Origin: Neocallimastix lanati (nom. inval.)
Lineage: Eukaryota > Neocallimastigomycota > Neocallimastigomycetes > Neocallimastigales > Neocallimastigaceae
Length of the DNA: 64,000 bases
Assembly (NCBI GenBank): GCA_016946835.1
Contig: JACVTC010000179.1
Coordinates: 62,001 to 126,000 of the forward strand
Direction: 5' to 3'
Shown here: positions 1 to 64,000 of the stretch, one piece after another
Layout: each line of letters begins with the position of its first letter
Numbering within the stretch: position 1 is the stretch's first letter
Translations under genes and position numbers: made by a program
Notes under the pieces: model-generated
What the model saw: only the letters and a program-made list of their open reading frames with translations
What the model was told of the DNA's origin: nothing
Database searches by the model: none

Positions 1-1
1 T

Positions 2-1450
2 ATAGAAGCTACAAAAACAGATGCCACAGCTGATGATATTAGACTCTATTTTAGCCCACAGAATATTAAAAATGATATGTCCTATAAACCCTTTAGGAAA
101 ATGAATAAGTTCAAAATAAAGGATAATATTATATTATATAATAATTTAATTTATATTCCTGAAATTTTAAGATTAGAAATCTTAACTAAATATCATGAAA
201 AGCCTTCCGCTGGTCATCTTGGAATTAAAAGAACTCTTGAATTAATTACAAGAAACTTTTGGTGGCCCAAAATGCAAGATGATGTTATAAAATTTGTCAA
301 TTCCTGTGAATGTTGTGCAAGAAACAAAATTAATAGACATAGGAAATATGGCTTTCTACAACCGTTGGAAACACCTGATAGACCTTGGAAATCTATAGAA
401 GTTGACTTTTTATGTGGCCTCCCGGATTCAAAGGGATATACGGTAATAATGGTTGTAGTGGATCGTTTCTCTAAAATGATTCACTTAATACCTTTCAAAC
501 AAATTCCTGATGCAAAACAAACTGCCAAAGCATTTATGAATAATGTTTATAAATTACATGGCCTTCCTTATGATATGTATACAGATAGAGGTCCTCAGTT
601 TACAAGTGCACTTTGGAAAGAATTCATGAAATTACTTAATATTAAATCCAAATTAGCTACAACAGATCATCATGAGACTGTTGGTCAAGTTGAGAGATGT
701 AACTCCTTTATTGAACAGTATTTAAGAGCTTATTCAAGATCTTATTATCACGACGATTGGATTAATTGGATCTATCTTGCAGAGTTCGCTTATAATAATT
801 CAGTCAATGAATCTACAAAAGAAACACCTTTCTTTATTAACTATGGATTTCATCCATCTATGGACGAATATTTCTTACTACCCCAAGTTGATACTAATAG
901 TAAATTTATTAAAAATGTAAGTACAAGTTTTAATCATATTAAAGATGTCTTATTAAGATCTAAAGAATTATATAAAAATTATGCGGATAAGAAAAGGATG
1001 CCACCTCCTGTAATAAAAGAAGGTGACTTGGTTTGGATTCAAGCACCTCCTTCCTTAAATATTGAAGATTGTTCTAAACTCGCTCCTTGCAAATATGGAC
1101 CTTACAAGGTAATCGATGTTTTAGAGAATAATAATTATAAAATTGATCTTAAAAAGTCACCTTTTCCAAAACATCATCCAATCTTTCATATCTCTGAATT
1201 GGAACCTTATGTCCCAACTCCGCAAAAGTTTTTAAATAGAAGTTCGCACAATGAATCCATTAATGATATTATTGAAATTTCTGGATTTAGGACAAACTAC
1301 AAGTAAAACTGCTACGAATATAGAGTTAGATACAAATATAAAAGTTCAAGTAATTGGGTGCCTTCTTATGAAGTTAAAAATAATCCAAGGAATCAAAGAA
1401 TATATCAAGAATATTTAAAGAATAATAGAAAATTCACTTCTCTTTCTTAT

Positions 1451-1456
<6 letters not shown>
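2..1456 (+). pseudogene. 3' end of Ty3/gypsy pol: integrase and interrupted chromodomain-like tail
   Basis: The reading frame is already open at the left edge, so this is the C-terminal part of a longer Pol; the Met at 77 need not be a start. Seen: the integrase zinc-finger part (YHEK...GHLG, later CECC), the catalytic core with D in VDFLCG, D in TDRGPQFTS and E in GQVERCN, and the HPIFHISELEPY motif that precedes the C-terminal domain in this family. A TAA at 1304-1306 stops the frame, but the same frame then stays open to TAA at 1454-1456 and contains a YRVRYKYK...NWVPSYEV stretch that fits a chromodomain-like tail (inference). The stop is therefore probably a nonsense mutation. It is closest in style to element P among those here. 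No LTR is visible after it; a 30-base A run follows directly. Confidence 0.85.
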
Positions 1457-1486
<30 letters not shown>

Positions 1487-2007
1487 ATTATACTTAAGCT
1501 ATAAATAGTATATTAAATAATAATATTTCAAAATTAAATTAGTTAATTTAAAATTTTACATTTCAAAATTTCAAAAATTTTTAAAAATTCGAAATTTAAT
1601 AATACTTTATTTATTTTTACATTATTATATTCATTAAATTATAAATTTTCACTATATTTAAAAATTTTCAATTTAATGCATAAAATTAAGATGAAATTTC
1701 AATTTCAATTTCAAAATTTCAATTTTACATTTTTTCAACGAAATTTTTAATAAAATTCACACCATTATATTTCTCGATATTTAATTTTTTAACAAATTTT
1801 TAATTTCAGTAAATTTTGACAATTTCGAAATTTCCATGAAATGGCCACTTGTAATGTGTTCTTTAAAGGACTCATGTGACCTTTTTACTTCAAAAAAAAA
1901 AAAAAAAAAAAAAAAAATTTTTAAAATATACAATTTTATAAATATAATAATTTCTTTATGTAACGTTACACAAAATCGTCTGGAATCCGATTTTTGTGGA
2001 AGGGCGT
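1457..2007. other. A+T-rich non-coding stretch with A homopolymers
   Basis: It holds the rest of an A run starting at 1455, repeated ATTTCAATTTC-like words and a second A run near 1892-1917. I see no gene, LTR boundary or RNA gene. The short open frame over 1836-2030 is low-complexity poly-lysine and not credible. Confidence 0.6.
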
Positions 2008-2762
2008 TGTCGAAATTACAACTGAATTAAATTTCAATTTCAATTAATTTCAATTAAAATTATTAAAAACAAAATAATTAATAAAAATTTATAATTCATT
2101 AATTATTCTTTAAATTTTATTTATTTTATAATATTGTAAGTTATTTGATCATCTTAGGACCAGCTTAGGCCTACTGATTCTAATGATATCATATTAAACT
2201 TAAATATTATTAATAAATAAAATATTTATTAACATGAATCATTTGGTCATGTCATCCTTGATTCATAAATTAATGTTTATGTATTAATTTATGTTATATT
2301 GATTTAATTAATTATTAATTATTAATTACTATATTAAATATTTAAATTTAATATTATATTATATATATTAGCTAATATATTAGATTAAAAAATATAATTT
2401 ATTTATATTAAACATATTCTTATACTAAATATTATTATTATCAACTTTATATTATTATTATCAACTTTATATTATTATTATCAATATTCTCAAACCTACA
2501 AAGTATAAAAAGAAAATTCAAATTTATCTTTTTGTCCTTTGTAAGGTTATAGTTAACCTATTATAATATAACTATATATTTTTATTAATAAATAAAAATT
2601 TTTATCATATCAAACCAATTATTAGTTTTAATTAAGTGTTAAATTAACAAATTTAACTTTATAACTCTTTTATTTTAGTAATTTACTTATATCTATATAG
2701 TTATATTATATAGATATATCAACCTGATTCCTCGTTAAATTCAACCTGTTTACTTTTTAACA
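2008..2762. mobile_element. Decayed solo LTR, C family (probable)
   Basis: It begins TGTCGAAATTACAACTG and ends TTTTTAACA. It shares in order several landmarks with LTRs C1, C2 and C3: the ATTACAACTGAATT opening, a CTTAGGCCTACTGATT block near 2163, CCTTTGTAAGGTTATAG near 2538, and a CGTTAAATTCAACC block near the end. No matching 5-bp duplication is found at the ends (GGCGT against AGATT), so the limits are approximate. Confidence 0.45.
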
Positions 2763-2921
2763 AGATTAAAAATTATTAATATTAGTGGAATTAAATAATT
2801 AATATTAAAATATTAAAATAATTATAAATCTAGTTATAATAAATTAGAAAATGTATTAATTATTATTTTTATTTAATATTGTAATACTTAATAATATTTT
2901 AATAGTTTATTATATTTTATT

Positions 2922-3040
2922 ATTAAATTTTTATTATTATTAAATTTTTATTATTAAATTTTTATTATTAAATTTTTATTATTAAATTTTTATTATTAAA
3001 TTTTTATTATTAAATTTTTATTATTAAATTTTTATTCTAA
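2922..3040. repeat. 14-bp tandem repeat
   Basis: Roughly eight head-to-tail copies of a 14-bp unit ATTATTAAATTTTT. It is a simple A+T minisatellite with no coding content. Confidence 0.8.
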
Positions 3041-3559
3041 TCCAATCAAATAACTATTCTAAATGTATAAAAAGAACAAAGTAGTACAATACTTTAGTTC
3101 TCTCTCTTTTTCTTACAACTTTATTATTATATTATTCTTTTGATATTTTCGAGTTTAAATGATAAATTTAGATAGTTAAAATAAAATTAGTTTAAATAAT
3201 TAAATTTAAATAGTTTAAATAATAAATTAGTATAGTTTAAATAATAAAGTTAGAATAGATTAAATAATAAAAATAAAATAGTTTATTTTAAATAAAGTTA
3301 GAATTAAAAATAATTTAAGTTTTGTATTAAGTGTTTAAAGGTTTTTAGTGTTTGGTTAATAGTTTTAATAATTATAGTTGTTAGTTAAATTATTTATATT
3401 AGGATATATTAATTTTGAATAATTTATTTTAGTTTAAATTGTTTAGTATTTAGATTTTTAAATTAGAATAATAGATTAGAATAATAGAGTAGAATTTAAA
3501 ATTTTCTTTAATTATTAGAATATATTATTTTATGATAAAAATTCTTCAGTTCTGTACCA
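3041..3559. other. Right end of an LTR-like unit (M) of unknown start
   Basis: The stretch carries degenerate AGTTTAAATAATAAA repeats, then TTAGAATATATTATTTT, which is also near the end of the I LTRs, and finishes ...CTGTACCA directly before CTAT. That end matches K (TACCA) and fits the 3' end of an LTR in the train that follows. I could not find its left end. Confidence 0.4.
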
Positions 3560-3563
3560 CTAT

Positions 3564-4869
3564 TGATACAATACAGCTAGAAATACGCAAGAAAATTAAC
3601 AAAAGAGAAAATCCTGTTGAAATTATAACTGAATTGAAATCTCAATTTCAGTTATTTACATTTCAATAATTAAAAATATTATTTATTTAATTATAAATAA
3701 TATATATATTTAAATAATTAATAATTAATATAAATTCTTGTTTAATATTTAAAGGGTTATCTTAGGCCTAATAATCCTGAGAATATTAATAAATAAGGTT
3801 TATATTAATAATTAATTTCAATGATACATTTGACGTCACGTGTATTTTATTTATATTATGTTTTTATATATGTTTACAACATATCTATATTAAATTCAAT
3901 TATTCAAATAATTATATAATTAAATTTATCCTTATATTTTATTATTATTTATATTATTATTATCTTATAATTAAATATTATTATTATGTAAATTACAAAG
4001 TATAAAAGAAAGATGTAAAAATCTATCTTTTATGTTCTTTGTAAGGTTATTGTAAAATTACCTTAATAGTAATATATTATAGATATTTTATTATTAAATA
4101 AAATCAATAAATTTAAAATCAAATTAATTTGATAATTCTAATTATCAAAGTTTATTATAAATAAATTTTTATTAAACTAAACATTTAAATATTTATTATT
4201 ATTATTATATATCTATATAGTATATTACTATATAGACATATCGACTTAGTGAATATTTTTATTAAAACATATTATTTTATTTAAATTTAAATTATAAATT
4301 ATATCAAAATCTTAACAAATCCTATAATAATATAGTGAAAAATAATTACAATATATAATATACTAAATCATTATATAAATAGATTAAAAATTAATTAGAC
4401 AGCCAATAATATTCAAGATAAAATTAATTAATAAATTTAAAAGAAGAGAATGAAATAAAAGTTAAAGAGAGAGTTTTTCTTGTTGTTTTAAAAATTCTAA
4501 TTGAGTAAAATAATAGTTTTAGAGAACTTATAGTTTAGTTTAAATAATTAAGTAATTACTTATAGTTAAAGGATAAGAGTTGAATCCTACAATTATAAGT
4601 AAAATTATTATAAAGATATTAATATAAATTGAATTATTAGAGATAGATAAAAATCATTATATTCAGAGGAATATAAATATAATTGTAATAATTTATGTAA
4701 AATAAATAAATAAATAAAAACAAGATTTAAAAAGAAATAAATAAATTTTATTATTTGTGTAAATTATTATTTATTATCTTTGAGTTGGAATATATTATTT
4801 TACAAATTCCCTATTTGCTCGACCTCGTTATAAATAGAAATCTGATACTTTATTACTTATATTGTATCA
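3564..4869. mobile_element. Solo LTR L, interrupted by C3
   Basis: It starts TGATACAATA and ends TATTGTATCA, a perfect 10-bp terminal inverted repeat. CTAT flanks both ends (3560-3563 and 4870-4873), a 4-bp target duplication. Without C3 and one AATCC duplicate it is about 598 bp. TTGGAATATATTATTTT near the 3' end is shared with the I LTRs, suggesting one superfamily. Orientation is unknown. Confidence 0.8.
3615..4317. mobile_element. Solo LTR C3, inserted in L
   Basis: 703 bp, TGTTGAAATTATAACTG to TCTTAACA, flanked by AATCC at 3610-3614 and 4318-4322 (5-bp duplication). It shares landmarks with C1 and C2 (ATAACTGAATT opening, CTTAGGCC block, CTTTGTAAGGTTATTG). Confidence 0.8.
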
Positions 4870-4875
4870 CTATTG

Positions 4876-5716
4876 TGTAAAGAATTAATTAAAAATATTT
4901 AATTATATTAATAATTAATTCTTTCTACAATTAATAATAAAAAATATTATTAATTGAGATAAAATTAAAAAATATAATATAAAAATTGAAAACGAAAATT
5001 TAAAAACTTAGAGTTTATTATAAGATTATAATAAACAACACTAAAAGTAGGTTAAGAGAATTTTAGAAATTATTTTATTATAAAAATTTTTTATTTAAAA
5101 GTAATTTTAAAATATTTGTGTTAATTATTATAATTTCTTATAATAATAACTCTTAATTATTTTTAGAAGAATCAAGAGTCCTATTTATATTAATTTGATT
5201 TCTAATCTTGGAAAATTATCTCTATCTAGAAAAAGATTAGAAGAAAAAACTAGATAGATCTCGATTGGTGTTTAATTACATCAATCTTTAGTTAATAAGA
5301 AAACCCGAATAAGGGAGAAAACTTATTAACTAATTATATATTAATTTTATTAATATTAATACTTAATCACAAGTATAATTAAATAATTAATTCTTTTAAT
5401 TATCTTAATTAAAAGTCCAAGAAATAATATAATTTAATTATTTCTTGATTAAATAAAATTATCATTTTAATACAATTTAATTTTTCTTAATTAAATATAA
5501 TTTAACATTATTTTAATACAATAATACATTATTATAATTTAATATATTAATTATTGATAATTTAATTTAATTTTAAAACAATAACATTAATTAATAATTA
5601 CTATGTGACATAATTAATAAAATTATTCATAAAATTTTATAAAATAATAAACTTTAAATATTAATTTTTTAATAAAGAATAATAATTATTTTGAATAATA
5701 ATTATAATTCTTTACA
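4876..5716 (-). mobile_element. Solo LTR J (F superfamily), at the 5' edge of B
   Basis: 841 bp, TGTAAAGAATTAATT to ATTCTTTACA, flanked by TATTG at 4871-4875 and 5717-5721. The last two bases of that duplication are the first two bases (TG) of the LTR of element B, so J landed 2 bp inside B. It holds an ACTCTTAA...TCAAGAGT hairpin (5149-5179) like those in F, F' and G, and lies in the opposite orientation to F. Confidence 0.8.
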
Positions 5717-5770
5717 TATTGATAAAGAATGCCCAAATAATGTTCTTTTGGTTATGCATCTTAAATGATT

Positions 5771-6428
5771 TGTTAAGATAATAACTGAATTTCAATTCAA
5801 TTTCAATTTCGATAATTCAGTTATTTGAATTTCAATATTAATAAATAATAATAATATAATAATTATTATTAAATTAACTTTATTAAAATATTTAGGAATT
5901 AGTCTAGGCCAACTAATTACTAAATATTATTAACATATTGAATTTAATATATATTAAATAATGTAAACACGTGATTGTCATATTAAATTAATTTCTACAT
6001 ATTATATTTTAATTATAAATTATAATATTTAGCAATATTTAATTCTTATATTTTATTTATATTAAATATTTATATTATTATCTTATTTTATATTATCAAT
6101 ATCAAACTTATATTAATACTATTACATATTCATATTAATAATTAATATTTTAATAATTAATTATTTTATATAAATACATGTTTAAATCTTTTGATTAATC
6201 CTTTGTAGGATTATTGTAATTTAAATTATAGTAATAATTATATAAAATAATAATGTAATAAAATATTATTAAGATTAAATAAAATTTATATTTTAGATAA
6301 AAACTTAATTATAAAATTTACTAATAACAATATGTTTTAAATAAGAATAAAATTTAATTATTAATTAATTACTATAATTTGGCATCTTGACCTAATCGTT
6401 AAGACCAAATTATCTTAAAACTTTGACA
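5771..6428. mobile_element. Solo LTR C1, inserted in the 5' LTR of B
   Basis: 658 bp, TGTTAAGATAATAACTG to AAACTTTGACA, flanked by TGATT at 5766-5770 and 6429-6433. The uninterrupted site is preserved in the 3' LTR of B near 20985-20995. It is nearly identical to C2 (40027-40686). It contains TATATAAATACATG, a possible promoter. Confidence 0.92.
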
Positions 6429-7072
6429 TGATTCATTTAACCCTTAAACAAATTATTTGATTCTTTATTCTTTTGGAACTTTCTATATTCTAATAAATTA
6501 ATCTATATTCCTAATTAGTACAAATTAAATTATACTATTTAAAAAAGTATATTTAAAATTAATTCCTTATCTATGCTACCTTTATTATTCTTATCTATAT
6601 TTTATTATTATTAAAATCCTTATCAATATTATATAGTTTATTTTATCAATTTTCTTTATAGTTTATCAAAATCTTATCAATATTTCTTTTATTAATATTA
6701 AACTTATCAATATCAATTATTTCTTTGGAAAATTCCAAATTAAAAAAATTGTATTAATGATTACTAATAAAAGATTAAACATAAAAGGAAATAATTATAT
6801 TATTATTATATGTTTTATTATAAATATTATATTATAAATTTGATGAAATGATTATAATTTTTATATTAATAATTTAAATAATATTATTTTTCTAAACTTA
6901 GTAAAATTAAACTTTAGGATTAAATAAATATTACTAAACCACAGAATTAACTTCTGTAAAATAAAAAAATTTGTCTTTTAAAATATATAATTAAGTAGAT
7001 TAGTAATAAATAATTAGTAATAGATTAATATATAAGTATTATTTATTATAAGTTAAATAATAATTATATTAA

Positions 7073-7842
7073 TGTAAAGATTTAATAAAATCTTTAATAA
7101 ATTAATTATTACATAATTAATTAATGTAATAAAATTACATAAATTTATGATTTACGTATATGAAAATTAATTATAAATTTATGTAAACTTTTCATAAAGG
7201 AAAAATTATTATTTAAATAATTTTGGATAATAACTTAAATCTAAATAATTTATTTAAGTTAGTTAATTTAGTTTAGTTTATTTAAAATAGTTATTCTATT
7301 TAACTTAGTTAATTTAGTTTAGTTAGTTTAAAATACTTTAAAATTAATTTCGGAATAGTTTTAAATAGTTAAAATTAGTTTAAATAGTTTACAAAAATAG
7401 TTTTGAATTGTAAATATATAAACATTAGTATTAATAATATTTATATAATAAATATATAATAAATGAGTTGTTATTGAATTTAATTATTATTGTAAATAAG
7501 TTGAAAGTTTATTAAATTAATTATTGTTTAGTTTAGTTAATTATTATTTAATAAAATTATTAATAAATATTTTGTTTATAAATAAATAGTAATATATGTA
7601 AATTAGATAGAAATAATATATTATAATGTAATAATGAAAAAATATAAATACATGTAAATTTCTATAATTAAATCGATGTATTAGTTATTGACTATATGAT
7701 AGTTAATAACAAAAAGAGATTTAATTTTTTTTTAATTAATAAAGATTATTTTATTTAAAAAAACGAATTTTTATTACGTGTTTTTTTTATTTTTGTGTTA
7801 AAATTTGTTATTTGTAATCTGTTTCTGATAGAACTCTTTACA
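7073..7842 (+). repeat. 5' LTR of element A
   Basis: 770 bp, TGTAAAGATTTAATAAAATC to GAACTCTTTACA. I saw no difference from the 3' copy over the parts compared. AAAAAATATAAATACATG in the last quarter is a likely TATA box. No TGG-type tRNA primer-binding site follows directly; the next bases are ATAACTAATACC, so priming may be by an internal tRNA segment or by self-priming (inference). Confidence 0.93.
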
Positions 7843-7892
7843 ATAACTAATACCTTTTAAATAAAAAGAAACACGTTACAAATAATAAAATT

Positions 7893-8342
7893 TTCTACTG
7901 ATTTAGGACTCTACTTTAGGACTCTACTTTCTACTGATTTAGGACTCTACTTTAGGACTCTACTTTCTACTGATTTAGGACTCTACTTTAGGACTCTACT
8001 TTCTACTGATTTAGGACTCTACTTTAGGACTCTACTTTCTACTGATTTAGGACTCTACTTTAGGACTCTACTTTCTACTGATTTAGGACTCTACTTTAGG
8101 ACTCTACTTTCTACTGATTTAGGACTCTACTTTAGGACTCTACTTTCTACTGATTTAGGACTCTACTTTAGGACTCTACTTTCTACTGATTTAGGACTCT
8201 ACTTTAGGACTCTACTTTCTACTGATTTAGGACTCTACTTTAGAACTCTGCTTTCTACTCATCTAGGACTCTACTTTCTACTGATTTAGGACTCTACTTT
8301 CTACTGATTTAGGACTCTGCTTTCTACTCATCTAGGACTCTA
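7893..8342. repeat. 36-bp minisatellite in the leader of A
   Basis: About twelve head-to-tail units, each holding CTACTGATTTAGGACTC and then TACTTTAGGACTC. The first ten or so are near-identical; the last few are shortened or variant (TCATCTAGGACTC). It lies in the untranslated leader between the 5' LTR and gag. There are no unique spacers. Confidence 0.92.
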
Positions 8343-8676
8343 TAATTTTGACTTTTAACATAGATTTTTATTGCTCTTAAGCATTGTTAACCCTTACTGA
8401 TTTTGGACTCTTATTATTGTTGCTATTCAGGTTGAAATATTAATAATAGTTATATTATTCTATATTTTCTTCGTTTACTCGTTCGACACCTTTTCAAGTG
8501 GATAGAGTCTGAACGACTTTACGATATTAAATATAGACATATTAATAACTTGTATAATTAATAATAAGAGATCAAAAAAAAAAAAAAAAAAAAAATTTAA
8601 TTATTAACGTCACTTTAACATTAACAATCTGGAAGAACTAAATCGCATATTTCAAAACCTTAATCTTGATGATAAC
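8343..8676 (+). other. Leader of A just before gag
   Basis: Non-coding. It contains a 22-base A run (8574-8595) in the context AGATC(A)nTTTAATTA and then TGGAAGAA. The same context occurs before the gag-pol ORF of element F (24015-24080). Confidence 0.6.
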
Positions 8677-11600
8677 ATGGAGGGTCAACAACCAAACCAA
8701 CTACCGATTCATCCTGCTACTCAACTGAAAATTATTAACGATCCACCGTTATTTTCTGGATCTACAAAGGATCTTGATGGTTTTTTAACTCGAGTGGAAT
8801 TGGCAATTGAGGTGAATCCTCATAGATTCCCCGATGATAGGAGAAGAGTAATGTTTGTAATCTCCTATTTTACAGGAAAAGCTTTAAATTGGGCTTCATG
8901 CCTCAGAAGGAATAACAATCCTGTCTTAGGAAATTATGGAAATTTTATTGCTGAACTTCGTAGAAATTTCGGAGACCCTGATGTAGAAGCTGTTATTGCT
9001 AACGGAAAATTGTGTAACATACGCCAATTTAAATATGGACATGTTGTAGAGTATATCTCCGAGTTCCAAAAAATAAGTCAATACTCCGACTTTAATGAAC
9101 CGGCCAAGATATACATGTTCATAAAAGGTCTCCATTATAAGATGAGAGAAAAACTTGCTATTGTTAATCCAAACCCAGACAATTTGGAAAACTTATTTAG
9201 AGAGGCCGTAACGATTGAAAATCTAACAAAAAGAAACGATCTTAGAGAATATTATCTTACTCATCAGGACAGACGGAACTACAACCAAAATGACCCCATG
9301 GATGTCGATCTTTACCGAATTAAAAAGGGTCAAACTGCTACTAGATACTTTCCCTCTCACAGAAAAAATTACAATGAGCAAAATAACCCTTTTAGGGAAG
9401 AACGAAAAAGAAAGGGCTTATGCTTCATTTGTGGTAAGGCTGGGCATTTACAGTTTAATTGCCCTAACAAGAAAAGACCAAAAAATATAAAACTCATCAA
9501 TAGAGCATCTGATACAGAAGCAGCTTCAACTTCTTCCTCTGCGCCGACTTCTTCTGTCAGACGAATTAAAAAGATTTGTGAAAATGAAAATGTTTACAGA
9601 ATTCTTGATATTGTTGAAAAAGAAAATATGTTCTTTAAAGGTAAAACAAATATCCTTGATTTCTACATTAAAACCAACAATTCCGAAGAAACTAAAGTGA
9701 AGGTTCTTATTGACTCAGGTTCTGACATTAACTGCATGCATCCTGAATTTGCTAGGGTTAATAAAATCAATTTGATCAATGCTGATAATTCCTTTAAAGT
9801 TGCTGGTCTTGGTTATGGTTTATCTACTGTTAAGAAAATGACAGAAAAATGTATCCTCCGTTTTAAGAATCACTTGGAAGTTATTCAATTATACGCCCTT
9901 CGTATCCCCGATGTAGATATCATTTTAGGACTCCCTTGGATTGAAAAACATTGCCCTATTAACTACCATGATTCAAAGAAAATCTCTTTCAGTTCAGGAT
10001 ACTGTGCTCGACACTGTAATGTAGGGAAAAGAAATAGAAAAAATAAGAATAAAAAGAAGTTAAATAAAATTTCTACTAAAGGAAAGGAACCATATGAAGA
10101 ACTTTCCGTAACAAAGGAAAAAAATAATCCTAAGCGTAAGTATTCCTTCGAATCTGATTCCGATATGGATTCTGATGAAGAAATTACGATTAGAGGTCGT
10201 CGTACTCGTATTAAAACTTGTAGTGAAAAAGAAGAACTTAATGATGTAAAAAATTTTTGTATAATTAATTATGATAGTGATGTAAATGATAGTTTTATGT
10301 TTGATTATGATGATGAAATTTATGAATTTAGTGATAGTAATAATATTAATTTAGATGAATTAAATAAAATTTGTAAAATTGATATTTTATGTAATAATGT
10401 AACAAAAAATTGTAATCATAATGATAATTTTAATAAAGATGAAAATAAAAAGTATATTTCTAAAAAGTGTTCTGTGAAAAATTTGTGTTGTATCTGTAAT
10501 TGTTTAAAAATTAGTAATTTTGAGAATAAATTAAATCAAAAAATTATAGGAATACCTCCTATTTATAACAATTACGCAGAAGTATTCAATGAAAGAAATT
10601 GCAACATACTCCCTCCACATCGTGAATATGATTGTGAAATAAGATTAAAGGATAATTCAAATTTATTTTATGGTCCAATATATCCTTTAACTGAGGCAGA
10701 ACGAGATGAACTAAAAAAGTATATAAAAGAAAATTTAGAAAAAGGATTCATTAGAAAATCCAAATCACCCGCTGGTGCACCTGTATTATTTGTTAAAAAG
10801 AAAGATGGTTCATTGAGATTATGTGTTGATTATAGAAAATTGAATGAAATGACCATCCGTAATTCTTATCCTCTTCCTTTAATAAGTGAATTATTAGATA
10901 GAGTTAAAGGTGCAAAATATTTTACCAAGTTGGACTTAAAGTCTGCCTACAATTTAGTAAGAATTAAAGAAGGTGATGAGTACAAGACTGCATTTCGTAC
11001 TAGATATGGTCATTTTGAATATTTAGTTATGCCTTTTGGCTTAAAAAATGCTCCAGCCACCTTCCAGCATTTTATAAATGATGTTCTTAGCGATTACTTA
11101 GATGATTTTGTTATTTCTTACATTGATGATATATTAATTTATTCGAATAGTTTAGAGGAACATCATGAACACGTTAAAAAGGTGCTTAAAAAATTATTAG
11201 AAAATGACTTGTACATTAAATTAGAGAAATGTGAATTCGATGTTACTGAAACCACTTTCCTTGGTTACATTTTATCAAAAGACGGCTTGAAAGTTGATCC
11301 TGAAAAGGTTAAAGCTATCCTAGATTGGCCTGTTCCTTCTAATGTAAAGGAAATACAATCATTTATTGGATTATGTAATTATTATAGAATTTTTATCAAG
11401 GATTTTGCTAAGATTGCGCGGCCCTTACATAAACTTACCAGGAAAAATGTTCCATTTCTCTGGGGTTCTGATCAACAAAAATCCTTTGATAAATTTAAAG
11501 AACTTTTTACTTCTGCTCCAATTTTAAGAAATCCTGATAGTAACAAACCTTTCATTGTGGAAACTGATGCTTCTAATTTCGCTGTTGGAGCTATACTTTC

Positions 11601-13560
11601 CCAAGAATTTGATGGTCAGTTACACCCAATTGCTTTTATTTCTACCAGTCTAACCAAATCTCAACTAAATTACCCCATTTATGATAAAGAGCTTCTTGCA
11701 ATTAAAGTTGCTTTGGAAGAATGGCGTCATTACCTTGAAGGTGCTCGCCATCCATTTACTATTTATACCGATCATAAAAACCTTACTTTTCCTAGGAAGC
11801 CTGAGCTACTTTCTCAACGACAAATTCGTTGGTATGAATTTCTTTCTCGTTTCGATTTTATTCTTGTGTATCGTTCTGGTAAAAAATCTGGTAAACCAGA
11901 TATTTTGTCAAGAAGAAGTGATCATTTATTTGATTGTTCTCGTGATGTTTCTTGTTGTGTTATTAATCGTAACTCATGTGACGAGTCCTTAATTAATTCT
12001 ATTTTGAAATCTTTAAATAATGATGATCTTTTTATAAAAATTAAATCATTTATTTTAAATAATAGTAATGTTAATCCACCTATTAAATTTATTGATAAGT
12101 GTAAAATTGATAAGGAAGGTTTCTTACTTTTTGATAACTTAATTTATGTCCCTCAGAATCTTCGTACAAGAGTTCTTGAAATACACCATGACTCTGTTAC
12201 TGCTGGTCATTTCGGTGTACGCAAAACATTTGATTTGATTAATCGTAACTTTTGGTGGCCTAAGTTACGTAATGATGTTAAAAAGTTTGTTAAGTCCTGT
12301 GAAACTTGCTGCAAAGCTAAAGTTCCAAGACATAAACCCTACGGTCTTTTATCTCCTTTGTCTACCCCCGACAGACCATGGTCAGACATCTCCATGGATT
12401 TTATTGTTGAATTACCGAAATCCAAAGATATGACCACTGTCATGACTGTTGTAGATAGATTGACTAAAATGGCACATTTTATTCCTTTGCGTTGTCTTCC
12501 TACTGCTTCAATTGCTGCCGATTCTTTTATTAACCATATCTTTAGGTTACATGGCTTTCCTGATTCCATTGTTTCGGATAGAGGTACGCAATTTACTTCT
12601 GATTTTTGGAATCGTCTTTGCGAATTATTAAACATTAAGTTGTCATTCTCCACTTCGAACCATCCGCAGACTGATGGTCAAACGGAGAGGGTGAACGGAA
12701 TATTGGAACAATATCTCCGTTGTTTCATAAATGAAAAACAAAATAATTGGGTTGACTTGTTGCCTTTTGCCGAATTTGCTTATAATAATACTCTGCAACA
12801 ATCAATCAATCAATCACCATTTTTTGCAAACTATGGATTTAATCCAAAATTTAGTTTAGAAATTCCTTCTTCAGATAGTCCTCATAGAGCTGATGTTAGA
12901 GTGAAAGATATAAATGAAAATATTAAATTTTTAAAGGAAAATTTAGAGTCAGCTAAAGAAACTTATAAAAAGTATGCCGATTTCAAAAGATCATCCTCGC
13001 CAGATTTTGAAGTTGGTAAAAAAGTTTGGTTACTCAAAGGAAATACAACTAAGAATGTAAAAAGGAAATTAGCAGACCAAATGCTTGGTCCATTTGAAAT
13101 TGTGAAGAAAGTTAGTTCATTAGCCTACGAACTCAAATTACCAAGTAATATGCGTTGTCACCCTGTTTTCCATGTATCTTTACTGGAACCATTTTATGAA
13201 AATGAATTTGCTAATAGAAATAATAGGAAAAGAAAGAATATTAAGTTAACTACCGATACCATAAATAAGATTCCTGAAAGAATTATTGATATGAGGACAT
13301 ATAGAGGAAAAAATCGTTTCCTCATATCTTGGAAAGGCCTAGATTCTGTTGAAGATTCTTGGATCGATGAAGATCAAATTTACGATAGACAGCTAATTCA
13401 AGAGTACTTTCGTAAATCTAAAAGGAATAAACGAAATAATGTGGTTGATGATGGTGATAAAGATTTTAATGAAGAATACATTAGGCATAAATATCAACCA
13501 TTTATAATTGACATTCCTTCCCGGAGATTGAACTCTATAGTTCGCAGGAGCTCAACTTAA
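8677..13560 (+). CDS. Gag-Pol polyprotein of element A (1627 aa)
   Basis: A single fused polyprotein for capsid assembly, processing, reverse transcription and integration. Domains in order: retrotransposon Gag over residues 20-220; CCHC knuckle from C249 (CFICGKAGHLQFNC); aspartic protease D346-S-G; an acidic, Asn/Lys-rich linker; reverse transcriptase with YIDD at 815-818; RNase H with catalytic D964; integrase zinc finger H1171, H1178, C1208, C1211; core D1241, D1301, E1337 (35 residues between the last two); and a C-terminal chromodomain from about residue 1533 (PERIIDMRTYRGKNRFLISW). The ATG at 8677 is well placed after the leader and gives a full Gag. All catalytic residues are present and no stop or frameshift is seen. 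Known for the family: chromodomains direct integration toward chromatin marks. The base composition is A+T-rich like its neighbours. Confidence 0.96.
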   Translation: MEGQQPNQLPIHPATQLKIINDPPLFSGSTKDLDGFLTRVELAIEVNPHRFPDDRRRVMFVISYFTGKALNWASCLRRNNNPVLGNYGNFIAELRRNFGDPDVEAVIANGKLCNIRQFKYGHVVEYISEFQKISQYSDFNEPAKIYMFIKGLHYKMREKLAIVNPNPDNLENLFREAVTIENLTKRNDLREYYLTHQDRRNYNQNDPMDVDLYRIKKGQTATRYFPSHRKNYNEQNNPFREERKRKGLCFICGKAGHLQFNCPNKKRPKNIKLINRASDTEAASTSSSAPTSSVRRIKKICENENVYRILDIVEKENMFFKGKTNILDFYIKTNNSEETKVKVLIDSGSDINCMHPEFARVNKINLINADNSFKVAGLGYGLSTVKKMTEKCILRFKNHLEVIQLYALRIPDVDIILGLPWIEKHCPINYHDSKKISFSSGYCARHCNVGKRNRKNKNKKKLNKISTKGKEPYEELSVTKEKNNPKRKYSFESDSDMDSDEEITIRGRRTRIKTCSEKEELNDVKNFCIINYDSDVNDSFMFDYDDEIYEFSDSNNINLDELNKICKIDILCNNVTKNCNHNDNFNKDENKKYISKKCSVKNLCCICNCLKISNFENKLNQKIIGIPPIYNNYAEVFNERNCNILPPHREYDCEIRLKDNSNLFYGPIYPLTEAERDELKKYIKENLEKGFIRKSKSPAGAPVLFVKKKDGSLRLCVDYRKLNEMTIRNSYPLPLISELLDRVKGAKYFTKLDLKSAYNLVRIKEGDEYKTAFRTRYGHFEYLVMPFGLKNAPATFQHFINDVLSDYLDDFVISYIDDILIYSNSLEEHHEHVKKVLKKLLENDLYIKLEKCEFDVTETTFLGYILSKDGLKVDPEKVKAILDWPVPSNVKEIQSFIGLCNYYRIFIKDFAKIARPLHKLTRKNVPFLWGSDQQKSFDKFKELFTSAPILRNPDSNKPFIVETDASNFAVGAILSQEFDGQLHPIAFISTSLTKSQLNYPIYDKELLAIKVALEEWRHYLEGARHPFTIYTDHKNLTFPRKPELLSQRQIRWYEFLSRFDFILVYRSGKKSGKPDILSRRSDHLFDCSRDVSCCVINRNSCDESLINSILKSLNNDDLFIKIKSFILNNSNVNPPIKFIDKCKIDKEGFLLFDNLIYVPQNLRTRVLEIHHDSVTAGHFGVRKTFDLINRNFWWPKLRNDVKKFVKSCETCCKAKVPRHKPYGLLSPLSTPDRPWSDISMDFIVELPKSKDMTTVMTVVDRLTKMAHFIPLRCLPTASIAADSFINHIFRLHGFPDSIVSDRGTQFTSDFWNRLCELLNIKLSFSTSNHPQTDGQTERVNGILEQYLRCFINEKQNNWVDLLPFAEFAYNNTLQQSINQSPFFANYGFNPKFSLEIPSSDSPHRADVRVKDINENIKFLKENLESAKETYKKYADFKRSSSPDFEVGKKVWLLKGNTTKNVKRKLADQMLGPFEIVKKVSSLAYELKLPSNMRCHPVFHVSLLEPFYENEFANRNNRKRKNIKLTTDTINKIPERIIDMRTYRGKNRFLISWKGLDSVEDSWIDEDQIYDRQLIQEYFRKSKRNKRNNVVDDGDKDFNEEYIRHKYQPFIIDIPSRRLNSIVRRSST

Positions 13561-13570
13561 AGGGCGAGAA
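13559..13570 (+). promoter_or_regulatory. Polypurine tract of A
   Basis: AAAGGGCGAGAA lies directly before the 3' LTR and overlaps the ORF stop. It is the expected plus-strand primer. Confidence 0.75.
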
Positions 13571-14340
13571 TGTAAAGATTTAATAAAATCTTTAATAAAT
13601 TAATTATTACATAATTAATTAATGTAATAAAATTACATAAATTTATGATTTACGTATATGAAAATTAATTATAAATTTATGTAAACTTTTCATAAAGGAA
13701 AAATTATTATTTAAATAATTTTGGATAATAACTTAAATCTAAATAATTTATTTAAGTTAGTTAATTTAGTTTAGTTTATTTAAAATAGTTATTCTATTTA
13801 ACTTAGTTAATTTAGTTTAGTTAGTTTAAAATACTTTAAAATTAATTTCGGAATAGTTTTAAATAGTTAAAATTAGTTTAAATAGTTTACAAAAATAGTT
13901 TTGAATTGTAAATATATAAACATTAGTATTAATAATATTTATATAATAAATATATAATAAATGAGTTGTTATTGAATTTAATTATTATTGTAAATAAGTT
14001 GAAAGTTTATTAAATTAATTATTGTTTAGTTTAGTTAATTATTATTTAATAAAATTATTAATAAATATTTTGTTTATAAATAAATAGTAATATATGTAAA
14101 TTAGATAGAAATAATATATTATAATGTAATAATGAAAAAATATAAATACATGTAAATTTCTATAATTAAATCGATGTATTAGTTATTGACTATATGATAG
14201 TTAATAACAAAAAGAGATTTAATTTTTTTTTAATTAATAAAGATTATTTTATTTAAAAAAACGAATTTTTATTACGTGTTTTTTTTATTTTTGTGTTAAA
14301 ATTTGTTATTTGTAATCTGTTTCTGATAGAACTCTTTACA
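13571..14340 (+). repeat. 3' LTR of element A
   Basis: 770 bp, matching the 5' LTR over the parts compared, and followed by the ATTAA target duplicate. Confidence 0.95.
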
Positions 14341-14637
14341 ATTAATAATAAAAAATTAATATAAAATATTTAATAATTAATTTTTATTATACAAAGAAAT
14401 GGCTTTACCATTTCTATTATTTTAAGAAAAAAAAAAAATATAAATAACAGTAAAAAAATTGTATTTTTTTATATTGTAATTTAATATTGTAATTTTTTAA
14501 ATAAAAAAATTTTAATAAAGGATTTATAAAAACAAAAATTTATTTTGTTTATTAATTTTCTTGTTTGTTTATTTTTTTGTTGTTTATATTAATACTTATT
14601 TTTATTTTTCCCTCTCTCCGAACCTTAACATAAAATT

Positions 14638-14654
14638 TGGTGGAGATATCGGGG
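14638..14654 (+). promoter_or_regulatory. Primer-binding site of B
   Basis: TGGTGGAGATATCGGGG starts 7 nt after the 5' LTR. It begins with TGG, the complement of a tRNA CCA end. The same 17 bases follow the 5' LTRs of E1 and E2. I cannot name the tRNA. Confidence 0.8.
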
Positions 14655-15987
14655 ATAATAAAATTAAAAATAAGATAATATAAATAATATTAAAATAAAT
14701 ATATTTTTCTTAAAAAAACAATTTTTTTTTTATATTTCGAAGTGTTTGATAATTTATATTATCCGTGAAGCTTCGAATAAATTTTAAATTTTATCTTTTT
14801 TTTTTATTTTTCTTGGGCATTGGAGTTAGTACGATTTAGAAGCGTACTTATCTCAGAACTCAAGAAGTAGAGGGTTTTCGGGTTAATTACTCTTAAGAAT
14901 TAATTGTAGTGACAATTATTCTTAAGCTCTGGTCGTTCTGTTTAATAGTAAGCAGAAGCGCCTGGTGTAAGCACCACATGAAGCCGTAATAGGCGAGCTG
15001 GGTTGACTTACATACTACCACTCTACGTTCTGTTTTAAGTACGGAAAATTTCCGGAAATGCCGTTGTTCAAGAAATAATTAATTAATGATAAAATTTAAT
15101 TTTTTTTTAAGTATTTTATAATTTAAATTTTAACTTTTTTTTTTAGAGTAATAAATAAAAAAAAAAAAAATTTTTTTTTTATAATACAAATAATAATATT
15201 AATAATATTTTTATTCTAATAAATATCCAAAAATTTTAAATAGAATTGAAAAAGAACATTTGAGGAAGCTACTTTGTTTAATTTAATATTGATAATTGAA
15301 ATATTCTTTTCTTATCAAGATTGAATTAAACAAGTTATATTCAGCATAAACAAGCCTTACTAGCTGTCAAGAGGGGGATAGTAGGGGTAATATTAAGATC
15401 CTGAAGCGTGTGACGGAACATAGATCACGTGAATAAGGTGACGGAATGAATATTATCGGACGAAAGACCCATAAGCTAGTAGTTTATAATATAACTTGGT
15501 CGGTAATTCAACTTGATAATAACAATATTAAATTAATTTTTTTTTTATAAAAATAAGCTTCTAAATAAAAAAAAAATAAATTTAAGTAAATTCAAATAAA
15601 AAAAAAAATTCTGTTGAGTGGGTCGAAGAGGAATTCGAGCTCAACTAGTAAATTATTAATATATTTTCATCGTTAAGTGGGTCGAAGGGGAATTCGAGCT
15701 TAACTATTCTACGAATTGATATATTTGGTGGTCAAGTTGACGCTAGTTTATATCTTAAATTTATTTGGTTGTTGAATCCATTGTTTACTACTTATTCAAA
15801 ATAATTAAATTGATAACTTTTGGCTAATTTATTATAAAAAAATAAAACTCTACTACTCAAGAAAAATACATTGAGGTTATTAATCAAATCTTTATTACCT
15901 GGTAACACAAAAATATTTTTTTTAATATAACTATTAACCTTGTATACTCTACTTGATTCATTACTACTTCTTTCAATAAATTCAAAC
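14655..15987 (+). other. Long structured leader of B
   Basis: 1.3 kb of untranslated leader. Two blocks (14816-15075 and 15330-15500) are clearly richer in G+C than the surroundings and full of short inverted repeats. The rest is A/T homopolymer. It ends with two TCGA hairpins (15613-15704). It may serve packaging, dimerisation or internal initiation; this is inference. Confidence 0.5.
15613..15704 (+). repeat. Two TCGA hairpin units in the leader of B
   Basis: Units at 15613-15645 and 15672-15704. Each has outer arms GTTGAG/CTCAAC or GTTAAG/CTTAAC, inner TCGA/TCGA arms and an 8-nt purine-rich loop (AGAGGAAT, AGGGGAAT). The arm changes are compensatory between units. Related units form arrays in E1 and E2. 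Confidence 0.65.
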
Positions 15988-16926
15988 ATGTCGGAAAACT
16001 CTTCTTCTGATAGTGGTGGCTCGTCTAGTGCATCACCCTCTATTCCCAGTCCAGTAGCTATAAATAATAGTCGAATTAATTTTAAAGACTTAAAGAAGGA
16101 ACTTAAGGGAATAGAAAAACTTAGTAAAGACAACTTAGATATAAAATCCTGGGCCTCTGAACTAAAATTATGGATCAGATATCAGCAAGTGGTTGATCCA
16201 GAAACAATATTTATAGCTTGTATTTTGACTTCTACCGGTGAAATAAGAGAAATCATCCAAGATATGGAAAATGATAATATCTTTAGTGATGATGATAATG
16301 ACGAAGATAATAACATCGGTGATGACAATATTCATAATTTCCCAAGTTTAGACAAAATTGTGGACGAATTAGAAAAATTCTATGGCCTAAAAGAAGATCA
16401 AAATGTTCTACTCAGAGAACTTCGTGCACTTAAAATTAAAAGGAACGAAAAAGTGAAAGATTTTAATATACGCTACCGAACTCTTTACCACAAGTTGGAT
16501 ATTAAAAGACGAAAACGAATTAGTGTATTAGACTATGCCGACTCATTACAAAATAATAAAGAGGCATGGAAAAGAGTTTCCCTTAAGGATAATATTTCTC
16601 TCAATAAAGCCTTTGAAATAGCGGAAAAAGTAGATAGACTTATTCCTAAAATTGCTTATGATTCAGACGAAAATACTTATCCTCACTATAATAAGCCCTC
16701 CAATTTTAATAAAAAGAAATTTAAACAGAAATCTTTCTCAGAACCAAGAAAGCCAGTAAAAGATTCAGATGTTGAAGATCTAACAAAACGAATGAAAAAC
16801 TTAACTATTAGTACATGTTTCTTCTGTACGGAAAAAGGTCATTATCAGAATAACTGTCCTAAGCTTAAAGCGATTGTTGATAAAAATCGCCAAGAATATT
16901 TCGAAAATAAAAATTTAAATCACTAA
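15988..16926 (+). CDS. Gag of element B (312 aa)
   Basis: Structural Gag protein. The frame is open from 15940, but that position is TTG; the first ATG at 15988 gives MSENSSS, matching the MSKETT start of the E Gags, so I use it. Seen: a Ser-rich N-terminus, a helical capsid-like region (FKDLKKELKGIEKLSKDNLD), an acidic stretch near residues 92-112, and a CCHC knuckle at about residue 277 (CFFCTEKGHYQNNC). The frame ends 9 nt after a TTTAAAT slip site, and pol lies in the -1 frame. Closest relatives in the window are the E1 and E2 Gags. Confidence 0.9.
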   Translation: MSENSSSDSGGSSSASPSIPSPVAINNSRINFKDLKKELKGIEKLSKDNLDIKSWASELKLWIRYQQVVDPETIFIACILTSTGEIREIIQDMENDNIFSDDDNDEDNNIGDDNIHNFPSLDKIVDELEKFYGLKEDQNVLLRELRALKIKRNEKVKDFNIRYRTLYHKLDIKRRKRISVLDYADSLQNNKEAWKRVSLKDNISLNKAFEIAEKVDRLIPKIAYDSDENTYPHYNKPSNFNKKKFKQKSFSEPRKPVKDSDVEDLTKRMKNLTISTCFFCTEKGHYQNNCPKLKAIVDKNRQEYFENKNLNH

Positions 16927-16946
16927 AAGGGAGAAGAAGCACTCCC
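16914..16946 (+). promoter_or_regulatory. Putative -1 frameshift signal of B
   Basis: Slip heptamer T TTA AAT (16914-16920, in Gag codons), an 8-nt spacer containing the Gag stop, then stem GGGAG (16929-16933), 8-nt loop and CTCCC (16942-16946). The overlapping A AAT TTA also fits the X XXY YYZ rule. The pol frame opens just upstream, at 16911, and is exactly -1 to gag. Confidence 0.75.
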
Positions 16947-19900
16947 ATCGTCAATAAAATTGCTTCAGTCAAATTTCAATCAACCTTAGAAGAACCACAA
17001 CAAAATCACCTTCAAGAAGTAATAAGTATGGAATCAGAATCAGAAAATGAAGAAGAATTTCATACTGAAAAAGTAAGTAAATCTGACTTAGAAGAAAATG
17101 AAAGTTATTTATGCGCTGCAATTAAACGAAAAAAAGATGACAAACTAGAATCTAGTCCAGGAAAGAAAATACATCGAAGTCTTAAAGATAATCCTAGACC
17201 AATTGCAACACCTGCATTAAGAAAGAAAAAAGAAAATGAACTAATGGAAAACCCAAAGCAAAAATCAACTCGGAGTCAGATTCACCCATCAATACTTACG
17301 CAACCTTTAATTAATAAGGAAAAAGAAAAAGAAAAAGAGCTACGTGATAAAGAACGAGCTAATACTTCAAAAAGACAAGTTAAAACTATTGAAATTGACA
17401 AATCAGAAACTAATAATATTATTGATATTACTTCAAATAATACTCCTGATAATACAACAGAACAAACTTTAACAAAATTGGTGAATGATAAAATTAATAA
17501 TAAATCTTCTATAACCAAAACTGCAAGAGTACCAAGAATTCTTCAAATGATTGCGAATCAAAAACCATATGATGTTATTGAAGATCTGAATAACATCAAA
17601 TGTAATATTACCTTAGCCCAACTACTAGATGTGTCTCCAAAAGTAAAGACCAAAGTCATACAAGGCTTAAAATTTGAAAAAGACCAAACAAAAATTTCTG
17701 GTGCTGTAAACAATGTTTGTGCTACGACTATCTTAGTAAATAATATTGATCATACATATAAGAGTAAGAATATAGAACCTAATGAAGATGATATCGCAAT
17801 GGTAGACGTTGAGGTAGATGGAGTAAAAGGAAAAGCTTTAATGGACTCCTGTAGTAACCTTAATATTGTAACACAGCAATTTTTGGATAAACTTCCTACA
17901 ACTTATGAACCTATCGATGTTAGTTGCGGTAGAATTCGATTAGCTACCCAAAATGAAGAATACTCAGAAGATTACATTGTCCAAATTCCCTTAAAAATTA
18001 ATAACTTTGAAATGATAGCTAAATGCAGAGTAGTTGATAAAGAAGACCCGTTCTATGATATTCTTATTAATTTAAAAACTTTAGTAGATTATAAATTATT
18101 TATCCATCCAACATTGTATAGTCTCTGTTATATGAATGATAATGGACTTATTGATGTGATAGCTCCAATTAACAACACTTATGATGAAGAAGAAAAATTA
18201 ATGTGTGTATTAAAAGCAATACCTGATGAAAACAACAACGATCTTAAGAAAATAGAAGGTTTACCTCCTAAAGAATATATTCATAACAAAAAGTTCACTG
18301 ACACCCTTAATAAAATGTTCATAGAACAAATTATACAACTGCTTGAGGATTATTTAGTAATTATAGCCACCTCATCTGAAGAATTAACTCCTTCTGACTT
18401 ATCACCACATAAAATTAGATTAAAACCTGGTGTAAAACCAATTAAACAGAAATATTATAGAGTAACCAAATATAAATCTGATATTCTAAAAGAAGAACTT
18501 ACCAAATTGATCAATAAGAAACTAATTGAACCGTCGTATTCAGAGTGGTCCTCCCCAGTAGTTTTAGTTCCTAAACATAATGGAAAGTGGAGAATGTGTA
18601 TCGACTACCGAAAAGTAAATGATGTTACCATTAAAGACTCTTACTCTTTGCCAAATATTGATGAAATTTTCGATAGCTTAGATGGAGCCAAAATTTTTAC
18701 TACAATGGATCTCTATTCTGGTTACCATCAAATACTAATGGATGAAGAAAGCGTTGAAGTAACCAGTTTTACTACTAAGTTGGGTAATTACCAATTCAAG
18801 GTAATGCCTTTCGGATTAACTGGAGCTCCTGCTACCTTCCAAAGAGAAATGAATAAGATTCTCTTTCCTTACATTGGTGAATTTGTTTTTAACTTCATTG
18901 ACGATATTTTGATCTATTCAAAAACAGTTGAAGAACATCTCGATCACATTAAGAAAGTATTAGACGTATTCAAGGAACATAAACTCAAGATCAACATTGA
19001 AAAATGTTCTTTCATGCAATCTGAAGTAGAAGTTCTAGGTCACAAGGTATCTGACAAAGGCTTAAGTCCTCTGGATAGCAAAATAGAAGCTATTAAAAAA
19101 TGGATAGCACCTACTGATCTCCATGAATTACGATCCTTCTTAGGAGCAATTGGATACTACAGAACTTTTATCGATAAATATGCACAGATCACAGCTCCTC
19201 TTTGTAAGTTATTGCGAAAAGGTGTTAAGTACCAATGGAAAGATGAACAAGAGAAAAGCTTTAAAATGCTTAAGGAAAAATTAATGAATGCCCCAATTCT
19301 AAAATTCCCTTCTTTCAATAAAGAGTTTATTATAAGAACTGATGCGTCCTATGATGGAGTAGGTGGTGTACTACTACAAAAGAATGAAGAAACTAACAAA
19401 GAACACCCAATTCATTATACGAGTCGAACACTAACCAAAAGTGAGAAAAATTACGGAATAACTGATTTAGAAGGAACAGCCTTATTCTATTGCTTAACTA
19501 AATTCAAATCATATATAATGGGAAAGCCTCATAAAACTATTATATATACAGACCATAAACCCTTAGTCGGACTGTTCAACAAGAAAGAACCAACAAATGC
19601 TAGACAAACTAGATGGTGCATGGCTGCTAACCTTTTGGGGGTTGAAATCTGCTATGAATCAGGTAAAAAGAATGTTATTGCAGATGCCCTATCAAGAATG
19701 AAGAATGACACTGACAAGAAGGTATTAGTTACCAAAATTACAAAAGAAGTCGACGAATCTCTTTTATCTAAAGTAGTAAAAGAATTTATTGAAGAAAAGT
19801 TTACTATAATCGATGGTGTTGAATATTTCATAGATGGAAATATCTACCGAAAATTAGTTACTGATCTTAACGAAAAATTAAAGCTAATTCTAGAAGCCCA

Positions 19901-20918
19901 CCAAATCGGTCATGAAGGTTATCACAAAACTTATCAACGACTTAGGAAAAGCTATTACTGGAATGGTATGGTAAACGACATTAAGAGGATTATAGCTAAA
20001 TGTGAAAAGTGCCAATTGAATAAACCTCAACCATATCCAAAACCAACAGAAGATATTCCAACTGAAGTGGAAGGACCCTTTACTCACCTTGGTCTTGATA
20101 TAATTGGACCTTTAGAGAAAACTTCCAACAACAATCAATATATTATGGTGGTAGTCGATTATTTCACCAAGTGGGTTGAAGCCGAACCTACAGAAAATGT
20201 AACCTCTAAAGAAGTTATAAAATTCCTTATCAATGTTTTTGCACGCCATGGAGTACCTCAAGTGATTACTACGGACAATGGTGTCCAATTTACTTCCGAT
20301 ATGACCAAGATATTCCTCGATCTCTATGATGTATACGTGAAATTTAGTACCACTTATCACCCTGAAACTAATGGACTCACAGAGAATAGAAACAAAGAGA
20401 TAGGAAAATTACTTCGACTTCTAAGTGAAAAGCACAAGGAATGGGATGAAGTACTACCTTCTGCTTTATGGGCCCTTCGTACTACCAAGAATTCTGTCAC
20501 TAATCATTCAAGTTTCGAGCTGGTATATGGAAGAGAAGACCAGCAACCTTTCGATATCGCTGCAAGACCTACTATAGGAATAAACAAGTCATCTGATGAG
20601 ATCTTACTCGAAAAGTTTGTTAACCACTACTTATGGACAACAGAAGCCGCTGCAAATGTGAAAAATGCGAATAAATATTGGGCCAATAGAAGAGAAAGCA
20701 AGAACAGCATGAATCAAGCTAAAAATATTAGGCCTGGAGACTTAGTCTTAGTCCGAAATTTTTCTAGAACCAAACTTGAACCATATTTTGTTGGACCTCT
20801 TCAAGTATTAAAGAAACAATTCAATACGGTAACTCTTGTGGACCCTAAATCTGGAATCCAAATGAACCGCAATGTCCATTTAAAGAATATAGTAAAGTTT
20901 AACTCAGCTTCTGTATAG
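16920..20918 (+). CDS. Pol of element B, made as a Gag-Pol frameshift product
   Basis: Translation probably enters this frame at 16920 by slippage; the Met at 17028 is internal. Residues below count from 17028. Aspartic protease motif is D273-S-C, not D-S/T-G (MDSCSNLNIV). Reverse transcriptase has FIDD at 623-626. RNase H catalytic D772. Integrase zinc finger H958, H962, C992, C995; core D1024, D1083, E1119 (35 between the last two). The protein stops soon after the integrase with no chromodomain. The N-terminal 250 residues are Lys/Glu/Asn-rich, with a conserved SLKDNPRP.ATPALRKKKEN segment also in E1 and E2. The frame is unbroken. Confidence 0.93.
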   Translation, partial: SLKGRRSTPIVNKIASVKFQSTLEEPQQNHLQEVISMESESENEEEFHTEKVSKSDLEENESYLCAAIKRKKDDKLESSPGKKIHRSLKDNPRPIATPALRKKKENELMENPKQKSTRSQIHPSILTQPLINKEKEKEKELRDKERANTSKRQVKTIEIDKSETNNIIDITSNNTPDNTTEQTLTKLVNDKINNKSSITKTARVPRILQMIANQKPYDVIEDLNNIKCNITLAQLLDVSPKVKTKVIQGLKFEKDQTKISGAVNNVCATTILVNNIDHTYKSKNIEPNEDDIAMVDVEVDGVKGKALMDSCSNLNIVTQQFLDKLPTTYEPIDVSCGRIRLATQNEEYSEDYIVQIPLKINNFEMIAKCRVVDKEDPFYDILINLKTLVDYKLFIHPTLYSLCYMNDNGLIDVIAPINNTYDEEEKLMCVLKAIPDENNNDLKKIEGLPPKEYIHNKKFTDTLNKMFIEQIIQLLEDYLVIIATSSEELTPSDLSPHKIRLKPGVKPIKQKYYRVTKYKSDILKEELTKLINKKLIEPSYSEWSSPVVLVPKHNGKWRMCIDYRKVNDVTIKDSYSLPNIDEIFDSLDGAKIFTTMDLYSGYHQILMDEESVEVTSFTTKLGNYQFKVMPFGLTGAPATFQREMNKILFPYIGEFVFNFIDDILIYSKTVEEHLDHIKKVLDVFKEHKLKINIEKCSFMQSEVEVLGHKVSDKGLSPLDSKIEAIKKWIAPTDLHELRSFLGAIGYYRTFIDKYAQITAPLCKLLRKGVKYQWKDEQEKSFKMLKEKLMNAPILKFPSFNKEFIIRTDASYDGVGGVLLQKNEETNKEHPIHYTSRTLTKSEKNYGITDLEGTALFYCLTKFKSYIMGKPHKTIIYTDHKPLVGLFNKKEPTNARQTRWCMAANLLGVEICYESGKKNVIADALSRMKNDTDKKVLVTKITKEVDESLLSKVVKEFIEEKFTIIDGVEYFIDGNIYRKLVTDLNEKLKLILEAHQIGHEGYHKTYQRLRKSYYWNGMVNDIKRIIAKCEKCQLNKPQPYPKPTEDIPTEVEGPFTHLGLDIIGPLEKTSNNNQYIMVVVDYFTKWVEAEPTENVTSKEVIKFLINVFARHGVPQVITTDNGVQFTSDMTKIFLDLYDVYVKFSTTYHPETNGLTENRNKEIGKLLRLLSEKHKEWDEVLPSALWALRTTKNSVTNHSSFELVYGREDQQPFDIAARPTIGINKSSDEILLEKFVNHYLWTTEAAANVKNANKYWANRRESKNSMNQAKNIRPGDLVLVRNFSRTKLEPYFVGPLQVLKKQFNTVTLVDPKSGIQMNRNVHLKNIVKFNSASV

Positions 20919-20930
20919 CTTGAGTCTTAG

Positions 20931-20941
20931 TGGGGGCATCT
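20931..20941 (+). promoter_or_regulatory. G-rich plus-strand primer candidate of B
   Basis: TGGGGGCATCT directly precedes the 3' LTR. E1 and E2 have CGGGGCATCT at the same place. It is not a pure purine tract, which is unusual. Confidence 0.55.
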
Positions 20942-21916
20942 TGATAAAGAATGCCCAAATAATGTTCTTTTGGTTATGCATCTTAAATGATTCATTTAAC
21001 CCTTAAACAAATTATTTGATTCTTTATTCTTTTGGAACTTTCTATATTCTAATAAATTAATCTATATTCCTAATTAGTACAAATTAAATTATACTATTTA
21101 AAAAAGTATATTTAAAATTAATTCCTTATCTATGCTACCTTTATTATTCTTATCTATATTTTATTATTATTAAAATCCTTATCAATATTATATAGTTTAT
21201 TTTATCAATTTTCTTTATAGTTTATCAAAATCTTATCAATATTTCTTTTATTAATATTAAACTTATCAATATCAATTATTTCTTTGGAAAATTCCAAATT
21301 AAAAAAATTGTATTAATGATTACTAATAAAAGATTAAACATAAAAGGAAATAATTATATTATTATTATATGTTTTATTATAAATATTATATTATAAATTT
21401 GATGAAATGATTATAATTTTTATATTAATAATTTAAATAATATTATTTTTCTAAACTTAGTAAAATTAAACTTTAGGATTAAATAAATATTACTAAACCA
21501 CAGAATTAACTTCTGTAAAATAAAAAAATTTGTCTTTTAAAATATATAATTAAGTAGATTAGTAATAAATAATTAGTAATAGATTAATATATAAGTATTA
21601 TTTATTATAAGTTAAATAATAATTATATTAATAATAAAAAATTAATATAAAATATTTAATAATTAATTTTTATTATACAAAGAAATGGCTTTACCATTTC
21701 TATTATTTTAAGAAAAAAAAAAATATAAATAACAGTAAAAAAATTGTATTTTTTTATATTGTAATTTAATATTGTAATTTTTTAAATAAAAAAATTTTAA
21801 TAAAGGATTTATAAAAACAAAAATTTATTTTGTTTATTAATTTTCTTGTTTGTTTATTTTTTTTGTTGTTTATATTAATACTTATTTTTATTTTTCCCTC
21901 TCTCCGAACCTTAACA
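20942..21916 (+). repeat. 3' LTR of element B
   Basis: 975 bp, uninterrupted, TGATAAAGAATGCCC to CCGAACCTTAACA, followed by CTAT. It preserves the empty target sites for A and C1. Confidence 0.95.
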
Positions 21917-21920
21917 CTAT

Positions 21921-22931
21921 TGGTAAAGAATGAATTAATAACCTTTATTTTATTATTAATAATTCTTTACTAAATTGTACTTTCCTATATTCTTGATAAC
22001 CTAAACTTAATAATAAAATTTAATTTATTTTGATATAAATTAATTTTAACTTGTAAATAATGTAAATAAATTTTAATTAATTATTTTATTGTTATATTAT
22101 TAAATATATGTATATTAAAATACAATTGTAAATATTAAAATTATACTTTTAAGATACTAAATTATTAAAACTATTAATTAAATATTATTATAAAAATTAT
22201 TATAAAATTATTAAAATTATTAATTAAATATTATTCTAAAAATTATTATAAATTATTAATATTATAAAATTATTAAAATTATTAAATATTATTATAAAAA
22301 TTTATTTATTATAACTATTAAATATTATTATAAAATTATTAAGATTATTAATTAAATTTATTATTAAAAATTATTATTAAAAATTATTACTTATTATAAA
22401 AATTATTATTTAAATATTATCAAATTTATTAATTAAATATTATAAAAATTTTATTTTATTTTGAAAATAATTACAAGTATTATTTAAAATAATTAAAGAT
22501 TATTAAATTTATTATATTAATCTTTAAAAACAATTTATTTAACTTAAAAATATCAAAGAAAATAGTAAAAACTATTTTCTATATATTTATTTTATAATTA
22601 TTTTTAATTAAATTATATTTGAATATTATATTATTATATTTATAAAAATTAAAACAAAAATGAATTATTGATATAAAATTAATTCAATAATTCTATAAAA
22701 TTACTTAAATTATAAACAAATAATTATACTTTAAATTTATAAAAAAATATAAATATTGTAACAATTTCTTAAAAATTAAATATGTGTACTTTAAATAATA
22801 AAATTTTATATTAATAAAAAAAAAATAAATAACTTTTAATAAAGATTTATTTTTTTTAAAATCAAAGCAGGGTAATACCCGTCCCCCCCTGCTTGATTTT
22901 AAATATCTAAGTGTCAACCCCGAGTCTACCA
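21921..22931. mobile_element. Solo LTR-like unit K
   Basis: 1011 bp, TGGTAAAGAATG to GAGTCTACCA, with TGGTA/TACCA ends. Flanks are CTAT (left) and CTTT (right), one mismatch. AAATATCTAAGTGTCAACCCC near its right end resembles the end of H. No ORF; the rest is A+T-rich. Confidence 0.65.
22855..22903. other. Long hairpin near the right end of K
   Basis: TTTAAAATCAAAGCAGGG (22855-22872) pairs with CCCTGCTTGATTTTAAA (22887-22903): 17 pairs with one bulged A, and a C-rich 14-nt loop. It is the strongest simple hairpin I noticed here. Confidence 0.75.
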
Positions 22932-22937
22932 CTTTTG

Positions 22938-23958
22938 TGTAAGAAATCATAATTATTCAATAATGAATAATTAATATTTCTTATAATTAATGAAAAATAA
23001 TTAATAATTTATAATTATTTATAAAATAATAATTATTTTTAAAAAAATATTTATTTTAATAATAATTAATATATTCATTGATTTTAACTTATAAATTTAT
23101 TTAATAGTTATATTTTCATATATTGATCTAAATTTATTTACATATTATAATTTATACATTTATATAAATAATATAAAATTTATTTACTTATTATTATTAT
23201 TCATTTAAATAGAATTTTTACAAAAAATTATGTAAATTTGTATTTAATATTTTACCATAAAAATATTAGTTATTTTAATTAAAATGAATTATGTATTTTA
23301 TAATGTATTATAAACTATAAATGTATCTAATCTATCATATTATTTAATCTTTATTTTTTAAATGAAAAAAAAAAAAAAAAAAAATCTTTTTTTTCATTAA
23401 TTCCTATCCTATCAATATTTAATATTTTATAATTAATTAGAAAATCGGTAATTAATGTTTTTTCCTAACAAATAGGTTTTCTTTAATTATACGATGATCA
23501 ATATGATTAGAATATTGATCGAAAAACTATTTAGGTTTTTCTTCTAATCTTTTCCTAAATAGATTTTTTGTTAAGATTAGAAAACAAATTTATTTAACCG
23601 ATTAATTTTTTAAAAAATATAAATAGGACTCTTGAATTCTCTTTGAGAAATCAAGAGTTATTATTTTAAGAAAATATAATAAATAATAACAAATAAAATA
23701 AATTTTTTTATTTATATATCAAAAAAAAAACTGTTATTAATCATAAAAGGTTTTTTTTTAAAGAATATTTTCAACTACTATTCTGCCGTTGCTTGGTTAT
23801 TGTTTGTTATATTTACTTATAATAAACTCTGTAATATTAAGTATAATTTTTATTTTTTTTTAATTTTATTTTCTCAATTTTAATATTATGTAAAAATAAT
23901 ATTAAAATTGTAGATAATAGTTATATTAATTAATTTTAGTTTTAGTATAGCTATTACA
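22938..23958 (+). repeat. 5' LTR of element F
   Basis: 1021 bp, TGTAAGAAATC to TAGCTATTACA. TATAAATA at 23618-23625 is followed at once by a 31-nt hairpin (23628-23658, ACTCTTGA...TCAAGAGT), which should lie at or near the start of the transcript. The bases after the LTR (ATAATAACTCTTC) show no TGG primer site. Confidence 0.9.
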
Positions 23959-24220
23959 ATAATAACTCTTCTAATTTAATAATTAAATAGTATTAGTATA
24001 ATATATTATAATAAGATCAAAAAAAAAAAAAAAAAAAAAAAAAAATTTAATTAAAATCAGTATAATTGATTGGAAGATCTAATATAATAGTAAATGGAAG
24101 AAATAATAATAAATTGATTAATTTTATAGTATTAATTATTGGAAGGGATATATATTAAATAAATAAATTTATTCTAGTGAAAAAAAAAAAAAAATTTTTT
24201 TATTAAATATAATTTTAGTT

Positions 24221-24275
<55 letters not shown>

Positions 24276-24544
24276 ATTAAATAAATATAATTTTAGTTAG
24301 TGAAGAAAATTATATTAAATAAATAAATATATATTTAGTTAGTGAAGAAAATTATATTAAATAAATAAATATATTTTTAGTTAGTGGAAAAAAAAAAAAA
24401 TAATTAAAAAATAAAAAATTAAAAAAAAAAAAAAAAAAAATAAATAAATAAATAAATAAATAAAATACTTTTATACTACACTTATCTTTATTTTCTTTTT
24501 ATTTTACTCTATTATACTCTATTTATATTATTAAAATTTTAAAT
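23959..24544 (+). other. Leader of F with A runs and a short repeat
   Basis: AGATC followed by a 27-base A run (24019-24045) and TTTAATTA, as in A. Then come repeated TTTAGTTAGTGAAGAAAA and TATTAAATAAATAAAT units broken by A runs, the longest near 24224-24272. No coding capacity seen. Confidence 0.6.
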
Positions 24545-27500
24545 ATGGAAAGTGAAGAAGCAACAAGTACAAAAAATAATTTTCAAATTCCAATAATCAA
24601 TCCCAATAATATCGATGCTTCGAAATTTATATCAGCAATAACCGATTTTATTCCTACATTCTTCTCCCCAAATGGAGTTCTTACCAAAGAAGGAGAAACA
24701 AATATAAAGCCGAATATTCAAGAAGTTTTAATACAATGTGAGAGTTTTTTCATCGATCATCCAAATTCATTTCAAAGCGATGAAAACAAAAATACATACG
24801 TAATAAATAAATTAAATGGTCTACCTAGAAGATGGGGTCTCTCTCTATTAGTTGATGGTACACTGAAAACTCTGAGCTACCAAAAATTTAAGAAGTTAAT
24901 ACTCAAGAATTTTGACTCGGGTGATGAGAAGAAGCAGAAGTACATGCTGATGAAGCAGTTATGGGATTTGAAGCAAGAACAACTTGGAAAGGTTGCTGAA
25001 TTCACGATAGAGTTCCGAAGATTAGCAGCAAGGCTTAAATGGCCAGATGAAGTTTTCATCGACATAATTGGAAAAGGTCTACTGGATGAAGTACGTGAAG
25101 AATATGATAAAATAAAGAAGCCAAAAACACTATTTGAAGCTACAAATGTTATTATTGACATAGACAAAAAATGCTACTTGGAGACCAAAATTCGCAATTC
25201 CTGTCATTTTAGAAACCACAAAACAAAGTCATTTAATAGAAAGAAATATGAATTCAATAAAAGCAGTACTAAGTCGAGAAATTTACATCATAGGAAGAAC
25301 AAGTTCAAAAAAGAAATACTCTCTGCTAATTATACACCAAATAGTTCCAATTCTATGACAACTACCTTTGTTATATCTACCAACTCAAAGTCTTTCAAAA
25401 TTAATTTACTAATTGATTCAGGCTCTGCCAAAAGCTTTATTTGCAAGGACTTTATTTCAGCTAATAAAATTCCAATCTCAGGCCTTTCTTCTCCTATTAG
25501 TATCCAATTGCCCAATAGTAAAAGTATGGTAATTAAACAATCTACGAAGCCTTTAAAACTGAAAATAATGGACCATATTGAAACCTATGAATTCTACGTT
25601 GGTAATCTACAACTTCAAGGTATAAGTGGTATTTTAGGAAGGGATTGGCTCTCGATTCATAATCCCTATATCAACTTTAAATCCAATAAAATCTATTTCT
25701 TGGAAAGTAACTGTGGACAACATTGTCATTCCTGTAAAGGAAATAAATTTATATTCCGTTCTAATAATATAACAGCACCTATGCTAGAAGAATCCTCACA
25801 ATGCGGCCATGACTCAATCATACCTTCATTTATTTCTGAAGATGAACTATATGATGAGGATATATGTTGTGTAATTGTTGAAAGTCAAGAACAAGTCAAA
25901 ACTGATAAAAGTAATAACAAAAATGAACTTAAAAATAAAAATAAAATTCTCAATAATAAGAAACTTAGAAATAAAAATAAAATTCTCAATAATAAGAAAC
26001 TTAGAAATAAAAATAAAATTCTCAATAATACGAAACTTAGAAATAAAAATAAAATTCTCAATAATATGGAACTTAGAAATAAAGATAAAATTCTCAATAA
26101 TAAGAAACTTAGTACTAAAGAAATCATTCAAAAATACTATTCAGATCTAATGAAAGTCTTTAAAAAAGAAGAAGCTGATAAATTACCTCCCCACCGGAGC
26201 TATGACATAACAATCGACTTGATCCCTGGAGGACAATTATTCTTTGGACCAATATATCCTTTAACTACGGTGGAAATGAAAGCCTTGAAAGAATATATCG
26301 AAGAAAATTTAGCTAAAGGCTTCATTCGAAAATCAAAATCCCCAGCTGGTGCTCCAATATTGTTTGTTAGAAAACACGATGGTTCTCTCAGGTTATGCGT
26401 GGATTATCGCCGTCTGAATGCTATTACAATCCGTAATAGTTACCCACTGCCAAGGATTAACGATTTAATGGAAGTATTTAAAGGATCAAAGATTTTTACC
26501 AGACTTGACTTAAGGTCTGCGTATAATCTTGTCAGAATAAAGGAAGGACATGAGTATCTTACAGCCTTCCGTACTCCAATAGGTCATTTCGAGTATCTTG
26601 TAATGCCTTTCGGCTTACGTAATGCTCCTTCAGTTTTTCAAAGATTCATACAAGATACATTGTCAGAAATCACTGGATCCTTTGTTCAGGCATATTTGGA
26701 TGATATAATTATCTTTTCTCCTGACTTTGATACTCACATTAAGCATGTTCGTCATGTTCTTACTCTACTAATAAAAAATGGCTTATTCGTGAAATTAGAA
26801 AAATGTGAATTTCACGTATTTGAAACTACATTCTTAGGTTTCACGGTTTCTATACATGGACTCACTATGGATAAGGATAAATTAAAATCAATTTTGGAAT
26901 GGCCCATACCCAAAAACATCAAAGAACTCCAAAGTTTTCTTGGTTTAGGGAATTACTACAGAAAATTTATAAAAAACTTTGCTGAAATCATTGAACCTTT
27001 GCGGAAACTTTTAAAAAAGAATGCTGATTACTTATGGAACGAGGAAGCAAATAATGCATTTAATAAACTTAAAAATGCTTTCCTCAACAATGAAGTACTT
27101 ATCTTTCCCGATCCAGAGAAAGAATTTGTAGTAGAAACAGATGCCAGTGATTTTGCTGTTGGCTGCATTCTTTCCCAAGTTAGCCCTAAGGATAATTTAT
27201 TACATCCTGTAGCATTTTACTCTCGCTCTATGAATAAGGCTGAAGTTAATTATACAATTTACGACAAAGAACTTCTAGCCATTATTACAGCATTTGACGT
27301 ATGGAGGCATCATCTTGAAGGTGCCAAATATCCAGTTCAAATTCTTACAGACCATAGGAACCTACTTTATATGAAGAAACCTCAACATCTTAATCAGAGG
27401 CAAATTCGTTGGAGCCTCTTCTTATCTAAATTTGACTTTAGAATTGCTTATAGACCGGGAGTTAGTTCTGGTAAACCGGATTCCTTGTCAAGAAGACCGG

Positions 27501-28849
27501 ACTATAAGAAGAATAACTCCTTAGAGGGCTCATCTATCATCAATGATGATGTATTCTGCTGTACAATCGACAGAAATATCAATAGCTTAAAAGAGTCCCA
27601 GTTGTCTGATAAATTTTGTCAAGATACGATAAGAAAGATCCAAGAAAAATCTGGTAAAGTTAAAAGCTCCATATTCAGCCTCATTAAAGGTATCCTACAT
27701 TTCCAAAATAGAATAATTGTGCCAGCATCACTCAAGGCTAGACTCCTAAAATCCTTTCATGATACTCCAACTAGTGGCCATCAGGGGGTAGATAGGACCC
27801 TCGAAAAACTTAGAAGGTACTACTGGTGGCCTAATATGAAAAAGGACGTTATTAATTACGTTCATTCATGCGAAGTATGTGGAAGAAACAAGATAAGAAG
27901 ACATAAACCGTATGGCAAGTTACAGCCACTCCCCATTCCTACAAAACCCTGGGAAGTTATAGGTGTCGATTATATTGTTTACCTCCCTACTTCAAGAGAT
28001 TGTACTTGTATCATGGTAGTATCGGACCACTTAACTAAAATGGTCCATTTAGTCCCTTGCTCTGATGTTCCTTCTGCTGATCAAACTGCAAAGCTCCTTC
28101 TTCTCAATGTGTTCAAATTTCATGGATTTCCTAAAACTATTATTTCGGATCATGGCTCACAGTTTTCTTCGGAATTTTGGACCTCCTTGTGTTATGCCCT
28201 TCAGATAAAGCCCAGATTAGCTACTGCTCACCACCAACAATCTAATGGTCAAGTAGAGCGTGCGAATGCTGTTATTGAACAATATCTTCGTTGTTATTGT
28301 TCTACTGCTCAAAGTGACTGGTGTTATTATCTACCTTTATGTGAGTTTGCTTATAATAATTCTCTACATAGTTCCATTGGTATGTCGCCTTTTTATGCAA
28401 ACTACGGCTTCCATCCCAATTGTTTTATAGATTCACCTCCTATTCTTTTAAAGGATAATGCTTCATGCTTAACTAGGGATTGGTCTTCACATTTCGAATC
28501 TCTCAAGAAACACCTTATAAATGCAAAAGAAGACTACAAAAAATATGCGGATGTTGGAAAAGCTGAAGGCCCAAATTTCAATGTTAATGACTTAGTATGG
28601 TTAAGAAGATACTACTTTACCAACGAACCCGCGAAAAAATTAGCTTCTCAATATCTCGGTCCATTTAAAATCATTGAGAAAGGGCAAAGAATGAACTACC
28701 GTTTGGAGTTACCGGAAAACCTCCATCTCCATCCGGTATTTCATATCTCTCAGCTTGAGCCATATACAAAAAGAAATCCAGAATTATCAGAACCATTAGA
28801 AACAGAAGAAGAAAGAAGAGCAATGTTAGAAATCATAATTATTCAATAA
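24545..28849 (+). CDS. Gag-Pol polyprotein of element F (1434 aa)
   Basis: One fused frame. Gag covers roughly residues 20-215, but I see no CCHC zinc knuckle; a Lys/Arg/His-rich stretch (about 216-260) takes its place. Protease D291-S-G. Five tandem 12-residue KLRNKNKILNNK units (462-521) separate protease and RT. Reverse transcriptase YLDD at 717-720; RNase H D866; integrase H1072, H1079; core D1142, D1202, E1238 (35 between the last two). The protein ends about 30 residues after HPVFHISQLEPY, without a chromodomain. The last nine codons, including the stop, lie inside the 3' LTR. The ATG at 24545 gives a complete Gag. No lesion seen; it may be functional despite the short C-terminus. Confidence 0.93.
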   Translation: MESEEATSTKNNFQIPIINPNNIDASKFISAITDFIPTFFSPNGVLTKEGETNIKPNIQEVLIQCESFFIDHPNSFQSDENKNTYVINKLNGLPRRWGLSLLVDGTLKTLSYQKFKKLILKNFDSGDEKKQKYMLMKQLWDLKQEQLGKVAEFTIEFRRLAARLKWPDEVFIDIIGKGLLDEVREEYDKIKKPKTLFEATNVIIDIDKKCYLETKIRNSCHFRNHKTKSFNRKKYEFNKSSTKSRNLHHRKNKFKKEILSANYTPNSSNSMTTTFVISTNSKSFKINLLIDSGSAKSFICKDFISANKIPISGLSSPISIQLPNSKSMVIKQSTKPLKLKIMDHIETYEFYVGNLQLQGISGILGRDWLSIHNPYINFKSNKIYFLESNCGQHCHSCKGNKFIFRSNNITAPMLEESSQCGHDSIIPSFISEDELYDEDICCVIVESQEQVKTDKSNNKNELKNKNKILNNKKLRNKNKILNNKKLRNKNKILNNTKLRNKNKILNNMELRNKDKILNNKKLSTKEIIQKYYSDLMKVFKKEEADKLPPHRSYDITIDLIPGGQLFFGPIYPLTTVEMKALKEYIEENLAKGFIRKSKSPAGAPILFVRKHDGSLRLCVDYRRLNAITIRNSYPLPRINDLMEVFKGSKIFTRLDLRSAYNLVRIKEGHEYLTAFRTPIGHFEYLVMPFGLRNAPSVFQRFIQDTLSEITGSFVQAYLDDIIIFSPDFDTHIKHVRHVLTLLIKNGLFVKLEKCEFHVFETTFLGFTVSIHGLTMDKDKLKSILEWPIPKNIKELQSFLGLGNYYRKFIKNFAEIIEPLRKLLKKNADYLWNEEANNAFNKLKNAFLNNEVLIFPDPEKEFVVETDASDFAVGCILSQVSPKDNLLHPVAFYSRSMNKAEVNYTIYDKELLAIITAFDVWRHHLEGAKYPVQILTDHRNLLYMKKPQHLNQRQIRWSLFLSKFDFRIAYRPGVSSGKPDSLSRRPDYKKNNSLEGSSIINDDVFCCTIDRNINSLKESQLSDKFCQDTIRKIQEKSGKVKSSIFSLIKGILHFQNRIIVPASLKARLLKSFHDTPTSGHQGVDRTLEKLRRYYWWPNMKKDVINYVHSCEVCGRNKIRRHKPYGKLQPLPIPTKPWEVIGVDYIVYLPTSRDCTCIMVVSDHLTKMVHLVPCSDVPSADQTAKLLLLNVFKFHGFPKTIISDHGSQFSSEFWTSLCYALQIKPRLATAHHQQSNGQVERANAVIEQYLRCYCSTAQSDWCYYLPLCEFAYNNSLHSSIGMSPFYANYGFHPNCFIDSPPILLKDNASCLTRDWSSHFESLKKHLINAKEDYKKYADVGKAEGPNFNVNDLVWLRRYYFTNEPAKKLASQYLGPFKIIEKGQRMNYRLELPENLHLHPVFHISQLEPYTKRNPELSEPLETEEERRAMLEIIIIQ
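25928..26107 (+). repeat. 36-bp coding tandem repeat in F
   Basis: Five in-frame 36-bp units, each starting CTTAGAAATAAAAATAAAAT or a close variant, encode a basic, Asn-rich 12-residue repeat between protease and RT. Confidence 0.92.
28797..28823 (+). promoter_or_regulatory. Polypurine tract of F, inside the ORF
   Basis: A 27-base almost pure purine tract (centre AGAAGAAGAAAGAAGAG) directly before the 3' LTR. It also encodes Glu/Arg residues near the C-terminus of Pol. Confidence 0.8.
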
Positions 28850-29828
28850 TGAATAATTAATATTTCTTATAATTAATGAAAAATAATTAATAATTTATAA
28901 TTATTTATAAAATAATAATTATTTTTAAAAAAATATTTATTTTAATAATAATTAATATATTCATTGATTTTAACTTATAAATTTATTTAATAGTTATATT
29001 TTCATATATTGATCTAAATTTATTTACATATTATAATTTATACATTTATATAAATAATATAAAATTTATTTACTTATTATTATTATTCATTTAAATAGAA
29101 TTTTTACAAAAAATTATGTAAATTTGTATTTAATATTTTACCATAAAAATATTAGTTATTTTAATTAAAATGAATTATGTATTTTATAATGTATTATAAA
29201 CTATAAATGTATCTAATCTATCATATTATTTAATCTTTATTTTTTAAATGAAAAAAAAAAAAAAAAAATCTTTTTTTTCATTAATTCCTATCCTATCAAT
29301 ATTTAATATTTTATAATTAATTAGAAAATCGGTAATTAATGTTTTTCCTAACAAATAGGTTTTCTTTAATTATACGATGATCAATATGATTAGAATATTG
29401 ATCGAAAAACTATTTAGGTTTTTCTTCTAATCTTTTCCTAAATAGATTTTTTGTTAAGATTAGAAAACAAATTTATTTAACCGATTAATTTTTTAAAAAA
29501 TATAAATAGGACTCTTGAATTCTCTTTGAGAAATCAAGAGTTATTATTTTAAGAAAATATAATAAATAATAACAAATAAAATAAATTTTTTTTATATATC
29601 AAAAAAAACTGTTATTAATCATAAAAGGTTTTTTTTTTTTTTTTTAAAGAATATTTTCAACTACTATTCTGCCGTTGCTTGGTTATTGTTTGTTATATTC
29701 TGTATAATTAAGTATAATTTTTATTTTTTTAATTTTTATTTTCTCAATTTTAATATTATGTAAAAATAATATTAAAATTGTAGATAATAGTTATATTAAT
29801 TAATTTTAGTTTTAGTATAGCTATTACA
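28824..29828 (+). repeat. 3' LTR of element F
   Basis: 1005 bp, TGTTAGAAATC (one change from the 5' copy) to TAGCTATTACA. The hairpin is at 29511-29541. It overlaps the last 26 bases of the Pol ORF. Confidence 0.93.
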
Positions 29829-29831
29829 TTT

Positions 29832-30318
29832 TGATAAGAATGTACTAAATAATGCATTCTTAATTAAATCTACGATTTATTTCTAATACATTATGTGTAC
29901 ATTATTATTTTTGTACTTTAATAAAATTTTAAATCCAAAGATCAAAAATTAAATCAAAAATTATATTAAACTTTATATTTTTATATTAAATCTTATATTA
30001 ATAGTAATATTTTTATATATTTAAAACTTATATTAGCAATATTAATAATAAATCTTATTTTTTTATTTTTATATTAATAATGAAAATTTGTATTAATAAT
30101 ATTTTTATATATTGATAATTAAAAATTTACATATTATATTTTAACTTTTATTATAAAATTTTATATCGAAATGTTTTATTTTATATTGAAAAATATTTTA
30201 TTTTATTAAAAACCTTTATATTAGAATAGTATTTTTATTTTTATTTGAATATTTTAACAGATTGTAATAAAAAAATATAGCCAATTAAATAAATTCTTAT
30301 TAGTAATATTTTAGATAG

Positions 30319-30350
<32 letters not shown>

Positions 30351-30662
30351 TGTTTTATTAATATTATAAATGTATTTTATTTATATTGTTATAATTAAAT
30401 TTTATATAATTGATTATAAAACTCAATTTAAATTTAATAGTTTTTATAAAAAAAAAAATAAATAAAATGTAATTTAATGGCAAGAACAACTTTTATACCT
30501 TGAAAAAAAAGTATAAATAGTTGTAAATTTTGCTACTAATTTTTAAATATCATCAAAACATCAAGTAAAATTAATAAAATAAATAAATAAAAAAATAATA
30601 AACAAATAAATAAAATTTTTGTTTCTTACTTTATTTTTATTTAATTCTCTAAAACCTTAACA
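29832..30662 (+). repeat. 5' LTR of E1
   Basis: 831 bp, TGATAAGAATGTAC to TCTAAAACCTTAACA. TATAAATA at 30512-30519 is the probable TATA box. It is longer than the 3' copy mainly because of an A run near 30325-30350. Confidence 0.92.
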
Positions 30663-30668
30663 TTTATA

Positions 30669-30685
30669 TGGTGGAGATATCGGGG
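30669..30685 (+). promoter_or_regulatory. Primer-binding site of E1
   Basis: TGGTGGAGATATCGGGG, 6 nt after the LTR; the same 17 bases as in B and E2. Confidence 0.8.
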
Positions 30686-32032
30686 AATTAAATAGAAATA
30701 ATAGTAAATAACATAGATTTTTTTTTAATTTTTTTTTTATTTTATATTGATAAACAAGTAAGTCGTTAATCCTTTGATTAACCTATGGCGCTTGTTTGAT
30801 ATATATATAAAAAAAATTTTTTTTAAATAAGTAAAATTAAGATTCAAAAAAAAAAAAACAAATTTTGTAAAATTATAACAAGGAGCGGATAGAGCTCATA
30901 CACAGTGTATTCTCAGATAGCAACAAATTAACTCTATTCATAGTAGGTTATTGAATAGTAGTTAATTTGGAGATTAATTGGAAAGTAGACGAAGGTATTT
31001 GGTTACCGACCCGGTAATAATAGTTCAGCCTTCAACGTTTCAACACACGAAGGTGCGAATAAGGAGCTTACGTCACCGAAGGCGTAAGATTGTTTTTTTT
31101 ATATATATATTTTTTTTACTTTTCTTTGTACTAGTTATAAGGCACTTTATTATATAAAGTATCAGACTTTGGCTAACTTCGCCATTTAAATTATTTTTAT
31201 TTTTTTTTATTACTGATACTTTATTTGTTTAATAATTCCTGTAAAAGAATCTTAATTTACTTTGAAAATATTGTGTTTTTAGTTAATTTTTATTAGTTAA
31301 TAAAAATATTATTGAATACTTTTAAAATTTTTTTTATTCCGTACATAGATTATCGGATTAAGTTTATCCTACATAGTAATTGGGCTAGTGGGCTCTGAAC
31401 TGCTATATTTTATATTGAATATAGTAATCGTGGCACACGCGTGGCATGACACCATTAGGTAAGCTGCACGTCAGACAGTGTGTACTATCAGATTGTACGA
31501 CAATAAAGATTATTTTTTGTGTTTAATAATTATAATTAATTAATAATTTTATTAGCTATAACAATACAATATTTATTGTTTAAAAAGAAAATTTTTTGAA
31601 AGGTGAAAATAATAAATAAAACTTTGCTTCTAAATTTATTACTACAAATATACTAAATTACAAAATTCAAGTGGTCGATAAAGATTTCGAGCTTGAAAAA
31701 TATTCTATTAAGTTGTCGATAAAGATTTCGAACTTAAAATTATTCTATTAAGTTGTCGATAAAGATTTCGAACTTAAAAATTATTCTTAATAAAGTAGTC
31801 GAAAAGAACCTCGTGCTTTATAATTTCTACTAAGTTGTCGATAAGGATTTCGAGCTTATATCTACTAAAGAAAGCAAATAAAATTATTATTTTCAAAAGT
31901 TACTAAAATATATTGTTTTAAAAATTGATTCGATATTAAATTACCTATTAAATTATATTTTTAAAGTTTTATTTCCAAATTTATTCTTATTTAATCACCT
32001 CATTAATATACAACAAGAAATATTTAAACAAA
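30686..32032 (+). other. Long structured leader of E1 with TCGA hairpin array
   Basis: Two G+C-richer blocks (30886-31090 and 31340-31505) with many short inverted repeats, for example GGCACACGCGTGGCATGACACC near 31431, separated by A/T runs. Then five TCGA hairpin units (31669-31859) follow shortly before the gag ATG. No conserved ORF is seen. Confidence 0.5.
31669..31859 (+). repeat. TCGA hairpin array of E1 (5 units)
   Basis: Each unit has AAGTT.../...AACTT outer arms, inner TCGA/TCGA arms and an 8-nt loop (TAAAGATT, TAAGGATT; AAAGAACC in a variant). Units are joined by about 10-20 A+T bases. E2 has eight. Confidence 0.7.
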
Positions 32033-32944
32033 ATGTCCAAGGAAACAACTTTGAGCTTTAAAGAATTGAAAGAAGAATTAAGAGATATTGTGAAACTTAG
32101 CAAGGACAATTTAGATATTAAGTCCTGGGCTACTGAATTAAAACTTTGGATCAAGATACAAGGTATCACAGATCCAGAAACAATATTTAATGCTTGTTTA
32201 CTTACCAGCTCTGGTGAAGTACAACGCGTTATTGAAGATTTGGGAGAAGATAGTGATGATGAAAGTGATGATTCATCAGATGAAGAAGAAGAAGATGATG
32301 AAGAAGAAAATGTTGATGATGATATTAAATTTCCTTCTCTTGGAAAAACTATTTCAAGTCTTGAAAATTTTTACGGTATTAAAGAAGACCAAAATTTACT
32401 TCTTAAAGAACTTCGTGCAATGCGAATTAAAAGAAACGAAAAGATTAAAGACTTTAATGTAAGATATAGAACTTTGTACACTAAACTTGATAAAAAGAGA
32501 AGAAAGCGCATTGGTGTACTAGATTATATTGATTCTATTCAAAATAATTATGAAGCCTGGAAGAAATTATCCCTTAAAGATGATATAAGTATGGATAAAG
32601 CTTTCAAAATTGCCGAGAAAGTAGATAGACTTTCTGTAAGGAACAATAATATTAATACCTATAATGTTAATAATTCCCAGCATAATCAAAATAATCAAAA
32701 CAGTACTACTTCAAGACTTTATCCTAAAAGAAGAAACGAAAATTTCCAAACAAGTCAAACAAATAATAAACTGAAACCTCAAGATATTATAGAAGTATCA
32801 ACCCAGAAAATGAGAAATTTATCTGTTAAAACTTGCTTCTTCTGTAAGGAAGAAGGTCATTACTCATACTATTGTCCTCAATTAAATAAGATTATGGAAA
32901 AAAATAAAAAAGAAATATATTCCAAAAAGTCTTTAAACTTCTAA
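32033..32944 (+). CDS. Gag of element E1 (303 aa)
   Basis: Structural Gag. ATG at 32033 starts MSKETTLSFKEL. Seen: a capsid-like helical part (ELKLWIKIQGITDPETIF), a very acidic stretch of Asp/Glu/Ser near residues 70-100, a basic region RNEKIKDFNVRYRTLYTKLD, an Asn/Gln-rich linker and a CCHC knuckle from residue 268 (CFFCKEEGHYSYYC). The Gag stop lies 4 nt after a TTTAAAC slip site. The E2 Gag is 301 residues and differs at a few positions. Confidence 0.92.
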   Translation: MSKETTLSFKELKEELRDIVKLSKDNLDIKSWATELKLWIKIQGITDPETIFNACLLTSSGEVQRVIEDLGEDSDDESDDSSDEEEEDDEEENVDDDIKFPSLGKTISSLENFYGIKEDQNLLLKELRAMRIKRNEKIKDFNVRYRTLYTKLDKKRRKRIGVLDYIDSIQNNYEAWKKLSLKDDISMDKAFKIAEKVDRLSVRNNNINTYNVNNSQHNQNNQNSTTSRLYPKRRNENFQTSQTNNKLKPQDIIEVSTQKMRNLSVKTCFFCKEEGHYSYYCPQLNKIMEKNKKEIYSKKSLNF

Positions 32945-32965
32945 ATGGGAGCAGAAGCACTCCCA
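32932..32965 (+). promoter_or_regulatory. Putative -1 frameshift signal of E1
   Basis: T TTA AAC (32932-32938) in Gag codons, 7-8-nt spacer including the stop, stem TGGGAG (32946-32951), 8-nt loop, CTCCCA (32960-32965). TTTAAAC is a known efficient -1 slip heptamer. The pol frame is open from here to 35382. Confidence 0.8.
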
Positions 32966-35900
32966 ATGACAAAACAATAGCTTCATTAAAAAATTTACAA
33001 AAGAATCTAATTACCAAGAATACTCCAATTGATAATAATTCCTTTAATGAAGAATCTGAAGAATCTGATTTTAGTGACACAACTGAAAGTGAGGATGATA
33101 TCATTATAAATGCTATAAAAAGAAAAATGAATGATAATAACAGCGAAAAAGAAGAAAATAATTCCAAGAAAGTACATAAAAGTTTAAAAGATAATCCACG
33201 TCCTTTCGCAACTCCTGCTTTAAGAAAGAAGAAAGAAAATGAGCTACATAATAAACCAAATAAAGTTTATAAAAATCAAATACTTCCTTCAATTTTAACT
33301 CAATCAAATATTAATAAAGAAAAACAAAAAGAAAAGGAATTAAGAAATATGACAAGAGTAAGAGAAAGTAAAGAAGAAAACAACAATTATTCATCAAAAG
33401 GAAAGGAAAAAGTTGAATCTGAAGATATACTTGTAATCGATAATGAAATAGAAGATCTAGAAATGAATAAAGATAATCAACAAAATAAAACTAATACTTT
33501 GGAAAAATTAATTTCAACAAAAACTAAAGAAACTAATAATGAAAATACTCAGTTAGTAAAAAGGAATATCAAAATGATGAATAATAAAGAACCTTACAAT
33601 ATTATGGATGATTTAAATAATCTTAAATCCAGTATTACGATAGGTCAACTCTTGAATGCATGTCCTAAAATTCGTTCACAATTAACTCAAGGTTTAAAGT
33701 TAGAAAAATCTAAAATAATTGGAACTGTAGACAATGTAATAGCACGAACTTTATTAGTAAATAACTATGATCATAGCTACATAAGTAAAAGTAATGAAGT
33801 AGCCGAAGAAGACTTAGCAATGGTTGATGCAAGTGTTGACGGAGTACTAGGAAAACTTTTAATTGATTCTTGTAGTAACCTAAGCATCGTTACTAAGCAG
33901 TATTTTGATAAATTACCTGGTGAATATGAAACAGTTGGAAAAAGTCGTGGAAGAATCCAACTAGCAACACAAGATGAAGAATACTCGGAAGGAATTATTG
34001 TTCGATTACCAGTAAAAATTAATAATTATGAATTTAATGCGGACTTTAGAATTATTGAGAAAGAAGACTCTTTTTATGATATTTTAATAAACTTTAAAAC
34101 TCAAATCGATCATTGTTTATTTATTCATCCAACCTTAAACAGTCTATGTAAACTTTTGTCAGAAAGTGAATACGAAGAAATAGCTAAAATAAATAATCAA
34201 TATTATGATGAAGAAAGCATAATCTGCACTATTAGAAAAGTTGAAGAAACGAATAATGAAAAGGAAATTATAAAGGAATTAACTCCAATGGAATTTATTG
34301 ACAGTGATGAATTTTTAAGTACCTTGAATAAAGATTATAAAGAACAAATTATTAAAATACTCAAAGAAATGATTGACATAGTTGCCACTTCAACAGAAGA
34401 ACTAACTCCTTCTAAACTTTCACCACATAAGATCCGTTTGAAAGCAAATGCAAAGCCAGTAAAATTAAGAAGTTATAGGTTAACTAAATTAAAATCAGAT
34501 ATCTTAAAAGAAGAACTTACAAAGCTTATTAAGAAAGGATTGATAGAACCATCCTGTTCAGAATGGTCATCTCCAGTAATACTTATTCTAAAACACAATG
34601 GAAAGTGGCGCTTGTGCATTGACTACCGAAAAGTCAATGATATGACAGAAAAAGATTCTTATTCAGTTCCATATATAGATGAAATTTTTGATAGTCTCGG
34701 AGGAGCTAAAATATTTACAACTCTTGATTTATTTTCTGGTTTTCACCAAATCTTAATGGATGAAGAAAGCGTTGAAGTAACCACTTTCACTACTAAGTTT
34801 GGAAATTATCAATTTAAGGTTATGCCTTTTGGACTTACTGGAGCTCCCTCAACCTTCCAAAGAGAAATGAATAAAATTTTATTCCCTTTTATTGGTGAAT
34901 TTGTTTACGTATTTATTGATGATGTTTTGATCTATTCAAAAAGTATCGAAGAACATTTAATTCATATTAAACAAGTATTAGAAGTATTTAAAGAAAACAA
35001 GTTAAAAATTAATATTGAAAAGTGCCATTTTCTTCAAACTGAAGTTGATGTATTAGGTCACAAACTTACTACTAAAGGATTAAGTCCCATGGAAAGTAAA
35101 ATAACAGCTATTAAGAAGTGGGAAGCCCCTTCATCAATTCATGAATTAAGATCATTTCTAGGAGCAATAGGATATTATCGTGACTTTATTCCTAAATATG
35201 CTCAAATTACCTCACCTTTATGTAAATTATTGAAAAAGAATACTAAATATGAATGGAATAAAGAACAACAAGAAAGCTTTGAACTCCTAAAAGAAAAATT
35301 AATCAATGCACCTATCCTAAAATTTCCGTCATTTGACAAACCTTTTATCATTAGAACTGATGCTTCGTATAATGGAATTGGTTGAGTTCTTTTACAAAAA
35401 GAAGAAGAAACCGATAAGGAGCATCCAATACATTTTATAAGTAGAAGTTTGAAGAAAGCTGAAAAGAATTATGGTATCACAGATTTGGAAGGAACAGCTT
35501 TGTTTTACTGTATGACTAAATTTAAATCTTATATTGAAGGAAATCCATTACCTACAACTATTTACACAGATCATAAACCATTAGTTGGTTTATTTAAGAA
35601 TAAAGAACCTTTGAATGCAAGGCAAACAAGATGGTGTCTAACCGCTAGTATGCTTGGAATTAATATAAAATATGAATCAGGCAAAAAGAATGTGTTAGCT
35701 GATGCTCTTTCAAGAATGAAAAGTAAGGAAGAGAGAAAGATATTATTAACAAAAATTACTAATGGAAATAATGAAGAATTATTATCTAAAGTTATAAAGG
35801 AATTTATTAATGAAAAGTTTACTGTTATTGATGGTGAAGATTACTTTATCGACAATGGAAATTATAGAAAATTAATAACGGATGAAAATAAAAAATTTAA

Positions 35901-36942
35901 ATTAATTTTAGAAGCTCATAATATTGGCCACGAAGGATATTACAAAACATATCAAAGACTTAAGAAAAACTTTTATTGGAATCATATGATTAAAGATATC
36001 AAAAGAATTGTTAGTAATTGTGAAAAATGCCAGTTAAATCGTCCTCAACCATATCCAGAACCAACCGAAAACCATCCAACTAAAGTGGAGGGTCCCTTTG
36101 TGCATTTAGGATTAGATATTATAGGACCGTTACCAAAAACAAGAAATAATAATCAATATATTATAGTAACTATTGATTACTTTACCAAATGGGTTGAAGC
36201 CGAACCCACTGAAAACATAACTTCCTCTGATATAATTAAATTTTTAATAAACGTTTTTGCAAGACATGGTGTACCTCAAGTTATTACTACTGATAATGGA
36301 GTCCAATTCACTTCTGATATGACTAAAATCTTTCTTGACCTTTATGACGTTTATGTAAAATTCATAGCTACTTACCACCCTGAATCAAATGGCCTTACTG
36401 AAAATCGAAATAAAGAAATTGGAAAATTATTCCGTTTATTAGGAAGGAAAAATCAAGATTGGGATGAAGTTTTACCTTCTGCTTTATGGGCACTTCGAAC
36501 TACCAAAAATACAGCTACTGGACATTCTAGTTTTGAATTAGTATATGGAAGAGAAGACCAACAGCCTTATGATATAGCCATAAGAACAATTGAAAATGCA
36601 GGTAAATCATATGATGAAATTTTAATGGAAAAATTTGTTCGTCATTATCAATGGACTAGAGAAGCATGCGAAAATGTGAAGAATGCTAACAAGTATTGGG
36701 CAACAAGACGAGAAGAACAAATAAGTATGAAAAAAGGAAAAGAATTTAAAGCTGGTGATCTTGTTCTTGTTAGAAACTTTAACCGCACTAAGCTAGAACC
36801 ATATTACAATGGACCATTTAAAATTTTAAAAATTCAATTCAACACGGCAACCCTAATCGATCAGAAGACTGGAAAGCAACTCGATAGGAATGTTCACTTT
36901 AAAAATTTAGTAAAGTTTAACTCCGCTTACAGAGAAGCTTGA
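32938..36942 (+). pseudogene. Pol of element E1 with one in-frame TGA
   Basis: Frameshift-dependent Pol. The frame runs from the slip site to 36942 without a shift, but TGA at 35383-35385 interrupts it inside RNase H where B has GVGGVLLQ (a GGA-like Gly codon). Counting from Met 33127: protease D247-S-C; reverse transcriptase FIDD ending at 598-599. After the TGA come the RNase H remainder, a full integrase (HNIGHEGY, CEKCQLN, LDIIGP, TTDNGVQFTSD, TENRNKE) and no chromodomain. E2 shares the TGA. Either a defective lineage amplified in trans or the stop is read through; the first seems simpler. Confidence 0.9.
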
Positions 36943-36950
36943 GTCTTCGT

Positions 36951-36960
36951 CGGGGCATCT
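36951..36960 (+). promoter_or_regulatory. G-rich plus-strand primer candidate of E1
   Basis: CGGGGCATCT directly before the 3' LTR, matching the position and sequence style of B and E2. Confidence 0.55.
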
Positions 36961-37770
36961 TGATAAGAATGTACTAAATAATGCATTCTTAATTAAATCT
37001 ACGATTTATTTCTAATACATTATGTGTACATTATTATTTTTGTACTTTAATAAATTTTTAAATCCAAAGATCAAAAATTAAATCAAAAATTATATTAAAC
37101 TTTATATTTTTATATTAAATCTTATATTAATAGTAATATTTTTATATATTTAAAAATTATATTAGCAATATTAATAATAAATCTTATTTTTTTATTTTTA
37201 TATTAATAATGAAAATTTGTATTAATAATATTTTTATATATTGATGATTAAAAATTTATATATTATAATTTAACTTTTATTATAAAATTTTATATCGAAA
37301 TGTTTTATTTTATATTGAAAAATATTTTATTTTATTAAAAACCTTTATATTAGAATAGTATTTTTATTTTTATTTGAATATTTTAACAGATTGTAATAAA
37401 ATTTATAGCCAATTAAATAAATTCTTATTAGTAATATTTTAGATAGATTATAAAAAAAAAAAAAAAATGTTTTATTAATATTATAAATGTATTTTATTTA
37501 TATTGTTATAATTAAATTTTATATAATTGATTAAAAAACTCAATTTAAATTTAATAGTTTTTATAAAAAAAAAAAATAAATAAAATGTAATTTAGTGGCA
37601 AGAACAACTTTTATGCCTTGAAAAAAAGTATAAATAGTTGTAAATTTTGCTACCAATTTTTAAAAAATCATCGAATAAAATCAAATAAATTTATAAATAA
37701 AAATAATAAATAAATAAATAAAATTTGTGTTTCTTACTTTATTTTTATTTAATTCTCTAAAACCTTAACA
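36961..37770 (+). repeat. 3' LTR of E1
   Basis: 810 bp, TGATAAGAATGTAC to TCTAAAACCTTAACA, followed by CTTT. Confidence 0.93.
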
Positions 37771-37776
37771 CTTTTG

Positions 37777-38653
37777 TGTAATAATTCTATTAAGAACTAA
37801 CTCAAAATAGAATTATTAACTACAACTTAACGACTAATTCATTAAGTTGAGAAAATAAAATAAAATAAATTTTTTTACCTTTAATTTAGAGTTTATTATA
37901 AAATTAATTATAATAATAACACAAAATGTAAGAGAAGAATTGTTTGTATAAATTGATCTTAAAAATATGTTTTTGAATAAAATATTTTTATTAATTTATT
38001 AAAGTTAAAAATATAAAAATGTTACTATTATAACTATGTTTTTTATAATAATAACTCTTGATTTCTCAAAGAGAACTCAAGAGCCTTATTTATATTTTTT
38101 TATGAAAATAAGGTTAAATAAGAAAGGGTTTTCTAATCTTAACAAATCTCTTATCTAGGAAAAGATTAGATAGAAAAACCTAGATAAGTTTTCGATCGAT
38201 ATTCTATCCATATCGATCATCGCATTAATTAAGTAAAACCGATTACTTCTAAAAAGTAATTGGAAAAAATCTTAATTAACCGATTTTCCAATCTAATGAT
38301 CGAAGATAAAAGAATAAAATAATAAAAGATATTTCGATCATATAATTTATCCTTATATTAAAAATATAAAATTAAATAGTTAATAAAATACAGAATACAT
38401 TATAAAATACAGAATACATTATAAAATACAGAATAAAATACAATACAAAATACATTAGTTACAGTAGAGAATTTAACATATTGTAAATATATTATTTAAA
38501 ATTAATTAAATAAATTTTGTTAAATTAATGAATATTTAAAATTAAATTAAATAAATTTAATAAATATTATATGTAATTAAATAAAGTTATAGTTATAATA
38601 ACTTAACTAAGAAAATATAATTATTTGTTAGCAAATAATTATAGATTCTTACA
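37777..38653 (-). mobile_element. Solo LTR G (F superfamily), at the 5' edge of H
   Basis: 877 bp, TGTAATAATTC to GATTCTTACA, flanked by TTTTG at 37772-37776 and 38654-38658. The TG of the duplicate is the start of H. It contains the 31-nt hairpin (38054-38084) in the orientation of F' and J. It is diverged from F. Confidence 0.82.
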
Positions 38654-38656
38654 TTT

Positions 38657-39971
38657 TGATATGGGGTGTCACTAAATACCTTGTATTTCCTATTAAATAC
38701 TCTTAATAATAATAAAATAAAATTATTATTAAATATTCTTATTAAAATCTTTTATTAATATCAAATATAATAAAAATTATTATTAAATATTCTTATTAAA
38801 ATCTTTTATAATAAAAATTATTATTAAATATTCTTATAAAATGCTTTTATTAATATCAAATCTAATATAAATTATTATTAAATATTCTAATAAAAAAAAT
38901 CTTTTATTAATATTAAATATAATAAAAATTATTATTAAATATTCTTATTAAATATTCTTTTATTAATATCAAATCTAATAAAAATTATTATTAAATATTC
39001 TTATAAAATTCTTTTATTAATATCAAATCTAATAAAAATTATTATTAAATATTCTTATTAAAATCTTTTATTAATATCAAATATAATAAAAATTATTATT
39101 AAATATTCTTATTAAAATCTTTTATAATAAAAATTATTATTAAATATTCTTATAAAATTCTTTTATTAATATTAAATATAATAAAAATTATTATTAAATA
39201 TTCTTATTAAAATCTTTTATTAATATCAAATCTAATAAAAATAATTATTAAATATTTTATTAATATTAAATATAATAAAAATTATTACTAAATATTCTTA
39301 TTAAAAATTATATAATATTTAAATCATTACTAATTCTTATTTTTATATTAAGAATAATAAAAACCTATTTCAATAAATATTTGATGTAAAATACAGAATT
39401 ATAAGTTTCTGTATAATATTTTCTAAAACCCTTGAAATAAACTAAAAATAAAACAAAAATTAAAAATAAATTAAATCTTTATTAAAATAAAAATGAACTA
39501 AAATACAGAAGAATTCCAATAATAAAAATGATCTAAAATACAGAAAATATCAATTCTGTATAATTCTCTCTCTGAATAACAATATCAAGAAGAAGCTACC
39601 GCCCGGAATGCCCTTCGTGATACAAGCTCCAAATTAATTTTTTATATTTTAATTTAATAAATGTTATTTTTTTTTTTTTTTAAAAAATAATTTAAAATAA
39701 TAGTTAAAAATTAAAATAAAATAGTTATAATAGTTTTTTTTTATAAAGAATATATTAATAATAAATAAAATGTATTAAAATAAAAGTATAAAAAGAAGAA
39801 TAAATTTCTTTCTTTTTAATACGGGGGAACAAATAATTTTAATTTTAAATTTAAATAAAGAATATTTTAAAATTTAATTTTTTTCTTGTTTCCAAATTTA
39901 TTTTTATAGTTATGTGTTAATATTTATTTTTTGTTTTGAATATCTTAGTGTTTCAACCCCAGCCCGTATCA
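38657..39971. mobile_element. Solo LTR-like unit H
   Basis: 1315 bp, TGATATGGGG to GCCCGTATCA, with an imperfect terminal inverted repeat. CTTT flanks both sides (37771-37774 before G, and 39972-39975). About half is a tandem array. CTTAGTGTTTCAACCCC near the end resembles K. No ORF. Confidence 0.65.
38700..39310. repeat. Degenerate tandem array in H
   Basis: Roughly ten copies of a unit of about 35-60 bp built from AATTATTATTAAATATTCTT and CTTTTATTAATATCAAAT. Unit length varies by internal loss. Confidence 0.75.
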
Positions 39972-39976
39972 CTTTG

Positions 39977-41197
39977 TGATATTTTATGGTTTATATCTTA
40001 ATTCTGAATAGGCTCAGAAAGTGACATGTTAAGATAATAACTGAATTTCAATTCAATTTCAATTTCGATAATTCAGTTATTTGAATTTCAATATTAATAA
40101 ATAATAATAATATAATAATTATTATTAAATTAACTTTATTAAAATATTTAGGAATTAGTCTAGGCCAACTAATTACTAAATATTATTAACATATTGAATT
40201 TAATATATATTAAATAATGTAAACACGTGATTGTCATATTAAATTAATTTCTACATATTATATTTTAATTATAAATTATAATATTTAGCAATATTTGATT
40301 CTTATATTTTATTTATATTAAATATTTATATTATTATCTAACTTTATATTATCAATATCAAACTTATATTAATATTATTTACATATTCATATTAATAATT
40401 AATATTTTAATAATTAATTATTTTATATAAATACATGTTTAAATTCTTTTGATTAATCCTTTGTAGGATTATTGTAATTTAAATTATAGTAATAATTATA
40501 TAAAATAATAATGTAATAAAATATTATTAAGATTAAATAAAATTTGTATTTTAAATAAAAACTTAATTATAAAATTTACTAATAACAATATGTTTTAAAT
40601 AAGGGTAAAATTAAATTATTAATTAATTACTATAATTTGGCATCTTGACCTAATCGTTAAGACCAAATTACCACAAAACTTTAACATGACATAACCAATA
40701 TCAATAATTAAATTTAGAAAAAGTTGTTTTTGTGATTAAGATTTTAAAAATATGTTTTATTAATATATATTTTATTTATTTTATAAATTATTTTATATAC
40801 ATCTTTTAATTTTATTATTTAAATTATTAATTATTTAATATTATTATTAATATTTAGTTTTTGATTAAAATGAGTAAAAACTATATAAAAACCTGATTAT
40901 TAAAATAAATAAAATTAAGAACTATTTATATTAATTTAGTAAATTATACATTTTAAAATTTGTTTACATGTTATAAGTATTTACAATTAATAATATTTTA
41001 AAAATTATTATTTCTGTTTATTGTTTATTTTATTTTTTTATTATTAAAATATTATTTAATATATTTTTATTTTTATTAATTTATTAATTGTTTATTATTA
41101 AACTTTATAAAATTTGTACCGTGATATTAATTATATATATATATATTTTTTTTTAATATAATATGAAATTTATATTTATAAATTTCATTATTTATCA
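39977..41197 (-). repeat. LTR of D (3' copy by its own orientation), split by C2
   Basis: Plus strand TGATATTTTATGG to ATTTATCA. Without C2 and one TGACA it is 556 bp, against 560 bp for the other copy. Confidence 0.88.
40027..40686. mobile_element. Solo LTR C2, inserted in the D LTR
   Basis: 660 bp, TGTTAAGATAATAACTG to AAACTTTAACA, flanked by TGACA at 40022-40026 and 40687-40691. The other D LTR shows the empty site (AAAGTGACATAACC near 42732). It is nearly identical to C1. Confidence 0.93.
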
Positions 41198-41267
41198 ATT
41201 CCTCCGTGCTTTAGATTGAACTTCGTCCCTTGAAGTTCACCATAAAAATATAAATTTTTAAATATTA

Positions 41268-41316
<49 letters not shown>

Positions 41317-41380
41317 ATTATTTTGAATATTTATTAATTTTATTAAAATTTATGAATAATTTAGTAATATATAATTTTTA
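41198..41380 (-). promoter_or_regulatory. Purine tract and 3' non-coding part of D
   Basis: On the minus strand AAAGCACGGAGGAAT (41198-41212) directly precedes the LTR, as a plus-strand primer should. Beyond it is A/T sequence with a T run of about 38 bases (41272-41309). Confidence 0.6.
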
Positions 41381-41407
41381 TTATTTATTTATATTTGTGA
41401 AATAAAA

Positions 41408-41462
<55 letters not shown>

Positions 41463-42349
41463 ATAAAACGTTTGTTTAAAATATTGATTAATTTCATTTT
41501 ATTGAATATTAATATATTTTCGTAATGCTTATTATTTTTGTATTGATTAATGGTATTTCTTGAAATTTTACTATATAAATTAATTATATAATAATTCCAG
41601 AATATATTTTTGAAATATTGTTGTTTATAATTTATTTTTATTTTCTTTAATTTTGCTTTTTGTTTATCATTTGAATTATTTTTATTCATTATTGCATGTT
41701 CTTTGGAATTAATTTTAGTTTTGTTAATTTGATTTATTTTTGCGTTTGTATTTCCATTATATTTATTAGCACCTTCTTTATTTAATGATAAATTATTTTT
41801 GTTTTCTGTGTTGATACTGTTTTGATTAATTTTGATATTTTCTTTAGGTTCTTCTTTTTCCTTATTTTCTTCTTTAAAGTATATTTTATTAAATATTTCT
41901 TCTGAATACAGAGTAATGGGAGGCGCAATTTGGACATAGTTCACTTCTTCTTTATTTAATATTTGTTTAAAAGATAAATAATCTTCATCGTCTATGAGTA
42001 GTTTATTTTCTTTTTGAGTAGAAGCACTAAGTATTACATCATAGGAGTGGTCGGCTTCATCTACGATCCAAAATGTTTCTTTAATTTTTAATGAATTATT
42101 TAAATTCTTAAATGTTATTTCCAGATTAATTTTACTATCTGTTTTATTTATATATTTATTATTTAAATTATAATATATAATATCTTTTTTTATTATTTTA
42201 TCTCTATACATTAGATTTTCAATAAATTTTTTTGTTACTATGTTATTATTATTTATTCTATCTACATATACTTTTGCAAGATGTTTATTTATTACACCAT
42301 ATACAGGTGGTATATAACTACTAGTTCTAATAAAATTTATTTCGATCAT
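41381..42349 (-). CDS. Protease-like protein of element D (322 aa), catalytic motif degenerate
   Basis: The only ORF in D. Residues 24-46 (LAKVYVDRINNNNIVTKKFIENL) align in layout with the B and E protease start (MDSCSNLNIVTQQFLDKL), but D30 is followed by R-I instead of S/T-G or S-C. Residues 94-120 (WIVDEADHSYDVILSAS) match the second protease motif (VVDKEDPFYDILINLK in B). So the fold may remain while the active site is gone (inference). Residues 150-300 are Asn/Lys-rich, and the C-terminus includes a poly-Lys run encoded by a long homopolymer (41410-41461) that probably varies in length. The ATG at 42349 is near the primer site. It could be a decaying remnant rather than a working protein. 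Confidence 0.6.
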
Positions 42350-42670
42350 TTTTTTTTTTTGTTATTTTTTTTTTTTAATTATTATTATTTGTTTTTATTT
42401 ATTTATTTATTTGAATTCATTTTATTTCATTAATTTAATTATACTATTATATTTAATTTATACTTATTAATTTATTTATATATTACTATATTTTTTTTTT
42501 TTTATTTTTGTTATTCTATGATTAGATAAAATTAATATAAAAATGACTTTATAGATTATGCTATTTTTATATTATTTTAAAAATTTAATAACAAAATTAT
42601 GGGAATTTAAGGGATTAAATAAAAATTTTATAAAATTTAAAAAAAAATTTTTATACTTCCCTCCGGGATT

Positions 42671-42687
42671 TAAGAGATTCTCCACCA
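42671..42687 (-). promoter_or_regulatory. Primer-binding site of D
   Basis: On the minus strand, TGGTGGAGAATCTCTTA starts 2 nt after the LTR. The first nine bases match the primer site of B, E1 and E2, which fixes the orientation of D. Confidence 0.7.
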
Positions 42688-42689
42688 TT

Positions 42690-43249
42690 TGATATTTTAT
42701 GGTTTATATCTTAATTCTGAATAGGCTCAGAAAGTGACATAACCAATATCAATAATTAAATTTAGAAAAAGTTGTTTTTGTGATTAAGATTTTAAAAATA
42801 TGTTTTATTAATATATATTTTATTTATTTTAAAAATTATTTTATATACATCTTTTAATTTTATTATTTAAATTATTATTTTAATTATTTAATATTATTAT
42901 TAATATTTAGTTTTTGATTAAAATGAGTAAAAACTATATAAAAACCTGATTATTAAAATAAATAAAATTAAGAACTATTTATATTAATTTAGTAAATTAT
43001 ACATTTTAAAATTTGTTTACATGTTATAAGTATTTACAATTAATAATATTTTAAAAATTATTATTTCTGTTTATTGTTTATTTTATTTTTTTATTATTAA
43101 AATATTATTTAATATATTTTTATTTTTATTAATTTATTAATTGTTTATTATTAAACATTATAAAATTTGTACCGTGATATTAATTATATATATATATATT
43201 TTTTTTAATATAATATGAAATTTATATTTATAAATTTCATTATTTATCA
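42690..43249 (-). repeat. LTR of D (5' copy by its own orientation)
   Basis: 560 bp, uninterrupted; preserves the empty C2 site. Followed by TTTG. Confidence 0.9.
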
Positions 43250-43255
43250 TTTGTG

Positions 43256-44267
43256 TGTAATAGCTATACTAAAACTAAAAATCAATTAATATAACTATTA
43301 TCTATAATTTTAATATTATTTTTACATAATATTAAAATTGAGAAAATAAAAATTAAAAAAATAAAAATTATACTTAATCATACAGAATATAACAAACAAT
43401 AACCAAGCAACGGCAGAATAGTAGTTGAAAATATTCTTTAAAAAAAAAAAAAAAACCTTTTATGATTAATAACAGTTTTTTTTGATATATAAAAAAATTT
43501 ATTTTATTTGTTATTATTTATTATATTTTCTTAAAATAATAACTCTTGATTTCTCAAAGAGAATTCAAGAGTCCTATTTATATTTTTTAAAAAATTAATC
43601 GGTTAAATAAATTTGTTTTCTAATCTTAACAAAAAATCTATTTAGGAAAAGATTAGAAGAAAAACCTAAATAGTTTTTCGATCAATATTCTAATCATATT
43701 GATCATCGTATAATTAAAGAAAACCTATTTGTTAGGAAAAACATTAATTACCGATTTTCTAATTAGTTATAAAATATTAAATATTGATAGGATAGGAATT
43801 AATGAAAAAAAAAAGATTTTTTTTTTTTTTTTTTTTTTTCATTTAAAAAATAAAGATTAAATAATGTGATAGATTAGATACATTTATAGTTTATAATACA
43901 TTATAAAATACATAATTCATTTTAATTAAAATAACTAATATTTTTATGGTAAAATATTAAATACAAATTTACATAATTTTTTGTAAAAATTCTATTTAAA
44001 TGAATAATAATAATAAGTAAATAAATTTTATATTATTTATATAAATGTATAAAATTATAATATATAAATAAATTTAGATCAATATATGAAAATATAACTA
44101 TTAAATAAATTTATAAGTTAAAATCAATGAATATATTAATTATTATTTAAATAAATATTTTTTTAAAAATAATTATTATTTTATAAATAATTATAAATTA
44201 TTAATTATTTTTCATTAATTATAAGAAATATTAATTATTCATTATTGAATAATTATGATTTCTTACA
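43256..44267 (-). mobile_element. Solo LTR F', reverse copy of the F LTR, at the 5' edge of I1
   Basis: 1012 bp, TGTAATAGCTATAC to ATTTCTTACA, essentially the reverse complement of the F LTRs. Flanked by TTGTG at 43251-43255 and 44268-44272; the last TG is the start of I1. The hairpin is at 43542-43572. Confidence 0.92.
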
Positions 44268-44270
44268 TTG

Positions 44271-44756
44271 TGATACGTGACCACTATAAAAATGGTATTT
44301 AGGTAGATTCTTTAGGTTAAAGAAATACTTAAATATTATTGGTCAATAATAATTTTATAATAATATATATAATTTTATAACAATATATAATTTTATAATA
44401 ATAATTATTAAACGGAGAATTCTTTTATTTATAAGTTTATACTTATTATAAATTAATTCACATAAATAGCTATTTTTATATTTTATTTTAGTATAGTTAA
44501 AAGAGATATTATATATATTTGAGATAATTAATTATAATATTTATATAAAAGAGTAATAATAATAATAATTGATGTAATAATTAATAATTAATAATAAATA
44601 AAGAGAACATTAAAAAGATATATTTATTACTTTATTTTGTATTATTGTATGTGTTATTTCTATTTAATATTAGAATATATTATTTTGTCATAATTCCTTA
44701 TTGTCATTGCCCATAAATAAATATTAATTTAGATACATAAATAAAATATCGTATCA
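44271..44756. mobile_element. Solo LTR I1
   Basis: 486 bp, TGATACGTGACC to ATCGTATCA. TTTG on both sides (43250-43253 before F', and 44757-44760). First of three tandem copies. Confidence 0.85.
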
Positions 44757-44760
44757 TTTG

Positions 44761-45244
44761 TGATACGTGACCACTATAAAAATGGTATTTAGGTAGATTC
44801 TTTAGGTTAAAGAAATACTTAAATATTATTGGTCAATAATAATTTTATAATAATATATATAATTTTATAACAATATATAATTTTATAATAATAATTATTA
44901 AACGGAGAATTCTTTTATTTATAAGTATATACTTATGATAAATTAATTCACATAAATAGCTATTTTTATATTTTATTTTAGTATAGTTAAAAAGAGATAT
45001 TATGTATATTTGAGATAATTAATTATAATATTTATGTAAGAGAGTAGTAATAATAATTGATGTAATAATTAATAATTAATAATAAATAAAGAGTACATTA
45101 AAAAGATATATTTATTACATTATTTTGTATTATTGTATGTGTTATTTCTATTTAATATTAGAATATATTATTTTGTTATAATTCCTTATTGTCATTGCCC
45201 ATAAATAAATATTAATTTAGATACATAAATAAAATATCGTATCA
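44761..45244. mobile_element. Solo LTR I2
   Basis: 484 bp, near-identical to I1. TTTG at both ends. Confidence 0.85.
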
Positions 45245-45489
45245 TTTGTGATACGTGACCACTATAAAAATGGTATTTAGGTAGATTCTTTAGGTTAAAG
45301 AAATACTTAAATATTATTGGTCAATAATAATTTTATAATAATATATATAATTTTATAACAATATATAATTTTATAATAATAATTATTAAACGGAGAATTC
45401 TTTTATTTATAATTTATACTTATGATAAATTAATTCACATAAATAGCTATTTTATATTTTATTTTAGTAAAGTTAAAAAGAGATATTAT

Positions 45490-46287
45490 TGATAAGAATG
45501 TACTAAATAATGCATTCTTAATTAAATCTACGATTTATTTCTAATACATTATGTGTACATTATTATTTTTGTACTTTAATAAATTTTTAAATCCAAAGAT
45601 CAAAAATTAAATCAAAAATTATATTAAACTTTATATTTTTATATTAAATCTTATATTAATAGTAATATTTTTATATATTTAAAACTTATACTAGCAATAT
45701 TAATAATAAATCTTATTTTTTTATTTTTATATTAATAATGAAAATTTGTATTAATAATATTTTTATATATTGATGATTAAAAATTTATATATTATAATTT
45801 AACTTTTATTATAAAATTTTATATCGAAATGTTTTATTTTATATTGAAAAATATTTTATTTTATTAAAAACCTTTATATTAGAATAGTATTTTTATTTTT
45901 ATTTGAATATTTTAACAAATTGTAATAAAAATTATAGCCAATTAAATAAATTCTTATTAGTAATATTTTAGATAGATTATAAAAAAAAAAAAAAAATGTT
46001 TTATTAATATTATAAATGTATTTTATTTATATTGTTATAATTAAATTTTATATAATTGATTATAAAACTCAATTTAAATTTAATAGTTTTTATAAAAAAA
46101 AAAAATAAATAAAATGTAATTTAGTGGCAAGAACAACTTTTATGCTTTGAAAAAAGTATAAATAATTGTAAATTTTGCTACTAATTTTTAAATATCATCA
46201 AATAAATTTATAAATAAAAATAATAAATAAATAAATAAAATTTGTATTTCTTACTTTATTTTTATTTAATTCTCTAAAACCTTAACA
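45490..46287 (+). repeat. 5' LTR of E2
   Basis: 798 bp, TGATAAGAATGTAC to TCTAAAACCTTAACA; one base shorter or longer than its 3' partner and a few changes apart. Confidence 0.93.
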
Positions 46288-46293
46288 TTTATA

Positions 46294-46310
46294 TGGTGGA
46301 GATATCGGGG
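46294..46310 (+). promoter_or_regulatory. Primer-binding site of E2
   Basis: TGGTGGAGATATCGGGG, 6 nt after the LTR. Confidence 0.8.
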
Positions 46311-47796
46311 AATTAAATAGAAATAATAGTAAATAACATAGATTTTTTTTAATTTTTTTTTTATTCTATATTGATAAACAAGTAAGTCGTTAATCCTTTG
46401 ATTAACCTATGGCGCTTGTTTGATATATATATAAAAAAAAAAAAATTTTTTTTAAATAAGTAAAATTAAGATTCTAAAAAAAAGATTGTAAATTATAACA
46501 AGGAGCGGATAGAGCTCATATACAGTGTATTTCCAGAAAACAACAAAATATCTATTATTCATAGTAGGTTATTGGATAATAGTTATTTTAGGAATTAATT
46601 GGAAAGTAGACGAAGGTATTTGGTTACCGACCCGGTAATAATAGTTCAGCCTTCAACGTTTCAACACACGAAGGTGCGGGTACTTTCCAAGCACTGGCGA
46701 ATAAGGAGCTTATGTCACCGAAGGCGTAAGATTGTTTTTTTTTATATTTTTTTTATTTTTCTTTGTGCTAGTTATAAGGCACTTTATTATATAAAGTATC
46801 AGACTTTGGCTAACTTTGCCATTTAAATTTTTTTTATTTTTTTTTTCTTTATTACTGGTACTTTATTTGTTATATAATTCCTGTAATAGAATCTTAATTT
46901 ACTTTGAAAATATTGTGTTTTTAGTTAATTTTTATTAGTTAATAAAAATATTATTGAATACTTTTAAAATTTTTTTTATTCCGTACATAGATTATCGGAT
47001 TAAGTTTATCCTACATAGTAATTGGGCTAGTGGGCTCTGAACTGCTATATTTTATATTGAATATAGTAATCGTGGCACACGCGTGGCATGACACCATTAG
47101 GTAAGCTGCACGTCAGACAGTGTGTACTATCAGATTGTACGACAATAAAGATTATTTTTTGTGTTTAATAATTATAATTAATTAATAATTTTATTAGCTA
47201 TAACAATACAATTTTTATCGTTTAAAAAGAAAAATTTTTGAAAGGTGAAAATAATAAATAAAACTTTGCTTCTAAATTTATTACTACAAATATACTAAAT
47301 TACAAAATTCAAGTGGTCGATAAAGATTTCGAGCTTGAAAAATATTCTATTAAGTTGTCGATAAAGATTTCGAACTTAAAATTATTCTATTAAGTTGTCG
47401 ATAAAGATTTCGAACTTAAAATTATTCCATTAAGTTGTCGATAAAGATTTCGAACTTAAAAATTATTCTATTAAGTTGTCGATAAAGATTTCGAACTTAA
47501 AAATTATTCTATTGAGTTGTCGATAAAGATTTAGAACTTAAAAATTATTCTTAATAAAGTAGTCGAAAAGAACCTCGTGCTTTATAATTTCTACTAAGTT
47601 GTCGATAAGGATTTCGAGCTTATATCTACTAAAGAAAGCAAATAAAATTATTATTTTCAAAAGTTACTAAAATATATTGTTTTAAAAATTGATTCGATAT
47701 TAAATTACCTATTAAATTATATTTTTAAAGTTTTATTTCCAAATTTATTCTTATTTAATCACCTCATTAATATACAACAAGAAATATTTAAACAAA
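46311..47796 (+). other. Long structured leader of E2
   Basis: As in E1, with G+C-richer blocks at 46497-46735 and 46978-47155. It carries 21 bases missing from E1 near 46677-46698, bounded by GCG repeats, so one copy has lost or gained them. The frame at 46599-46826 starts with TTG and is not conserved in E1, so I do not call a gene. Confidence 0.5.
47311..47622 (+). repeat. TCGA hairpin array of E2 (8 units)
   Basis: Same unit as in E1, with three more copies. One unit has TTAGAACTT, breaking the inner TCGA pairing. Confidence 0.72.
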
Positions 47797-48702
47797 ATGT
47801 CCAAGGAAACAACTTTGAGCTTTAAAGAATTGAAAAAAGAATTGAGAGATATTGTGAAACTTAGCAAGGACAATTTAGATATTAAGTCCTGGGCTACTGA
47901 ATTAAAACTTTGGATCAAGATACAAGGTATCACAGATCCAGAAACAATATTTAATGCTTGTTTACTTACCAGCTCTGGTGAAGTACAACGCGTTATTGAA
48001 GATTTGGGAGAAGATAGTGATGATGAAAGTGATGATTCATCAGATGAAGAAGAAGAAGATGATGAAGAAGAAAATGTTGATGATGATATTAAATTTCCTT
48101 CCCTTGAAAAAATTATTTCAAGTCTTGAAAATTTTTACGGTATTAAAGAAGACCAAAATTTACTTCTTAAAGAACTTCGTGCAATGCGAATTAAAAGAAA
48201 CGAAAAGATTAAAGACTTTAATGTAAGATACAGAACTTTGTACACTAAACTTGATAAAAAGAGAAGAAAGCGCATTGGTGTACTAGATTATATTGATTCT
48301 ATTCAAAATAATTATGAAGCCTGGAAGAAATTATCCCTTAAAGATGATATAAGTATAGATAAAGCTTTCAAAATTGCCGAGAAAGTAGATAGACTTTCTG
48401 TAAGGAACAATAATACCTATAATATTAATAATTCCCAACATAATCAAAATAATCAAAACAGTACTACTTCAAGACTTTATCCTAAAAGAAGAAACGAAAA
48501 TTTCCAAACAAGTCAAACAAATAATAAACTGAAACCTCAAGATATTATAGAAGAATCAACCCAGAAAATGAGAAATTTATCTGTTAAAACTTGCTTCTTC
48601 TGTAAGGAAGAAGGTCATTACTCATACTATTGTCCTCAATTAAATAAGATTATGGAAAAAAATAAAAAAGAAATATATTCCAAAAAGTCTTTAAACTTCT
48701 AA
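47797..48702 (+). CDS. Gag of element E2 (301 aa)
   Basis: Near-identical to the E1 Gag: same ATG context, acidic stretch and CCHC knuckle (CFFCKEEGHYSYYC). Two residues are missing in the Asn-rich linker (NNNTYNINN in place of the longer E1 form), plus a few substitutions such as SLEKIISS for SLGKTISS. The frame is intact and ends just after the slip site at 48690. Confidence 0.92.
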   Translation: MSKETTLSFKELKKELRDIVKLSKDNLDIKSWATELKLWIKIQGITDPETIFNACLLTSSGEVQRVIEDLGEDSDDESDDSSDEEEEDDEEENVDDDIKFPSLEKIISSLENFYGIKEDQNLLLKELRAMRIKRNEKIKDFNVRYRTLYTKLDKKRRKRIGVLDYIDSIQNNYEAWKKLSLKDDISIDKAFKIAEKVDRLSVRNNNTYNINNSQHNQNNQNSTTSRLYPKRRNENFQTSQTNNKLKPQDIIEESTQKMRNLSVKTCFFCKEEGHYSYYCPQLNKIMEKNKKEIYSKKSLNF

Positions 48703-48723
48703 ATGGGAGCAGAAGCACTCCCA
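48690..48723 (+). promoter_or_regulatory. Putative -1 frameshift signal of E2
   Basis: T TTA AAC (48690-48696), then stem TGGGAG (48704-48709), 8-nt loop, CTCCCA (48718-48723). Identical to E1. Confidence 0.8.
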
Positions 48724-51700
48724 ATGACAAAAAAATAGCTTCATTAAAAAATTTACAAAAGAATCTAATTACCAAGAATACTCCAATTGATAATAATTCC
48801 TTTAATGAAGAATCTGAAGAATCTGATTTTAGTGACACAACTGAAAGTGAGGATGATATCATTATAAATGCTATAAAAAGAAAAATGAATGATAATAACA
48901 GCGAAAAAGAAGAAAATAATTCCAAGAAAGTACATAAAAGTTTAAAAGATAATCCACGTCCTTTCGCAACTCCTGCTTTAAGAAAGAAGAAAGAAAATGA
49001 GCTACATAATAAACCAAATAAAGTTTATAAAAATCAAATACTTCCTTCAATTTTAACTCAACCAAATATTAATAAAGAAAAACAAAAAGAAAAGGAATTA
49101 AGAAATATGACAAGAGTAAGAGAAAGTAAAGAAGAAAACAACAATTATTCATCAAAAGGAAAGGAAAAAGTTGAATCTGAAGATATACTTGTAATCGATA
49201 ATGAAATAGAAGATCTAGAAATGAATAAAGATAATCAACAAAATAAAACTAATACTTTGGAAAAATTAATTTCAACAAAAACTAAAGAAACTAATAATGA
49301 AAATACTCAGTTAGTAAAAAGGAATATCAAAATGATGAATAATAAAGAACCTTACAATATTATGGATGATTTAAATAATCTTAAATCCAGTATTACGATA
49401 GGTCAACTCTTGAATGCATGTCCTAAAATTCGTTCACAATTAACTCAAGGTTTAAAGTTAGAAAAATCTAAAATAATTGGAACTGTAGACAATGTAATAG
49501 CACGAACTTTATTAGTAAATAACTATGATCATAGCTACATAAGTAAAAGTAATGAAGTAGCCGAAGAAGACTTAGCAATGGTTGATGCAAGTGTTGACGG
49601 AGTACTAGGAAAACTTTTAATTGATTCTTGTAGTAACCTAAGCATCGTTACTAAGCAGTATTTTGATAAATTACCTGGTGAATATGAAACAGTTGGAAAA
49701 AGTCGTGGAAGAATCCAACTAGCAACACAAGATGAAGAATACTCGGAAGGAATTATTGTTCGATTACCAGTAAAAATTAATAATTATGAATTTAATGCGG
49801 ACTTTAGAATTATTGAGAAAGAAGACTCTTTTTATGATATGTTAATAAATTTTAAAACTCAAATCGATCATTGTTTATTTATTCATCCAACCTTAAACAG
49901 TCTATGTAAACTTTTGTCAGAAAGTGAATACGAAGAAATAGCTAAAATAAATAATCAATATTATGATGAAGAAAGTATAATTTGCACTATTAGAAAAGTT
50001 AAAGAAACGAATAATGAAAAGGAAATTATAAAGGAATTAACTCCAATGGAATTTATTGAGAGTGATGAATTTTTAAGTACCTTAAATAAAGATTATAAAG
50101 AACAAATTATTAAAATTCTCAAAGAAATGATTGACATAGTTGCCACTTCAACAGAAGAACTAACTCCTTCTAAACTTTCACCATATAAGATCCGTTTAAA
50201 AGCTAATGCAAAGCCAGTAAAATTAAGAAGTTATAGGTTAACTAAATTAAAATCAGATATCTTAAAAGAAGAACTTACAAAGCTTATTAAGAAAGGATTG
50301 ATAGAACCATCCTGTTCAGAATGGTCATCTCCAGTAATACTTATTCTAAAACACAACGGAAAGTGGCGCTTGTGCATTGACTACCGAAAAGTCAATGATA
50401 TGACAGAAAAAGATTCTTATTCAGTTCCATATATAGATGAAATTTTTGATAGTCTCGGAGGAGCTAAAATATTTACAACTCTTGATTTATTTTCTGGTTT
50501 TCACCAAATCTTAATGGATGAAGAAAGCGTTGAAGTAACCACTTTCACTACTAAGTTTGGAAATTATCAATTTAAGGTTATGCCTTTTGGACTTACTGGA
50601 GCTCGCTCAACCTTCCAAAGAGAAATGAATAAAATTTTATTCCCTTTTATTGGTGAATTTGTTTATGTATTTATTGATGATGTTTTGATCTATTCAAAAA
50701 GTATCGAAGAACATTTAATTCATATTAAACAAGTATTAGAAGTATTTAAAGAAAACAAGTTAAAAATTAATATTGAAAAGTGCCATTTTCTTCAAACTGA
50801 AGTTGATGTATTAGGTCACAAACTTACTACTAAAGGATTAAGTCCCATGGAAAGTAAAATAACAGCTATTAAGAAGTGGGAAGCCCCTTCATCAATGCAT
50901 GAATTAAGATCATTTCTAGGAGCAGTAGGATATTATCGTGACTTTATTCCTAAATATGCTCAAATTACCTCACCTTTATGTAAATTATTGAAAAAGAATA
51001 CTAAATATGAATGGAATAAAGAACAACAAGAAAGCTTTGAACTCCTAAAAGAAAAATTAATCAATGCACCTATCCTAAAATTTCCGTCATTTGACAAACC
51101 TTTTATCATTAGAACTGATGCTTCGTATAATGGAATTGGTTGAGTTCTTTTACAAAAAGAAGAAGAAACCGATAAGGAGCATCCAATACACTTTATAAGT
51201 AGAAGTTTGAAGAAAGCTGAAAAGAATTATGGTATCACAGATTTGGAAGGAACAGCTTTATTCTACTGTATGACTAAATTTAAATCTTATATTGAAGGAA
51301 ATCCATTACCTACAACTATTTACACAGATCATAAACCATTAGTTGGTTTATTTAAGAATAAAGAACCTTTGAGTGCAAGGCAAACAAGATGGTGTCTAAC
51401 CGCTAGTATACTTGGAATTAATATAAAATATGAATCAGGCAAAAAGAATGTGTTAGCTGATGCTCTTTCAAGAATGAAAAGTAAGGAAGAGAGAAAGATA
51501 TTATTAACAAAAATTACTAATGGAAATAATGAAGAATTATTATCTAAAGTTATAAAGGAATTTATTAATGAAAAGTTTACTGTTATTGATGGTGAAGATT
51601 ACTTTATCGACAATGGAAATTATAGAAAATTAATAACGGATGAAAATAAAAAATTTAAATTAATTTTAGAAGCTCATAATATTGGCCACGAAGGATATTA

Positions 51701-52700
51701 CAAAACATATCAAAGACTTAAGAAAAACTTTTATTGGAATCATATGATTAAAGATATCAAAAGAATTGTTAGTAATTGTGAAAAATGCCAGTTAAATCGT
51801 CCTCAACCATATCCAGAACCAACCGAAAACCATCCAACTAAAGTGGAGGGTCCCTTTGTGCATTTAGGATTAGATATTATAGGACCGTTACCAAAAACAA
51901 GAAATAATAATCAATATATTATAGTAACTATTGATTACTTTACCAAATGGGTTGAAGCCGAACCCACTGAAAACATAACTTCCTCTGATATAATTAAATT
52001 TTTAATAAATGTTTTTGCAAGACATTGCGTGCCTCAAGTTATTACCACCGATAATGGAGCATAATTCACCTCTGACATGACAAAAATCTTTCTTGACCTT
52101 TATGACGTTTATGTAAAATTCATAGCTACTTACCACCCTGAATCAAATGGCCTTACTGAAAATCGAAATAAAGAAATTGGAAAATTACTCCGTTTATTAG
52201 GAAGGAAAAATCAAGATTGGGATGAAGTTTTACCTTCTGCTTTATGGGCACTTCGAACTACCAAAAATACAGCTACTGGACATTCTAGTTTTGAATTAGT
52301 ATATGGAAGAGAAGACCAACAGCCTTATGATATAGCCATAAGAACAATTGAAAATGCAGGTAAATCATATGATGAAATTTTAATGGAAAAATTTGTTCGT
52401 CATTATCAATGGACTAGAGAAGCATGCGAAAATGTGAAGAATGCTAACAAGTATTGGGCAACAAGACGAGAAGAACAAATAAGTATGAAAAAAGGAAAAG
52501 AATTAAAAGCTGGTGATCTTGTTCTTGTTAGAAACTTTAACCGCACTAAGCTAGAACCATATTACAATGGACCATTTAAAATTTTAAAAATTCAATTCAA
52601 CACAGCAACCCTAATCGATCAGAAGACTGGAAAGCAACTCGATAGGAATGTTCACTTTAAAAATTTAGTAAAGTTTAACTCCGCTTACAGAGAAGCTTGA
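48696..52700 (+). pseudogene. Pol of element E2 with two in-frame stops
   Basis: The same frame as E1 throughout. Stop 1 is the shared TGA at 51141-51143 in RNase H. Stop 2 is TAA at 52062-52064 in the integrase core, right after the second catalytic Asp region, where E1 reads GVQFTSD. Around 52024-52083 E2 differs from E1 at about eleven positions, although flanking sequence is nearly identical. GAPSTF of E1 is GARSTF here, next to the RT core. Protease motif is D-S-C. This copy cannot make full Pol without suppression. Confidence 0.92.
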
Positions 52701-52708
52701 GTCTTCGT

Positions 52709-52718
52709 CGGGGCATCT
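52709..52718 (+). promoter_or_regulatory. G-rich plus-strand primer candidate of E2
   Basis: CGGGGCATCT directly before the 3' LTR. Confidence 0.55.
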
Positions 52719-53515
52719 TGATAAGAATGTACTAAATAATGCATTCTTAATTAAATCTACGATTTATTTCTAATACATTATGTGTACATTATTATTTTTG
52801 TACTTTAATAAATTTTTAAATCCAAAGATCAAAAATTAAATCAAAAATTATATTAAACTTTATATTTTTATATTAAATCTTATATTAATAGTAATATTTT
52901 TATATATTTAAAACTTATATTAGCAATATTAATAATAAATCTTATTTTTTTTATTTTTATATTAATAATGAAATTTTGTATTAATAATATTTTTATATAT
53001 TGATGATTAAAAATTTATATATTATAATTTAACTTTTATTATAAAATTTTATATCGAAATGTTTTATTTTATATTGAAAAATATTTTATTTTATTAAAAA
53101 CCTTTATATTAGAATAGTATTTTTATTTTTATTTGAATATTTTAACAGATTGTAATAAAAATTATAGCCAATTAAATAAATTCTTATTAGTAATATTTTA
53201 GATAGATTATAAAAAAAAAAAAAAATGTTTTATTAATATTATAAATGTATTTTATTTATATTGTTATAATTAAATTTTATATAATTGATTAAAAAACTCA
53301 ATTTAAATTTAATAGTTTTTATAAAAAAAAAAATAAATAAAATGTAATTTAGTGGCAAGAACAACTTTTATGCTTTGAAAAAAGTATAAATAATTGTAAA
53401 TTTTGCTACTAATTTTTAAATATCATCAAATAAATTTATAAATAAAAATAATAAATAAATAAATAAAATTTGTGTTTCTTACTTTATTTTTATTTAATTC
53501 TCTAAAATCTTAACA
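52719..53515 (+). repeat. 3' LTR of E2
   Basis: 797 bp, TGATAAGAATGTAC to TCTAAAATCTTAACA. Confidence 0.93.
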
Positions 53516-53759
53516 TTATATATATTTGAAAAAATTAATTATAATATTTATATAAGAGAGTAATAATAATAATTTATGTAATAATTAATAATTAATAATA
53601 AATAAAGAGAACATTAAAAAGATATATTTATTACTTTATTTTATATTATTGTATGTTTCTATTTAATATTAGAATATATTATTTTGTCATAATTCCTTAT
53701 TGTCATTGCCCATAAATAAATATTAATTTAGATACATAAATAAAATACCGTATCATTTG

Positions 53760-54316
53760 TGTAAAAGGTAAGTTTATTATTAACTAAGATAACGAATAAT
53801 AATTAAATCTAAAAGCTAAGATAACTTAACACCTCTCTATTCGAGTTGTTAATAATAAACACTAAATTAATTAATTCTATAATTATTATTTCTTATTACA
53901 CTAGAGTATAGCGCAGTACTTTATAACTCTATTTGTTATCAGTTACTGGGCTTACACTGAGTAATATTTTTTATTTAATAATTATATTTTTATTTATCAA
54001 TATTAATATTTATAATAACAATTTACGTTAATAGTAACGCTAGTGCGTTACAGTTACAAGTTCAATTATTATTTATACATGTCAATAATATTATAATTGG
54101 TAAATAATTTAATTTAACTTAGTTTACTAATCACTAAATAAAATATATTTAAATAAGTATTTAACTATATAATTATTTATAAAATAATAAAATTTAATGT
54201 ACGAAAGTAACAAAAGATTTTATTTGATTAGCCGAAATTGTTAGCTGTTTAGAGATACGTTACGTAACCAAAGAACTATCATTGGATAGGCTTGAAGTTA
54301 CCATGTATCTGTTACA
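53760..54316 (-). repeat. 3' LTR of element P
   Basis: 557 bp; plus strand TGTAAAAGG to ATCTGTTACA. On the minus strand it follows the P pol stop, with purine-rich TTGGGAGAGGCCT (54317-54329) between them. It abuts TTTG after I3. No 5' LTR for P is present in the window, so the target duplicate cannot be tested. Confidence 0.7.
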
Positions 54317-54329
54317 AGGCCTCTCCCAA
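54317..54329 (-). promoter_or_regulatory. Polypurine tract of P
   Basis: On the minus strand TTGGGAGAGGCCT lies between the pol stop and the LTR. Confidence 0.6.
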
Positions 54330-54340
54330 GGAGCAAGCTT

Positions 54341-57300
54341 CTAATGGTTGACGACGCTAGCGATGAACTGGCTATAGCTAAAATCTTGGTAATCCTCCAG
54401 CAATTCTGCGTAGTGAGGATTGTCGTCGATCACGTCGGCGTGGACCCACTCTTGTTTATCATTCTGGTACGCAACCAGGTATTGATAAAGTCCTTGATGT
54501 TTCCTTGATCCAAGGATATGAATTATCTTTTGGTTTTCTGCAGGAGCCGGCACTAATGTTTTAGGTAAGTTGTAAAATGGTTCCAATTCACTCACATGGA
54601 ACACTGGATACATATTTGGGAAGGGTGAACGACTTATATCTAATCTATAATTCTTCTTTTCTTCGTCGACACCAACTACCTTGAATGGTCCGAATTTCCT
54701 TGTTGTAAGTTTGTAGAATGGCAACGCGTCATAATTTTCAGGTTTCTTTAGCCATACTTTATCTAACAACCTGTACCTAGGGTAATTATCTGTACGGGTC
54801 TTATCCATATTATCCAGGTATCTTGTTTGGGCGATTTCTAGGATGTGCTTTAGGTTTCCCAAGTTGTGAGCAAAGCTATCGATCATTTTAGCTCCGCCTA
54901 ACGAGTGTACTAAATCGGCTGTCTTAGGGGAGTTGTGTACCTGGTAGTTATATAAGGTGAGGAAAGGAGATTGTTGGGTGGAAGCGTGGATTGCGTTGTT
55001 ATAGCAGAACTCTGCTAAGAACAAGTAGTCCATCCAACTTTCATCATCGTAGGTTCCCACAAAGCACCGTAAATAAGTCTCTACGTAGGCATTGTTCCTT
55101 TCCACTTGGCCTACTGTCTCGTGGTGACTAGTGGTAGCATGGTTTACTTCGGTCCCGAAGAACTCTAGTAGCTCCTTCCATACCTGACTGGTGAACTGAA
55201 CTCCTCTATCAGTTGTAACTACCTTAGGGAATCCATGCAGCCTGTAAATCTCCTTTAGGAATGCGTCAGCAGTCTCGTTAGCGTTGGGCACATGTTTAAA
55301 TCCTATCAGGTGTATCATCTTGGTTAATTTATCGCAGCATACTAAGATACAGCCTGCTCTTTTCGTTTCCCAAACATAACCACTATTGGTCCTTACTCTA
55401 CTCTTCACTGGCAGATCAGTTATAAAATCCAATTGTACCTCTTGCCAGGGTAATTCCGCGACCGGAACTCTTACCGCAGTACCATATTCTTTATAGCGAT
55501 CATCCTTCTTAGTAGCGCAGGTTCTACAAGCTTTCACGTAGCCTGATATATCCTTCCTCATCTTCGGCCAGTAGAAATTCCTAGATACTAGGTCCGAAGT
55601 CTTATCAATTCCTAAGTGTCCTGCGTACTCCGAGTCATGGTTTAATTGAATAATTGTTTTCCTGAACATTGTGGGCACGTAAATTTGTTCAGGGTTTTCC
55701 TTTCTAACCAGAAGGCCATCTACTTCTAGCCAATGCTTCTTGTTATAATTATTTCTGGCATCTTCTGCTAGATCTTTCATAATCTCTTGGGCCATTTTGT
55801 CCTGTCGGTAGGCCTGCTTGATATCGTCCACGAAATTGGTAGCTAAGGCTAGATAACTAGCTTCTCCATCTACGTCATCAAATCCTACCAATTGATCGGG
55901 TTTTAATAGACTATCTTTATCAAATTCTTTACCCTCAGTTTTCTCTGTTTCAACTCTTGAGAGGGCGTCAGCTTTACCATTTTTCTTCCCAGGTCTGTAA
56001 ACTATTTCAAACCAGTATGTGGCGAATAGTTCTTGCCATCTAATTTGCCTAGGAGTTAGTAATTGTGGTTTGGTAGCGAACAACAGATTTCTGTGGTCAC
56101 TATAAACAATAATCTTATGCTTCGCACCTTGAAGCAAGTCGCCATTCTGTAAAAGCAGTTTTAATGGCTAATAGTTCTTTCTCTGTAATCGAATAATTTA
56201 CTTCAGCCTTACTAAGTGTCTTAGAATAATAATATATCGGATGAAGGGTACCATCGTCTCCTTTCTGTGACAGCACACCTCCTATCGCGTAATTACTAGC
56301 ATCACATTCAACGAAGAACTGTTTCTCGTGGTCAGGGTAAGCTAGTACTGGCGGAGAGGTAAGCATTTCCTTTAATTTGTGAAACGCGGCCAATCCTTCT
56401 TCGCTCCATTCAAATTTTTCTTTCTTTGAGGTCATTTTGAATAGCGGTTTAGCTATTTCAGAGAAATTCTTAATAAAATTCCTGTAATAATTGCAAAAGC
56501 CTAAGAAGCTTTGCATCTGCTTGATATTTTCTGGTTGTGGCCATTCTGCCACGGCCTTAATCTTTTCTGGGTCAGTCTCTACACCATCCTTGCTGACCAC
56601 ATGGCCTAAAAATGAGATCTTTAACTTATGTAACTCACATTTGGACATCTTAGCTACGAGTTTATGTTGTATCAGCTTCTTTAAAATCGTTCGAACATGC
56701 TCTACATGTTCCTCCAAAGTTTTGGAATATACGACGATGTCATCTAGGTAGACTTGACAGTACTTCCCGATATCCTCGCTGAAGACATCATTCACGAAGC
56801 TTTGGAACACTGCTGGTGCATTGGTTAGCCCAAAAGGCATTACCAAATGTTCAAAGTGTCCAAACTTGGTGTTGAAGGCTGTCTTGTACTCATCACCTTC
56901 TCGAATTCGTACCAAGTTATAGGCAGATTTTAGGTCGAACTTGGAGAACACAACTGCTCCTTTCATAGCTTCGAACACTGCACTAATTCTTGGGATCGGA
57001 TAGGCGTTGCGTTTAGTCCATTGGTTCAGTTTGCGATAATCCATGCAAAGTCGTAGCTCACCTGATTTCTTCGGCACGAACAATACAGGGTAACCCGCCG
57101 GAGATTCTGACCTTCTTATAAACCCCTTAGCTAAATTTTCATCAATATATTCTTTAAGTGCTTTCTCTTCTTTAGGACTCGTTGGGTAGATAGCTCCTTT
57201 ATAAAGTGGTGCATCAGGCTCTAGTTCTATTTTGCAATCATACGGACTGTGCTCTGGTAATGTCTCAGCGATTTCTTCATTGAATGCTTCCGTTAAGTCT

Positions 57301-57545
57301 TCATAATACTTATCTATAATTTCGCCTATTGACAATAGTTTCTCAAGTCCCACTTTTCTGATTGTTTCCGCCGCCGAATCCTCTTGCGTGATCATGGCTA
57401 GATGATCTTTTGTCTGGCTATCTTTTTGTGCACTACTTTCCGTAGGGTTTTTATTAATTTCGCTCTCCTTTAGATTTTTAGTCTTCTGTACCTTGAACCA
57501 ATCTGCCCATTTATCGTAATCCACTAAGTAATCGTAGTAATCCAT
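54341..57545 (-). pseudogene. Pol of element P (RT, RNase H, integrase, chromodomain-like tail), one frameshift
   Basis: The first part (57545 to about 56140) has RT with YLDD at residues 266-269 and RNase H with D415. The frame then shifts: after AFTEWR the sequence looks as if two bases (CA) were lost near 56138-56141, and Pol continues in another frame to 54341. Counting from 56137 in that second frame: integrase H167, H174, C204, C207; core D237, D310, E346. About 13 extra residues lie between the first two acidic residues (KSRVRTNSGYVWETKRAGC region). HPVFHVSELEPF-type motif and a chromodomain-like C-terminus (YLVAYQNDKQEWVHADVI) follow. Codons are visibly richer in G+C than in the other elements. 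Confidence 0.9.
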
Positions 57546-57569
57546 CGTATACTCAATTCCTCTATCACG

Positions 57570-59708
57570 TTAATATTGCCTCGTTAATTCATACACCGTG
57601 TCCTTCAACTTCTGGTTATCAATAACCTGATTTATAATTTTGGTAATTCTCGCTGTAGGTTGAATCTCCTTTTGCACAGCTTCTTCTCTTTCTTCTGGGA
57701 GTTGCACCATGTAGATACTTTCACCTGCACACTCTTCTGGTGAGTCTACATCTGGTAGCCCTGGTCTTTCGCCATCTATTTTATATACCTTAGGCTGTTG
57801 ATCATGGACGTCAATCTTTCTATAGATTAAATGTCTATCCATGAATCTTGATCCCAGAATGATCGTTCTCGGCATAGCCTCGGCTAGCCTGCATCTTGTA
57901 TTAAAGTCATACCATTTGACTTTACCAGCACGCTCTTCGACCAGCTTAATCTTAATCTTGAACTCTTCCGTAACCTGTGGTATCAGCACTTTACCAGCGG
58001 CAGTAGTGAACGTTAAGGGACGGTCTTCTGTCTTGAGTCCCATCTCCTTGGCTAACTGCGGATGGATCATGTTGATCTGTGATCCAGTATCGTACAGCAC
58101 ATTTAAATCTTGGAGCCCCTCTTTGGTACGAAGATTACTTATCTTGGCCTCAGGCACAAATTCTTCGCACTCAGACCCAGCTTGCATTAGAAGTGCTGTC
58201 TTGGGAATTGGATTATTACTGCTGGTACGTGAGTCTTTATAGTAATTTTGTTTTTCGCTTGGTCTCATACTGAAATCTTTACCACTATTGTGGTTATATC
58301 CATCCTTCTTGTTTTTATCGTAATTGTTTTGCTTAGTAAGCTCTTTCCTACTGAAATCTCTTTTATCGCCTGGGCGATTATCGCTGTTCCTCCGTCTTTT
58401 GGCTTCAATATCCTTGGAGGGTCTTCGCGGGTCCATCATTCCAAGTAGGGCCATGATGGCTATCTTCCTCTCGCGGTTGTATTCGTATCTTTCTAGGTAA
58501 TCGTCTTTGTAATCCGCGGGGAATGTGTCGCATCTCCTTAGACAAGTCACGTAATCTTCTAAGGTTTGCTTTTCCGCAGGTAGATCATAAAAGGCTTCAC
58601 GAACCGATGGTCTAACTTGTTGTACGAGTAGTAGTCTTTTGGTTTCATCTGTTAGCTGAAGTATTCTACTTAACCTATTGAATTCTGATAGGTATTCATA
58701 GGCTTTACCCCAATCGTGCCTAAGTTTAAGCATTGCTGTTTTAACTTCTTCCAAGGTTCTTTCACTTTTAAATTCCTTCAGCAATCTATCCATCAACCTT
58801 TGAGGTTGTGGGTCATCTCGTTGTTTGAATACTTCGTCCATTTGGTACCACTTCTTAGCAGTTCCTTGTAAGTGGTCCTCAATAAAGTACAACATAGCCG
58901 TGGGCTCGCTTTGGTAATACTTCTGGTGTCTACCAAAGTACCTTTTTAACCTGTCAATAAATGATTCTACATCCCCAGTTTCACCATTGAACATTGGGAT
59001 GTCTCGTTCGTACTTCACAGGGTACGCGTCGGTCATAACCACATCTTCCATCGCACTTCTGGTCATTATAGGCGGCGTGAAGTGGTGATAACTACCGTAT
59101 CTTGCTTCTTTAGTATCTATGTGTAGTGGGAAAGGTTTGCTCGTCGAAGCCTGCTCCTTATTCTGAGCATCCAAAGCCAGCTTACCCAGTCGTTCGATCT
59201 CCTGTTGCTGTACCTGGTTAATGGCCATTAGCTTCTCGATTTTTTCTTCGAGCTCATTCAAGTGTACCTTATCCCTTTCTTGGTTCGCATCCAAGAATTC
59301 CTCAATCTTGAACAATTTTTGACCTTTATCCTCTAGGTCTTGTTGTATTTGTTTTCCTTTTATCTGGTCCGCATCCAGATAGGTTTCAATCTTTTTGATT
59401 TCAGCTTTAACAGCGGCCTCTTTATCTTTACTTTCAGCAAGTTGCTGACTTAGATACGCTTGTACCTTTTGAAGCTCTAGCACACTAGCTTGGCTACTAG
59501 ACTCCTCTTCTTCCACACGCCTCTCAACCTCTCCAAATCGTTGGTCCACAGCGGGGATAAAGTTGCTTAGTTCGGCTTCAATTTTAGCGAATCTCATTTC
59601 ACTTTGGTTTTGCATCTGTTCTATCATCGCAGCCGTCTGTTGCTGAGTGCTTATTATCATGTTCCTAAAGTCCTCCATCTGCTTACTCAGCAAAGCAGCA
59701 AAGTCCAT
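57570..59708 (-). CDS. Gag-protease of element P (712 aa)
   Basis: The first 180 residues are Gln/Glu/Lys-rich with heptad-like spacing, a probable long coiled coil. A Gag capsid-like region follows (RDIPMFNGETGDVESFIDRLKRYF). I see no CCHC knuckle; a Lys/Asn/Tyr-rich stretch stands there. The protease motif is D-T-G (LYDTGSQINMI) near residue 550. The frame ends at TAA 57572-57570, and pol restarts in the same frame eight codons later, so only one stop separates Gag-protease from RT. The ATG at 59708 is the first available, but the frame is open upstream to about 59820 without a Met, where element Q sequence begins; the true N-terminus may be lost. G+C-rich codon use like its pol. Confidence 0.88.
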   Translation of the reverse strand: MDFAALLSKQMEDFRNMIISTQQQTAAMIEQMQNQSEMRFAKIEAELSNFIPAVDQRFGEVERRVEEEESSSQASVLELQKVQAYLSQQLAESKDKEAAVKAEIKKIETYLDADQIKGKQIQQDLEDKGQKLFKIEEFLDANQERDKVHLNELEEKIEKLMAINQVQQQEIERLGKLALDAQNKEQASTSKPFPLHIDTKEARYGSYHHFTPPIMTRSAMEDVVMTDAYPVKYERDIPMFNGETGDVESFIDRLKRYFGRHQKYYQSEPTAMLYFIEDHLQGTAKKWYQMDEVFKQRDDPQPQRLMDRLLKEFKSERTLEEVKTAMLKLRHDWGKAYEYLSEFNRLSRILQLTDETKRLLLVQQVRPSVREAFYDLPAEKQTLEDYVTCLRRCDTFPADYKDDYLERYEYNRERKIAIMALLGMMDPRRPSKDIEAKRRRNSDNRPGDKRDFSRKELTKQNNYDKNKKDGYNHNSGKDFSMRPSEKQNYYKDSRTSSNNPIPKTALLMQAGSECEEFVPEAKISNLRTKEGLQDLNVLYDTGSQINMIHPQLAKEMGLKTEDRPLTFTTAAGKVLIPQVTEEFKIKIKLVEERAGKVKWYDFNTRCRLAEAMPRTIILGSRFMDRHLIYRKIDVHDQQPKVYKIDGERPGLPDVDSPEECAGESIYMVQLPEEREEAVQKEIQPTARITKIINQVIDNQKLKDTVYELTRQY

Positions 59709-59820
59709 CGCTCCAGCATTAACATTTTTGCTTGAACTTTCTCCTTGGTTAGTCCCTGGCCTACTGGCTTCAGGTTTACTAGCCTCGGGTTGACTCTTCT
59801 TTTTTTTAATAAATTCTATT
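59709..59820 (-). other. Truncated 5' end of P and junction with Q
   Basis: The P frame continues upstream of its Met through a Ser/Pro/Glu-rich segment and a short T run (59800-59807 on plus), then meets A+T-rich sequence continuous with Q. No LTR, primer site or promoter of either element lies here. Confidence 0.6.
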
Positions 59821-60995
59821 TATCATGCCAAATTACAGAAAGCATTACCAAATCTTATCGAATATGGAAAAGATGTTGATGGATGGATGCATGAATTCGT
59901 CAGAGTGATGGAGCTCTACGATGTTGTGGAACCAAGAAGAATTTTTGTCTGGGCCAAAGAAGCAGTCGAAGAAGACATGCATGGGGCCTTAAACTCTTTA
60001 AAAAGTAAGAATGGAAACGAAATTAGATATCCCAGCTTCAAAGAAATCCAAGCTGCCGTTGAGGAGTACTTGCACATCACACCTAATGATAAATGTGCAG
60101 TATTAAAATCATTAAAAATTAATAATAAAGAAACTATAAAAAAATTTAATCATAGATACAAAATATTATATAAAGGCCTACCAAGAGAATATCAAAAACT
60201 AATTTCAATAAAGGACTATACTACTGCTATAAGTACACGGGTCTTTCCTTGTTCAAGAGTTATGACAACCGAATGCGAAACTTTATCTGAAGCTTTTAAG
60301 GTAGCTGAAGTATCCGAAGAAGCTGAAAAAGAAATAATCAGTAATATTGGGCAATATAATAATAAAAATAGATCTAATTTAATGTTTATGCAAAATTTGG
60401 ATAGTCCTATAATGAACCACCCATTTTATCAGAATTTTATGGAGAACCTTCTTATCAACATAATATAAATCAAAGTACTAATAGAAATGTTTACAATAAT
60501 AATTTTCGTCCACCTTTTAGAAGGAACAACCGAAACTTTAGTAATGGTTCAAGATTTATGAACCTCAATAATAATTATAATACTAACGTCAATCAAAGTA
60601 TGAATAATATCATGGATAACAACAACTATAATTATAATTATTTACCTAATAGAATACAAAATAGTAATAACTCTAATTACAATTATAAAAACAATAATAT
60701 TAGTAACGATAACAATACCAACAATATAGCTACCGCAGTTTCTCAAAATAGTAACGTATATGACAATAATAACAGTATTGATGCTAATATACTTACAACT
60801 ACCATAAATAGAAATCCAGGGGTTATTCCAAATAAGGAATATAATAAAAGTTTTAATAAAGACTACCAAAATAGGAAAACCACTTGTTTCCGTTGTTTCC
60901 AAAATGGGCACAAGGCTTCAAACTGCCCCTATTCGTTCAAACAATTAGCGGAAATGGAAGAAAGGGGAATGATCAACAAATCTTTAAACCACTAA
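59821..60995 (+). pseudogene. Gag of element Q, 5'-truncated and frameshifted
   Basis: The Gag frame is already open at the P junction (AKLQKALPNLIEYGKDVDGW before the Met at 59887), so the start is lost. It has the capsid-like part DVVEPRRIFVWAKEAVEEDM, similar in layout to B and E. Near 60432-60437 (a TTTT run) one base seems to be lost, and Gag continues in another frame through an Asn-rich linker to a CCHC knuckle (CFRCFQNGHKASNC, 60888-60929). It stops at 60993-60995, 4 nt after a TTTAAAC site. Confidence 0.85.
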
Positions 60996-61016
60996 ATGGG
61001 AGAAGGATAACTTCCA
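60983..61016 (+). promoter_or_regulatory. Putative -1 frameshift signal of Q
   Basis: T TTA AAC (60983-60989), 8-nt spacer with the stop to GGGAG (60998-61002), 8-nt loop, CTTCC (61011-61015), with a G-T pair where E1 has G-C. An outer T-A pair closes the stem as in E1. Pol opens in the -1 frame. Confidence 0.78.
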
Positions 61017-64000
61017 GTAAACAAACCAACCACATGGAAGACAATGCTAATAATTGTTATCATCATAATAGAAATATTAATAATAATAGTAACAATATTA
61101 ATAATAAATATATTAATAATAATAATATGAATAACCGTAATAAATCAATATCAAATTATCAACCTTTACATATTAATAAACCAATTGAAGTTCTTGCACC
61201 AGCTGTCAGAAAACAAAAAGAAAAAAACGTAAGTTCCATTCCTTATAATAAAGAGAAATCCAATGATACATTAAAGAATAATCCGACGCCGATTCAAACA
61301 GCAGCTATGAGACATAACAACAAATATGATGCTTGTTTTAATGAAGGAAAAAAGGTGCATAACCAAAAGGATCAAAATATGGAAACTAATACTTTACCAA
61401 TTGAAGATGTAATTATGATTAAAGATGATATTGAAGATAGTATACAAAATAATGAAATTAATAAAAATAAGTCTACAAATACAGTAGATAAGAATACTAC
61501 TTTAGATAAAAATAATAAAACTACCTCTAATAGTAATCAAACCGAAAAATTGGAGTACTTAGATCCTTCAATTATAGCCGAGAAGAATATTAGAACGAGT
61601 AAAAGAAACAATCATGAAGAAAGAATTAAAGATATTATTGAAAATGCAAAGAAATCTCCACCTTCTTTAAGTAACAACAAAGAATCTAAAGAAAAACATA
61701 TTAAATTAATAGAACAATTTGATGATTATTTAATACAAGATCTATTAAAAGAAGTTGCATCTACTGAAGTTATTACTAAATTAGGATACTTACTTGATCT
61801 ATTCCCAAAATTCAGAACAGCATTTAGTAAAGCTTTGAAGCTTACTCCTAAAAGTAATGCTATTAATAATGTGATGACAATAGTTAATAAATTTAAAATA
61901 ATTAAAGTAAAAGGAAAAGTTGAAAATACCAATTGTGAGATATTTTTAGATACTTGCGCTAGTGTTAATGCTATTACAAGATCTGCTTTAGAAAAATATA
62001 ATATAAACAAACCTGCCATAGGAAGAATCTCAGAAACTATTTTTCAAGCTTGTTCAAACTCGACGATTGAATCCGAAATATATGAGCTAGAAATAACTAT
62101 AGGAGACAAGACTTTCCAAGATTATTTTAGAGTAATTGAAAAAGATGACCTTTTCGACATTCTAATTGGAGTTGATTCATTAAAGAAAAATAGGTTTGAT
62201 ATTAACCTAGTTAATGACTCATTATATTATATTAATGAAGATAATACTTACAAGAAATTAGCTGACCTCTACTACGATATTAATCTGAAAACCCCATTTG
62301 ACTCAGGAGAAGAAATTAATAAAGAAAACACAAATGCATCTACACCCTTATTACTTACTATAGTTATTCAGAATAAGGATAAACAATTAGAACAAACTAT
62401 TAATGTTAAAGAAAATCTAATAAATGATATTATTAATGCCATACCTAGTGAACATAAGAACTCTATAAAAGAGCTATTCGAAATTTTTAAAGACATATTA
62501 GCTGTGAAGACTGATGACCTTGGAACTTCTAAATTATTACCACATAGAATTAATTTAATTCCAAATGCTAAACCAATAAAACTGAAAGCATATAAACTTT
62601 CTAAAGCTCAATCTATGGCTCTCAAAGAAATACTTACATTTTTAATCAATAATCGGTTGATTGAACCGTCTTTCTCTGCCTGGTCCTTTCCTGTTGTCTT
62701 AGTACCTAAAAAGAATAATAAAGATTGGAGAATGTGCGTTGATTACCGTAAATTAAACAATATAACAATTAAAGATTCATATTCATTACCTTTAATCGAT
62801 GAAATTCTTTTGCAAATCGGAAATAATTCACAAATCCTGTCTACGATTGACCTTGTTCAGGATACCACCAAATCCCAATGGCTCCCGAAGATAAAGAAAA
62901 GACTGCATTTACCACAATGTATGGCAATTACAACTTCAGAGTAATGCCATTTGGTTTATGTAACGCCCCAGCAACCTTTCAGAGAGAAATGAACAAAATA
63001 TTTTTTGAATTAATCGGTGAATGTGTATTTATTTATATTGATGATATAGTTATATTTTCTAAAGATATAAATGAACATATTTTACACTTACGTCGTGTTT
63101 TTAAGATACTAAAAGACAATGGATTAAAAATTAATTTGGAAAAATGTTCATTCTTTAAAAAAGAAGTTTCACTACTTGGTCACAAGCTCTCGACAGATGG
63201 TATTTCTCCTATTCCTGAAAAAGTAAAAACAATTGTTAATTGGTTACCACCTAAAAATATTACACAACTTAAATCTTTTCTTGGTGCTATAGGATATTAT
63301 CGCAAATTTATTAAAAATTTTGCTCAAATAGCAAAACCATTATTTTACCTTTTAAAGAAGAACTCGATATTTAACTTTTCCGAAGAGTGTATTAAAGCAT
63401 TTGAAGAATTAAAAAATAAATTAATACAAGCACCTATATTAACTCCCCCAGATTTTTCTAAACCATTTATTATACGTACCGATGCTTCTAGAGATGGACT
63501 AGGAGGTGTTCTTTTACAACGAGATAAGAATAATCTTGAGGTTCCTATTTTTTATGAAAGTAGATCATTAAGTAAATCGGAAGAAAATTATAGTATTACT
63601 GACCTGGAAGGTAAAGCTGTCTTCCATTGTGTTCAGAAATTTAAACAATTTATCACTGGTAATTCTTTTATAACTATAGTTTATACTGACCATAAACCGC
63701 TTGTTGGTATATTTAATAATCGTGAACCTACCAATAGTAGACATCTCAAATGGGTTACGGAATTATCCATCTTGAATGTTAAAGTCGAATATCAAGAGGG
63801 GAGGAAGAATGTCATAGCTGATGCTCTGTCTAGATTATAAACTTCTGATAAACCTAAAGAAACAATAAATATTATATATAACAATAATAATGAAGTTGAT
63901 AATAGTGATAATGGTATAAGTGATAATAATAATAATAATAGTAATAGTATTAATAAATTTATAGAAGATTATATCAAAAAAAGAATAATAATTGTTGATG
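60989..64000 (+). pseudogene. Pol of element Q, frameshift and nonsense lesions, runs off the right edge
   Basis: The N-terminal part is Asn/Lys-rich. Protease motif is D-T-C at 61949 (FLDTCASVNAI). Reverse transcriptase begins normally (WRMCVDYRKLNN), but one G appears lost near 62860-62861 and the frame continues from about 62862 in the next frame to 63840 (YIDDIVIFS, RNase H RTDASRDGLGGVLLQ). A TAA at 63838-63840, just after the DALSRL motif, ends it; the same frame stays open beyond to the window edge, where the integrase should follow. Three independent lesions in Q make this copy inactive. Confidence 0.88.

Follow-up and report, generated by a model that had tools for sequence, protein, structure and literature searches.

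Ty3 of Saccharomyces cerevisiae is described as inserting 2–3 bp upstream of the Pol III start with a 5-bp duplication (PMC8632968), a position that a second source places about 12–15 bp from the mature tRNA (PMC5006619). The Ty3/gypsy element Tj1 of Schizosaccharomyces japonicus is reported 5–11 bp upstream of tRNA genes and also carries a 5-bp duplication (PMC4600332). In the dictyostelids, DGLT-A, an LTR element lacking a chromodomain, is listed ~15 bp (13–33) upstream of tRNA genes, and a table note in the same source mentions integration of elements at a tRNA gene that was already occupied (PMC5006619). By one account, TRE5-A of Dictyostelium discoideum forms tandems at an occupied tRNA gene in which the elements are not inserted into each other, and 80.2% of its distinguishable insertions lie at 47 ± 3 bp (PMC5391098). 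For the Neocallimastigomycota, we found no paper on the targeting of tRNA genes by LTR elements in a search that covered subscription journals thinly, and we do not claim that the phenomenon is unpublished. Navaratna et al. 2024 reportedly deal with the LTR elements of anaerobic fungi.

The locus considered here lies in the anaerobic gut fungus Neocallimastix lanati, in a window of 64,000 nucleotides (contig JACVTC010000179.1, positions 62,001 to 126,000); the Hsp70 of this genome matches those of Piromyces and Neocallimastix at 92%, as befits a Neocallimastigomycete. Between window positions 3560 and 53759, nine LTR units stand edge to edge, and once nested inserts are removed, CTAT, CTTT or TTTG are the sole separators. 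This train was very probably built by repeated Ty3-like insertion at a measured position before a tRNA-Leu gene, with each newcomer displacing earlier ones outward. What looked like a puzzling train of repeats can thereby be read as a record, by position, of insertion after insertion at a single tRNA gene.

The preliminary description of this DNA claimed nine head-to-tail units joined by 4-bp separators, and all ten edges are indeed present in the sequence: CTAT at 3560–3563, 4870–4873 and 21917–21920; CTTT at 22932–22935 and 37771–37774, and CTTT with an added G at 39972–39976; and TTTG at 43250–43253, 44757–44760, 45245–45248 and 53756–53759. Its unit letters were assigned to coordinates by their order along the train, and all nine units lie on the plus strand. 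Unit L (3564–4869; TGATACAATAC...TTGTATCA) is bounded by CTAT on both sides and has no second LTR in the window. Unit B (5720–21916), a full Ty3/gypsy element with LTR TGATAAAG...CTTAACA, takes its two copies of CTAT from 4870–4873 and 21917–21920, and the solo LTR K (21921–22931; TGGTA...TACCA) has CTAT on its tRNA side and CTTT on its far side. The full Ty3/gypsy element E1 (29832–37770; TGATAAG...CTTAACA) lies between two copies of CTTT, as does H (37775–39971), whose LTR reads TG, then the nested insert N3, then ATATGGGG...CCCGTATCA. D (39977–43249), a short element with LTR TGATATTT...TTATCA, is flanked by TTTG, its phase off by one base. Three solo LTRs follow, I1 (44271–44756), I2 (44761–45244) and I3 (45249–53755), the last split by a nested E1-family copy (45490–53515; duplication TTAT). 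The separators thus double as 4-bp target duplicates, as had been claimed, with one mismatch at K (CTAT vs CTTT) and the one-base shift at D. At the distal end of the train lies X (53760–54316, minus strand), the 3'-terminal LTR of a Ty3/gypsy element on the minus strand; at least 40 matches were scored for it genome-wide. Because the right flank is this LTR, the idea that a Pol III gene stands there was rejected, and neither ARAGORN nor Rfam at the gathering threshold called a Pol III gene inside the window.

The train extends to the left of 3560, through a tenth unit, to a tRNA gene. The gene, a minus-strand tRNA-Leu(CAA) called by ARAGORN and scored at 59.5 bits against Rfam RF00005, occupies C89:57546–57630 (L075:5546–5630), that is, -4454 to -4370 in window coordinates and so outside the window. 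From its 5' end at -4370 (C89:57630), one reads TCTTGATAG (9 bp), CTAT, and then unit 0 (plus strand, -4356 to 3559, of which 1–3559 lie in the window), an LTR unit TGTTACGGAAC...GTTCTGTACCA that is split by the nested element F0 and whose far edge is the CTAT at 3560–3563. The 5' end of the gene and the start of unit 0 are separated by 13 bp, and CTAT corresponds to bases -13 to -10 of tRNA-Leu. Since this separator is tRNA-Leu flanking sequence, the separators can be read as flank of the gene itself, from about -10 to -14, with a new copy made at each insertion.

Two further classes of insert observe other positions. The inserts N1 (4876–5716, plus strand; duplication TATTG, 4871–4875 / 5717–5721), N2 (22938–29828, plus; TTTTG), N3 (37777–38653, plus; TTTTG) and N4 (43256–44267, minus; TTGTG) all sit at separators. 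In each case, the duplicated 5 bp are the last three bases of the separator followed by the TG of the next LTR. N2 is a full element, N1 and N3 are LTRs of the same 5-bp class, and N4 is an inverted solo LTR of the N2 family. The third class lies deeper: F0 (plus, -4306 to 2762, of which 1–2762 lie in the window; duplication AGATT), a Ty3/gypsy element, is 50 bp into unit 0 and hence 63 bp from the tRNA gene, and the plus-strand solo LTRs F1 (5771–6428; TGTTAAG..., duplication TGATT) and F2 (40027–40686; same family, duplication TGACA) are 51 bp into unit B and 50 bp into unit D, respectively. The nested element C (7073–14340, plus; duplication ATTAA) is at neither a separator nor a 50-bp offset. 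It and the E1-family copy in I3 (45490) lie off any measured position, and both count against the explanation favoured here.

As to what these elements are, Pfam finds RVT_1, RT_RNaseH, Integrase_H2C2 and rve in Ty3/gypsy order in B, E1 (in two pieces), N2 and C, and Ty3/gypsy pol domains in pieces in X. In F0, Pfam recovers integrase and SH3 in the open part 2–1303, and reverse transcriptase is recognised solely through BLASTP to the other elements. Paired TG...CA LTRs with a short target duplication bound B, E1, D, N2, F0 and C; for the solo LTRs, the duplications alone can be seen. The duplication of the main class is 4 bp, and not the 5 bp of Ty3, while those of the N and F classes are 5 bp. 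Among B, E1, N2, X, F0 and C, a Pfam Chromo domain (PF00385, E ≤ 0.01) was found only in C; no canonical chromodomain was detected at that threshold in the other five, F0 being scanned up to its stop at 1306.

The arrangement recurs at other tRNA genes. For the I and E1 families, 78 distinct 5' flanks were sampled, and in 12 of these ARAGORN called a tRNA within 40 bp of the LTR, with a gap of 13–16 bp in 11 and of 4 bp in one. Where a tRNA is called, these families thus begin, like unit 0, a short and fixed distance upstream of it. A further 14 flanks pass a loose A-box test, and B-box-like stretches were spotted by eye in several. The script left 22 of the 78 unclassed, which counts against the explanation, although in several of these it overlooked tRNA text or ends resembling those of LTRs. 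Approached from the tRNAs, 10 of 20 upstream stretches (20 of the 63 listed) hold an LTR start, counted when at least 8 bases were common to one in the window, 11–21 bp from the nearest tRNA. One locus, L030, is a second, small and complete train, reading tRNA-Ser, 12 bp, TCGC, LTR, TCGC, LTR; it and the tRNA-Leu train are the two traced to their tRNA. At another locus, L040, ATAA is present three times.

The junctions themselves are also over-represented. Across the 199-Mb assembly, CCTTAACA-N{0,15}-TGATAAG occurs 27 times, against 4 for the reversed control, with exactly 4 bp between the ends in 19 of the 27, and TATCANNNNTGATA occurs 1530 times, against 976. In 30 of the 78 flanks, a CA precedes the LTR by exactly 4 bp; at spacings of 0–19 other than 3–5, the mean is ~3 (range 1–8). 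Under a two-ruler rule devised after part of the genome sample had been seen, and with ends counted when seen within 12 bp, the predicted spacings are the commonest: 4 bp for main–main neighbours (25/29), 3 for N–main (7/11), 6 for main–N (3/6) and 5 for N–N (4/6). For the third class, 6 of 20 flanks lie 51–52 bp inside an LTR that itself starts 3–4 bp past another LTR end; counting against the explanation, the 50-bp signature is absent from the other 14, and ARAGORN called no tRNA in any of the 20.

These results bear directly on the mechanism first proposed, in which the integrase recognises an LTR end beside its target duplicate and arrays seed themselves. The strong enrichment of exact 4-bp junctions agrees with that proposal, and the edges and the genome-wide excess do uphold the accompanying claim that the array grew one insertion at a time, with the same 4 bp used again at every step. 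However, the same families sit at the same distance from tRNA genes with no intervening LTR; the N class lies 1–2 bp off and the F class ~50 bp inside the tRNA-proximal LTR, offsets that would not be expected of an integrase that recognises junctions and that do fit a position measured from the tRNA; and the left end of the train is the tRNA itself. The tRNA distances of the LTRs thus largely refute a preference of the integrase for the junction, which we now regard as very unlikely. LTR junctions are struck because they are located at the tRNA-measured position, as followed to the tRNA in two trains.

As an account of the train, unequal crossing-over, integration of two-LTR circles and cDNA recombination, each of which would yield tandem LTRs, are highly improbable. 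I1, I2 and I3 are mutually close (K2P 0.017–0.028) and share TTTG, so that one or two of the three could have arisen when a unit of 490 bp was duplicated locally, and a review states that integrase-independent retrotransposition tends toward tandem insertions (PMC12786077). Most neighbours in the train nevertheless come from different families, and a circle junction or crossover would leave an element-specific junction, yet for a single pair of families the separators are not the same at every junction site, and they also change from one train to another. An artefact of repeat assembly, conceivable in that the units are repeats and the analysis was made from the assembled sequence, is unlikely in the extreme, because the order is coherent to the base, duplications stand on both sides and the same spacings occur on many other contigs.

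Under serial targeting of the tRNA gene, a main-class element would copy the 4 bp at about -10 to -14, leaving its LTR 13–16 bp from the gene. The gene-nearest copy would restore the measured position, at which the next element would insert, pushing older ones outward; with the position re-formed in this way, the separators would be the gene's upstream bases as copied one time after another, first TTTG, later CTTT and finally CTAT. The N1–N4 class, from another clade and with its 5-bp duplication, would strike one to two bases aside, whereby its duplication would comprise three separator bases and the next LTR's TG, and the third class (F0–F2) would strike ~50 bp inside whichever LTR adjoins the gene. 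With a different position for each class, classes are mixed in one train, at spacings that can be predicted. Presumably TFIIIB in the Pol III initiation complex acts as the ruler, as it does for Ty3.

The succession of insertion events suggested by this scheme finds partial agreement in the LTR pairs. Outward from the tRNA, these differ by 0/757 substitutions in F0 (identical LTRs at L075:5694–6448 and window 2008–2762), 0/974 in B (with 3 gap columns), 3/996 in N2, 21/807 in E1 and 2/555 in D. D, predicted to be older than E1, thus shows the smaller divergence, which counts against the explanation, and polar growth was not taken as proven by age order. Of the ten units (unit 0 included), seven are solo LTRs here and hence cannot be dated by an LTR pair. 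Nor does separator order alone prove polarity, because insertion at any junction preserves it.

A broader proposition, which takes in the spacing record and a chromodomain link and which we consider evenly poised, is that at least three exact rulers, belonging to two Ty3/gypsy clades (4-bp and 5-bp), operate on the same Pol III genes. Because each ruler would be exact to one or two bases, every occupied tRNA gene would preserve its insertions in layers, and the spacing between neighbours (3, 4, 5, 6 or ~50 bp) would reveal the later-arriving class. Within the 5-bp clade, no chromodomain was detected in the targeted members N2, X and F0 (the last over the scanned part of its open frame), whereas C, which is untargeted, has one. 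Under this proposition, a switch from chromatin to Pol III targeting would have been accompanied by the chromodomain being lost or altered.

On the main reading, spacing arithmetic offers a simple test that can be applied to any assembly, and an anaerobic gut fungus joins the hosts whose Pol III genes serve as a landing place, here one that several classes of element use together. Tens of kilobases can evidently be taken up at a small safe site, with most elements spared from landing inside each other's genes.

The targeting of Pol III genes is known in kind from Ty3 and Dictyostelium, and this long LTR train of several classes is an example that can be read with unusual ease. Going by the cited accounts, Ty3 is matched in Ty3/gypsy domain order and in integrating within a narrow stretch before Pol III genes (12–15 bp vs 13–16 bp here), and differs in its 5-bp duplication, against 4 bp in the main class; the likeness drawn here is one of behaviour and order. 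Tj1 shares the Ty3/gypsy type and the tRNA genes, and again differs in duplicating 5 bp. TRE5-A resembles the train in its tandems at an occupied tRNA gene; it is a non-LTR element, whereas the third class here is LTR-type, with F0 63 bp out. DGLT-A, as described, resembles the train in being an LTR element that lacks a chromodomain, in its site upstream of tRNA genes and in its reuse of occupied genes, and differs in its host.

At its left end the train meets a minus-strand tRNA-Leu(CAA) gene, located within the 10 kb to the left of the window (L075:5546-5630, L075 being that 10-kb stretch; ARAGORN; Rfam, 59.5 bits). Outward from its 5' end the sequence runs TCTTGATAG, CTAT and then TGTTACGGAAC, the start of unit 0 (-4356 to 3559, negative coordinates lying left of the window), whose far end, GTTCTGTACCA, is reached at 3559 and is followed by CTAT at 3560-3563. 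The tRNA gene's own bases -10 to -13 are therefore the separator CTAT. An insert, F0, splits unit 0 at 63 bp from the gene and 50 bp into the unit; its two LTRs show no difference over 757 aligned sites, a count that takes in two flanking bases.

Letters were assigned to coordinates by the order of the separators: L (3564-4869), B (5720-21916), K (21921-22931), E1 (29832-37770), H (37775-39971), D (39977-43249), I1 (44271-44756), I2 (44761-45244) and I3 (45249-53755). With unit 0 these form a main class of ten 4-bp units. The nested inserts are four with a 5-bp duplication (N1-N4), three lying ~50 bp into a unit (F0-F2), and a chromodomain element, C, which sits away from both the separators and the 50-bp offset. 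The separators and unit edges reported in the preliminary description are borne out by the window sequence, the same 4 bp flanking both sides of nine of the ten main-class units, with K (CTAT/CTTT) as the exception. The left copies before B, E1 and I1 look wrong because an N insert split each of them: CTAT (4870-4873) stands before N1, CTTT (22932-22935) before N2 and TTTG (43250-43253) before N4. From these three inserts N3 was predicted, and then found, at the start of H (37777-38653, TTTTG on both sides).

If growth were polar, each landing upstream of the tRNA gene pushing older units outward, units farther from the gene would be older. Differences between paired LTRs, from the tRNA outward, are 0/757 for F0, 0/974 for B, 3/996 for N2, 21/807 for E1 and 2/555 for D; four of the five pairs agree with this order and D disagrees, possibly owing to LTR conversion. 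K, with CTAT on its tRNA side and CTTT on its far side, marks a one-base change of the target site, and CTAT, matching today's site, is the separator of the units nearer the tRNA than K. The unit order would follow equally from insertion at any junction; the argument for polar growth therefore rests on the tRNA anchor and the young proximal inserts.

Fixed target positions would set the spacing between neighbouring edges. If the positions copied upstream of the gene are g+1 to g+4 for the main class and g+2 to g+6 for the N class, the spacings must be 4 (main to main), 3 (N end to main), 6 (main end to N) and 5 (N to N). In the window, N1-N4 show 6 and 3 in every case. In a genome sample of 78 flanks from the main class and 18 from the N family (where one was removed as internal and at least one other internal-looking flank was retained), counting ends within 0-12 bp, the commonest spacings were 4 for main then main (25/29), 3 for an N end before main (7/11), 6 for a main end before N (3/6) and 5 for N before N (4/6). 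The F1/F2 start occurs 371 times in the assembly; among 20 flanks read, at least two of which resemble 3' LTRs by eye, six sit 51-52 bp into an LTR that itself begins 3-4 bp after an LTR end, the window offsets being 50 (F0), 51 (F1) and 50 bp (F2). In one further flank, L139, the distance to a tRNA-like end is 65 bp; the others among the 20 showed no such pattern, and ARAGORN called no tRNA in any of the 20.

The host assembly (199,045,447 bases, 762 contigs) holds 172 occurrences of the I-family start and 737 of the E1-family start. Sixty loci from both searches and 40 short stretches gave 86 distinct 80-bp flanks, of which 78 were retained after removal of eight 3' LTRs (5 and 3). In 12 of the 78, ARAGORN placed a tRNA no more than 40 bp away, with a tRNA-to-LTR gap of 13-16 bp in 11 and 4 bp in one; 14 further flanks passed a loose A-box test, several with B-box-like text also visible by eye. 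CA stood exactly 4 bp ahead of the LTR in 30/78 flanks, and in 8 each at spacings 3 and 5, against a mean of ~3 (range 1-8) over the other spacings from 0 to 19; the stricter end T[ACG][ACT]CA occurred in 22/78 at spacing 4 and in 0-3 elsewhere. The script left 22/78 flanks unclassed, several of them LTR-like ends outside its rule. Across the assembly such junctions exceed their control: CCTTAACA lies 0-15 bp from TGATAAG 27 times versus 4 for the control, with gaps of 4 bp (19), 5 bp (3), 14 bp (2), and 1, 3 and 7 bp (one each). Four I-family copies (L017, L018, L025 and L027) have in common the flank GGTATAAATCA and then 5 bp, in a sequence with no called tRNA that may be a different Pol III gene or LTR family.

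Sampling was also run in reverse, from tRNA genes. A tRNA model search gave 9278 candidates, and the 63 scored matches listed include 34 on one contig, C555, where 170732-399007 forms a tRNA gene array with some listed matches ~540 bp apart. For 20 of the 29 listed matches off C555, ~160 bp upstream were read; ten contained an LTR start sharing at least 8 bases with a window LTR start, at a distance of 11-21 bp from the closest tRNA (in 10 of the 20 stretches a tRNA-Asn lay ahead of the sampled tRNA, and distance was then measured from it). The other ten were not assigned to a window family, several having TG starts at similar distances (by eye, uncounted). A second train was read at L030 (tRNA-Ser, 12 bp, TCGC, LTR, TCGC, I-family LTR). 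L040 has three ATAA copies separating LTRs inside 1.4 kb, and L014 and L027 have two copies each; the present train and L030 are the two traced to a tRNA gene.

By pairwise BLASTP, the proteins of B, E1 and a distal element (62851-63840) share 57-60% identity, and those of C, N2, F0 and X, the minus-strand Ty3/gypsy element at the distal end of the train, share 50-62%, with 31-45% between these two identity-based groups. Among the elements scanned (F0 up to its stop at 1306), the Pfam Chromo domain matched only C. Two E1-family copies carry an in-frame stop at the same pol site (35383-35385 and 51141-51143), with 825 aa and then the next open stretch around it, and the family may thus have spread carrying the stop. 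D contains a 326-aa minus-strand open frame (41381-42361) with a long lysine run, part of which resembles, by eye, an aspartic-protease stretch. At 59794-59819 the minus-strand gag frame of X overlaps the plus-strand gag-like frame of a B/E1-related element, with no LTR edge seen in between. Short tandem repeats occupy the leaders of C (7892-8342, period 36) and of the E1 family (31665-31858 and 47307-47622, period ~40). As for the host, one Hsp70, encoded in one uninterrupted open frame, matches over its full length the Hsp70s of Piromyces sp. E2 and Neocallimastix californiae at 92% identity and that of Anaeromyces robustus at 91%, which makes the host a Neocallimastigomycete.

The principle is already known. 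Ty3 insertions fall 2-3 bp upstream of Pol III starts and duplicate 5 bp, and a structure that includes TFIIIB has been described (PMC8632968); TRE elements accumulate in tandem at tRNA genes and do not land within one another (PMC5391098); and Tj1 inserts 5-11 bp upstream (PMC4600332). What this case adds is a long LTR train of mixed classes, exact to one or two bases, together with an LTR class ~63 bp out.
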